64,000 nucleotides of DNA, taken from assembly GCA_947247005.1 (NCBI GenBank), contig OX365946.1, forward strand, positions 53,222,734 to 53,286,733, read 5' to 3'. The notes beneath the pieces are model-generated. The model worked only from the letters and a program-made list of their open reading frames with translations. It made no database searches and was not told where the DNA came from. Numbering within the stretch: position 1 is the first letter of the stretch; each line of letters begins with the position of its first letter. This document shows positions 1-64,000 of this stretch, piece after piece. The translations under genes were made by a program, and so were the position numbers. Source of the stretch: Spisula solida (Eukaryota; Mollusca; Bivalvia; Venerida; Mactridae).

Positions 1-1754
1 TCAGTCTCCAGGGATTGCCTCTTATTCACCATTGGAGTTTTATTACGTTAATGTTGACATAATCATCAAATAAAATACCAACTATCATCAAAATGACATC
101 CATTTTATCAACAGGAGAATGTCGCAATTTTGTCATTTTTGCACAAAATGTATGTGTTATGAAGCGGCGAGTTTTTTTTATATAAATATTGTTTCTTATA
201 CACTGCACAACATTCATATTCAGCCACGTATACAGTTTGGGACACAGTTTGGAACTCAGTTTGGAACACAGTTTGGAACACAGTGAATATTGGATTATAC
301 GAACATATAAAAATAAAAAAAAAGTTATGACCAAAGTCTATATAATTCAGGGAAACCCTCGTAGTTGCATTTTATATCTTAAATAATGTATAAAAGTGTT
401 TCTTAACAGCCATTCATCGAAGCACTAGAAACGTTCAACGTTTAGTTCTGACTGAAGAAAGTGCCACCTATCATTATTATGTCATGCTTTTCCATTGTCA
501 TCTGTCTTTTCTAGAGTTTTTTGGTAGGTGTCAATCCTTGTACTATGCTCTTGCTAAAGTGTGGACAGTTCGGCGACCATTCTTGATCATTGGTCATGTG
601 CAAAAAAGTCAAATTGTACAATTCTAAACGCGTGAGTGTTTTTATTGTTTTAATATAAAAAATAAACTTTTTTTTTTTAATTTCAGGGCTGGTATTCACA
701 AGACGTCTTAAGGAAAAACTTAGATAGTTTTACTTAATTAAACAAATGAGCTGCACTGCAAACTGCCCAGGAAACGAAGAACAGTCTATGTTTCCTTTGT
801 GATTATTGTAGCTCTTTACATGATGCTTCTTAATTATGTAAAAAAATGATAGCTTTCTTGTTTTATCAGAGTTGTTTCAGCTATGTCGTATAGTCCATTT
901 AATATCCCCATCATTTGTAAGTGAGGGTCGGGGGAAGATGCGTTAGAAGCTTTGTGAACAAGAAATCTTGTGTTATCAGAGTTATTGTGAATTGAAATCT
1001 GACTGGTAGTTAATATTGAGTAGTATAGAAACATGTGAGCGTTCGAGCTATATATTAAACACAACATAAAATGGTGTATTAGTGATATAAGTATACATAC
1101 ATCAGATATCATATATATTGTTGTTAGATGACAATGTATGAGATACGCCCTTAACTGATGCTTTCAACTCTAGGGCTGTAATATGACCTTTATGGACACT
1201 TACTATTTGTATATATTTACGGATATCATAATCTGTTTCTCTGATATTTGGATATTATAGAGAACATCAGTAAACATTGTGACAGATCAATGATATTTAT
1301 CTTTAGTCTCAAGTACCATAAATACCAACATTTCTAATTACTAACAGTCAAACATCGACTATGGACATTTTAATCCATAAATATTTGCCTAGATGAAAAT
1401 GACATTAGCATTATTTCAGTCGCGAATTGTTTATGTTGTCCCATTTATGTAAATTTTCTTGCAAGCTTACAGAATTTTGTCAAAAGTCATGTTTGCACTT
1501 CCCTCATTTCTATCACATTCAACAGAATAATTTCGTATGGTCGTTACTTATTCAATTTGAATCATTCTCTGTTTTTTATTAAAACATTCCCTAATATCTA
1601 CGGCAGTTATTATTTTATTGCAGGCGGAATGTTTTCGCTAGTCGTGATCACAGTTACGTCTGCACTCCTGTCCGTTGTATGTCATGCAACAGACAGGTAT
1701 GGACACACGGTGTCCATTATCTTAGTTGCTGAAGGCTCACTAACCGGTCATATA
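1..1754. other. Intergenic, no supported gene
   Basis: I see no convincing exon on either strand. Four near-copies of a 15-16 bp unit (core GTTTGGAACACA) sit at about 236-283. A segment starting near 684 (GGGCTGGTATTCACAAGACG) resembles the 5' end of the inverted-repeat element at 39065-39415, so it may be an old copy of that family. The remaining open frames are short, AT-rich and lack splice context. Confidence 0.5.
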
Positions 1755-1860
1755 ACTGTTAGAACAGATCCCTGTCGGGATTCGAACCTTTAACACCATG
1801 TCCCAACAGTGGGTGCATTTCCTAATTGGGCACTTGGATAACATAATAATAATAATACTT
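1755..1860 (-). repeat. tRNA-derived SINE-like fragment
   Basis: Read on the minus strand, the segment contains GGTTCGAATCCCGACAGGG, a good pol III B box in T-arm context. Upstream of it lies a degenerate A-box-like stretch (AAGTGCCCAATTAGG). The anticodon region does not fold into a convincing cloverleaf, so this is more likely a SINE head than a tRNA gene. A short AAT-rich tract at about 1846-1860 flanks it. Confidence 0.45.
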
Positions 1861-2828
1861 TGTTAAGGGTGGACTGAGCTCATGTATCCAATGCACCAGA
1901 TGAAGTATCGGCTTCACTAGTCTCTTCTAAACAATGCAAACTTGTACAAACCTCTGACGTTTGTTCTAGTTAATAAACGAATAGTGCCCAGATGTTCGCA
2001 AGTATACACCTTATTAACTGACTTTCCATTCCAGAGGCCGTTTTCTCTCTCTCTCTCTAAAAATCATCGTGTTTATGATTTGTTTGTTAGATTGTGTATG
2101 AAAACTATATACAATAGATGCAAGTGGTGCGTTCTGGAAGGATTGCTTGGTTCATTGTTATATACTAAACAGCATTTTGCAAACTCAGCATATATACTTT
2201 ATAATCTCGATTTCTCATCTACTACCATATCAATTTTGGATGATAGAAATCCATGAACACGTATATAAAATGGGTTACTGATGATTGTTGATTAAATGCT
2301 AATTGTTCATTGTTATGGAAGATTGGCATATACATTGACAAATAACGTCATTATTAGTATATGTATGCAATTCAAAGATACAACTTCCTAAGAATAATGT
2401 TGACGTATGTGTTAAAAAGAACTATATACGTCGTGTCTATACAAATAGTATAAATTTTGTACAAAACAATAGTTTTTGATTGCTCGGGAACTGACCACCT
2501 TATTCACCAATAGTTAAAAAATTGAAACTTGGGCTTAAACTTCAAAATATCAAAATGTACTTTTCGCTCCATTATGTTGTTATAAATGAATCAATTTTAA
2601 CATATAAACATGTAGGTTGGCGTAAATATATAGCAACAATAACTATGCAACCAAAGTTTCATTGCTTCATTTCAATGGAAAGGAAGTAGTAGTAAATGTT
2701 GTCTATTGGTCGTGAATTGGTCTGTTATAAACATTTTGTCCGACAATGGGAATGCATACATACTTCTACAATGCAGTAACGCATGCGTTCACCAGATTGG
2801 ACGGTTTTCAACATAGGTTTTTACTCAC

Positions 2829-3117
2829 CATAATTAAGCTCCCATGGTTCCCAGTATCGCCTTGACCTTTTCATAACAGTTACCCGTATCCGCGCGCTTG
2901 GATATTCAAGCCCGTAACCATCCGCAACATTGCCATATTTATCAGAAAATAAGTCCGCAGCAAATGCTTTAGCGCGATCATCATTGTCATCAATTACATC
3001 TCTAATCTCCGTTAGATGATCGTTTAATCCTTTCACCGGTAATCCATTAACGTTTATATAAACCATACAGGTCATTATCCATAACACAGTTATCATGATA
3101 TCATCTAGATTATTCAT
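2829..3117 (-). CDS. Putative secreted peptide precursor, first coding exon
   Basis: The minus-strand frame starts at an ATG and gives about 96 residues before a clean GTGAGT donor (GT at 2828-2827), so this is probably an exon rather than a complete gene. Residues about 8-25 are hydrophobic and end in VNG-LP, which looks like a signal peptide and cleavage site. An acidic spacer follows (DVIDDNDD), then a basic KRSRR site just before RYWEPWELNYG at the splice junction. A signal peptide, acidic spacer and multibasic site are typical of neuropeptide or hormone precursors, but I recognise no family. The exon ends in phase 1. One possible terminal exon starts at 451 (acceptor CTTTCTTCAG) and would add five codons before a stop; that is weak. 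A fortuitous open frame is also possible. Confidence 0.4.
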
Positions 3118-4022
<905 letters not shown>

Positions 4023-4624
4023 TTAAACTACAGGTTTCTCATCCAGGACATAATATATTATTATATACCATTATTACTATTATACATGTATACAATGTCA
4101 AAATCATAGTTACATGGTTAAGATAATATATGTCATATATAAAGGCTACAGCTTATTAACAAATACATGTCATGAGTATGCAATAGGAATACAAAACACC
4201 CGAACATATGAGCCTATATGTCGGTTTAAGCTACTGGAGTTCAGAAAAGTGTGAGGAATCGAAACATGGCGTGTCAAAGGTCGACTTTCTTATTGACAAC
4301 AAAAATCCATATATACTCATCCATCGAGTAATCCGGCTTCAAATTTAATACTTACGGATTATTCTATCAAAATTGATATAAAGATAGGGGCGTGAAGGTT
4401 GTAATGCTTCACAAATACTGCTTACTGTAACCATTATATTCCAGTTTATTTCTATATTTTTGTATCCAGATTACTCAATTTTCACAGGCAAATATTAATC
4501 ACTTTGACAGTGGTTTGATCTGGGTTTTGCAATTTGTCGTAAAAACGACTACATAGAGTGCAATCGTAACATGCATACCATCAGAAGAAACAAGACCACG
4601 GTTTATATCCTAATACATCGCTTT

Positions 4625-4892
4625 CCAGTTCCGTCAGAGAATTGTACTTTTATCATATGGCTCTACACCGAGTTTCAGTTCCGTCAGAGAATTGTCTACA
4701 CCGGTTCCAATTCCGTCAGAGAATTGTCTACACCGCTTTTCAGTTCTATCAGAGAATTGTCTACACCGATTTTCAGTTCTATCAGAGAATTGTCTACACC
4801 GCTTTTCAGTTCTATCAGAGAATTGTCTACACCGATTTTCAGTTCCGTCAGAGAATTGTCTACACCGCTTTTCAGTTCTATCAGAGAATCGT
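4625..4892. repeat. 33-bp minisatellite
   Basis: About eight copies of a 33-bp unit built around CAGAGAATTGTCTACACCG. Two variants, with CCGTCAG or CTATCAG, alternate. Because 33 is a multiple of three, several frames on both strands stay open and encode 11-residue repeats. Different frames give unrelated repeats and there is no gene context, so I do not call a protein. Confidence 0.9.
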
Positions 4893-5162
4893 ACTGCTTT
4901 CATATGGCTCTGTCAGAACTGAAAACCGACGTGACGCTGTGACGGAACTCAGAAAATGGCGCAAACACCAAATACAAACTACATTTGCAGGCCGATGTTT
5001 AGAGAATTGAATGCCAACCTTTTGATGAAGAAAATCAAAGTCAATCGGAACACCTTGGAGATTATTCTCGCATCTAGCTTTAAGACTTCTTGACAATTTT
5101 CAGTCGATGGTTTGTAAATGTAAAATATGCACAATAAAATATTTCACTCACCAGCTTTATTA

Positions 5163-5242
5163 TACATATTAACAATTCACAAACATGATTTTTTTTATTT
5201 TATATACATTAACAATTCACAAACATGATTTTTTTTATTTTA
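5163..5242. repeat. 40-bp tandem duplication
   Basis: Two nearly identical 40-bp copies containing AACAATTCACAAACATGA and a T-rich tract. Simple local duplication. Confidence 0.9.
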
Positions 5243-5484
5243 ACATTTTGTTTTTACACTTGCTCACAGTTCAGTACTGTAAAAAACCTGCAAACTGATG
5301 GCACTTCCCAGAGTGCTTTAAACACAAAGAAACCCAGTCCTATGAACAGCGCTTTGATTAACGCAACTAAGTAACAACCAGACGACGGGCAGTGGTCTAA
5401 CTGGGTGTGCATCGGTCGGTCATCGCGGGGCTGCCGGAGTATTTTGTCTCTTCCGGAATATGCATTGCTACTCATCGGCAAGCG

Positions 5485-5597
5485 TCCGCACGATGTCTAG
5501 ACATCGGGTACACATCGGATACACGGACATTGGTCAGCGTCTGTACGATGCCTTGACATCGGGTACACATCGGATGCACGGACATCGGGCCAGCGTG
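5485..5597. repeat. About 51-bp short tandem repeat
   Basis: Two to three diverged copies containing ACATCGGGTACACATCGGAT and CACGGACAT. GC content is higher than in the surroundings. No coding call. Confidence 0.75.
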
Positions 5598-5659
5598 CGG
5601 TTGACTTGTGGCTTAAGTATAAACAGAAGTATTCCGAAAGCTCCACGAAAATCATAATA

Positions 5660-6600
5660 AAATACCATAATTATATACGCCTGGCTCAATCAGGCACAAA
5701 CATTGATGCCGTTAATTACCACATCAGCCGCACTCAAGACATTGTCAACAAGGGTCAAATATTTGATTGAACTTTGTCTTTCTTAACTTTAATTTGAACT
5801 CATATTCAGTGATATTTACGGTTCCAGTACTTACTAGTAACTACAGTTGGCCTTTAACTATTGACAGTATTTTAAAATCAAAATTAATGATGAGTGAAAA
5901 ATACCCAAACGTGTTGATGTCAGTCAGTCAGTCAGGATGTATAATGTGTTAATTAAGTCATTCAGTATAAAGTTAGCATGGTGGATTGTCAAAATATTGT
6001 GTTTATCGCACTGTAGTCATGATCGTTATGTGTGCTTTCTCCTTCCCGTGCTTTGAAGGAGTGTACATTATTCAGCCATGATGAATATAGATTAATTAAT
6101 TTCAATTAAGTCACCGAACGGAACAGCGTAACCACTGTACTTTTAAAATGCATGTAGTCTTTAACTTTTATGTTGCAATAGGATACATCAATATTATAAT
6201 TTTAAGTAATCTTGAATTATGTTATTGAAAAACGCATTTATGTTTAGGAATATGTATAAATGCTGAGGGCTACATAATGATGCAGATCTATTATACTGAA
6301 CATTACATATACAAAGCTTATAAACCTTATCACTCTATTATTATTACTTGCGACGATTTATAAATCCACTCCTGTAACTTCCGATAACTGTATGACTTAT
6401 TGGGAGACTGTACAATTCAATATGACTTGCGATAACCGGAAGTTGACTCGTTCATGCAAGTGTGATATCATGCTGTTGTAAAAAAATTGAACATACATTT
6501 AGTCATAGTTATTCATTTTCGAATAAGAAGACTAAGACCAACTTTTCACTAAATTATTTTGGACCAGTCATAACTTAAATTACAAATGCATTACTACAGC
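5660..6600. other. Intergenic, nothing recognised
   Basis: AT-rich, no plausible exon, no obvious repeat apart from a short GTCA run near 5922-5935. Confidence 0.4.
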
Positions 6601-6602
6601 CG

Positions 6603-6697
6603 CCGTGCGGGTGACCGGCCGATGTTCGTGCGGGTGACCGGCCGATGTTCGTGCGGGTGACCGGCCGATGTTCGTGCGGGTGACCGGCCGATGTTCG
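6603..6697. repeat. GC-rich 23-bp minisatellite, four copies
   Basis: Four direct copies of a 23-bp unit containing GTGCGGGTGACCGGCCGATG. It stands out as GC-rich against the AT-rich flanks. Confidence 0.93.
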
Positions 6698-6779
6698 TCC
6701 GGCCTCCTGTCCAATAAGACCATTTGAAGTACTCTGTTCGATGATCGGACCGCGCTCGGTTTACATTTGTGACCCATGT

Positions 6780-8308
6780 TTCATTGTTATTTACCGGAAA
6801 CTAACTAGCTTTCACGATTGATAATGTCGATCACTTCTAGCAATATAGAAATCAATTTGAAATATTTTTATGATTGACGGTTGGAACATTATAACAAATC
6901 AAATCCACACAAATTGCAATGACATTATCAAAGATCGAATGCTTGCATACTTAAATGTTCATAAACGTATGCGTTTCTCTATCATGTAGATTCTACACTA
7001 TCAACAGTAACAAAATAGCATTTTACCGTATAAGGAATTTCACTTACTACGGTGTATTTACTTTAAACTGAACCAGAATACTATGAACATGTAGATTGTT
7101 TTGTATATATATTCCTATAGGAAGTCATTCACTTGTTCGATGTATTGTGATGCATGATGATGCGATTATAAACTATGAATGGTATGATAATATGGTAAGA
7201 TAATTAGTCCGTCAATATGTTAAGGTGGTCTGCCACTCTAGATAGAGCTGCTGACACTGTGTGTTAATGACGCGGAGGTAAATTGTGTGAATGTCCAATC
7301 GGTCATTGTCACCAGTACTGAGGAGACAGAATATAATAAGAAAACACAATTTAGGTTCAGGGATAGGTTTGTATATGTTTAGAGTTCTTGGCTATCGCGG
7401 GTAGAGATGTATGTGTTTTGGTAAACATGCTTAACTTTGACCACCTGTATTTTAGTATGTGAGTAAAAAGATTATAGTAATAAAACAAGCAAACAAGGAG
7501 TGCACTATAAAAGTACATTTCCCGTAAACATCCACCAAGATATAGCAGTGGATCTGCATGTTGGGTCCGTAATGAAAAGACCACCCACAGCCGGTAACAT
7601 GGGCAATTTACAGGTGAATATACTACCGGATGTACCAACCACAAGTTACTTTTTGCCAAATTAAACTTAATTAAAAAATGTAACGACATGAGGGACTGTG
7701 GATATAAAGTTTGTTTACTGAAAGGATATTTAGGTTAATATTTTTTTTTAAATAAGTAAACCAGAAACGTATTTGTTTTATGACAGGGGGGGATTGGACG
7801 CTGATCATCCGCAAAGCCAAACAGTCACCTAAAGGACCTACTCCGCGAAGTATTGAGTCATTTCAAGGCGCGGAAACTCTTAAGTGAAAACATAACTTCG
7901 GCCAATGAAAAAAAAGGACACAATCATCATAATTCCGAAATATAATACCCTAGTTCACAGCGTAGCGTCGCGTGTTTTAATGAGATTGGCCAAATATGCC
8001 GAGTTTGAAAAGTCCACCACTTTCTGACTTACTATAGTTATGACCATTAGGTGGCTGTGATGCAAGGTTGAATAGCGTGAAGAACAAATAAACAAATGAT
8101 TGTCGTACATGGGCGTTTAATAGCACAAACAGTGTATAAGAAACGTATATTGAATCGAGACAGATGCTTTAACTATTTCCTTTAATACACATGCATGGCT
8201 TAAGTATATTATATATAAGCACGAAACACGAAAACCAAAATAATACATTTTCTTGCATAATGGGGATGATTATATTTCGTCGTGAAATGAATATATACTG
8301 ACAGGTCT
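6780..8308. other. Intergenic, nothing recognised
   Basis: No supported gene. Open frames here are short and lack splice signals or recognisable motifs. Confidence 0.4.
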
Positions 8309-8352
8309 GTGGCACCACGGAAATACATTTCTGTGTATATCCGTGGTGGCAC
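8309..8352. repeat. Short hairpin
   Basis: Near-palindrome: GTGGCACCACGGAAATACAT pairs with the reverse complement of ATGTATATCCGTGGTGGCAC-like sequence, with almost no loop. Could form a cruciform or be a small fold-back remnant. Confidence 0.7.
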
Positions 8353-8510
8353 TTGGGTCCCAGGAAACTGAGTGTGTTAACTGAGTGTGAAAGTACTTAT
8401 TGAGCATATACATATGTGTATATCCGACCCTATTATAAAACGCTCTCAAGACTTCAGAATTTATTCATTGTTTAACCCATAGGCACATGGTTTCAAATGA
8501 TCTGAGTGAA

Positions 8511-8768
8511 CTCTATGTATATCAAATTATCATGAGTGTACCCTATGTATATCAAATTATCTGAGTATATCCTATGTATATCAAATTATCATGAGTGTAA
8601 CCTATGTATATCAAATTATCCGAGTCAGTGTACTCTATATATATCAAATTATCTGAGTGTACCCTATGTATATCAAATTATCCGAGTGTACTCTTATGAA
8701 AACATATCAAAATATCCGAGTCAGTGTACTCTATGTATATCAAATTATCAGAGTGCAGCCTATGTATA
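8511..8768. repeat. About 30-36 bp minisatellite
   Basis: Seven to eight diverged copies of a unit centred on TATGTATATCAAATTATC followed by a GAGTGTA-type variable part. Open frames through it are artefacts. Confidence 0.88.
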
Positions 8769-9101
8769 GATATACATATACAGATAGTATACAGGTTACA
8801 CTCAGAACAATTAAAATCACGTGCCTCATGATGGTTAATCCTGCTCTTTCTATTATTTTAACGTTACACGCTTTATCCGAAATTGATATTTCTGTAATTT
8901 TCTTGGTATTTCCCAAACAAAGGACCTGCACATGTTAGTAAGCCTCAGTCACGCGAAGGGAGATAACCGCTCCGGCAAGAAGCACTTCATTCCTTGGATT
9001 AACCCCCTTAACTCCAACCAACCGTACAGAATATAATATATTTTATTACCAAATTCTGGACCCTCTCGGGTATACAATTTTGATTTTTACATAAAGACAA
9101 T

Positions 9102-9352
9102 GGCAATATCCGGTTTTAGTCCCAGTTGGGACTATTCTTTTTCGAAGTAAAAAATGATCGATTTTCTTGTAGTTTTATTGATCCTTGTCACCCAGACGCT
9201 TGAAAATATTCCCGAGTGCGCATGCGCAATATTAAAATTATACATTAGGGGGCGTGGCCAAATATGCAAATTTATAAAAAAAAAGTACCGTTAACAACGT
9301 AATGGCCGTTTGATGTACCTCATCGCGGTCCACACTAAAACCGGATATTGCC
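9102..9352. mobile_element. 251-bp MITE with 8-bp target duplication
   Basis: Perfect 19-bp terminal inverted repeats GGCAATATCCGGTTTTAGT (9102-9120) and its reverse complement (9334-9352). The element is flanked on both sides by the direct repeat AAGACAAT (9094-9101 and 9353-9360). An 8-bp duplication is the hAT-superfamily signature, so this is probably a non-autonomous hAT-type element. It sits about 220 bp upstream of the start codon of the TIR-STING gene, within its likely promoter or 5' UTR. Confidence 0.9.
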
Positions 9353-9456
9353 AAGACAATCCAAAGTTATAAAAGCAAAAACTATTCAAAATGAGAAATA
9401 AGTCACATCTCCCTTACATGTTGGCTATTTTTAACTTGGCCTGGTTTTCCTAATCC

Positions 9457-9464
9457 TGACGTAA
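9457..9464 (+). promoter_or_regulatory. CRE/ATF-like site upstream of TIR-STING start
   Basis: TGACGTAA lies about 110 bp upstream of the start codon at 9572 and matches a CRE/ATF half-consensus. A single 8-bp match is weak evidence. No convincing TATA box was seen, and the transcription start site is unknown. Confidence 0.25.
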
Positions 9465-9571
9465 TGGGGGAAACGTATTTTCAACTTTGACAAAAGGCCG
9501 ACACGTCAGTGTAAATAAAAGACCATTTAGTTATGGTATCCAGAACTATCTGTCAATAACCAACATTAAAG

Positions 9572-9604
9572 ATGTCAGACAACAACGAAAACACAGAAAC
9601 AAGT
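9572..9604 (+). CDS. TIR-STING gene, exon 1 (start codon)
   Basis: Eleven residues from ATG (MSDNNENTETS), then the donor GTGAGT, phase 0. It joins the TIR exon at 16285, which also begins in phase 0 with YSVFIAY. Chosen as the start because the TIR exon has no upstream ATG in frame at its acceptor and this leader joins cleanly. It is short, so another first exon is possible. The 6.7 kb intron 1 that follows carries a MULE-like element and the 4.7 kb repeat-built element. Confidence 0.6.
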
Positions 9605-12600
9605 GTGAGTATTATTTCATTAAAGATCCAACACATTTACAGGTATTTTAACTAGTTCACGCGTTGTTTAACTACAGTATTGTTTAACTTTTCTAAAACG
9701 AAAGTAGCTTTTCTAATTGGCATTGGCTAGCCGTCCGGCACCGGACGACTAGACAGCGAAATTAGTCGTCCGTCATCGGACGACTAGCAAACGATACATG
9801 CATTGGCTATAGGTAACTGTCATTCTTTTACTATGCATTAGGCATCCATAATTTCAGTTATTTTCTTGTGATAAGTATCACATATGTTTCTACCTTGTAA
9901 TAAACTACAAATTAAGCAAGACAAGTTATTGCATTTATCTGCATCCATTTTGTGACCGGCCATGTATCTCCGTATAATGTCCGCCATATTGGAAAACAAA
10001 CAAAGTACGCACGTTAATTTGCCGAAGTAACACAAACAAAGATATATGGCAATTAATTACTTTTCATTCGCAGTTTTAATAGCACATATATACAAAACAA
10101 TACAATTACAATTGTATTTTTTTGTAAATTTTAAATACAATATACAATCAGGGAGTTTAGAATAGGACCTACCATGATACGATTCATAAACGGTAACATT
10201 GTTTTCACGCTATTATAACCAGTGACATTCCAAACTGTCAATTACCTAACACAGCAATTCATTTTTTCAGCATGAAGTGAATTCATATACTATCCCCATC
10301 CTCATAATACTGTAATTGAAACTTTCTATGTTCCATTACTACTTCTATTTCTAATGCCGGACGACTAATTTCGCTGTCTAGTCGTACGGCGCCGGACGGC
10401 TAGCCACTGCCTTTCTAATTGAACATTTGAATGTCAAAACTTGTTGTGTATCAATGTAAAAAATTGTGAAGTGAAGACTTTTCATCATAAATGTTTCAGA
10501 TGCTTGGCAGTCGGGTCCAAAAAGCATAGATCTACATATAGTGTAAAATTCTAGTCAGTCCAGGTTGACCACTAGAACTACAGTACATAAAATTATGTTT
10601 TGGCTATTATTAAGATGCTTATTGCCTGATCCTTATGAAAACAACTTCTGTCATTAAATTAACTATACATGTGTACTGTCAGAAACCTGACAATAAAATG
10701 GCACCACTGACAATGAACTGGAACCATTGCCAATAAACTGGTACCACTGACAATAAACTGGCATCATTGACATTTAACTGGCACCACTGACAATAAATTG
10801 GCACCACTGACAATAAACTGGCACAACTGATAATACATTGAGATCATTGATAATAAAGTGACACCACTGACAATAAACTGGCACCACTGACAATAAACTG
10901 GCACCACTGACAATAACCCAGTGAACCTTTCGACGGCTCCCGAACGTGACGGAGACGTTTCCAGCTAGCATGTATTGAAGACGTGATCATCACCCAAAAA
11001 GCGTTACATTTTGAAGACGCCAGTCACGTCTCTGTTCGGTATTCCAAACGTTTTGAAGACTACAAAACGACTTCATATGGGAACGTATTCGAAACGTTCT
11101 GACACGTGTTAGTGACGTGTCCGTCAATCTAAACAAGAACGTCTTGGTTTGGTTTATGGGACGCCTCATGAACATGAAGGAGATGTTTGCAACTAGTAGG
11201 TTATACAGACGTGTGCGTGACCAAAACAGCGTTACATTTTGAAGACTAAACGAACGTCTTAATAAGGTTTTCCAAACGTTTTGAAGACGACAAAATGACT
11301 TTAAATGAACACGTCGTCCAAACGTAATGTCACGTGTTTAAGACGTACCCGTTAATCCAAACAGGAACGTCTCGGTTTGGTACTACCGACGCCTTCTGAA
11401 CGTTAAGGAAACGTTTCCAACTAGCACGTGTTGAAGACGTGATCATCACCCAAAAAGCGTTACATTTTGAAGACGCCAGTCACGTCTCTGCTCGGTATTC
11501 CAAACATTTTGAAGACGACAAAACGACTTTAAATGAACACGTCTTCCAAACGTAATGACACGTTTTTAAGACGTGCCTGTTAATCCTTTCAGAAACGACT
11601 TGGTTTGGTGCTAAGGACGTCTTCTAAACGTTAAGGAGACGTTTCCAACTAGTACGTGTTGAAGACGTGATCAACCCCCAAAAAGCGTTACATTTTGAAG
11701 ACGACACGAACGTCTCTGTTTGGTATTCCAAACGTTTTGAAGACTACAAAACGACTTCAAATGAACACGTCTTCTACGCGTTATGACTTGATTAATGACG
11801 TGTCCGTCAATCTAAACAAGAACGTCTTGGTTTGGTGCTAAGGACGCCTTCTGAACGTTAAGGAGACGTTTCCAACTAGCACGTGTTGAAGACGTGATCA
11901 TCACCCAAAAAGCATTACATTTTGAAGACGCCGGTCACGTCTCTGTTCGGTATTCCAAACGTTTTGAAGACTACAAAACGACTTCAAATGAGAACGTCTT
12001 CTACGCGTTATGACACGTGTTAATGACGTGTCCGTCAATCTACACAAGAACGTCTTGGTTTGGTTCTTGGGACGGCGCCTGAACGTGAAGGAACTTTTAT
12101 TCTCCGAAAATGCATGGTTTACAACAAACAACCAGTAATCAAAAGTGACAGTGCTGAAAAGTTTATTTTTGTCGAAATAAATGAGCTGGTACAATAAAAA
12201 CAGCGTTTGCTGTAGCTAATATATAACGATATTTCATGCAAATATTTAGGTTTCAATTTCGTATGTATCTCACTTAAAAAAGAAATGTAGAACACCTTGT
12301 AAACGTTTCAATTGTACATGACAAATACAAAACAATCAATTGAAATATAAAGGAATAAGTATAGTTTAATAACATTAAAAGTAATTACTGTGTATACATA
12401 TACACTTTTAAGTTAGAATGTCGAAGCTGAATTAATGGATTTAACCAAATCAGTGCTTTTAATAGGCATCATAGATCCAGCCGCGTAATCTAAGTATTTG
12501 AATCTGCACGTACATCGCCAACGCCTGTATTTGTAGAAGCGTTGTAAGAAAAACTCCTTCCGCGCATCAATCTCTTAGGATTCTTTCGGGACTTGTTCTG

Positions 12601-15600
12601 AGATACACGGGTTTGAGGCTCTACTTGAGGCGAGCCTTAATGATTCTCAAAAATGCTAATATAAGAATTGCTTTATAAGGGCAGCTCTGTGAGTGTCGTA
12701 TGTGCATGTCTGACAATTCTTTGAGAGGTACACACGGTTGTGGATGTGGAGAACAATAACCCAATTGATCATCCGATGAAGAAGTATCTCATTTCCTTTC
12801 CTAAACGCATTCTCTAGACTTCGGTGGCACTGTTAGCTGCACCTGTAAGTGAAAAAATTTTATTAATAAAAACGTCTCGGCAAGGTTAAGAACACGTCCT
12901 TGTGACACCACGCTCGAAAATTTTATAGAATACATCAATAAAATCATCACAGCGACGTTGAGAACTTCATCTTTAAAACATGCCATACGAGGGAAATTGT
13001 GACTTGACGTCCAGGAAACGTCTCGTCGACGTTCAGAATACGTCTCAAATCTAATTGGATGTATCTACTAATAAAAACGTTTAGGCGACGTTAAGAACAC
13101 GTCAAGACCTCTGATGCATGGATCTGACAAAAATATTACGTTACGCAAGAAAAACGTCTCGGCGACGTTTAGAATGTGTCTGAACTCTTACTGGAAAGTG
13201 CTAACGACGTTAACAACACGTCCTGCCCTTTGAAATATGTAAGTTGAAGGAAAATATGGTTTGACGCACAGGAAACGTTTCCGCCATGTATAGAATTAGT
13301 CTCAACTTAACCTTGAAATTTCTATTAATAAAAACGTTAAGGCGACGTTAAGAGCACGTGTTGACCTTTGCAACATTTAGAGGAAATATGCGACTTCAAT
13401 CACGAGAAACGTTACGGCGACATTTAGAATACGTCTCAATTCTAACTAGACAATTCTAGTAAATACACGTAAGCGTTAAGAACACGTCTTTACCGTGAAG
13501 TAAATGAAACGTTCCGGCGACGTTTATAATACGTCTCAACTCTAACTTGAAAGCTCTAGTTAATACGTCTAGGAGACGTTAGGAACATGTCTTGACCGTG
13601 AAGTACAAGAAACCTGGCGGTGACGTTTAGTATACGTCTCAACTCTAACTAGACAATTCTAGTAAATACGTCTAGGCGACGTTACGAACAGGTCTTGACC
13701 GTGATTTACAAGAAACGTTTCCATGACCAGGCGCGTAGCTACCTGTACGCAGAATACGCAGCTGCGTAAACATGCTTCTCAAAAAGTGAAAAAATAATTG
13801 ATCGAAAAATGCAATTAAAACTGCCATGATGCCTAAGCCTTAAGGGGGTAAGCCTTACGTATTTTCACCATTTCTTAGAAACACTTTTAAAAAGCTTTAT
13901 ACAAACAAACAGGGTTTTATCAGTAAAAATAATGTTAAAGATGATGCAAAAAACACGACAGAACGCACCAGAGACGTTCTAGCGAACACAATTTTTCCGG
14001 GGAGCATGCCCCCGGACCCCCCTAACATTCTTGCGTACACATTCAAATACCTCTAGCTACGCCCCTGATGACGTTTAGTATACGTCTCAACTCTCACTTG
14101 AAAGTTGTAGTAAATTCGTCTTGGCGACGTAAGGAACAAGTCTTGACCGTGAAGTACAAGAAATGTTTCGGTGACGTTTAGTATACGTCTCAACTCTAAC
14201 TGGAAAAATGTAGTAAATACGTCTAGGCGACGTTAAAACACGTCTTGACCGTGAATAACAAGAAACGTTTCGGCGACGTTCAGAATACGTCTCAACTCTA
14301 TCAGGAAAGTTCTAGTAAATACATCTAGGCGACGTGAGGAGCACGTCTTGACCGTGACGTTCATGAAACCTTTCGGCGACGTTTAGAATCCGTCTCAACT
14401 CTAACTGGAAAAATGTAGTAAATACGTCTAGGCGGCGTTAAAAATACGTCTTGACCGTGAAGTACGAGAAACGTTTCGGCAACGTTTAGAATCCGTCTCA
14501 ACTCTAACTGGAAAGCTCTAGTAAATACGTCTTAGCGTTAAGAATGCGGCTTGACCGTGAAGCTCAGTAAACGCTTCGGCGACGCTTAGAATACATCTCA
14601 ACTCTAACTGAAAAGTTCTAGTAAATGCGTCTAGGCTACGTGAGGAGCACATCTTGACCGTAAAGTACAGGAAAGGTTTCGGTGACGTTTAGAATACGTC
14701 TCAACTCTAACTGAAAAGTTCTAATAAATATGTCTCGGCGACGTTAGGAACACATCTTGACCGTGAAGCATGAGAAACGTTTCGGTGAAGTTTAGAATAC
14801 GTCTCAACACGAACTGGAAAGCTCTAGAAAATACGTCTAGGCGACGTTAGGAACACGTCTTGACCGTGACGTACATGAAACCGTTCGGCGACGTTTAGAA
14901 ACTGTCCTAAATAACTGTTTAAAGCGTTACAATTGAGAATAGACGGCAAAGTATATTGTATCCTAACGTTCCCAGTTGTCAGTTGAAAATTGTTAAATAC
15001 ACGACATTCATAAAGTATACTTACGGTTCAGAAAAACAGACACTTTTCTCGTCAGATGCAAACAGTTCCAACAGGCTTCCGATTCACAATGGCGATGATT
15101 AGAACCCGGATTTGATCGAAGTGACGTGACGGAGGGATATTTTCCGCACGTGTTAAACACGTCTTGGTTTACCATACAGTTTAAGTACATTTTGGTCGGC
15201 AACAAAACATAGCTATTAACATATTTATATAAATCTGTTTGAAAGAGGTGCAATATCAAAATATTTTCATCTCGTCTCCTACAAGTGTTCAAAACGTTGT
15301 TGAACTGAATACGTAATCGTTACGTCTCGGATACGTTCTAAAAACGAAGTACAATGTCAAGTAATATATTCGCTATTTCCGATAAAAAACATGGAAGTGG
15401 CAACTGTTCTTAATATTCCTTACAATAAAAAACAGATAAATGAAGATTTTTAAAAATGTTTTTATAAGTGTTGCAGAAGTCTTTGCTTGGTTTCTGATAC
15501 CATCACGTTTTACCAGTGTTTTAAAGACGTCTGCGCTGTTTCAATACGTCCGAAACACGTGTCAATGACGTCTTGCATACCAACACCGGTAAAAGATGTC

Positions 15601-18600
15601 TCCGTCACCAACACGTATGGTTCACTGGGAAATTGGCACCACTGACAATAAACTGATACAACTGAAAATAAACTGGCATCACTAACAATAAACTGATAAG
15701 ACTGAAATAAGGTGGCAGCACTGACAATAAACTGATATCACTGACAATAAACTGGCACCACTGACAATAAACCAGCACCACTAACAATAAACTGATACCA
15801 CTGACAATAAACTGGCATCACTGACAATAAACTGATACCACTGACAATAAACTGGCACCACTGACAATAAACTGGCATCACTGACAATAACCTGATACCA
15901 CTGACAATAAACTGATACCACTAACAATAAACTGGCTTCATTGACAATAACCTGGTATCCTGTGGTGTGGCAAGCTTTTTCAAATTTGTATTTCTGGTAG
16001 TTTGGCTAATTGGTGGTAGCCTTTAACCCCAACTGTTGATAAGTCTGACAATAAGTTTAAGAAGTACATCAAATTCTGTAGTTTATCTATTAAACTGATC
16101 CTTAACTCTTGTAGATACAGGATGGAAGCCTGTGAAGCCCAATCTTCAGCATCATTTTGATATTGAAGTATGCCTTCAACACTCTATACCCATGTCTTTG
16201 GCCTGAGCTTCATCATTCAAATATGTCTAGTTAGGCCCAGGGTAACAGCAATACTAGTGTATCCTGGCCTTTTTCTTGTTTCAGTATTCAGTGTTTATAG
16301 CATACGACGATCAGCATGATGATGATAGGGAGTGGTACACAAGTATTAGTGAGGTACTGACACAACAGACAGTTGATACCACACTTAAAATAAAATGTAA
16401 AAATATGGACTTTGTTCCTGGTAGACCACTTCTCAGAAGGTATATATTTGTACATGTTCACTTCTCAAGCATTGATATAAATATACTTATAATATGTGTA
16501 GTCAGTACTTTCATGTGCCGTGGAAGACAGCACATATAATATTATTATAATCATGTGAACCCCCATTGCGGATGGGTTATGGAGAGGAAGCATCTAGCTG
16601 GACATTTAATTAAAACAGTTTTCACCTGAACTTTGTCAAACTTGGTGACAGTGTTATTGGGGTCATCGCTAAGCGGCATCCATATGGCCGAGACATCGAT
16701 ATAACATAGGTTTTCCAGTGAACTTCGTAATCCCACCTTTCATGATTCAACCTAAGTTATATGGATGTCTCAGCTATACGGATGCTGCTTAGCAATGACC
16801 AATAGACTCAAGTATTTGAAGTCCCAAGACATGTCACATAAGCCTCTGACAGTTGTAGTCGGAGTTATAGAGTTAAAATTACCGTTACCTATGTAATATG
16901 GATGACTCCGGTTTATGGATGCTGCTTAGCGATTACTGTGTTATTGGGCATTGTATCTAGTATTGGTCATGGTTAATTGACAGCCCTTCCAAGAATTATT
17001 CTCCTTGAATTCACCTGGAATTTTCATTGTCATTTACCAAAATTTATATAAATAAGGGCCAAGACAGGTCACGCTATGTTACTTACTATACTTACTTATG
17101 CCTGTTACCCCTCGTGTGGTATAGGCCGCTCACAAGTCTTCTCAAGGCATCTTGGTCCTGTGCCAGCCTCTCCAAATGTGTCCTGGACTCCTGAGGAGTG
17201 GCCTGTCCTCGTTACGTCTGTGTCTAGATCAGTGCACCAACTGTTTTTGGGTCTCTCTTTCTCTTCCCCTGGGGATTCAATGAAATGGATTGTCTTGTGG
17301 TGTTTGAAGCTGGTTAGTACAATGTTTGGTCTAACTATTTCCAGCGCCTCTGGATTAGCTCTTGATCGATTGGTTGTCATTTCTGATTGTATCAGGTCAT
17401 CGGTTTGTAGGATGCGTCTCAGACTTCATGTGTTGGAAAAGAATTAACCTGGTGATAAAAACTTTGCACTGCCCTCTCTTGAGGCTTCCTCATTCTCCAC
17501 ATATGTCGTGTACATCTTCCGTTTTATAAGGTATGATCCTTTCATACAACAACTAATATCCTAGATCAGTAGTTGAGAGCGTTATCAACGCAACCATCGT
17601 GTCACCCATATTCCATACTAATACGTCTTAATATTTCAGCATATCAACGGCTGTAGAAGAATGTAATATAACCTTAGTGATTGTCACAGAGAATGCGTTA
17701 TCGGGAGAACGGTTCGGAAAATACTCGTTCATGCAGGGTTTTGATAAGTCTCAGCAAGAGAAACTACTTCATGTGGTCCTGGTTCTTGTTGATATTGATG
17801 TAATGGTGGTACAAAAAGTATGGCATAGTGACATTAATGATGACATGGTCGTCAAGGTTACCAGTGGAGATGACTGGAAACATCAATTTACAGCAAATAT
17901 GATAGAAAGGATTAAAAGTATGTACATGGAATTGAATAAAGGGGACTTGGGTAAATAAGGGGTTTGTCTGCTAAGGGACAGGGGAAAAAAGGGGTTTGCA
18001 GACAATGGACAAATTTTGAAGGAGTGGATTTTCACATGTCAAGAAAAACCAACACATTGGCAATCGATATGTGAAAACAGCTTGCCGGGAAATTCTTATG
18101 CCAGAAAAGAGCCCTTTAAATCAAATTAATGGCAACCCTTATATTTTCGTTACGATTCTTGAACCATGCATGCTTTTTTAGCTCACCTGCCACAAAGTGG
18201 CAAGGTGAGCTTTTGTGATTGCTTTTTGTCCGTTGCCCGTCATCCGTCCGTTAGACATTTCACCGTTAACACTCTAGCACTTTCAATTTTGCTTTGGTCA
18301 AGTTCGAAGTTGTATCATGTGGGGTCAAAAACTAGGTCAAAAGGTCAAATAATAGGTAAACCTTGTTAACACTCATGGCCGTAACTAGGGGAGGTGCGTC
18401 GGGTGCGAACGCACCCCCTTTTTTCACCAAAGGAGTCCTTTAAAAAAATTATTGGTGAAATTTATAAACTTTGCAATTTTTTAAGCTCGCTTCGCTCGCA
18501 ATATTAGAATCTACTTTGTTATCCAATCAAGTATAGAATGAGTCTGTGAAATGCTGTTTACATAAACGAATGCATTTTTTCTAGCTCGCTTCGCTCGCAC

Positions 18601-21600
18601 ATTACCTGCACCCATGAACATTATGCAGCTTAGAAAACAATACATTTTTGTCTAGCTCGGTTGGCTGACACAACAACTTTAATTCAGTGAACGATATAAA
18701 ACTGATGACATGTTTGTGTGGTCCCTAGCAGAAGTGCATGGAAGCCCAACACCCATCATCTAAACATTCCCATTACCTCTACAAAACCCGATTTCGCACC
18801 CCCTTTTGAAAAATCCTAGTTACGGCCATGACACTCTGGAGGCCTCATTTTTGCTTTAATCTTCATGAACTTTGGTCAAAATGTTTATCTTGGTGACCTT
18901 AAGGTGAAGTTCGAAGTTGGGTCATGTTGGGTCAAAAACTAGGTCAAAAGGTCAAATAATAGGAAAATCTTGTTAACACTTTTGCAGCCACATTTTTGCT
19001 TTGATCTTAACCAAACTTAATCAGTAGTTGTATCTCAATGAAATCTAGGTCAAGTTTGAAGTTAGGTCATGTGGGGTCAAAAACAAGGTCAAAAGGTCAA
19101 ATAATAGGAAAACCTTATTAACACTCTGTAGGCCACATTTTTGTACCCCCTCACTTATCTATAAGTGGGGGGCATATAGCATTGGTGCTGTCCGTCCGTC
19201 CGTACGTCTGTACGTAATGCAAATCTTGTGTGTTGAACTCCTCCAAAACTGTTGGGTGGAATTTCTTCAAACTTTCACAGATGAACAACCCAAATGTATA
19301 GATGTGCGTAAAGGATGGAATTTTTCCTGCGTAAATTTTGACCAGAGTTATGGCCCTTTGTTACTTTTACTATATACCCTATAGGGAAAAATCTTGTGTT
19401 GAACTCCTCATAAACTACTGGATGGAATTTCTTCAAACTTTCAAAGATGAACAACCTCAATGTATAGATGTATGTAAAGGATGGAATTTTTGCTGTGTAA
19501 ATTTTGACCAGAGTTATGGCCCTTTGTTACTTGACTATATACCCTATAGGGAAAAATCTTGTGTGTTGAACTCCTCATAAACTACTGGATGGAATTTCTT
19601 CAAACTTTCACTGATGAACAACTCAAATGTATAGATGTGCGTAAAGGATGGAAATTTTCCTGCGTAAATTTTGACAAGAGTTATGGCCCTTTGTTCCTTT
19701 TACTGCATACCCTATTATAGGGAAAAATATTGTGTGTTGAACTCCTCTTAAACTACTGGATGGAATTTCTTCAAACATTAACAGATGAACAACCTCAATG
19801 TATAGATGTGCGTAAAGGATGGACTTTTTGCTGCGTAAATTTTGACCAGAGTTATGGCCCTTTGTTACTTGACTATATGATGGACCTTTGATATTTTTAA
19901 TAGAATTGTAGTCCACAAGGCAAAAGAAGTTGAATAATGATGTTACCTCAAACCACTATTCCCTCTCCTTACCCATTTGAAAGGATATGTGCTATAATGG
20001 GGGCACCCGTGTCAATGGACACATTTCTAGTTTCTTCAATCTTCATGAAGTTTGGTCAAATGTTTATTTTGATGACCTTGATGTCACGTGGGAAGTTTGG
20101 TCATGTGGGGTCAAAAACTAGGTCAATAGGTCAAATAATAGCAAAACCTTGTTAACACTCTGGAGGCCACATTTTTGCTTCAATCTTTATGAAGTTTGGT
20201 CAAAATGTTTATCTTGATGACCTTAAGGTCAGTTTTAATATTTGACCATGTTTAGCAGGTAAGCCCCACATGACCTATGATCCTCTTGTTATGCCCCCCA
20301 TCTTTGATGAGGGGGTATATTGCTTTGCACATGTAGGTCGGTCGGTCTGTCGGTAGACCAATTGGTTTCCTTTCAATAACTCAAGAACGCTTTGCCCTAG
20401 GATCTTACTTTACATGGAGGTTGGTTATCAACAGAAGATGACCCCTATTGATTTTGAGGTCAGTAGGTCAAAGGTCACTGTGACTGTGACCTTTACCATT
20501 TACGACTATTCAAATGGTTTCTGTTCAATAAGTCAAGAACACTTTTCACTAATATCTTCAAACTTTACATGGAGGTTGTTCATCAACAGTAGATGACACC
20601 TATTCATTTTGAGGTCAGTTGGTCAAAGGTCAAGGTCATTGTGACCTTCACCATTACTGACTATTGGGCTGCCATTTTTACAAACATCTCTTGTTATTTG
20701 ACCTGTGATAAAATATGGTGTAATACTCATGCATGTTGATACCAGCTCCTCTAAATGTCCTTTAGGTTGTGTTTACATTTGATATGTTGACAATATTTAA
20801 CTTCAGCTTTTGCTTTTATCTCAGCAAGAAGTTTTACAAAAAAGTGCAAGATGTCTATAATTACCAATCTATAAATGAACCTGACTATAAGGTTTCATTT
20901 TTTGCAAGCTTGAAATCTTCCTTTTTGGAGACAGCAATTTGTAGAACCCTGGGTAGGGTACTGTTTTATGAAATATTGTATGGACATCTTAAACTTTCGC
21001 TTAAAGTCAAGTTCTTTACAATGCTTTTACTAGTACAAATGGGGGATAGATACTGTTTGTAGGAGTTCATTAACTGAATCATTGTTAATATTCCATATCC
21101 CTTTACCACAGTTTGTGGCAGTTTAAAGAATTCAAACTAGGACGTAAATTTACGATTTCCGTAAGTGCTTTGATAAAACAGTACCCTGGAGCTGTGAAAC
21201 ATAATTTATTTCAGATATGAAGGATATGGAACCAATACAGATTGTCTTGAATTTATCTGTTGGCCAAGTCTGGAGTCATTTCTTTGGATACTCGAAAAAT
21301 GTCATGCCAGGTAAACTACCAGTACATGTATTTCTCTGTAAGAATTGGTTTGATTTCTATAATACTGCACAAGATTCATAGTACAGGTATAGACAAACAT
21401 TTTGGTATATTATTGAACGTTGCTTGTTTTACTTTTGTTGTCACCACCCCCTCCAAAAAAAATCACCAATTGTCACTCCACTATTAGGGCAGCATCTTTA
21501 GGTATCTGTCACTTTAAGTGATAGCTCTTGTCAATGATGGCTATTGGTGAATGTTTTCTTGTAGTTAAAAGTTACTTTGTCCCAGTAAGCTTGCTTCACT

Positions 21601-24600
21601 TTGATTATTACAGTTATGAGTACTCCAAATTTAAATTATACCCCTTGCACAACATGTTGTAAGGGGAGTATACTTGGTTCAGCCTATATGTTAGTCTGTT
21701 CATAGATATGTCCTTGTGGACGCAATGTCTCCTGCAGTTTTGGCAAGGTTTCTTTCAAACTGCCACAGATAAGCAACCCCAAAATGTAGATGTGTTTAAA
21801 GGAAATAACTTGCACTACAACAATTTTTGCAAGATATATGACCCTTTCCAGGTGGCGGAGGGACTCAGAATTTTGTTTTGTTAATTGTTATTTCAAAACA
21901 TTTATCCAACCAAGATAGTTTTGAGATGGTCAACCAAATAAAGAGAAAAAGATTGAGTAAAGTAAATATTGTAAAATCAATAATATTTGTGAGGTATTTA
22001 ATTTCGTGTATAATTATACCAATAAATATATCAAGTTTACAGTAGCTGCCTTATTTGCTTTCAAGTTCAGTCAGGAATAAGACTGGGTTTTTTGGAAGTT
22101 TTATTGCATATAGGAGAGATCATGTTTGTATACAAAGGGATTAGTACCACCAGCTAGCTATTGGTGAATGGCAGGTTTTTATTGTTCATTCATCCAATAG
22201 ATTGCCGGTGGGCATTTTGCATATGAATATGGTGATCTCTCCTATATTCATACGTAATAAAACAGTCTTTAAATTTGTTTGATTTTTGAATGATTTCTGC
22301 TAATTTGTGTCAATTCTGACCTTGCCATTTTCTCATGGAATCGGAAATCCTTGAAAAAAACATTCCCATGAAAAAGTCTTTTTCACCAAAAACCACAAAA
22401 TTAGTCTCATTGAAATTAAATGATTTGACAGTTTTTTTGTTTCAGTATTAAAGGAGAAGATACGTGACTGTGAATGGTATCCTAGCAACAAGGACAGATT
22501 TCCATTGAAAGAGTTCAACCTGATACCAAAAACTGCAAGGGCTGTTAACTCCTTGTCAGACATTCATGAAAGTATTGTGGTATGTAAGTTATTGTCCACT
22601 CTACATTTTGTTTTAGTGACCTTATATTTGTTGGAAAGAAGCTATAGATTTCAGCAATTTGATGTGTGTAATAACCATTGATTCACTATATTCAATCTCT
22701 TGCCACCTATTCTATTATTTCTGATTTTGCAGTCAATTGTGTCTTTATTATTTTAATTTCTTTTAAAGGGGAGATAATTTTATTTTCCGCGTCTACTACA
22801 CATACTACCGTACAATTATAACATAATTATGTGTACATATCAATAAAAGTAAATACTAAATTTAAGTCACATACAAAACATATTTAATATAATAAACATG
22901 TACCAGCAATTCCACATAAAATATTACATACATGCATACAATTATGTGATTACAAATCTACCCCCTATAACTGTACTTTATTTGGTGGGCACAGGTACTG
23001 TTTCATGTTCCGTTTCTGTTGGTGGTTCCTTTCTTTTTGTGCAATTGTGCATTCATGCTCACCTTGTTACACTGAGACTAAGTGATCACATGTTCCCTGT
23101 GTAATTCTGTCACCGGGCATGTTGCAACCATCAATGTACTAGGTGCTCTGACAGTTGGTTCATATTAATGTACAATGTACTCATTATTGTTTACCAACTT
23201 TCAGCATCAAACAGGGGTTTTATTTGATCCTTGCTGAACCTTTTAATCCTTGAAGTTTCCAAAAAGCCACATTTTGAGCCTCAGGGATCTGAATAAAGGG
23301 TAAATTTGCCTGTTAATTGCGGATGCATGTATTTTGGGTATAACACATGGTACAGATTTAACCAAACTGGTCCTGGGTACTGTTTTATCAAAGCATTTAA
23401 GAAAATCTTAAATTTGCGCTCAAATTTAAATACCTTATAATGCATTTACAACAATAAATAGGGGACAGATAATGTGCTTGTAGGAGTTCATTAGCTGAGT
23501 CATTGATATTGCATATCCCTTCACCACCATAATTATGCAGTAGTTAAAAAATTATAAATAATTTAGATTTGAGCGTCAGTTTATGATTTCCATGTTTTGA
23601 TATAACAGTGCCCAAGAGATTTTGTCAGCAGCCCTGATCTAATTGTTTTATGATAACTGATTAATGTTATTGTAGAGAGAAGGATGTGTTGATATTGTTG
23701 CACAGAGAGGAAGTTTCAAGGACCGTCCATACAAACCACCTGTATATAGTATTACTGACCAGAACGGACAGGTAATTTATCTCTTATCTTAATATAATAT
23801 AACTTTATCAAGCTGGAAAAACCATGCAACTAACTCTTGGAGAGGTACATCGGTACATAAGTACTAGAACTTCCTAGCTAGGGAGTTCTGTCAGTAAGAG
23901 ATTATCAATAAATGTTTTTGCTTTTTTCATGCATTATGATGAAATGTGAAAAGATCAGGAAATGCTATGAGATGAGTGTATAGATGAAATCTGACCTCTG
24001 AGCCGTAACCTTTGGATACACACTATATAAAAGTGCAGTCATGGCTCAATACTCGTTGTCGATCTATAGATATGATTGAACTAACTGACAAACATAAGCT
24101 TGGACAATTGAATCCTAAATTATGGACATTTGGATATTCACCAGTACATTGATATTGTGGTGAAATTGTCAACAATAGTGTAGCATGTTTAATGTTATTT
24201 GCGTATGACCTTCTCTACGAGTCACTTCGTGCATGTATAAGTTGTGTATGGGCCAATAAACTGTGACTGGAATTGAAGTCTTATAGAAATATTTCTGGTT
24301 TTTGTATGCCTGTCTTTATTCTGTGCATACCTGTTCAAATTTGTTCACAATACTTATGGACAGAATTATTTGTAAATAGCCAGCCAAATTACATTAGACC
24401 TGACAGAGTTAGGCTTCTTTTATTAGGAAGTAATATTTATTTTTCTTGTTGTCTGCTCTCTGTCTTTGTATTTAGTATTTCATAACATAATTCACAAAGC
24501 ATATTGGAAGAAAACTGAGCTATTTTAAGCTCACCTGAGCAGGAAGCTGAGCTATTGTGATCGCCCTATATCCGGCGTCCACCGTCTGTTGGACAATTGG

Positions 24601-27600
24601 ACTGTTAACACTCATGTGGTCCCAGTTTCTACTTAATCTTTATGAAACTTAATCACAATGTTTGTCTCTATGAAATATCGGTCAAGTTCCTAACTGGGTC
24701 ATCTGGGGTCAAAAACTAGGTCACTAGGGTAAATCAAGGAAAAACCTTGTTAACACTCTAGAGGTCACATTTTTTATATAATCTTAATGCAACTTAGCCA
24801 CAATGTGTATCTCTATGACATCTAGGTCAAGTTAGCAACTGGCTCATATGGGGTAAAAAACTAGGTCACCAGGTCACATTGAAGAAAAACCTTGTTTACA
24901 CTCTAGAGGTCACATTTTTTACCTAATCTTTAGAAAACTTGGTCACAATGTTTTTCTCTGTGACATCTAAGTCAAGTTCGTAATTGTGTCATCTGGGGTC
25001 AAAAACTAGGTCACCAGGTCACGTTAAAGAAAAACATGCCAGAGATCATGCTTTATGCCTAATCTTTATGAAACTCTGTCACAATATTTGTCTCTTTAAA
25101 ATCTAGGTCATGTTCATAACTGGGTCCCCTGGGGTTAAAAACTAGGTCACCAGGTCACATTGTAGAAAAACCTTGTTAACACTAGAGGTCACATTTTTTT
25201 ACCTAATCTTTATGAAACTTGGTCACAATATGTTTTTCTCTATAAAATCTAGTCCAAGTTCGTAACTGTGTCATCTGGGGTGGAAAACTAGGTCACTAGG
25301 TCACATCAAAGAAAAACCTTGTTAACACTATAAAGGTCACATTATTTACCTAATCTTTACAAAACTTGGTCACAATGTTTGTCTCTGAAATTTAGGCCAA
25401 GTTCGTCATCTGGGGTTAAAAACTAGGTCACTAGCTTAAATCAGGGAAGAACCTTTTAAACACTCTGGAGGTCACATTTTTTACCCATCTTTATAAAACC
25501 TGGCCACAAAGTGTGTCTTTGTAAAATCTACATCAAATATTAAGGTCATATCATAACAAATACTGATTCTACCTAAACTGCTAGTCATCAGGTGAGCGCT
25601 TATCATGGTTAGGTTAGAAAATTATGTCAAACAAAAGTCTTAGCCCAATCTGTGAGGCAGCACCTTTAACAGCCTATAAACTGACTTGCACATTTTGTGG
25701 CAGTTAATACTTGTTACTAATATTAGTTTATTGAAATGTTTCAGAAATATTACTTTATTGCTCACATTCCGAACACACTTAGTATACTGAGCGAGAATCA
25801 ACTAGAACAACAGAAGAAAACAGGCAAACATCTACAGATCTCTCCCGGTGAAAGATCACTTCAGGTACATATAGGTGTACATGCGTATATACTTTCATCC
25901 CCATGCATACATGCCATGTTTCTTAGACCCCTTTACGTGAGGTTGATGATGGAAATGCAGGAGATTTCATTAAATGTGTGAGGTTTTCCTTCCTAAAACA
26001 TTAAAATTATTGGAAGTTTATATTTACACTTATTATATTTTTATGACAATACTATGCACGTTTCATGAAACAATTTAAACTAACAATTGTAATCATTTTC
26101 ATATTTTAACAAAAATATCAGGTGCGAGTATGTCCAAGAAATGCATGAGATTTGATCGATTAGCCTCTGATCATGCGTGAGCAAGGTCTCAATGCGTGAG
26201 ACTCATGCATGACGCAGGAAATCTGGCATGTATGCCGCAGTATGCCCATGAAATCTCTGACCACTAAAATATTAGAGCTCGATTTGTACCTTCTAAATTA
26301 TTATGCCCAGAAAATTCCTTATCTCACACTATAATGGATGATGACCATGTGCCTACCAGTCCTGTTTGGTGCCTGGCATTAAAATGTTTGAGTCAGGAAG
26401 GAAATGTTCCCAGAAAGTAGATATCTCATAAGCCAAATTGGCTGTTCATTTGAATAGAGTTTCACTATAATATATAACTTATAAAAATGCTTAAACATCT
26501 TTTTTTAATGAGAAGCACTGTCATGAACATCATACAAAGGTGTTAGATAAATGGAACAGGCTAAGAGGATAATACAGGGCGGAGGTCTAGATAATCTGCC
26601 CGCAGGAAACATAATCACCCGAGTGGCGTAGCCCGACGATGATTATGCTAACTTAGGGCCGATTATCAAGAGCCCCGCCGCTACACAGTTTATTATTGTT
26701 TATAATACATATTTTACTTCCCTTTCAGGCAATAGTTTCCCAAACCACACAAGATATGTTTTGTTCCTATTTCTGTGTCTGGTTTTGCTTTAGAAATATG
26801 TTATTTGTTCTTAAACTTGAAATCAAATTATGAAGGCTTCAGTTGCTCACCATTTTACGTCACGTAATTCTGTTCTGCGGACCGTTATAAGTAATCGACC
26901 CTAAGTCAGAGCCAGTTAAGTTATAATGGCCCGGCAAAATAATAATCAATAGAAACGGCTTTAATCTGTTACTATTATCGACAATTATTTAGAACAAAGG
27001 CCAGGTACATATGAACATATTTTACCAGCAATTTTTGTTATTGCACTGCAGGTAGCTCGGTTTTCTATCATGTTTAACCACTTACTCAATCATCCACTGA
27101 ATCCAGAATGTAATGATATGGTGGAATTGATTGAATATGATGGTAAGTTATTACATGTCTTATACTTATAATGCATCATCAATGTTTTTACCTCAGCAGA
27201 GGAGAGCACCACCGATAAACATGAATGTTTCCACTTGTCTTTTGTATTGTTTCAAATGGCCGACTTCTCATTTGTTTGCTTTCATTCATTTTTTTTTAGC
27301 TCACCTGTCACAAAGTGACAGAGTGAGCTTTTGTGATCACACTTCGTCCGTCGTCCGTCCGTCCGTCTGTCCGTCCGTCAACAATTGGGTTGTGTCCTCT
27401 CTAGAGGTCACAATTTTGGCCTAATCTTTATGAAAATTGGTCACAATGATCATCTCAACAAAATCTAGGTCAAGTTCGATATTGGGTCATCTGAGGTCAA
27501 AAACTAGCTCACTAGGTCAAATTATAGAAAAAACCTTGTTTTAAACCTTTCAACATGTAGTCTTCATGGTCACTAAACTCTCTGCTGTAACTCTCTACTC

Positions 27601-28021
27601 TCTATACATACAATAAACTTTCATCAACCAATGAAAATGTGTATCAGGGTTCACAGCAGTTTTGTAAAGGTCAAATATCAAAATATTCTAGTATTTTAAC
27701 CAGGGTGTGAATTGTACTGGTTAAGTGGAAATCAAAGCGCTGTAGGGAGCGTAGACATTTTCCTGAGGGTCGTGGGTTCAAACCCCACTGGAACCATAAT
27801 TTTTATTTTTTTATTTTTATTTTTTTAAGTGTTTAGGTATTGTTTTGTCTTTATAGCATGTATTTGTACATTTTCCTGATGGTCGTGGGTTCAACCCCCA
27901 CTGGAACCATAATTTTTATTTTTTTATTTTTATTTTTTTTGAGTGTTTAGGTATTGTTTTGTCTTTATAACAGGTATTTGTACATTTTCCTGATGGTCGT
28001 GGGTTCAATACCCACTGGAAC

Positions 28022-28052
<31 letters not shown>

Positions 28053-31000
28053 AATGTTTAGGTATTGTTTTGTCTTTATAACATGTATTTGTACATTTTC
28101 CTGATGGTCGTTGGTTCAACCCCCACTGGAACCATAATTTTTTTTTTTTTTTAAATGTTTAGGTATTGTTTTGTCTTTATAACATGTATTTGTACATTTT
28201 CCTGATGGTCGTGGGTTCAACCCCCACTGGAACCATAATTTTTATTTTTATTTTTTTTAGTGTTTAGGTATTGTTTTGTCTTTAAAGCATGTCTTTGTAC
28301 ATTTTCCTGATGGTCGTGGGTTCAACCCCCACTGGAACCATAATTTTTATTTTTTAGATTTTATTTTTTTAAGTGTTTAGGTATTGTTTTGTCTTTATAG
28401 CATGTATTTGTACAGTTATATGGAGGAAATATTTTGTTTAAATTATAGGTCAGATCATAGAAAAACCCTGTGTAGTCACCAGAGGTTACAATTTCGACTT
28501 AATCTTTATGAAATTTGGTCCTAATAATCATCTCAACACAATCTAGGTTAAGTTTGATATTAATTAAGTCATCTGGGGTCAAACGCTAGGTCACATGGTC
28601 AAATCATACACAAACTTGCAATAGAGGCTGAATTTCCTTAAATTTTATTCAGAAAATGTGTAGGATCACCATAGGGGTGTGCATGCACTAGTACGACAGG
28701 TGAGCGACCTAGGGCCTTTTGGGCCCTCTTGTTTAAAAATTAGTTTTACACGACATCTATAACTGAAAGTTTAGTATGTGAGTATTATATAACTTCTACA
28801 ATGACATTGGATATGTTATTGACGAAGACATCTGACTCAAACATTTCTCTTACAATGTTATTACATTAGAATGTCATTTCATACAATGCCTGTAAATATT
28901 GTTATTTTGGGAAATGAAAATTTCATACACTTTAGTTTTGTCACTTTATGAGGAAAACCAGCTACATGTATTTGTTTCTCAGAAGCTTTGTTCAAATTAT
29001 TGAAAGCTCACAGGCTTAAAATTGTACATTACAACCTCTAGAGCGGCCCTTTGTAGAGGAACAATATCTCTATAAAAACACCTTCAACATTTCCCTAAAC
29101 TGATATTTACTATCAATTTAACCTCTGTTGAGCAACCTCAAAACAGCCAATGTTTGTAGCTCCCAAAGGGTGTTCAACTACAGAGGTTAAAGTACTCACT
29201 GTACGTAATTTTTCCTCTTATAAATTATCCATCATGTATGCTTACTTTAATTTACATGTAGTGTATAGTCAAACGTCTCTGTAAACGTGATGTCCTGGAC
29301 ATAGGGTGCCAGAGATGGGCATTGATCGATGATCCTTTGATGTCTGTCAGTTGTAAGGTGGAATTGCATCAACCGGGTATAGGTTGGTCACTGACAAATC
29401 TATTTTTCTGTTACTAAGCCACACCTTCATTTTGTCAAACAATGCTCCATTGAACGGTCAATGTGTGTCTTTCAGATTAGCCAAAAAAAACAGGAGGGCT
29501 GAAAGTAATCAGATTGGATTGGTGACCCAGATATAAATGAGGTGACAAACATATATTTGTTCATATGCAGTTATAATGAAGCTAATTGAGTTAAAATTCT
29601 TATTAAAGGAGACTTTGATTTTTCAGATGAACTACCTGGGAACGAGATTGCTCAACTGTTACTCGATGCTGTGAAGAGGGCTTGTTTTGATGCTGTGAAG
29701 ACGGTGTGTTCTGCGACATCGGAGACGGATAGTGTTCAGATTGATAAAGTTAGTTACATTTTTGTATGATAGTTATAGGAGGGGCTAATTTGTTTAAATT
29801 GTGTCATTCGTATCTCTTTAGGGAATAGAAAAGATTTTAATACTGTCTGTCTGTATTTTACTCCATGTTAACATGTAGGACTGTATATAATGGTCGACTC
29901 TTGGCTGTCAAATTTATCTCCCGTAAATATTTGCTTCTTGAGTTTACTCACAAAGTTTTGAGTTTTGTTGTTACAGTGATTATATGCCAATCCATATTTA
30001 TTTAGGAAATAGATTTTAGTCTGGCATGATGTACCAGTGAATTAGAGAATAATGGGTTAGTGACAAATAGGAAGGGAGGAATTTATCAGGTGAGCAGCAG
30101 CGGAGCAGGATAAACTTTTACACGATCCACGTCACTAACCTATTATTCTTGTTATCCAGTCACTTAATCGTCACATTCCTTCAGTTATGTCATAATAAAC
30201 AACGACGTCGAACATCTTGATTACCCTCATGTAGAAACAGAAAATAATAATAATTGATCAACCACCAGTTCATTTAGGAAAGGAAAACATCACCCTCCGG
30301 TACTGAATTTCAAGCGGCAACTCTCATGTAAGAAGTAGTCCGTCGGATTACATGGTCAGTTGACGGTTTTTCACAAGTCACATGACCAGGTGACCTAATA
30401 AAACAAAGCTTATTCAGCACCATTTTGCCGGAAGTGACTGGATAAATCGCTGTTCATATACATAGTAATTAATCTCAAAGGCGTTACAGTTTTGTGAGTA
30501 AAATCAAGACCTACAAATTTATTTGTTAGATAATTTAAATCGCTACTAGTTGTGACACACTTAAACCTCATGCCAGCAATGGTCTTGAGATCAGGTCATT
30601 ATCAGATCTTGAAGTTTAGTGTTGAAGTTATTCATATATAAATGCTGTTGCACACAGGCAAAGTAGTGTACTTGCTTCCTGCCTGTTATTAATAATTATC
30701 CTCATGGTCATGGATTCCATCAGAAATATGGGAGTAATTAATAGTTATACATGTATTAACTATTGATATCAGTTTTAGAACTTGATTCAGGATCAACCTA
30801 TAATCAATGAGTACAGAACTATATCTATATAAACTACTAACACTGTATCTTATAAACTAAAGAAAATACAGTTGTATTTGAAAATCAATGTACCCTAATT
30901 GTTGACTCTGTTTTTTTATTTGAACAGGATGTGCAAAACCTTTCCGTACAGGCAGACGCAGATGATCAGAAAACAGAAGACTACGCTAATACTGTGTACA

Positions 31001-34000
31001 TAGTTCATGTAGACGATAATACGGAGGATAATCAAACAGCTAAAGAGCTTGAAAGCTTTCTCAAGACTTGTGATATCAGTGTTTTATCATTTTCAGACAG
31101 TCCGTCAAAAATAGTTTTAGGAAATATCGCGGACGCAGCTCAACGTGCCAAGTGGTTTATCTTTATACTATCAAAAGCTGCGCTGACTGAGGTGCACAAA
31201 CAGAAGTTTAGGATGGTACTACATGAAAGTGTGATACAAGATGAAGTCAGGTTGATTCCTCTTCTTAACTATGATGTCCAAGAAAATGATCTTCCTGGTG
31301 ACTTGAAGGCCGTCCTTTTTCTGAAGAAATCTAGTCCAGAATACACGGAAGTTATTGCTAGCATCATAAAAAGTAAGTTGAATCCTGATATTTATTATTG
31401 ATATCAAACAAAAGCCTGTCTTGATTAGTGCAATGATTCATGATACTGATATTAAGTTGAAGCCGGTCTTTGTTAAGCATATAGGATTGAGCCACTCTGT
31501 ATCACCCATATGAGCTGGGTTTAAAACTTGGTTATACATGTTATGCTCCTTCATTAGCTATGATTATTTTCTCCACATTAGCACCAACACTGTCTAAGTT
31601 GAACGCAAAAAAGCCAAAAAAGTATCAGGTTATAAATGCGGATAAACTATATTTTCAGGTCGAAGTATCAAAATGGAAGCAAAGGTATCGGTGAAAGGTG
31701 TACATATTGGAATGGCATGGGCATATGCTATTAACTATCTGGAGCTTCTCAAAGGTTAGTTTCCTGCTTTGTTACATAGTTTACCCTTCTGACTACAGTG
31801 AACAATATACATGTACTATACACTTGTGATAGCCTAAGATGCAATGTATTTGGGGACTATATTGGAGTCATAGTTGAGGTTGGTTGGTCGGTTGGTTTGT
31901 GTTTTGTCTGCGCTATTTCTCTGTATCCCTTTGTCGCTTCTTACTGAGATCATCAGTACCAACACTAACCTTTTATCCAATGTTGACACATTTTACTTAC
32001 TGTCAAGAACCAAGTTTGGATCCTCAATTATTGTCCAATTGCCAGAGATTGGTATTCACAATCTAACTGGTCTTTTCAGGATACTGTATGTACATTGATT
32101 ATTTTCCTGTAACATACACTGAACAACGCTTATAAACAGTCACTTTAGAAAATGTGATATCTATGCAATTAATTAATACATCTAAACATCAATTAGCAAA
32201 TATTTTGTTTAACATCAAGAGCCTAGTACTTGTATACCCATTCCTGTGGAAGACAATACATGTATGACGCACCAATTGTCCTGAGGCAGTTATGGATGTT
32301 ATAAAGTAATTACCAAGAATTCGCATTTATAAAATTTTGGTTTTATAAGTTTTGTTACGCCACCAACTTTGATGAGGGGGTATATTGCCTTGTATATGTC
32401 GGTCGATCTGTATGTTTGTCGGTTGGAAAACCAAATGGTTTCCGTTCAATAACTTGAAGAAGGCTTTGCCATAGGATTTTCAAACTTTACATCTATGGAG
32501 TAATATGATGCCTTTCAGTGAACATCTCAGAGAGCGGGACAAAAAAACTATCAGAGATGTACAAAGATGCCCAAATTCACCACAAGCTATTTCTGCTGAT
32601 CCCTAAGTCATGTAAAACCAAGCAGCTAGGGGAGTTAGACAAGGACGATGGTGGACAGTCTCTGCATCCGACCAGATTTAAACAGTTACCGAAGGAAGAC
32701 AACATAGAAAAGTCAATTATTTTGAATGGAATACAAAGGGATTATCCATTACTACCTTATATGGTCATTGGAGACAATCAACAGGTTTGTACTATGTAGA
32801 AGCATTTAAAGTTATTATTTTAAAGTGACTGGTTCGTAGCCAGGCAGTAGTCTGGAAGCCCGGGCTTTAACTTTTAACTTATCATTTATCAAGTCTTCTC
32901 ATAAGCAGAATAATGCAAAATATCTGATAAAGTGATGACAAAAGCGATCATTTCTAGCTCATCTGATTTTTGGGGAAAAAAGAGTTATTGTCATCACTTG
33001 ATCGGCGTTGGTGTTCCTTGGTTAAGCCATTTTAGGTCCCAATGAGCCTTTTTGCCTCGTCGACATATGATTTCCGATGAACATTATTGTGCTTCAAGAG
33101 GCATTGGGAACAGGTTCCACATGGTCTAGGGGAAGCTTCGAGGAGGTCATGAGACAATTTGTGAGTCTGTAGGGATAACTCACAATGTATGACTTTTGCG
33201 CCGATCAAATATTCTCTGAATGTACTGCCGATGAAAATCAGAAGGTTCCCCTATGTCTGAGGGAAGCTCTTCAACATCCTGAGTCTTGAGATATTTGGGG
33301 CATCGGGGAATTTCAATGCAGGTATTGAATTTTGACGGTTGTACTCGCAATTAAATGTCAGGAATATCCTGGGAAGGCATCCCCAAAGCTCGGGAATGTC
33401 TCAGGCTACTGGCATGCGAGGTATTACTGGACAGCAGGTATTACCGGACAAACGGTCGTAGACGCTTATTTTCTGGAATTATGTATTGAAATTTGTACCA
33501 AATCATTCAGAAGCTTGTTTGGAATAAATCTAGAAGAAAAATATATTCAAGATTAACTACACATTGTCTTATCATCGAAAATGTCGTCCGCCGCTGTGTG
33601 TTTACGTTAGCGGCGCTGGGGGAAATCTCCATCTTGTGCGCATGCGCAAAATAACATGAGCTGAGCACGTGAGTCATTGATTTTATAGGGTTAAATTAAA
33701 CCGCAATTGATTATGTAAAGAGCCCATGGTCGAGTGGTTAACGTCTTTGATTGTGAAGCGAGAGCACCCGCGATCGAACCCTCGCGGCACCAAGATTTTT
33801 ATCTTTTTTAGCTCACCTGTCACAAAGTGACAGAGTGAGCTTTTGTGATCACTCTTCGTCCGTCGTCCGTCGTCCGTCCGTCCGTCCGTCGTCCGTCCGT
33901 CCGTCCGTCCGTCAACAATTGGCTTGTGTAGACACTAGAGGTCACAATTTTAGCCTAATCCTTATGAAACTTGGTCACAATGATCATCTCAACAAAATCT

Positions 34001-37000
34001 AGGCCAAGTTCGATATTAGGTCATCTGGGGTCAAAAACTAGGTCACTAGGTCAAATTATAGAAAACCTTGTGTAGTCACTAGAGGTCACAATTTTGACTT
34101 AATATTTATGAAACTTGGTCACAATGATCATCCTAACAAAATCTAGGTCAAGTTCGATATTGGGTCATCCGGGGTCAAAAACTAGGTCACAAGGTCAAAT
34201 CATAGAAAAACTTTGTGTAGTCACTAGAGGTCAAAATTTTGAATTAATCTTTATGAAACTTGGTCACAATGATCATCCTAACAAAATCTAGGTCAAGTTC
34301 GATATTGGGTCATCCGGGGTCAAAAACTAGGTCACAAGGTCAAATCATAGAAAAACTTTGTGTAGTCACTTGAGGTCAAAATTTTGAATTAATCTTAATG
34401 AAACTTGGTCACAATGATCATCTCAACAAAATCTAGGTCAAGTTTGATATTGGGTCATCCGGGGTCAAAAACTAGGTCACAAGGTCAAATAATAGAAAAA
34501 CCTTGTGTAGGCACTAGAGGTCACAATTTTGGCCTAATCTTTATAAAACTTAATCACAATGATCATCTCAACAAAATTTAGGTCAAGTTTGATATTGGGT
34601 CATCCGGGGTCAAAAACTAGGTCACAAGGTCAAATCATAGAAAAACCTTGTGTAGTCACTAGAGGTCACAGTTTTAGCATAATCTTTATGAAACTTGGTC
34701 ACAATGATCAACACAATAAAATGTAGGTCAAGTTCGATATTGGGTCATCTGGGGTCAAAAACTAGGTCACAAGGTCAAATCATAGAAAAACCTTGCGTAG
34801 TCACTAGAGGTCACAGTTTTGACCTGATCGTTACGAAACTTGTTTACAATGATCATAACAACAAAATCTAGGTCAAGTGCGATATTGGGTCATCTTGGGT
34901 CAAAAACTAGGTCACATTGTCAAATCATAGAAAAACCTTGCATAGTCACTAGAGGTCACAATTTTGGTCTAATCTTTATGAAACTCGGTCACAATGATCA
35001 TCTCAACAAAATCTAGATCAAGTTTGACATTGGGTGATCCGGGGTAAAAAACTAGGTCACAAGGTCAAATAATAGAAAAACCTTGTGTAGTCACTAGAGG
35101 TCACAGTTTTGGCTTGATCTTTAAGAAACTTAGTCACAATGATCATCTCAACAAAATCTAGGTCAAATTCGATATTGGGTCATCTGGGGTAAAAAAGTAG
35201 GTCATTAGGTCAATCATATAAAAACCTTGTGTAGTCACTAGAGGTCACAATATTGGCCTAATCTGTATAAAACTTGGTCACAATGACCATCTCAACAAAA
35301 TCTAGGTCAAGTTCGACAGGTGAGCGACCTAGGGCCCTTTGGGCCCTCTTGTTTATTTTAAATTTAATTTCGTCCTTTTATACCAGCTCTAATTTCAGCA
35401 GGATATTGTTAATTACGAAATTTGTCAACGGATAGCAGTTTAGTAATCCTTTTTAATATCTTATCCATAAATCTGAAATACTTGGGGTTGCTTTTTTATC
35501 GTTGAAATCGACTTTTGATCGGTAAATTATGTACGGTATATTACGGCATTTGACCTATCATACAGCGCCACCTGGCAGGAAAACATAACGCGTTACGGGT
35601 TGTATTTACGAAAATCGTGACATATTTTTGCATAAATAGGAAGTACCAACCCTGTTCTAATCATTTACCATAATAATATTCCAAATTTTAAGTTGAAAAT
35701 GACTGAAAACGACTGTCCGGTAATACCTGCTGTACGTCGTTGAAAAAAGCGTAAAAAGTGCCCCTGTTTGGGCCCCTTAATTTGGATGTTCTGGTGACGT
35801 CATTTTTCGGGAATTCTATTTTTAGGAAGGCCTTGAACCCAGGTATGTGTCAACACAAAAAATCTGACTACAAATCGATTTTTAACTTCACAGGAAGCTT
35901 TTTATGGCATTTCTGTCCGGTAATACCTCGCATGCCAGTAGAGGCATCCCCGTTGTACCCAGAGCCTCGAAGAAGCATAAAAACATATTCCGCGAGGCAT
36001 CATAGAGGCTAAAATATCAGGAACCTTCGGGGTGTTTTATTGCTTGGCAAACATTCGACAATTTTTTTTAGATGACACATCCGAGGTATTGGGATTTAAT
36101 TCCGGAATATTCACTGATATTAATCAGGGATGATTTGGGGGTCACCAGGAGAACTCCTGAGGTTCCACTGTCTTGGTGATGTACTCCCTAGGACCATTAG
36201 GAGCTTCAGGGGGTGTTGGTTACAGGTTCTGCAAAAACATTGGGAGTATCGGGAGTCATTGTTGGCCATCGGAAGAAACTGTTTGTAATTATATATTGCC
36301 GATGAGGAATTCCTCAGTGGGACCTAGGTTTTAAGTTTATGTCCTTTTTTCTACTGAACTATCAGAGCTACTGCTTTGAAACTCTCAACAATTGTTCACC
36401 ATCAATACCTGACTCTGTAAAGCAAGACCACATTGTGATTCTGCTAAATAGTATTGCCCCTTTATGGACTTAGAAAATATCTTGGTTGAATTTTATTTTT
36501 AAGTTAATTTTTTTCCATAACTTGTAACACTTGTAAACCATCATTACCTTATTATGTAAAACAAGACACATAACTCTTACTTTATCGAAAGGGTAATGAC
36601 AAATATCAAATGAGCATCTCTACCTGCAAGGGCACCTTGGGTCTTTCATGATATTAGGATAATTGTTACATATATAATTTCGTGTAAAGGCATAGTATAA
36701 TGCGGAAATGTTGAAAATACAAGTTTAATAAATTTCAACGCGTGTTGTTGTTCATATTTATTTTAATTTGTAACTTTTTAGAAACATATCGTGTTTGCTG
36801 AGTATGTGAATCCAGTAAAATGTTTACAAGAAATGATGGAGAAGGATATGAGGGCACTATCTGGTATGACTACGGACCTGTTTGACGAGGAAGTAGACAA
36901 GTTCCAAGCATTGCTGAAAGATATCATAACATGGCAAGGACTGGATAAACAGTTTGCTGTTGTCTTCTATGATGGTGAGTGGATGTAAAATCTAAGAAAA

Positions 37001-39540
37001 TTATAAAACAAATATTGTACGTTTTTTTAGCTCACCTGTCAAAAAGTGACAGAGTGAGCTTTTGTGATCACTCTATGTCCGTCGTCCGTCCGTCGTCCGT
37101 CCACAATTTGTGTAGACACTATGGGTCACACTTTTGGCCTAATCTTTATGAAACTTGGTCACAACGATCATGTCAACAAAATCTAGGCCAAGTTCAATAT
37201 TGGGTCATCTGGGGTAAAAAACTAGGTCACTAGGTCAAATGATAGAAAAACCTTGTGTAGTCAGTAGAGGTCATAATTTCGACCTAGTCCTTATGAAACT
37301 TGGTCACAATGATCATCTCAACAAAATCTAGGTCAAGTTCGATATTGGGTCAACTGGGGTCAAAAACTAGGTCACAAGGTCAAATCATAGAAACCTTGTG
37401 TAGTCACTAGAGGTCACTATTTTGGTCTAACTTTTGTGAAACTTGGTTAAAATGATCATCTCAACAAAATCTGGGTCAAGTTTGTTATTGGGTCATCCGG
37501 GGTCAAAAACAAGGTCACAAGGTCAAATCATAGAAAAACCTTGTGTAGTCGCTAGAGGTCACAATTTTGGCCTAATCTTTATGAAACTAGATCAAATTGA
37601 TCATCACAACAAAATCTAGATCAAGTTCAATATTGTGTCATCAGGGGTCAAAAACTAGGTCACAAGGTCAAATCATAGAAAAACATTGTGTAGTCACTAG
37701 AGGTCACAATTTTAACCTAATCAAACTTGGTCACAATGATCATGTCAACAAAATCTAGGTCAAGTTCGATATTGGGTCATCCGGGGTCAAAAACTAGGTC
37801 ACAAGTTCAAACCAAAGAAAAGCCTTGTGTAGTCACTAGACGTCACAATTTTGGCATAATCTTTATGAAACTTGGTCACAATGATCATGTCAACAAAATC
37901 TAGATCAAGTTCGATATTGGGTTATCCGGGGTCAGAAACTAGGTCACAAGGTCAAATCATAGAAAAACCTTGTGTAGTCTCTAAAGGTCACAATTTTGGT
38001 CCAATCTTTATGAAACTTGGTCAAAATGATCATGTTGACAAAATCTAAGTCAAGTTTTATATTGGGTCATCCAGGGTCAAAAACTAGGTCACAAGGTCAA
38101 ATCATTAAAAAACCTTGTGTAAACTGTAGAGGTCACAATTTTGGTCTTATCTTTATGAGTCTTAGTCAAAATGATCATCTCAACAAAATCTAGGTCAAGT
38201 TTGATATTGGGTCATCCTTGGTCAAAAACTAGGTCACAAGGTCAAATCATAGACAAAACTTGCCTTAAACTTCAATATGCAATTTGGTCTACAGTATGTG
38301 ATGTAAATTGCAAAGTCGCTTTATAAGGCAATATGAAAACCTTGTACATGCAATAGAAGCTACCATCAAGGGGTCTACATGAACTACTAGGACAGGTGAG
38401 CGACCTATGGCCCTTTGGGCCCTCTTGTTTGGTTTAATGCCATTTCTCGACAATGTTTTAGTTATCTACTGCAACTGATTCACCAGGTGACTGGTTTTCC
38501 TGGACTGTATTCTATTCCTAACTAGTACTAACTTAAAGTTTTGAGTTTTATTAAGAACCATGTGATTATGTAAACAAAGACCTCTCTTTATTATTTGCTT
38601 TCAATGGATTATGGAGATTTTTCAGTGAAAATAACACTGTTTTAGAAGCTGGTTCTAGTTTTTTGCAGAAAAAGAAACGTAACATCAATGTCGTCAGGCT
38701 TTAAAATATGCGTTACATCATGATGACGTCATAATTCTCATGTCGTGTCATTCTAATTTCGACGTAATTTTTCCATTTAAGCCAATTACGGCACATATTT
38801 AAGTTGAATTGAGGCATATAATAAACAGAACATTTGTTGATTTTTGGTGTAAGATCAATTTTATTTCACTCGTGATCACAGAAAATTAAATTTTCACTCT
38901 TGGCTATGCCACTCATGAAAATATTGATTTTCTGTGGTCACTCGGTGAAATAAAATTCGATCTTACACCAAAATCAACAAAGACCTCTCTATATAATATT
39001 ACTGTTTCCATGGTTGCAGGTGTTTACAGACAAGTTGCACTGTTGAGATATTCTAATTTTCATTCTGGGCTGGTATTTATGAAGCATCTTAATGGAAAAC
39101 TTAAATTTATATTTATTTAAGTGTAATATTTGCGACAATGTGCTTCTTTTCCTAAAATTGCATGCAGAATAACGTATGTTTTCTTAATGATTATAGTAGC
39201 TTGCTACATAATGCTTCAAAACTATGTAAACAATTGATAATCTTGATTTTATTATTTAGCTGATTTTATGATTTTAAGAAAATTCGTAGGTTTCTAATAA
39301 GATGCTTATTAAGTCTTCGGCCAAAGACCTAAGGTCTTTGCTTCGCCTTAAAGTAAATTTTACAATTTTAAGAAAAAAATTTGTTTACTTTTATGATTCT
39401 TTATAAATATCGGCCCTGTTGATTTGCATTGTTAAAATTGATACCAGTATTATATTTATTGTGTACTTCTGATTTTCCATCTAGATGAAGGCCAAGGTGT
39501 GATCAATGTTCTACTGGACCTGCTACAAGCCTCATCATAG
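9572..39540 (+). CDS. TIR-STING-TIR-STING fusion protein (14 coding exons, 726 aa)
   Basis: Predicted cytosolic innate immune receptor/adaptor with tandem TIR and STING domains. Exons: 9572-9604, 16285-16439, 17640-17917, 21215-21310, 22446-22579, 23676-23771, 25745-25864, 27052-27142, 29627-29748, 30928-31372, 31659-31754, 32519-32784, 36782-36974, 39485-39540 (TAG). All introns are GT-AG and the frame stays open across 2181 nt. Domains: TIR1 about residues 12-155, STING1 about 160-370, TIR2 about 390-523, STING2 about 528-722. STING domains bind cyclic dinucleotides as dimers; TIR domains signal by oligomerising or act as NADases. No signal peptide or transmembrane helix is visible, unlike vertebrate STING, and the protein ends right after the second STING core, so no TBK1/IRF3 tail. 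The start MSDNNENTETS precedes GTGAGT. Main alternative: two adjacent TIR-STING genes (frame could stop just after 29748). Confidence 0.85.
9719..10411. mobile_element. 693-bp MULE-like MITE in intron 1
   Basis: Long inverted termini of about 50-60 bp start GGCATTGGCTAGCCGTCCGG on the left and match the reverse complement of the right end (10356-10411). The 9-bp direct repeat TTTCTAATT flanks both ends (9710-9718 and 10412-10420). Long inverted repeats with a 9-bp duplication point to the Mutator (MULE) superfamily. The termini themselves contain a nested palindrome (CCGGACGACTAG and relatives). An interior minus-strand frame of 65 codons is present but shows no transposase motif. Confidence 0.88.
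10678..10916. repeat. About 19-20 bp minisatellite, left block
   Basis: Around twelve copies of a unit reading roughly CACTGACAATAAACTGGCAC. The same array continues at 15631-15958 in the same orientation. The array was probably continuous before the element between the two blocks inserted. Confidence 0.92.
10930..12095. repeat. About 232-bp tandem array
   Basis: Five diverged monomers sharing AAAAAGCGTTACATTTTGAAGAC, TTCCAAACGTTTTGAAGAC and ACAAGAACGTCTTGGTTTGG-type blocks, cut here into pieces under 20 bases where possible: GCGTTACATTTTGAAGACG and AACGTCTTGGTTTGGT. Monomers start near 10940, 11172, 11404, 11636 and 11865. Open frames on the minus strand are repeat artefacts. Confidence 0.85.
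12860..14905. repeat. About 105-bp tandem array
   Basis: Roughly seventeen diverged monomers built from GAAACGTTTCGGCGACGTTT, AATACGTCTCAACTCTAACT, CTAGTAAATACGTCTAGGCG and CACGTCTTGACCGTGAAGTA. The array is rich in AACGTT and GACGT. It is interrupted at 13728-14067 by a small transposon. Confidence 0.87.
13728..14067. mobile_element. 340-bp MITE inside the 105-bp array
   Basis: Ends CAGGCGCGTAGCTACCTG and, inverted, GCTACGCCCCTG, flanked by the 5-bp direct repeat ATGAC (13723-13727 and 14068-14072). The surrounding array monomer shows the uninterrupted target. The ends resemble the common CAGGGGCGTAGC class of animal MITEs. The duplication length is unusual for hAT (8 bp), so the superfamily is open. 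Confidence 0.82.
15631..15958. repeat. About 19-20 bp minisatellite, right block
   Basis: Continuation of the array at 10678-10916, about sixteen copies of CACTGACAATAAACTGGCAC-type units with ACTGATAC variants. Confidence 0.92.
16285..17917 (+). CDS. TIR-STING gene, exons 2-3: first TIR domain
   Basis: Exon 2 (16285-16439) begins after TTTCTTGTTTCAG and exon 3 (17640-17917) ends at GTATGT. Together they encode residues 12-155. TIR box 1 is YSVFIAYDD (residues 12-20). The BB-loop region reads MDFVPGRPLLRSI (52-64) and keeps the D-x-x-PG pattern. The following strand is ITLVIVTENAL (73-83), then HVVLVLVDI. Aligned by eye with TLR and SARM1 TIRs, the position of the NADase glutamate (W-x-x-x-E) is S92, so catalysis is doubtful and an assembly role is more likely. 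That alignment is my inference. Confidence 0.9.
16661..16800. repeat. Fold-back repeat, 50-bp arms, in intron 2
   Basis: Arms 16661-16710 (GGTCATCGCTAAGCGGCATC at its start) and 16751-16800 are imperfect reverse complements over about 50 bp with a 40-bp loop. A third partial copy of the same arm follows at about 16890-16935. The transcript could fold here into a long hairpin. Confidence 0.85.
17100..17460 (-). pseudogene. Degenerate retroelement C-terminal fragment
   Basis: The minus-strand frame contains NPEALEIVRPNIVLTSFKHH followed by KTIHFIE and EKERPKNSW. This resembles the RPD-x-V...ELTVPWEE segment found near the C terminus of some animal retroelement polyproteins. The match is short and by memory of the motif only, and the frame is degraded. 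It lies in intron 2 antisense to the TIR-STING gene. Confidence 0.3.
18374..18830. mobile_element. 457-bp MITE nested in element A
   Basis: Perfect 16-bp inverted termini CATGGCCGTAACTAGG and CCTAGTTACGGCCATG, flanked by 5-bp direct repeats ACACT (18369-18373 and 18831-18835). The interrupted monomer reads GTTAACACT...CTGGAGG, as in intact copies elsewhere. The interior repeats CTAGCTCGCTTCGCTCGCA twice or more. Confidence 0.9.
19143..20030. mobile_element. Second mosaic element nested in element A
   Basis: Begins with the hairpin CCCCCTCACTTATCTATAAGTGGGGGG, followed by GTCCGTCCGTCC, then about four monomers of 165-175 bp. Each monomer contains GAACTCCT, ACTGGATGGAATTTCTTCAA and AGTTATGGCCCTTTGTTAC. 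It ends with GGGGGCACCCGTGTCAATGG ... TTCTAGTTT. Open frames through it are repeat artefacts. Confidence 0.8.
20291..20690. mobile_element. Third mosaic-element family member, intron 3
   Basis: Starts ATGCCCCCCATCTTTGATGAGGGGG-type hairpin (CCCCCCATC/GATGAGGGGG), then GTCGGTCGGTCTGTCGG. Two monomers follow, each with CAAACTTTACATGGAGGTTG and TTTGAGGTCAG. The same family appears at 32355 and at the start of the array near 40915. Confidence 0.75.
20947..21189. mobile_element. CCTGGGTACTG MITE, copy 1
   Basis: Ends CCCTGGGTA..CTGTTTTAT and ATAAAACAGTACCCTGG, about 243 bp. Related copies lie at 23364-23625 and 57977-58223. The right end stops about 25 bp upstream of coding exon 4 (21215), so the element occupies most of that acceptor's branch-point region. 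Confidence 0.8.
21215..29748 (+). CDS. TIR-STING gene, exons 4-9: first STING domain and linker
   Basis: Exons 21215-21310, 22446-22579, 23676-23771, 25745-25864, 27052-27142 and 29627-29748 encode residues 156-375. STING hallmarks: GQVWSHFFGY (172-181, equivalent to human W161-Y167, with S162, G166 and Y167 kept) and QRGSFKDRPY (242-251, with R232, R238 and Y240 equivalents at R243, R249 and Y251). The segment aligned to human LEYATP is IAHIPN (269-274), so E260 and T263 equivalents are A270 and P273. Residues about 350-375 (ending SVQIDK) form a linker beyond the STING core into the second TIR. Confidence 0.9.
21640..21870. mobile_element. Mosaic-element 5' fragment, intron 4
   Basis: Hairpin CCCCTTGCACAACATGTTGTAAGGGG begins it, then one monomer with GCAACCCCAAAATGTAGATG and ATATATGACCCTTTCC. 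Related in layout to 19143-20030 but without a microsatellite array. Confidence 0.55.
22105..22250. repeat. Short inverted-repeat element, intron 4
   Basis: TATAGGAGAGATCA near 22109 pairs with TGATCTCTCCTATA near 22233, and inner segments (GGTGAATGGCAGG / TTGCCGGTGGGC region) pair less well. Probably a small MITE. Confidence 0.6.
23364..23625. mobile_element. CCTGGGTACTG MITE, copy 2, intron 5
   Basis: Starts CCTGGGTACTGTTTTATCAA and ends in a decayed GATATAACAGTGCCC. It shares the internal GTAGGAGTTCATTA...TGA block with copy 1. It ends about 50 bp before coding exon 6. Confidence 0.75.
24525..25600. mobile_element. Bivalve mosaic element B, intron 6
   Basis: Begins AAGCTCACCTGAGCAGG and ends CATCAGGTGAGCGC. 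About seven monomers of about 145 bp sit inside, each with GGTCAAAAACTAGGTCAC and AAACTTGGTCACAATG. Diverged from the copies at 33808 and 37025, so older. Confidence 0.75.
26565..26695. repeat. Imperfect fold-back, intron 7
   Basis: GGGCGGAGGTCTAGATAATC pairs imperfectly with the reverse complement of GATTATCAAGAGCCCCGCCG. Possible small MITE; no target duplication identified. Confidence 0.4.
27293..28737. mobile_element. Bivalve mosaic element C, intron 8
   Basis: Starts TTTTTAGCTCACCTGTCACA, hairpin to GTGACAGAGTGAGCT, then (GTCC)n, partial monomers, and ends GACAGGTGAGCGACCTAGGG ... GGGCCCTCTTGTTT. A tandem tRNA-like array (27720-28425) is inserted within it. Confidence 0.8.
27720..28425 (+). 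repeat. Tandem tRNA 3'-half array, six B boxes
   Basis: The first copy has a fuller tRNA-like head: an A-box-like TGGTTAAGTGG near 27719, then GGTCGTGGGTTCAAACCCC and ACTGGAACCA. Five further copies repeat only the 3' half (CTGATGGTCGTGGGTTCAAC, ACTGGAACCA) plus a T-rich linker and GTGTTTAGGTATTGTTTTG, with a period of about 105-115 bp. Each carries a B box (GGTTCAANNCC); one has GTTGGTTCAACC. It looks like a SINE or tRNA pseudogene whose tail expanded in tandem. Confidence 0.85.
30034..30440. repeat. Two overlapping inverted repeats, intron 9
   Basis: AGAATAATGGGTTAGTGAC pairs (one mismatch) with GTCACTAACCTATTATTCT near 30136-30154. TTATCCAGTCACTT (about 30158) pairs exactly with AAGTGACTGGATAA (about 30433). 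Likely MITE remnants. Confidence 0.6.
30928..31372 (+). CDS. TIR-STING gene, exon 10: second TIR domain
   Basis: A single 445-nt exon (phase 0 in, phase 1 out) encodes residues 376-523. In TIR1 the equivalent stretch is split over two exons totalling 433 nt with the same outer phases. Box 1 is NTVYIVHVDD (396-405). The strand KWFIFILSKAAL and RLIPLL follow. The BB loop lacks the PG motif (SDSPSKIVLGNI), and the position of the catalytic glutamate seems to be lysine (VHKQKF). TIR2 is therefore more divergent than TIR1. The exon has no in-frame ATG at its 5' end, which supports reading it as internal to a fused gene. Confidence 0.85.
31659..39540 (+). CDS. TIR-STING gene, exons 11-14: second STING domain and C terminus
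   Basis: Exons 31659-31754, 32519-32784, 36782-36974 and 39485-39540 encode residues 524-726. Hallmarks: HIGMAWAYAINY (539-550; W161, Y163 and Y167 equivalents kept, S162 to A, G166 to N), KLFLLIPKSC strand, GIQRDY (626-631; R238 and Y240 equivalents R629 and Y631, but I at the R232 position), and FAEYVNP (649-655; E260 equivalent E651 kept, T263 to N654). FAVVFYD near the end matches the last strand before helix DEGQGVINVLLDLL. The stop follows six residues later, so there is no signalling tail. Confidence 0.92.
32355..32512. mobile_element. Mosaic-element fragment abutting exon 12 acceptor
   Basis: CTTTGATGAGGGGGTATATTGCC, shortened GATGAGGGGGTATATTGC, followed by GTCGGTCGATCTGT and CAAACTTTACAT match the family at 20291-20690. 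The similarity runs to within about 20-30 bp of coding exon 12 (32519), so the element may contribute the polypyrimidine tract or acceptor (CCTTTCAG). Confidence 0.6.
33721..33793 (+). pseudogene. tRNA-like sequence, no acceptor stem
   Basis: A box TGGTCGAGTGGTTAA and a good T arm (CCGCGATCGAACCCTCGCGG) are visible, ending CACCA. An anticodon-like GTG lies in TTGATTGTGAA. The 5' and 3' acceptor arms do not pair, so this is a tRNA-derived SINE head or pseudogene, not a working tRNA. It directly precedes mosaic element D. Confidence 0.55.
33808..35353. mobile_element. Bivalve mosaic element D, best-preserved copy
   Basis: Layout in order: hairpin AGCTCACCTGTCAC/GTGACAGAGTGAGCT, (GTCC)n/GTC microsatellite (33859-33912), about nine monomers of about 144 bp, and the terminal GACAGGTGAGCGACC plus hairpin AGGGCCCTTTGGGCCCT then CTTGTTT. 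The ends AGCTCACCTGTC/GACAGGTGAGC are inverted. Each monomer contains AGGTCACAAGGTCA, a DR2 arrangement of AGGTCA. No protein is encoded. Confidence 0.9.
37025..38430. mobile_element. Bivalve mosaic element E, intron 13
   Basis: Same layout as the copy at 33808: hairpin start, GTCC microsatellite (37078-37100), about eight 144-bp monomers, and GACAGGTGAGCGACC ... GGGCCCTCTTGTTT at the end. It begins only about 50 bp after the exon 13 donor at 36975. Confidence 0.9.
38833..38981. repeat. Fold-back element, about 55-bp arms
   Basis: TTTGTTGATTTTTGGTGTAA (38833) through TCACAGAAAAT pairs with ATTTTCTGTGGTCACTCGG through ACACCAAAATCAACAAA (ends 38981), with about a 35-bp loop. A strong hairpin in intron 13. 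Confidence 0.88.
39065..39415. mobile_element. GGGCTGGTATTTAT MITE, intron 13
   Basis: Starts GGGCTGGTATTTATGAAGCA and ends TTTATAAATATCGGCCC, inverted termini. It ends about 70 bp before the last coding exon. A related fragment occurs at about 684-850. Confidence 0.65.
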
Positions 39541-39647
39541 GATAGTGTAGTTTCAGTGTTGCTATCATTTGCGATTACCTCCCTTTAGGCGAAAACAAAT
39601 TAATTACCCTAATATTTTGGCATAACCAAAAACATCTTATTGCAAAA

Positions 39648-39653
39648 AATAAA
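39648..39653 (+). terminator. Candidate poly(A) signal of TIR-STING gene
   Basis: AATAAA lies 108 bp after the TAG at 39540. A second AATAAA is at 39839-39844. Which is used cannot be told from sequence. Confidence 0.45.
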
Positions 39654-39844
39654 TAATTTTTGCGGAATCGGCGATTTTATGAATACTGAGTTTGGATATT
39701 GAGATAAAATATTTTTTTTTTGCATTTGTGTGTGTTCTTTTTGTGCCTTTGGCTACTTCCCCGTTATTTGAAATCATCTTTTTATATCTTCACCAAAGGT
39801 TAGTGGGTTTGTGCTGTAATATTGTTATAATAGGAAAAATAAAA

Positions 39845-40914
39845 TAATTTTAAAAAAATTAAAAAATTTCCTACCTACCGACCCTAATTTTTTTTCACCA
39901 TGTTACTTAGAACCACATAATTTGTTTTGCCTGATGGTAATATGCTAATTTAAGAAACTATGCAGTTTGTCATTCATTGTGAGAGGCAGTCATAGGCTTA
40001 CTTGAAATATCATTTCTGTGAGATACGATTGGTACATTTTGTGTCTGTCTCTTGCATGGGTGGCTATTGGCGCTGTCGCTGTTTATGTATGGCTTCAAAA
40101 TGTCTGTGCATTACAGTATTTGATTTACAAGCTTTGTTTATCTTAAACATAGCCTTATCATAAACATAGGATAGTATTATGGTGTGGACACTTAATTAAC
40201 AAGATTTGTTTCTGAAGTAGACAGTTACATGTTGTCTTCATTGTTGATGATTATATTATATAAACCTTATCTGTGATACATTTATGAAGTCATTGTTTGT
40301 TTATTGTAAGTGTGTGTTTAGTTGATTATATTTATCAAAAGTGCTACAATTTGTGCCATTATATGTTGACCAATGTTATACTGTTTGATTGTGTCTCTTA
40401 TTTGGACTGTATTTGACTGACTGATGCCAAAGAGTGTCCATTGTTATCTTTGTCTCTGTTTCTTTTTGTCTATCTGTTTTATTTTTGTGCTTTTTTGTGT
40501 TTTGCAGGGTGCTGCTTTCCCTGTCTGATTTATTGTATTTTTACCTTTACATTTATTGGCTGTGCTTAGTATGTTTTCACTTATTCGGTACAGAATGTTT
40601 AAACTAAACTTGTGCTGTGCACTTCAAGTGCTGTTATTATGACTATGTAGATATGATTGTTGTTATGCCAATGGCCTCGGATATGAAAGGTTATGGGGTT
40701 CTATCCCGATCTGTGACATAGACATACCAAAGTCTTTAAATATGGTACTGGTATATCCCTAGCATATTAGGGAAGTTCTAGGAAATTGCTGATTGACCCG
40801 GTATCAGGATAATTTTACTGGGTAGTCTTTTATAATATGGCTGGAATACTGTCAGTTGATCATAAAAATAATTTCAAAGAAGCGGTGTGTATTTGTATTG
40901 CTTTGACATATCAG
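39845..40914. other. Downstream flank, nothing recognised
   Basis: T-rich sequence after the TIR-STING 3' end. It may include 3' UTR if the distal poly(A) signal is used. No exon or clear repeat seen. Confidence 0.35.
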
Positions 40915-43325
40915 TAGGTCAGAAGACCAAATGGTTTCCAATCAATGTCTAAAGAACAGTATGGTCTAGGGTTCTCAAGGTTGTTGTGAGGGTTTGTCTG
41001 TACAAGTGGATGATTCTTGTGGATTTTAATGTCAGTTGGTCAAAGTCAAGGTGACCTTGACCTTGAACATTATGACTGTTTGGCTGCCATGTGAGCATAC
41101 AATGTAGGTGACCTTGACCGTGAACATTATGACTGTTTGGCTGCCATGTGGGCATACATGTAGGTGACCTTGACCTTGAACATTATGCAATTTTGCTGCC
41201 ATGTGGACATACTTGTAGGTTACCTTGACCTAGAATATTATGACTGGCTGGCATGTGGACATCCATGTAGGTTACCTTGACCTTGAACATTATGACAGTT
41301 TTGCTGCCATGTGGACATACATGTAGGTTACCTTGACCTTGACCATTATGACTGTTTGGCTGCCATGTGGACATACATGTAGGTTACCTTGACCTGGAAC
41401 GTTATGACTGTTTGGCTGCCATGTGGGCATACATGTAGATCACCTTGACCTTGACCATTATGACAGTTTGGCTGCCATGTGAGCATACAATGTAGGTGAC
41501 CTTGACCGTGAACAGTATGACTGTTTGGCTGCCATGTGGGCATACATGTAGGTGACCTTGACCTTGAACATTATGCAATTTTGCTGCCATGTGGACATAC
41601 TTGTAGGTTACCTTGACCTAGAATATTATGACTGTTTGGCTGGCATGTGGACATCCATGTAGGTTACCTTGACCTTGAACATTATGACAGTTTTGCTGCC
41701 ATGTGGACATACATGTAGGTTACCTTGACCTTGACCATTATGACTGTTTGGCTGCCATGTGGACATACATGTAGGTTACCTTGACCTGGAACATTATGAC
41801 TGTTTGGCTTCCATGTGGGCATACATGTAGATCACCTTGACCTTGACCATTATGACTGTTTGGCTGCCATGTGGACATACATGTAGGTTACCTTGACCGT
41901 GAACAGTATGACTGTTTGGCTGCCATGTGGGCATACATGTAGGTGACCTTGGCCTTGAACATTATGCAATTTTGCTGCCATGTGGACATACTTGTAGGTT
42001 ACCTTGACCTAGAATATTATGACTGTTTGGCTGGCATGTGCACATCCATGTAGGTTACCTTGACCTTGAACATTATGACAGTTTTGCTGCCATGTGGACA
42101 TACATGTAGGTTACCTTGACCTTGACCATTATGACTGTTTGGCTGCCATGTGGACATACATGTAGGTTACCTTGACCTGGAACATTATGACTGTTTGGCT
42201 GCCATGTGGGCATACATGTAGATCACCTTGACCTTGACCATTATGACTGTTTGGCTGCCATGTGAACATACATGTAGGTTACCTTGACCTTGAACATTAT
42301 GACTGTTTGGCTGCCATGTGGGCATACATGTAGATCACCTTGACCATTATGACTGTTTGGCTGCCATGTGGGCATACATGTAGGTTACCTTGACCTTGAA
42401 CATTATGACTGTTTGGCTGCCATGTGAACATACATGTAGGTTACCTTGACCTTGAACATTATGACTGTTTGGCTGCCATGTGGGCATACATGTAGATCAC
42501 CTTGACTTTGAACGTTATGACTGTTTGGCTGCTATGTTGGCATACAATGTAGGTGACCTTAACTGTGACATTATGACTGTTTGGCTGCCATGTGGACATA
42601 CATGTAGGTTACCTTGACCTTGGACATTATGACTGTTTGGCTGCCATGTGGACATACATGTAGGTTACCTTGACCGTGAACATAATGACTTTTTGGCTGC
42701 CATGTGGACATACATGTAGATCACCTTGACCTTGACCATTATGACTGTTTGGCTGCCATGTGGACATACATGTAGATCACCTTGACCTTGGACATTATGA
42801 CTGTTTGGCTGCCATGTGGACATACATGTAGGTTACCTTGACCGTGAACATAATGACTCTTTGGCTGCCATGTGGACATACATATAGATCACCTTGACCA
42901 TTATGACTGTTTGGCTGCCATGTTGACATACATGTAGGTTATCTTGACCGTGAACATTATGACTGTTTGGCTGCAATGTGGACATACATGTAGGTCACCT
43001 CGACCTTGGACATTATGACTGTTTGGCTGCCATGTGGGCATACATGTAGATCACCTTGACTGTGAACATTATGACAGTTTTGCTGCCATGTGGGCATACA
43101 TGTAGGTGACCTTGACCTTGAACATTATGACTGTTTGACTACCATGTGGGCATACATGTAGGTCACCTCGACCTTGAACATTATGACTGTTTGGCTGCCA
43201 TGTGGGCATACATGTAGATCACCTTGACTGTGAACATTATGACTGTTTGGCTGCCATGTGGGCATACATGTAGGTTACCTTGACCGTGAACATTATGACT
43301 GTTTGGCTGCCATGTGGACATATAT
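40915..43325. repeat. About 56-bp minisatellite, about 40 copies
   Basis: It begins like the mosaic family at 20291 (CAAATGGTTTCC, GTCAGTTGGTCAAAG) and then expands into a regular array. The unit contains ATTATGACTGTTTGGCTGCC, ATGTGGGCATACATGTAGG and TTACCTTGACCTTGAAC. A higher-order period of about 390 bp (seven units) is visible: GCAATTTTGCTGCC recurs near 41188, 41576 and 41967. Most units carry TGACCTTGA, the complement of TCAAGGTCA. Minus-strand open frames are artefacts. Confidence 0.93.
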
Positions 43326-44140
43326 GTTTACAAACCTCTCATGTTCCATGATTAATTAATACATATCTCATTGAATGTTATGTTTATCAAATATGTCTTT
43401 ACTGTGAATATTAAATTTTTATCTATATACTATAAACATTTCAATTTTATTATTAGTATTATTTTATGATGTGCTCAGTCACATAACTTTAGCATGACTT
43501 TAACATATACAGTTCAACCTCAGTAGAGCAGCACCCTTTGGGAGTTGAACATATTTGCCATTGTATAGAGGTAGTTGCTCTGCAGAGGTTAAATTTAGAG
43601 TAAATATCAGTATATTTAAATTGAAATTGAAGGTGTTGTTCTAGAGAGGTTGTTGTTCTACAAAGGGCCTTTTTGAGAGGTTGTGATGTATAAGCAAATT
43701 TCTTAACAACCACATTTACTTAAACTCTGTACAGACTTACATTATATTCAAGCAAGTAGCCATCCGGCTTTTATTTAAGTATATTTAGTGATTTAATTAC
43801 GTTTTTATGTTATATACAAATCCCATTTTAATGAATTTTGTCCCAAATCTTTTTATTTCTACCAACCAAATACATTCAGACTAGTTAGTATATTTATTGA
43901 AAGAATGGTATACTATAGTAGGTGGTGAACTATTCTTGCAGGTGCTGATGTATCATTAAAGCCCCATTATCTGTCCTAAAACTTTTTTTCCAATCATCCA
44001 GTAAATACAAGGAATTAGGATGTTTTTCACAAATGACCAATAATTGACGACAGATTGTTACTATATTTGTCGAAATTTTATGCCAAAAATCACATTTAAG
44101 ACAAAAAACTAATTTTGCAAGAGTTGCTTTCCTTAGACTA
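43326..44140. other. Intergenic, nothing recognised
   Basis: AT-rich sequence without supported exons. A stretch at about 43505-43690 (GTAGAGCAGCACCCTTTGGG, AGAGGTTGT) resembles, inverted, the segment at about 29030-29200 and so is probably a repeat. Confidence 0.4.
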
Positions 44141-44291
44141 CAGTAAACCAATTTACTTTCGCGAATACTAACTTTCCTGCATTGTCCATATTAATGTTTT
44201 TAGCACTTTGGCGGTGACTTAATTTCGCAAAATTCTACCGTTCACGAACTCCGCGAAACTAAATTGCGCGAAATAATTCCTAGGTTTACAG
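44141..44291. mobile_element. 151-bp MITE with TA target
   Basis: Inverted ends CAGTAAACC and GGTTTACAG, with TA on both sides (44139-44140 and 44292-44293). The interior contains inverted TTTCGCGAA-type blocks. TA duplication suggests Tc1/mariner-type mobilisation. Confidence 0.75.
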
Positions 44292-44464
44292 TATTAATTG
44301 TGCATTGTACAAATTGTTATTTTGTAAACAAGCCAACTGGATGCTGTATTTCGTTTTCTTCTTCTTGAAAAAAGCGGTTTAAGGCGTAATTGGGCTTTAA
44401 AGTTTGACCCCATTGAAAATTGACCTTGGCACAATTCCTCTGTTATTAGTATGCATAGATCTAT

Positions 44465-44603
44465 TTCATAAAACATGTTGTAACATGAGTTGACACAATA
44501 AAGTGAAATTGTCAAAGTATTGTGTTTTGTTGTTTTTCATAAAACATGTTGTAACATGAGTTGACACAATAAAGTGAAATTGTCAAAGTATTGTGTTTTG
44601 TTG
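44465..44603. repeat. 69-bp tandem duplication
   Basis: Two near-perfect copies containing CATAAAACATGTTGTAACAT and AATAAAGTGAAATTGTCAAA. Confidence 0.92.
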
Positions 44604-44642
44604 TTGTACGTCTTAGTGTGCTATTGCTATTTGCTATAACTG

Positions 44643-46670
44643 TTTAGCTCACCTGTCACATAGTGACATTTAGAGCTTTCATAATCACTCTTCGTTCATT
44701 GTCCGTCCATTGACAATTGAACACATGAGAGGTCACAATTTTGGCTTAATCTTTTATGAAACTTGGTCAAAATGTTCATCTTTATAGAATCTAGGTCAAG
44801 TTCAATAGTAATAGTTTGGAGTAAAAAACTAGGTCACAAGGTTAAATAATAGAAAAACCTTGTGAACACACTTGAGGTCACAATTTTGACCAAATTTTTA
44901 TGAAACTTGGTCACAATGATCGTCTTAAAATCTAGGTCAAGTGTGATATTAGGTCACAATAATAGAAAAACATATTCAAATACTAGGTCACAAAGTCAGA
45001 TACCGTATAGCGGGTTATTTCTGCGGGTAGAAAATTTTGCGATTTGGGCCTAAAATGGGTAGGTTTTATTTCTGCGGTTTTTGGGAGGCGATTAAGCCTC
45101 TCATTACTACCATTGCCCATTTCTTAATACAAAATTAACCGCCTTTAGGCTGCTATGTGAATCCGCATTCAAGTAGTTCCAGAAACTGTCAACATTCCCA
45201 ATACTGCTACATATGTTTCTCCAAATTTTTTAACTGATTTAAGCCAATCAGCAACATTTGTTTATTCTAAGATCAAAACTTATTGTGAAACTGTTCGTTA
45301 AATCGATATTTTGGCCAAAAAAATCACTACACCGGCTGATACCGAACTTGTTTTATAGTACGAAAATGACGTGTTCATCAAATGTCCCGGCTTTAAAGCT
45401 ATTTTTAGAAACTTCAGACTACGGTCAAGTGATGGTTTTATCAATGAATCGTATACGGTCTGCAAAGTACTGTTATGCAATCATATGGTGTCGCTGTATT
45501 AGCTAGCCGCTTTGGACTGTCTCCCGCTGTGTAAGGAAGTGATTACAAGACGGTACTGTAGAATCTGATAAATAGGCGCGTAGTATTATTTTAAAGCCAC
45601 TTTTAATAACGCATTCAATACACGTATTACATATAAATTAATATGCACCTTTTAACAATTATTTAGATACCCAACATGCCTATATAGTCACATATGCCTA
45701 TTTTGACATTCAAGACAAGATCGGCAGTAAGAAAACGAACATTAAACGTGTAAAGTCGGTTAAGCTTTAGTAGCAGCAACCAGATCGCCTCCCATTGGTA
45801 CTCTCAGTGCTTTGATTATTTCTGTGACCTACCAGAAAATCGGAAATTAATTTCTGCGGGTTTCAGAAACCGGAAGAAATTTCTGCGAATGGTAAATAAC
45901 TACCGTATCTACTACGGCATGATCAACAACATGATAACACTGCTTGTATGACTTAGATTTAATTGTTAATTTTATAAGAACTCAGCTTTTTTCATTTTAG
46001 GAACATCAGGACAGAACAGAACATTTTCAGCAGTACATGCATTACCGGTAAACTAAATCAATGCATTTAACGGCATATTATCCTCAACCCAGTCTATTAA
46101 ATCCCCGCACCCCTAAAACCACATATGAAGATGTCTAGATGTGCTCGAATATCAGTACAAACTACAGTGCTGCAAATTGAACCAGTTGTCAAACTTACAT
46201 CAACGTGTATTGAGGGTCAATACCGATATAACACATACCATTCATTAATTGTTAAACAAACAAGCAAACAAAAACAGTCGATCACTATACGTGTGAAAAA
46301 TACGACAGTAACAAAACACTAGATATATATAGATTAAAGGTATATTACCAGTATATTGAAGCAAAATATGGAAGTTAAATTTTGGGAACAAAATTTAATT
46401 TTACGGGACAGCCTCAAACCGCAAAAAAAGGCAGAAATTACCCGCTATACGGTAATAGAAAACCTTGAGAACAGACTAGAGGTCACAATTTTGGCATACT
46501 CTTTATCAAACTTGGTCACAATAATCATCTCCATAAAATCTAGGGTAAAAAACTAGGTCAAAAGGTCAAATAATAGCAAAATACCTTAGGTCACAGTTTT
46601 TTATTTATCTATATGAAAATATGTCACAGGTGAGCGATCCAGTGCCCTCTATGTCCTCTTGATTAGTTTT
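44643..46670. mobile_element. Bivalve mosaic element F, split by a MITE
   Basis: Starts TTTAGCTCACCTGTCACA with a hairpin, a short GTCC stretch and two monomers. It is interrupted by the element at 45003-46452, then resumes with AATAGAAAACCTTGAGAAC and ends CACAGGTGAGCG ... CCTCTTG. Confidence 0.75.
45003..46452. mobile_element. 1450-bp element with TA target duplication
   Basis: Inverted ends CCGTATAGCGGGTTATTTCT and AGAAATTACCCGCTATACGG, flanked by TA on both sides. Removing the element and one TA restores GTCAGATAATAGAAAA, matching the host monomer. An internal repeat of the ends (TTTCTGCGGGTTTC ... TTTCTGCGAATGG) lies near 45830-45910. No transposase frame seen. Confidence 0.85.
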
Positions 46671-47261
46671 TTCTAGTATAAATAAATCGTCGTGGACAAA
46701 ACGTATATCAATACGATTTTTTCAAATCGCTTTAATTCAACCAGTGTACCTCGGTATTTTGATGCGCCCAGCCAAATCAGAGAACATTTGTCCAGTATAC
46801 ATGATGAAGTTGTACAGAGGCAACTGTTTAGTGGTCCCTGATCTAAAATATGTAGTCCCGTGCATAGCCAAACAGTAATGGTGTTCTAATCCCGAAGAAC
46901 ATACAAAGTAAGGAAGTAATTGGCAGCTTTTGTTTTGGCCCAACCAATTGAGAAGGTCTGGATACTCCCCTTAGAGTTTTGAAGTAGGGAAAACTTTAAG
47001 GGAGTGTACATGTACAAAACACATGATACACTATGATTCATCAATAATCAAACGTTAGCCTAACTCGTGATGTACATGAAGCTTCGATACGGAATTTGGC
47101 AGACCCGGAAATTTATAAGATATCAATATTTGGCTTACTAGGTCACATGCCCATGTGACCATGTATATCAGGCTAACGTTGTTGTATCTGTTAAAAAAGT
47201 GCAATTTGGTTACTTGTACTATATATAGGAAAACGTAATTTACAATCTACTTGTTCAGTTT
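46671..47261. other. Intergenic, nothing recognised
   Basis: No supported gene or repeat. It separates mosaic element F from the segmental duplication. Confidence 0.4.
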
Positions 47262-48270
47262 TGTGCGTGTGGTCTGTGTCTGTTTCTTTTTTGTGAGTTC
47301 CTTTTCGTGATCGGTGTATATGTGGGGTGCTGACTTTCCTGCCTGGTGTTTCATTATCTTTCTGTACATCACCATACCAAATATCATATAAAGTTCATGT
47401 ACTCTTTGACCATACATGGCGAGGGCAAATGTGCATATTGATTCTAGTAGAGCATAATTATAGGACCGTGTTGCCAAATTTAAGATCTTTAAACAAAAGT
47501 AATGAACATATTGCATCAGCCAAAACAACCTAATACTTTAAAATAGTATTTATTAACTATATATATTCAATTAGGACACTAGATCATTACCTAGCCTACT
47601 ATATTTGACCTCGTCTGGGTTGTTCAGATAACTCATGTAGTTATTCAAGCAATGTGTTGGTGATTTACAGCTTCAGAGTAAGATCACGACATCGTTTGTA
47701 GAGCATATACATGTAGGACCGTGTTGCCAAATTTAAGACATAAACAAAGAAATGAACATATTGCATCAGCCAAAACATCCTGATACTTTAATATAGTATT
47801 CATGCGCTATATACACATGTATGTTCAATTAGGACACTAGATCATTACCTAGCCTACTATATTTGATCTTGTCTGTGTTGTTCAGATAGGCCTAACTAAT
47901 GTTGTGAATGATATCGTACGTGTGTATAAATACAGACTAAACAATGTGTTGGTGATATACAGCTTCAGGTTAAGATCACGCATCGTGTGAATGATTTTTT
48001 AAAAATAGATATAGCTCTGATTTACATAAACTTTGAATCATCATTGAAGTATTTGATAGTGTCATTAATGACGAAAGTGTGATTACATATTGTCCTATAT
48101 AATATCAGTCTGGGGTTCATAAGCTAGTGTTCTCGGTCAAGGAAGGTCCGGGTAAGACAATAAATCATGACGTCACATTAAAATCAGTTAGCTTTGAAGT
48201 GAAGAATGTTAAAATACAATTAATGACATTTGTTTACGTGTTTTACCGGTTAGTACAAAGCGCATCTCAA

Positions 48271-49303
48271 TTGGAAAAAAATCACCTGCAGTTTTGTAAA
48301 AAGATTTTAGGTGTTAGACAGCATACACAGGATAATTTCGTATATGGCGAACTTGGAAGAACTTCTTTAAAAACAATTAGAGCTATGAATGTTATTAAAT
48401 ATTGGTTAAAAATTGTTCAACTTGAGAGCACAAAATATGCTAAAGTTATTTATAATGTAATGTTAAGAGATTTAAACGAGAAGCCAAACTGTGCGTCATG
48501 GGCAAAATCCGTGAGAAATTTGTTACAGTCTTTAGGTTTTAATAATGTCTGGATCAATCAAGGTGTAGGAAATGAAAATATATTTATGAACATTTTTAAG
48601 CAAAGAATAAATGATACGTTTATACAAAACTGGTATTCCGAGTTAAGAGAATCAACACGTGCTAGAACATATGTATTGTTTTGCAATTTTCAATTACAAC
48701 CTTATTTAACATGTATACATATTGAAAAATTTATATTTTCTCTATCTCGTTTGAGAATGTCCTCACATAGACTTAAAGTCGAAACCGGGAGATGGCATAA
48801 ACCACAGGCAATACCATACAATGAAAGGATTTGTGATATTTGTTCCAAATTAGAAGATGAATTTCATGTTTTATTAGAATGTCCATTATACGATGATTTG
48901 AGAAAACAATATTTACATAAATACTTTTGGAAAAGGCCAAATGTCCCAAAATTTATCGAACTGTTATCGTCCGAAAATGAAAAAACGTAATTAAAAAATT
49001 ACCCATGTTTGTTCAAAAATCTTTCAACGTCAGGAATTCTTTGGTGTTTAATTAAGTATCACATTATTATGTGACCACATTAATCTCGTTTTTACCTTTG
49101 CTATATACATGCTTCTTCTTGAAGGTTATCAATGTATGTTTTGCACTGTAAGCTATTATGTACCTATGCATCAAATTTGTACTGTTATGTAATGTTCATT
49201 GGGTGTAATATCTATGTATAAATATTTATAAATGTTAATATTGTGTACTCATGGACACATTGTCCAATGTATATTTGAAATAAATGTTAAACTGTTAAAC
49301 TGT
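48271..49303 (+). mobile_element. 5'-truncated LINE insertion
   Basis: Copy B of the surrounding duplication reads straight through here (CGCATCTCAAAG...ATATGGGGG), so the insertion boundaries are visible. The open frame runs to TAA at 48990 and encodes about 240 residues of a non-LTR retrotransposon C terminus. Its CCHC knuckle, RICDICSKLEDEFHVLLECP, has the spacing CX2CX7HX4C. The reverse transcriptase core is missing. The 3' end has AATAAA and a short TTAAACTG repeat tail. The frame is intact, which suggests a young insertion. Clade not assigned. Confidence 0.82.
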
Positions 49304-49914
49304 TATATGGGGTAAAGTTGCATACATAATGTAAATAAAAGACTAAAAAATGTACTTGTAGTATATTGAAACAACCCTTAAGTAGTATTTGTTATCAGAT
49401 CTAGTAGGTGTGTTGATGAATTTAATTTGATACATGAAGTTATTATGAAAAGTATTCTAAACTAAAGTATCAACGCCGATGACTCGCAATGTAGGTCAAA
49501 TACGCCAAATCAGACAATATTGGCTGTGGATGCAAGTCGCTCGTTAATTCTTTAGTAACATCGAGACTGTGTCGTTGTAATTCATTATTACCTTGCGGCT
49601 CAACTTAGACCTTCTGAACAAACTACACACCATTAAAATAGCAATCCCCAAAATAAACGTATTCCCCCTGTGCTAGGGAACTTCATGGGCTATCCGTGTC
49701 ATGACAATATTTTGACTCGTGTTAGCAAAGCATTGCATGGAAACTTTCGTGGCTAAATTCGAAGTATGTTAACTAGCAATCTATACTCCACAATGGCAGA
49801 TCAGTTCTCTAAGTGCTTAGTATGATGTAGTTTTTAAGGACAAGGACAGTCTCTTAAGGGGATTGATGTTAAAGGGCAGCTGCATCAAAGCTTTGGAATG
49901 TGTGCAGTTCAAAC

Positions 49915-52530
49915 CGTTAAACACAACCATCATTCCAAACAGCGCACAGAGATCGGAAACACAACCATCATTCCAAACAGCGCACAGAGACCGTTAAACA
50001 CTACCATCATTCCAAACAGCGCACAGATACCGTTAAACACAACCATCATTCCAAACAGCGCACAGAGACCGTTAAACACAACCATCATTCCAAACAGCAC
50101 ACAGATACCGTTAAACACTACCATCATTTCAAACAGCGCACAGAGACCGTTAAACACTACCATCATTCCAAACAGCGCACAGATACCGTTAAACACAACC
50201 ATCATTCCAAACAGCGCACAGATACCGTTAAACACTACCATCATTCCAAACAGCGCACAGATACCGTTAAACACAACCATCATTCCAAACAGCGCACAGA
50301 GACCGTCAAACAATACCATCATTTCAAACAGCACACAGATACCGTTAAACAATACCATCATTCCAAACAGCGCACCGAGACCGTTAAACACAACCATCAT
50401 TCCAAACAGCGCACAGAGACCGTTAAACACTACCATCATTCCAAACAGCGCACAGAGACCGTTAAACACTACCATCATTTCAAACAGCACACAGATACCG
50501 TTAAACACTACCATCATTCCAAACAGCGCACATAGACCGTTAAACACTACCATCATTTCAAACAGCACACAGATACCGTTGAACACTACCATCATTCCAA
50601 ACAGCGCACAGAGGCCGTTAAACACAACCATCATTCCAAACAGCTCTTATTGACCGTTACACACTACCATCATTTCAAACAGCACATAGAGACCGTTACA
50701 CACTACCATCATTTCAAACAGCGCACAGAGACCGTTAAACACTACCATCATTCCAAACAGCGCACAGATACCGTTAAACACAACCATCATTCCAAACAGC
50801 GCACAGATATCGTTAAACACTACCATCATTCCAAACAGCGCACAGATACCGTTAAACACAACCATCATTCCAAACAGCGCACAGAGACCGTCAAACAATA
50901 CCATCATTTCAAACAGCACACAGATACCGTTAAACAATACCATCATTCCAAACAGCGCACCGAGACCGTTAAACACAACCATCATTCCAAACAGCGCACA
51001 GAGACCGTTAAACACTACCATCATTCCAAACAGCGCACAGAGACCGTTAAACACTACCATCATTTCAAACAGCACACAGATACCGTTAAACACTACCATC
51101 ATTCCAAACAGCGCACAGAGACCGTTAAACACTACCATCATTTCAAACAGCACACAGATACCGTTAAACACTACCATCATTCCAAACAGCGCATAGATAC
51201 CGTTAAACACTACCATCATTTCAAACAGCACACAGATACCGTTGAACACTACCATCATTCCAAACAGCGCACAGAGGCCGTTAAACACAACCATCATTCC
51301 AAACAGCTCTTATTGACCGTTATACACTACCATCATTTCAAACAGCACATAGAGACCGTTACACACTACCATCATTTCAAACAGCACACAGATACCGTTG
51401 AACACTACCATCATTCCAAACAGCGCACAGAGACCGTTAAACACAACCATCATTCCAAACAGCTCTTATTGACCGTTACACACTACCATCATTTCAAACA
51501 GCGCACAGAGACCGTTACACACTACCATCATTTCAAACAGCGCACAGAGACCGTTACACACTACCATCATTTCAAACAGCACACATAGACCGTTACACAC
51601 TACCATCATTTCAAACAGCGCACAGAGACCGTTACACACTACCATCATTTTAAACAGCATACAGAGACCGTTACACACTACCATAATTTCAAACAGCACA
51701 CAGAGACCGTTACACACTACCATAATTTCAAACAGCATACAGAGACAGTTACACACTACCATCATTCCAAACAGCACATAGAGACCGTAACACACTACCA
51801 TCATTTCAAACAGCGCACAGAGACCGTTACACACTACCATCATTTCAAACAGCATACAGAGACCGTTAAACACTACCATCATTCCAAACTGCACACAGAG
51901 ACCGTTAAACACTACCATCATTCCAAACAGCACACAGAGACCGTTAAACACTATCATCATTCCAAACAGCGCACAGCGACCGTTACACATTACCATCATT
52001 TCAAACAGCATACAGAGACCGGTACACACTACCTTCATTTCAAACAGCACACAGAGACCGTTACACACTACCATCATTTCAAACAGCATACAGAGACCGT
52101 TACACACTACCATCATTTCAAACAGCATACAGAGACCGTTACACACTACCATCATTTCAAACAGCACACAGAGACCGTTAAACACTATCATCATTCCAAA
52201 CAGCACACAGAGACCGTTAAACACTATCATCATTCCAAACAGCACACAGAGACCGATAAACACAACCATCATTCCAAACAGCTCTTATTGACCGTTACAC
52301 ACTACCATCATTTCAAACAGCATACAGAGACCGTTACACACTACCATCATTTCAAACTGCATACAGAGACCGTTAAACACTACCATCATTCCAAACAGCA
52401 CTCATTGACCGTACACACTACCATTATTCCAAACAGCACTCATTGACCGTTTCACACTACCATCATTTCAATCAGCATACAGAGACCGTTACACACTTCC
52501 ATCATTCCAAACAGCATACAGAGACCGTTA
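49915..52530. repeat. 39-bp minisatellite, copy A block (about 67 units)
   Basis: Unit of 39 bp: ACACTACCATCATTCCAAAC then AGCGCACAGAGACCGTTAA. Variants differ by AGC/AGA, CAGATACC, TTTC/TTCC. A higher-order duplication of 585 bp (15 units) is visible: GACCGTCAAACAATACCATC occurs at 50301 and 50886. As 39 is divisible by three, long frames stay open on both strands (PNSAQRPLNTTII, HYHHSKQRTETVK, MMVVFNGLCALFG). I do not regard them as genes. Confidence 0.95.
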
Positions 52531-53419
52531 GTGTTTGGTGTGGTCTTTGTCTTTTTTTGTAAGTTCCTTTTCGTGCTCGGTGCATCTCTGGGGTGCTGCA
52601 TTTCCTATCTGGTGATCTTTTTGCACATCACCAAACCAAAGATCATATAAAGCTCAGGTACTCTTTGACCGTACATGGCGAGGTTAAATGTGCATATTGA
52701 TTCCAGTAGAGCATATACATGTAGGACCGTGTTGCCAAATTTAAGATTTTTAAACAAAAGTAATGAACATATTGCATCAACCAAAACATCCTAATACCTT
52801 AATATAGTACATGTATTCATGAACTATATATATTCAATTAGGACACTAGATCACTACCTAGCTTACTATATTTGACCTCGTCTGCGTTGTTCAGATGACT
52901 CATGTTGTAATTTATGATATCGTGTATATAAATACAGACTTAGCAATGTGTTGGTGGTATACTGCTTCATAGTAAGATCACGCATCATGTGTATGATTCT
53001 TTTTAAAATAAATATAAATCTGATTCACATAAACTTTGAATCACCATTGAAATATTTGATAGTGTCATTAATGACGTAAGTAAGTGTGATAACATATTGC
53101 TCTAAATAATATCAGTCTATGGTTCATAAGTGTGCTTTGCGGTCAAGGCATGTCCGGGTAACCCAATTATAAATCTATCAAAATCAGTTTGCTGTGAAGT
53201 GAAGAATTTTAAAATAAAACTATTGACATATGTTTAAGTGTTTTACCGGTTAGTACCAAGCGCATCTCAAAGTAAATGCACTGTCAGGCAGATATATGGG
53301 GGTAAAGTTGCTTCCATGATGTAAATAAAAAGGACTTAATGTTTGTAATCAGCACATTTAGTAGGTGTGTTGATGAACTTTATTTTTGCCTTAGGAAAAT
53401 AATTATGAATAGTATTCAA

Positions 53420-53472
53420 TGCATAGGAATATGGTTTCAACTCGTCTTAAATTTGAAACCATATGCCTATGT
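53420..53472. repeat. Small fold-back insertion in copy B
   Basis: CATAGGAATATGGTTTCAA pairs with TTGAAACCATATGCCTATG (one mismatch) around a short loop. The matching position in copy A (about 49462) lacks it. Confidence 0.75.
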
Positions 53473-53909
53473 ATTGATCAATGCCGATCACTCCCGATGT
53501 AGGTCATTTTAACGCCAAATCCGACAATATTTAACTTTTTATGCAAGTATCTCGTTAATTCTTTAGTAGCATCCGTACTATGTTGTTGGCTCCCCTAAAT
53601 ATATATTAGTGTTCATCTATACTGTTCTATAGAAATTAGAAACGTCGACGGGAGCGAACAAACTTCACAACATTTAAAGTACAATCGATCTAACAACCAC
53701 AAAACATCGCGTTTAGATCATTTTTCCCCTGTGCTGATGGAACTTCATTGGCTAACCATAGACTGACGATTATCTAGGGTACAATATTTTGAATTCAGTT
53801 TAGGTCTTTAAGAGACTATGTTCTTCTAGTTTTCAAGGACAAGGACCGTCTCATACGGGGATCGATGCTTCAGTACTACTGCATCGAAGCTTTGGAATGT
53901 GTGCGGTCC

Positions 53910-55597
53910 AAACCGTACACAGCGACCGTTAAACACTACCACCATTCCAAACAACACATATAGACTATTAAACACTACCATCATTCCAAACAGCACACAG
54001 AGACCGTCAAACAATACCATCAATCCAAACAGCATACAGAGACCGTTAAACACTACCATCATTCCAAACAGCGCACAGAGACCGTTAAACACTACCATCA
54101 TTCCAAACAGCGCACAGATACCGTTAAACACTACCATCGTTCCAAAAAGCGCACAGCGACCGTTAAACACTACCATCATTCCAAACAGCGCACAGCGACC
54201 GTTAAACACTACCATCATTCCAAACAGCATACAGAGACCGTTAAACACTACCATCATTCCAAACAGCGCACAGAGACCGTTAAACACTACCATCATTCCA
54301 AACAGCGCACAGCGACCGTTAAACACAACCATCATTCCAAACAGCACACAGAAACCGTTAAACACTACCATCATTCCAAACAGCGCACATATACCGTTAA
54401 ACAATACCATCATTCCAACAAGCGCACAGATACCGTTAAACACTACCATCATTCCAAACAGCGCACAGCGACCGTTAAACACAACCATCATTCCAAACAA
54501 CACACAGAGCCCGTTAAACACTACCATCCTTCCAAACAGCGCACAGAGACCGTTAAACACTACCATCATTCCAAACAGCGCACAGATACCGTTAAACACT
54601 ACCATCATTCCAAACAGCGCACAGAGACCGTTAAATACTACCATCATTCCAAACAGCGCACAGAGACCGTTAAACAATACCATCATTCCAAACAGCGCAC
54701 AGATACCGTTAAACACTACCATCATTCCAAACAGCGCACAGCGACCGTTAAACACAACCATCATTCCAAACAGCGCACAGAGACCGTTAAACACTACCAT
54801 CATTCCAAACAGCGCACAGCGACCGTTAAACACAACCATCATTCCAAACAGCGCACAGATACCGTTAAACACAACCATCATTCCAAACAGCGCACAGAGA
54901 CCGTTAAACAATACCATCATTCCAAACAGCGCACAGATACCGTTAAACACTACCATCATTCCAAACAGCGCATAGCGACCGTTAAACACTACCATAATTC
55001 CAAACAGCGCACAGAGACCGTTAAACACAACCATCATTCCAAACAGCGCACAGAGACCGTTAAACACTACCATCATTCCAAACAGCGCACAGATACCGTT
55101 AAACACTACCATCATTCCAAACAGCGCACAGCGACCGTTAAACACAACCATCATTCCAAACAGCGCACAGAGACCGTTAAACAATACCATCATTCCAAAC
55201 AGCGCACAGATACCGTTAAACACTACCATCATTCCAAACAACACACAGAGCCCGTTAAACACTACCATCATTCCAAACAGCGCACAGAGACCGTTAAACA
55301 CTACCATCATTCCAAACAGCGCACAGAGACCGGTTAAACAATACCATCATTCCAAACAGCGCACAGATACCGTTAAACACTACCATCATTCCAAACAGCG
55401 CACAGATACCGTTAAACAATACTATCATTCCAAACAGCGCACAGATACCGTTAAACAATACCATCATTCCAAACAGCGCACAGCGACCGTTAAACAAAAC
55501 CATCATTCCAAACAACACACAGAGACCGTTAAACACTACCATCATTCCAAACAGCACATAGAGGCCGTTAAACACTATCATCATTCCAAACAGCATT
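53910..55597. repeat. 39-bp minisatellite, copy B block (about 43 units)
   Basis: Same unit as 49915-52530 but more homogeneous, dominated by GCGCACAGAGACCGTTAAAC. The greater uniformity suggests more recent homogenisation. A minus-strand frame of 494 codons is open across it and is a repeat artefact. Confidence 0.95.
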
Positions 55598-55600
55598 CAG

Positions 55601-57283
55601 GTAAGGGTTGAAAACTATCTACAAGTATCGCCATAGACCTGCATACGTTCCCAACTAAAGGTCACTACACACCCAATGGTTAGACTGGTATAACCACAAC
55701 CTTTCCAAAACTACTCACAGTCGCTTGGGTGATTATAAGTCGCCCATTTATCCCTAATATAGGAGAGGTGAGCCTTGATCTTATTGAAACCCTGGTACCC
55801 ATCCAAGAACTGATTTTTTTCAGTACGTCTAGAGAAACGCAGCTCGTCGTGAATGTAAAATGTTACCCGTAATTTACACAGAAACAGTTCACAGAAACGA
55901 CATCAAGCAGTTCTGTGCGAATTTAATAGCAAATACAAGAACAGGCGAAACTTGAATTTTAGTGCTGGCTTTTTTCTATTTTTAATCCTGATTTTAACTA
56001 AATTATGCGAACATTCGGGAAAAATATGAGTTCGCAACTTATGTTAATAGCTCGGTATTTCTCTTGTTTCAATTTAACCGGTTAGATCTACTTGTGCGAT
56101 TTGTAAATATTGACAGTATCATAAGCACCGACTCCGAAATGATTATTACATGTATCAGTTAAATATAACGCCCAGCACGTTTTCCTCTTTTCTAAAGGTT
56201 CATTATAATTGATTAGTTTGCCTTGCGGTATACATATATATTATAACAAACAAGTTACCTGAAGGCGTGATAAGTCCTCACAATGATCAAAGTTTGAATA
56301 ATCTTGGTAGAGGGCAACATGATGGTGTCCCATGCAAAATATCATGTATAGGACCAGTGTTTCAGTGGACGGGAAGAAAAAGAAAAGGTAGATCATTTTA
56401 AGTAACCCCTGTCCTGGCCCGGGGTTAGTTTGGACTATATGTGTATATTTTTTCACTCTTTGTAGAGTACCTTGTGGTAATGTTTCATACATCTATATAC
56501 ATGTAATACCAATGCTGTAGAAGTTGAGGTTTGAGAGAGGAAGTATGTTTTCACTTAAAATTTAGCTCCTTCAACCTAATTAAGTAATTTACCTGAACTA
56601 CCGTATTTGAGCAATTGTAAAAGTGGACTACTCAAGGATCGTTCCTGTACCATCGATTGGTTTAGGAGAAGAAGTTAATAAAGAATGAGGGACAACCACC
56701 TATCCTGAAAAGTATTCAACACATGTAATATTTTACGCGACACCATTTTTTACTGCAGTGGAATCCTCGAGAAAAATGATTAGTATAGGGTCAAGAAACA
56801 CCTGAAGACGAAATGTAACACCAACTATCCAAATATGTGGACTTGTCTGATTATGGATTGCAGAGAACAGTAACAGGTAGAGGAATATTCAGACTGATGA
56901 CCTATGTTCCACACCAGAACAACAGGCCTAAGTAAGTTAGTACTCGAAATGGAATTGGAGATGCAATACATATTTAATTGTTCTCATTCCTCATGATCAA
57001 GTCGTTTATTATTATAGGCACGGTCTCATCAGGAGGTTGATAACAGCATTTGATCTCCAAAACTAGATGAATGTCTCAAAATTTGTTACATTTGTTCAAT
57101 ATTATTGTTGACCTCCACCTGCCTGGTATTTCAGTACAAAAAATTGTCTGACCAGATTAAACTGACACTCTGATCAAAATCCGTATACGCCCGGCTATAC
57201 TCGGCTGTTTTCGATTCGTATGTTTATTTACTACATGTACAGTAATCTATGCATTTATAACACAATTCAAAAGAAAAATCAAG
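55601..57283. other. Intergenic, nothing recognised
   Basis: No supported exon on either strand and no clear repeat. Confidence 0.4.
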
Positions 57284-57356
57284 CAGGAATAGTAGTGCAG
57301 TGGAAACGTTTGCGCCTTTAACGCCACTGGTCGCAGGTTCAAAACTTACTGTAACC
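57284..57356 (+). pseudogene. tRNA-like sequence
   Basis: A-box-like TAGTGCAGTGGAAACG and B box GGTTCAAAACT are spaced as in a tRNA. The acceptor arms do not pair clearly and the T arm is imperfect. Probable tRNA-derived SINE head. Confidence 0.4.
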
Positions 57357-57647
57357 TTTTGACATTATTATTTTTTCTTCAACATTCTATCCTTGAATCA
57401 AGGGGTTTATGTTTAAAACATTTCTCCGTACGGTCTTATATTATTTGGTTTTTAATTTCGGTTTTTGCAATATTTCAAATTGCATATTTCTTTATTATAA
57501 GTACATGAACAATGTTTCAACGACTTGGCGATTATAGATTTAATGTATGCCTGAATTGTGTAATGGATATGTGAACATAGTAGGGATGATTATAATTCAC
57601 GAATAGCATACTTGCATAATTATAAAAAGTTAAAATAAAAACTATTG

Positions 57648-57712
57648 AGTGTGCCTCGAACCCGATACCTTGTGGTCGTCAAACCGCACACTTATCCGCT
57701 GAGCCATCGCAT
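57648..57712 (-). pseudogene. tRNA-like sequence, possible Ser-type anticodon
   Basis: On the minus strand: A box TGGCTCAGCGGATAAG, loop GGTTTGACGACC (possible anticodon TGA) and B box GGGTTCGAGGC. The acceptor arms are not convincing. Pseudogene or SINE head. Confidence 0.45.
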
Positions 57713-57830
57713 ATTGTTATCTAGTAGCAACTCAATACAGCCACATATAGCGATAAATATAATTATATGTTTTTACAACTTCGGAATTTTCCGGAGTTGA
57801 ACGAATTATGCAATGAGTCTCAGTTTAATC

Positions 57831-57978
57831 TGGGGTGATATTCAATATTGATCTTATTTAATTGGAGAATAAGGATGGCCAATCACATCGCCTGTTACTG
57901 ACCAAGAGTGTAATATGGTGTGATCTGATTGGTTGTCCTTATCCTTAAGTCAAGTAAAATCAGTATTGAATACCGCCC
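57831..57978. mobile_element. Fold-back MITE, GGGGTGATATTCAATA ends
   Basis: GGGGTGATATTCAATATTGA pairs with TCAGTATTGAATACCGCCCC. Inner blocks AATAAGGATGGCCAATCACA and TGATTGGTTGTCCTTATCC also pair, giving arms of about 60 bp. It directly abuts the next MITE. Confidence 0.85.
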
Positions 57979-58223
57979 CTGGGTACTGTTTTATCAAAGC
58001 ACTTACGGAAATATTCGATTTACGTTCAAAATTAAATGCTTTATAACTTTTTATCAGCTACAACCAATTGTAAAATAATGTTGAAAGTAAAATCATTATT
58101 CAGTCGACGCGCTCCTACGATCCATATCTGTCCCCAATGTATGGGTTTCAAAGAATTATTTGGAATTTAAATTTGAACGTAAGTTTAAGATTGTCGTAAA
58201 TGCTTTGATAAAACAGTACCCTG
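57977..58223. mobile_element. CCTGGGTACTG MITE, copy 3
   Basis: Ends CCTGGGTACTGTTTTATCAA and TTGATAAAACAGTACCCTGG, an exact 20-bp inverted pair, 247 bp overall. It is the best-preserved of the three copies in the window. Confidence 0.92.
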
Positions 58224-59375
58224 GTCATTTAATACGAGTGTGTTATGTTGTTATTATTGTTGTTGTTTAATCTTTATATTACTGCAAATCTCAAATAAGA
58301 TATGAATTGCGATTATATTTTTCTTTCTAATTTCATACAGCAGTGACATAAATATTGTTTATCTCTCATCGCACTTAAGGATGTTGGAGCGCTTAGGATC
58401 CAACCTTCAGAATTTGCTCAAATTTTGCCAGAAAGTAAAGAAATCTATACTGACACAAAATATGATGAAAAAACACTAGGTCACGGAACTCGTTTTTCGG
58501 GTAATAAGCCCTGATTGAAGTGTGTATGAATTATTTTTATAATTCCATGGAAATTGGTAAATTGGTGGTGGTGTTCAAATTTGACATTTTTATTTGATGT
58601 CTGTGATCTAAATAATAAAATAATTTTTAATATAGTTTGGGTACACATTGTTAAACATGATCAAGATACCAAAAAGGGTATATTTAATTTTGGTCTAATA
58701 TATATTACTCTTTTACCCCACCCACTTCGTATTTAATGCAGCAAAATATCACCCAGGTAAAATCCTAATAACTTTTTTTCCCAACTTAAACTTTTTTAAA
58801 TATTTTGTTAAATAAGTCTAGTGATATAGATCTTCAAAATTGTGCAATAAAAAATACATGTCACTGAGGTATCTTTTTCGCAATTTTTGTTTTTATTTTG
58901 GTTAAATGTGGCTAAAATGCTGAGAAAATCAATGAAAACGCTTAAAATAAAATTTATTGAACATGTTTATATCACAAAAACACATCAACACACAATAAAC
59001 AAACATTACCAAAAAAGTCATTTGCCATAGATAGCAATATTTTTATTTTTTTACCCCACCCACCTATTTTGCAATGTAATATTTTTCTAGGAATGAAAAC
59101 CGTCATTTCGATAAGTATTTTCTAATTTTATTGCATAATACTTATCAAAACTGTTCAATTTGATTTATTTTAGATTATTTTGACACATTTTTACATTTAT
59201 AAGGCACAAAACGTACTATGCCAAATGACGCATGCGCATTAAACCGATCCAGCATCCTTAATAACATAATAAGTACTATAGGTAAAGTTCAAACTTGGGT
59301 AGCTAAACGGGGGATTAACTGTATAAACTCTATGGTTAAAGTACATAAACAAGCATAACCTAGAAATACACATAT
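58224..59375. other. Intergenic, nothing recognised
   Basis: Very AT-rich. Two T-rich blocks share TTTTACCCCACCCAC (about 58711 and 59049), suggesting an old repeat. No gene seen. Confidence 0.4.
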
Positions 59376-59593
59376 ATAGTTCGCCGGAGATAACACTAGC
59401 CTTTGTTTACAAATAAAAATGAAAAATTAAATACATTTTCGATATTCATTTTTGTTCAATGTTGTGCATATACACTTTTAATGATATACGCTTTAAATCC
59501 ACAATGATAACTGGCGGCCATTCGACCGTGAAGTGTTTATAAATTGCTTTGTTTGTTTATTGATAAGGCTAGAGTTATCCCCGGCGAACTATA
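59376..59593. mobile_element. About 218-bp MITE, TAGTTCGCCGG ends
   Basis: Left TAGTTCGCCGGAGATAACAC and right GTTATCCCCGGCGAACTA are inverted over about 30 bp, extending to CTAGCCTT. TA lies at both borders. Confidence 0.82.
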
Positions 59594-59823
59594 GTAGGTA
59601 TGTGCCTAGTGTACCAATCAACTAAAACAACTTAATAACATTAGAAAGATAATGTGTCGATGATATCAACGATTTTAATATTGGGCGTTTTTCAACCTTT
59701 TCTTGGTATACATATGTTTGACGTTTGAAAATCACGCTGTGTCGACATGACGGAAAAACACCAATTACAAGCATTTATTATGGCTTACACATATTTGTAT
59801 TTATAGTGGTGTTCTATGGTTAT

Positions 59824-60456
59824 CGGATTTAAAAACGCGACACCTGTGTATGTCGGCATATTTTAGGAAAACAAATTCTCATATCACATATATTTGTATA
59901 TTCATAAAGGCTAATTCAATGTCGTCATATTAATACCAAACTTAATAAAATCCAAAGAGTATTGACTAAATTATCGCACGAAAAAGACATTGGTCAAGAA
60001 AACAAAAGTAACATGTTTATTTATCGTTGAAGATGACCAGCTTGCATAACAGATCGAATGTGTTTACGTAAGGCTAGTCTAGCTTCTATATACAAATTCT
60101 AAACTAAATTAAATATAATAAATGCCATATCCAACATTCATTTAAAATGTGTCTATATGACACGGAAACATTGTTGTAGGAAACATACACCGTTGTCCCA
60201 TAGACCTGCATATAAATGTTTTTATGGTCAATGGGAGGTTACCATGTAAGGAATTTTGGTCAGAATGCGACTTTTGTTTTCTGGATCGACGTATTGATTT
60301 TACTATATATTTGTTAATACTCATCTCATTTTTATCATCTTAGTACCAAAATGACGCCAACACATGTACCTTTTAATATGTACTATTCAAATACCGACAT
60401 AAACTTGCAATGTCTGCTATAAAACAACATACCCCAGTGTCGCGTTTTTAAATCCG
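59824..60456. mobile_element. 633-bp element with 20-bp perfect inverted ends
   Basis: CGGATTTAAAAACGCGACAC (59824-59843) and its exact reverse complement (60437-60456). Similarity continues inward imperfectly (TGTATGTCGG). No coding interior. No clear target duplication. Confidence 0.75.
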
Positions 60457-61008
60457 TTTAGTATATAATTCATGGACTATGTAGTTTAGGATGAGTACTT
60501 GTCAATGGTTAGATAACAGGGATATGTAAATACATGATTATATTGTCTGTAGTTTATCTATCAGGAAACCCAAGTAGACCTACTATATAGTATACATTGT
60601 GCATTTCGAGCCTTCCAGAAGCGGTTACTATGTTGTTTGAATGGGTTGTTTTCTTTTTGAACTTTATAAAAGAAATTCATGTAGGATTTGGATGACAATG
60701 CTGTATTCTGGGAACACACTAAACACATTTATAAGAGTATTTAAAGTTTAGGAACAGATTACTTGTGTACTTCGTTTTATCTCAATCAATAGTGTTTTGA
60801 TAAATTTGATAATTTTGTTACATGAAAGCGAACGCGTGTGAAAATTAAGTGTGATACAAGACATCGGCGAATATAGGAATTGAAAGCGAACACACATCTA
60901 GGTGATAGGGGGTGTGGAATTGACTTTTGTGCGAATGAAACACGAGAAAGACTTATACACGAGTAGGGAAACAAAACTAGATTTACACAAGTTGGGATTG
61001 ACACCGTG

Positions 61009-62034
61009 ATGGCGCAGCCAAAGATTGATCGTCCCCAAGTGCCCGATGGTGCGTGTTTGAGTAAGGGTTCTGATACAGCGACCGCCGGTGTTCAGCAACC
61101 ATGTGGAACAGAACCCGCGGATATGGTTGCTGAAACTGGAGTACGTAGCGTAGATGAAGTCTATGGCGTGTGCTACCCCCCTTGTGTGGATCAGCAACAG
61201 TCGGTACCTCAATCGTGCCAGTACTTTGCTCTACCATATACGATGTTTGTGTCAAGGGTTGTCAGACAATTGACAAACGAAGATTTGAAGCAAATACAGT
61301 TTATTTTAGCAGGTAATTACATAAGTAAATAACTATCGAATTATAAAAGTATTATTTTTTTGCAAAAACATGTATATAGCTTTATTATAAGTGCAATGTG
61401 ATTGACACAACTGTATTACAAACATTGCGATACCGGTAGTACACGTGACTTTGGCAAGACAATTGAAACCATCAAATTTGTGAGTCAATACTTCTCGCTA
61501 AAAACGCACTGAAATGTTCTGCGAACAACACTCAGAGACCAAAGCATTACAGTCATTCATGAAAGCATTGAAAACCCAACATTTTAAGTTATCTGTTTTT
61601 AACTATCTACATACATGTATAATAATGGCTAAACGTTTCCAATGCTGGTCGCCATCCATGTGAGGTGTAGCATATTGAGGCTTCGATACCCATTTCCCGA
61701 CTTCCCAAGTACTACTGAAAGACACTTGTGTAGCTAATTGGTAAACTCGCCCGTTTATTCCAACATTCTGATTGTCCTTGTGATGTTACACTGAAATATA
61801 TCCAAATATTTTATTTTTCAGATTATTTTCAAATGGACGAGGTACCGAACTTTTCAAATGGTTATGATGCTATATATTATCTCAATACAACAAACACTCT
61901 TAACGAACGCAATGTTCTATTACTCCAACTTCTATGTGCGGCTATTGACAACCCAAACTTGATTGAATACGTTTATAAATGGGCAGAATATAAGGGCGAT
62001 GTTCTACATTTTTATCCACCAGTAACTTGCTCAT
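61009..62034 (+). CDS. Death effector domain (DED) protein, first two coding exons, 3' incomplete
   Basis: Exon 1 is 61009-61312 (phase 1 out, GTAATT) and exon 2 is 61822-62034 (after TTATTTTTCAG, donor GTAAGT). They give at least 172 residues. Residues 1-70 are low in secondary-structure signal and cysteine-bearing. Residues about 73-158 look like a DED: VVRQLTNEDLKQIQFILA, split by the intron, then DYFQMDEV, LNERNVLLLQLLCAAI and NPNLIEYVYKW. The QL-x-x-EDL...F...DY and N-x-LLLQLL patterns match the caspase-8/FADD/FLIP group, which build apoptosis and NF-kB platforms in the cytosol. The usual RxDL motif is NPNL. The start is the ATG at 61009. The effector part, if any, is not found, so it could be adaptor or caspase. 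An acceptor near 62360 would stop immediately. Confidence 0.72.
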
Positions 62035-62084
62035 GTAAGTACTTTAAAGATTTTATACAATTGTTAAAGCCTAGGACCCCCTAA

Positions 62085-62290
62085 GCATTTTTAGCCTCGG
62101 CGATGTACTCCCGAATGTACATGTAATTAATAAGCTATCGGAATATCGGGAACAGGTTCCTCGTGGTCTATGGGAAGCTTCGGAAAAGTCATGAGACAGT
62201 TTGTTTACCGGAAAGCATTGTGATGAATCGGGTGGTATCGGCAGAACATCTCCGATGTGGAATTCCAAAGTGGGACGTAGGCTTAACTAA
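62085..62290. repeat. Repeat shared with TIR-STING intron 12
   Basis: GGGAACAGGTTCCTCGTGGT, GGGAAGCTTCGG and GTCATGAGACAGTTTGT match, with changes, the segment at about 33106-33165. One dispersed family is thus present in introns of both immune-type genes. Confidence 0.6.
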
Positions 62291-62457
62291 ATCAACGGCT
62301 GGCGATAGGAATTTTGTTTGTTCAGTTATATGTATAATTTTACTGTTTTTCTACCAACAGAGGTCAGTTGACTTTAACAGTACTCCTACATTTATCATAA
62401 ACGTACGAGGGTTGTCTGCAAGATGGCATTAATTGCTCTTACATTAAGTAGTTTCTA

Positions 62458-62815
62458 CAGTTTTGTTGACAACCCTCGTTCATTAATTCACTATATTACA
62501 CACCAGCACGTCTTCCCTCATCCGTTTGAAAACACATGTAAATATCTTACTGCAATCATCGTATACAAATGCTAACATGGTCTCACTTCTTCATACTTAC
62601 AAAATATCTTACAATTTGCTTACAACACTTCATACAAACTGAGATCCACCACTCATAGAGATATAACACATGCGAAGATACACACTAGTTATGGTCAAAA
62701 AACCTTTTCCTGTATATCAATGAAATTATGGAATAGCATACCTCTTTCTGTTAGAAATTTAAATTCATTATCAGCTTTTAAACATAAATATACGAAATAT
62801 CTGATGTCAAAAAAT
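62458..62815 (+). mobile_element. LINE 3' end (5'-truncated)
   Basis: The frame ending at TAG 62815 encodes LRSTTHRDITHAKIHTSYGQ, KTFSCISMKLWNSIPLSVRN and LNSLSAFKHKYTKYLMSKN. The pattern (R)-x-F-x-Y-x-G-x-x-x-WN-S(L/I)P-x-x-(I/V)R...SL-x-x-FK is the usual C terminus of jockey/CR1-type LINE reverse transcriptases. Upstream the frame is interrupted by stops. It lies in the presumed intron 2 of the DED gene. Confidence 0.75.
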
Positions 62816-63955
62816 TAGTCAACATGTTCATTTTACTATTCTAATCATTCTATTTTTTAATTACTGTTGAGATGGGTGTGTCTGTCTACTATATAATATA
62901 ATAAGTGCTATTGCATGTATGAATGTTTGTTTATATGTATGAATGATTTATTTGAATGTATTTGAATGTATTCCATATTATTTTTTTAGATATAAGACCA
63001 CATTGTAAAAAAGATAATCATTTTGTATAATTTGTTTGATCTTAATGTGTCATCTTCTTTAAGTATTATTATTATTATTATAAGCTATTGTCTGTTTAGT
63101 TCAATCTAGGTATTGGTAGCCCCTCCCCGTACATGTAGGTTATTTACAGCGCCCTACCCACAATAAATTATCAGCACCCTCCTTACCCACATGATACGAT
63201 TATCATTTCCATTCCACATGCCCTAAATTAGCAATTTGTCTTGTGTCAGCCTTGACTCTTCATTTGCGAACATTTCATTAATTTAAATACAAAAGTACAA
63301 ACAATGACATCATAGACGATAAGTTCATTGACTAATCAATTGATAATAAAAATGATAACCAAGTTTGTATCTCCTTTGATCTGGGTCACCTAACAAAACT
63401 CCAGCCTCTCAACCCCTTTATTTAGCAATGATTATATTGTTGGATCCCAAATATTTTAAATCACATGATTGCTTATAAATCACATGTTTGCTTATTATAT
63501 TTAATGAGCAATTATTAAATTATAAAATGCTCTTTATAATACAACACGAATTAACCACACTAAAATACTACTTCGATCCTTTTATTAATAAGTTCCAGGG
63601 TTTTAAAACAACAAACAAATAAATAAACAACACGCTCATTGACATGGCTGCTGGTTTCAATGTGGAAGTGACTAGTAATGTGACGGATATGCCCTTTTCC
63701 TTGCAATAGACTGAGACATTCTTAAGTGCATGCAAGGTCATTCGAATTTTTCACTGCCAGATAGGCCATTGATCTCGGGCTTCGAAAGGAGATACACCCG
63801 AGTACGCCTTAGCTCTTTCAGAATAGTCTTCTTTAGTCAGTGGTTCTTTAACATCCCCGGTGTACAGTACTGATAAACGCCAGGCTATCAGTAGGTTACC
63901 AATTAGTTTATCTCATGTAGGAGTCTGAAACACTGAAAAGCGTGTCAGAAATAAC
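62816..63955. other. Intronic or intergenic, nothing recognised
   Basis: AT-rich with a short ATT run (about 63066-63081). No third DED-gene exon was found here, so the gene either continues past the window or ends in an exon I did not recognise. Confidence 0.35.
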
Positions 63956-64000
63956 CAAGCTCCCCGGTTAAGAATCGAACGAGGGCTCTCTGGATTCGTA
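63956..64000 (-). repeat. tRNA-like 3' half at window edge
   Basis: On the minus strand GAGCCCTCGTTCGATTCTTAA contains a B box (GTTCGATTC) with a pairing T stem. Cut by the window end, so gene or SINE cannot be decided. Confidence 0.4.

Follow-up and report, generated by a model that had tools for sequence, protein, structure and literature searches.

A single predicted gene in a 64,000-nucleotide stretch of the Spisula solida genome (the window) encodes two TIR-STING units on one chain, in the order TIR1-STING1-TIR2-STING2, and this arrangement differs from the single-unit TIR-STING of animals. STING is known as a receptor that has to pair two copies to hold one ligand. We assign a probability of about 0.5 to the reading that STING1 and STING2 of the predicted chain pair in cis to form one asymmetric cyclic-dinucleotide pocket, the closure of which would gather the TIRs and start immune signalling. 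Judged from its sequence, the protein is best read as a putatively soluble single-chain STING heterodimer that would cluster TIRs.

The gene was rebuilt from the raw sequence as 14 exons on the plus strand, spanning positions 9572 to 39540 and joined into a single open frame. The predicted coding sequence comprises 2181 nt and 726 amino acids, and its sole stop is the terminal one. All 13 introns have GT...AG boundaries; the shortest is 286 bases, and a 6.7-kb intron lies behind exon 1. AATAAA signals occur at 39648 and 39838, past exon 14. The exons, with the tblastn matches of a Mactra antiquata protein (P0001), were as follows:

9572 to 9604, plus strand: exon 1 (tentative), ATG, residues 1-11, phase 0 out, donor gtgagt.
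16285 to 16439, plus strand: exon 2, first part of TIR1, residues 12-63; AG/GT splice sites, Mactra match at 1.7e-9.
17640 to 17917, plus strand: exon 3, remainder of TIR1, residues 63-156; Ser at the catalytic-type Glu position, Mactra match at 6.5e-16.
21215 to 21310, plus strand: exon 4, first helix of STING1, residues 156-188; 96 nt, phase 1 to 1, the same as exon 11; Mactra match.
22446 to 22579, plus strand: exon 5, STING1, residues 188-232; splice sites and Mactra match.
23676 to 23771, plus strand: exon 6, STING1 lid with R243, R249, and Y251; splice sites, Mactra match, and alignment to solved STINGs.
25745 to 25864, plus strand: exon 7, STING1, residues 265-304; N274 at the T263-like position; Mactra match.
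27052 to 27142, plus strand: exon 8, STING1, residues 305-335; splice sites and Mactra match.
29627 to 29748, plus strand: exon 9, last STING1 helix and linker to TIR2, residues 335-375; donor gttagt, Mactra match at only 0.005.
30928 to 31372, plus strand: exon 10, linker and TIR2 in one exon, residues 376-524; no catalytic-type Glu, Mactra match at 1.3e-37.
31659 to 31754, plus strand: exon 11, first helix of STING2, residues 524-556; 96 nt, phase 1 to 1, the same as exon 4; Mactra match.
32519 to 32784, plus strand: exon 12, STING2, residues 556-644, with the lid R629-D-Y631; Mactra match.
36782 to 36974, plus strand: exon 13, STING2, residues 645-709, with E651 and N654; Mactra match.
39485 to 39540, plus strand: exon 14, last part of STING2, closed by the stop codon TAG; aligns with the end of P0001.

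In tblastn, P0001 matched 12 of the 14 exons (2 to 13), in order and on the correct strand, which exceeds what chance would give, and the two proteins aligned end to end. No tblastn match from any relative's protein fell on exon 1 (11 residues) or exon 14 (18 residues). Exon 1 is the least certain exon and was tentatively placed by its ATG, its donor site, and a weak similarity to the P0001 N-terminus. The sole other match of P0001 at E up to 1 was one of 25.0 bits on the minus strand (8770-8714); this and a match at 1887-1780 were the two stray 25-bit matches when four queries were run by tblastn (E up to 1), a search that detected no further copies in the window. Neither a composition profile nor tRNA scanning of the window yielded anything useful.

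Pfam placed TIR_2 in two stretches and STING_LBD in two stretches of the chain. When the halves were scored alone, STING1 and STING2 reached 64.1 and 50.7 bits with STING_LBD (cut-off, 27), and TIR1 and TIR2 reached 33.3 and 29.0 bits with TIR_2 (cut-off, 28), TIR2 being only 1 bit over its cut-off. The first-pass annotation had proposed 14 exons in one frame with the order TIR, STING, TIR, STING, and the rebuilt coding sequence and the Pfam matches bore this out; the profile search of the 726 residues that it had suggested gave two TIR_2 and two STING_LBD stretches, not one STING match.

The same four-domain order, which the first-pass annotation had proposed seeking in other bivalves, was present in at least three other full-length proteins, two of which belong to named clam species, in protein searches that scored 7,990 and 7,997 candidates sharing the most words. 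The Mactra antiquata protein ACF0H5_007528 (P0001; 708 aa) was 59% identical over 99% of the window query by BLASTP. The Ruditapes philippinarum protein LOC132749004 (P0002; 710 aa) and a third protein, P0003 (713 aa), were found with a profile of the window protein, P0001, and part of the oyster TIR-STING. In each relative, Pfam matched TIR_2 twice and STING_LBD twice, and STING2 gave the strongest STING_LBD match in the Ruditapes protein and in P0003. P0001 was 39% identical to the Ruditapes protein and 34% identical to P0003 (BLASTP). A search with the first half alone returned no single TIR-STING relative. The database names of the relatives are hypothetical, uncharacterized, or none. The first-pass annotation knew of no described protein with this architecture; the order itself is present in these three database proteins. 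In the literature searched, outside subscription surveys, no chain carrying two STING domains was described, and the two passages that mention two such domains concern separate proteins or a dimer; Gerdol's surveys of bivalve TIR proteins may contain an earlier mention.

The coding part of P0003 takes up 2142 nt, stop included, of a 2,420-base contig from the source "lgn", which we take to denote assembled sequencing reads. Since the 278 bases left over are fewer than those of the shortest window intron (286), the contig reads like a transcript, and a retrocopy seems less likely. Identities of the window domains to P0001, P0002, and P0003 were 71, 50, and 41% for STING1; 64, 39, and 30% for STING2; 46, 28, and 29% for TIR1; and 54, 31, and 25% for TIR2. 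By this comparison the STING domains are slowest to change and the TIRs fastest, and STING1 is the most conserved domain.

Pocket positions were mapped by alignment to solved STINGs, and invariance was counted in the four proteins (the window protein and P0001 to P0003). Invariant in all four were R243, R249, Y251, S176, G180, Y181, and N274 in STING1 and R629, Y631, A545, N549, Y550, E651, and N654 in STING2. We take the human STING counterparts to be R232 for R243, R238 for R249 and R629, Y240 for Y251 and Y631, Y167 for Y181 and Y550, T263 for N274 and N654, S162 for S176 and A545, G166 for G180 and N549, and E260 for E651. The lid R-x-Y and the stacking Tyr were thus kept in both halves of all four proteins (R249/Y251/Y181 and R629/Y631/Y550), and both halves carried Asn at the T263 position. 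The halves also differed alike in all four: STING1 had Ser and Gly at the S162 and G166 positions, whereas STING2 had Ala and Asn. At the E260 position, STING2 had Glu in four of four, and STING1 had His or Gln (two of each). Arg occupied the R232 position in every STING1 and was aligned there in one STING2 of the four, that of Mactra P0001, by gap placement. A kept ligand motif with consistent differences between the halves is what would be expected of a one-chain heterodimer, and also of two separate homodimers. The differences are consistent with the intramolecular STING dimer and heteromeric ligand site that the first-pass annotation had suggested.

The TIRs were compared at the SARM1 catalytic Glu position, which was located by alignment with the oyster, TLR6, and SARM1 TIRs. 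In TIR2 this position held Lys in the window protein and Gln, Arg, and Gln in the relatives (Glu in none of four), and TIR2 is predicted to be inert in all four. In TIR1 it held Glu in the Mactra, Ruditapes, and P0003 proteins, so that a loss of NADase activity is predicted not to be general; the window protein has Ser. TLR6 also has Glu there, and Glu alone is therefore no proof of NADase activity. TIR1 carried a TLR-like, BB-loop-like D/H-F-x-x-G stretch in all four proteins.

The TIR_2 match of TIR1 spans residues 14-116 and begins close to the N-terminus. The 19-residue hydropathy maximum was 1.98 in the window protein and 1.47, 1.14, and 1.16 in the relatives, in every case within TIR1, and the window peak is taken as a core strand of that domain. 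The TBK1-type motif PLPLR was absent from all four proteins, and the vertebrate-type tail PLPLR(T/S)D was not found. Between 16 and 22 residues follow the last Asp-Asp in the four proteins; xLxIS matches occurred at residue 293 in the window protein and at 291 and 489 in the Mactra protein, none of them at the C-terminus.

In the mechanism that we propose, STING1 and STING2 would pair inside one molecule, given enough reach by a connecting stretch of some 30-45 residues from STING1 to TIR2, and would close in cis on one ligand, presumably one of the 2',3'-linked molecules that animal cGLRs produce. The single-chain dimers would then stack side by side, and the resulting filament, resembling that of bacterial TIR-STING, would be the signalling form. 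Because TIR2 lacks a catalytic-type Glu in four of four proteins and TIR1 of the window protein has Ser, output in Spisula solida would come from TIR-TIR assembly rather than from NAD+ cleavage. Domain packing was unreadable in AlphaFold2 models of Mactra P0001, both from the single sequence (mean pLDDT, 36.6; pTM, 0.22) and from the three-sequence alignment of P0001 to P0003 (mean pLDDT, 44.8; pTM, 0.30); a fold search with the latter model placed the oyster structure 6wt7 at the top, with a TM score of only 0.16. We lean slightly against, while still entertaining, the fuller claim that this would be the first natural single-chain STING heterodimer, with diverged, fused halves forming a single pocket of permanent asymmetry that suits an asymmetric cyclic dinucleotide, linked to a pair of TIRs that are not alike (in most species the first is enzyme-like, whereas the second is always inert), and kept as a unit in clams.

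A rival reading is pairing in trans, in which two chains would join STING1 to STING1 and STING2 to STING2, so that each tandem chain would serve as a ready-made building block of a polymer, with two symmetric pockets and possibly two different ligands. The R-x-Y motif and the stacking Tyr are present in each half, each half is nearer to single STINGs than to its partner, and in known STINGs the ligand sits at the interface of a homodimer, as described in PMC9402430. No observation speaks directly against this reading. Asymmetric pairing would also explain why the half-specific pocket residues are fixed in all four proteins, and the long linkers would favour cis pairing on concentration grounds; we consider the trans arrangement unlikely, if a serious competitor. 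It is decidedly unlikely, in our view, that STING1 alone senses the ligand and that TIR2-STING2 is a regulatory half keeping the chain inactive or setting its specificity. The greater conservation of STING1, the absence of the TIR2 Glu, and the distribution of the R232-position Arg, which STING2 shares only in the gapped P0001 alignment, all fit such a role, but R629, Y631, Y550, and E651 are kept in every STING2, STING2 still scores 50.7 bits with STING_LBD, and it provides the best STING_LBD stretch of two relatives. As a point against cis pairing in general, the halves could have separate tasks, since each resembles the single STINGs of other animals more than its partner.

A role as a decoy, in which the chain would bind cyclic dinucleotides away from other STINGs and so dampen them while its own TIRs had decayed too far for signalling, would account for the TIRs being the fastest-changing parts, for the missing Glu of TIR2, and for the Ser of the window TIR1. 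In animal adaptor TIRs, however, signalling proceeds in the absence of NADase activity, and TIR1 keeps its BB-loop-like stretch in four of four proteins and its Glu in three of four, which makes this reading improbable.

The last reading, that two adjacent TIR-STING genes have been wrongly joined, was rejected as very improbable: exon 9 can be read through as VSYIFV to a stop just after 29766, and AATAAA signals follow it at 30194 and 30397, but the three relatives of 708-713 aa are collinear, one of them on the 2,420-base contig, and the second unit lacks a start codon: the frame that is open ahead of exon 10 contains no Met, and the first one within that exon is residue 471, inside TIR2. The same two observations, collinear relatives and no Met in frame before exon 10, support continuation past 29748, and the locus is therefore best read as a predicted single gene and not as two neighbours. 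An additional short TIR1-STING1 isoform ending past exon 9 is possible.

The gene structure also records how the doubled unit may have arisen. When eight STING domains were aligned, introns of STING1 and STING2 fell at columns 33 and 32 (phase 1), 123 and 123 (phase 0), and 204 and 204 (phase 1); STING2 has three internal introns, STING1 has those three positions and two more, and both units have a phase-1 intron at the TIR-STING border. By our own rough estimate, the chance of three such coincidences is approximately 1.2e-5. In profile comparisons with PDB entries, the best match of STING1 was 6wt6 (oyster TIR-STING), and that of STING2 was 5cfp (74.7 bits), with 6wt6 fourth (71.0 bits). TIR1 matched 6wt6 first and then TLRs, TIR2 matched 6wt6 first and then SARM1, and by this order both TIRs are nearer to animal TIR-STING or TLR domains than to bacterial TIRs, so that a bacterial origin is unlikely. 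The matching introns and phases, together with the best match of both TIRs to the oyster TIR-STING TIR, favour doubling of the whole TIR-STING unit, and we infer descent from an oyster-type TIR-STING gene by this route, followed by a division of labour between the halves. STING1 and STING2 were 15-20% identical (window and Ruditapes rows compared), below the 22-29% identity of each half to single STINGs of other animals, and the four STING1 and four STING2 domains formed separate clades with support of 100 each; the doubling would therefore be old. The oyster TIR-STING was unplaced in this tree (supports, 42 and 48). The shared introns may predate the doubling, having been inherited from an old STING gene, and fusion of two TIR-STING genes is a possible alternative origin.

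Several other features were observed in the window. By eye, intron 1 contains a large repeat-rich insert (10920-15610) with many ACGTTT/ACGTC-like units and CACTGACAATAAACTGGCAC repeats on its flanks, and inspection of the sequence and the list of open reading frames revealed long tandem arrays of short units at 40900-43000 and 49800-55600. A 295-codon open frame at 48103-48990 on the plus strand looked like a piece of a non-LTR retrotransposon and had no Pfam match at E up to 0.1. On the minus strand, a 100-codon open frame (2824-3123) with a hydrophobic N-terminal part and Lys-Arg near its end resembled a small secreted peptide precursor, with no convincing Pfam match. The start of another gene was seen on the plus strand at 61009-61312 and 61822-62033; these exons, in a join guessed from splice signals, matched the death effector domain weakly (24.4 bits; E, 3.4e-5), below the Pfam cut-off of 35.9.

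A natural chain carrying both halves would allow each side of the pocket to be mutated alone, would reveal how receptors read a second messenger that is asymmetric, and would spare activation the step in which dimers assemble. Single-chain sensors of cyclic dinucleotides could be modelled on it as a natural template, and it would bear on why cGLR-rich bivalves elaborated their STINGs; very many cGLR genes are reported for bivalves in PMC9980059.

Among known systems, the oyster (Crassostrea gigas) TIR-STING (6wt6 and 6wt7, the latter titled as the complex with 2',3'-cGAMP) likewise places the TIR before STING on one chain and has the R-x-Y lid, but it carries one TIR and one STING on 415 residues, as expected of animal TIR-STING; the window protein has the TIR N-terminal to the STING ligand-binding domain twice, with two of each domain on 726. 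The oyster protein is described as a single TIR-STING, and such fusions as rare in eukaryotes, in PMC10732462, PMC8218723, and PMC5869526. Bacterial TIR-STING, a CBASS effector, is also a TIR-STING fusion, in which STING pairing and filament formation control the TIRs: according to PMC9402430, ligand closes the STING dimer, the dimers stack into filaments, and the TIRs meet. It differs in being a single unit and an NADase with the catalytic Glu E84, and PMC10732462 regards the animal TIR-STING as having arisen by a separate fusion. Molluscan Toll-2, which carries its TIR domains in tandem, is also a mollusc immune receptor with a doubled TIR, but, as portrayed in PMC4929906, it is a Toll receptor without STING, of which the window protein has two. 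Also close are the Mactra, Ruditapes, and P0003 proteins, which share the domain order and a similar length with the window protein and differ from it in the Glu of TIR1, where the window protein has Ser.
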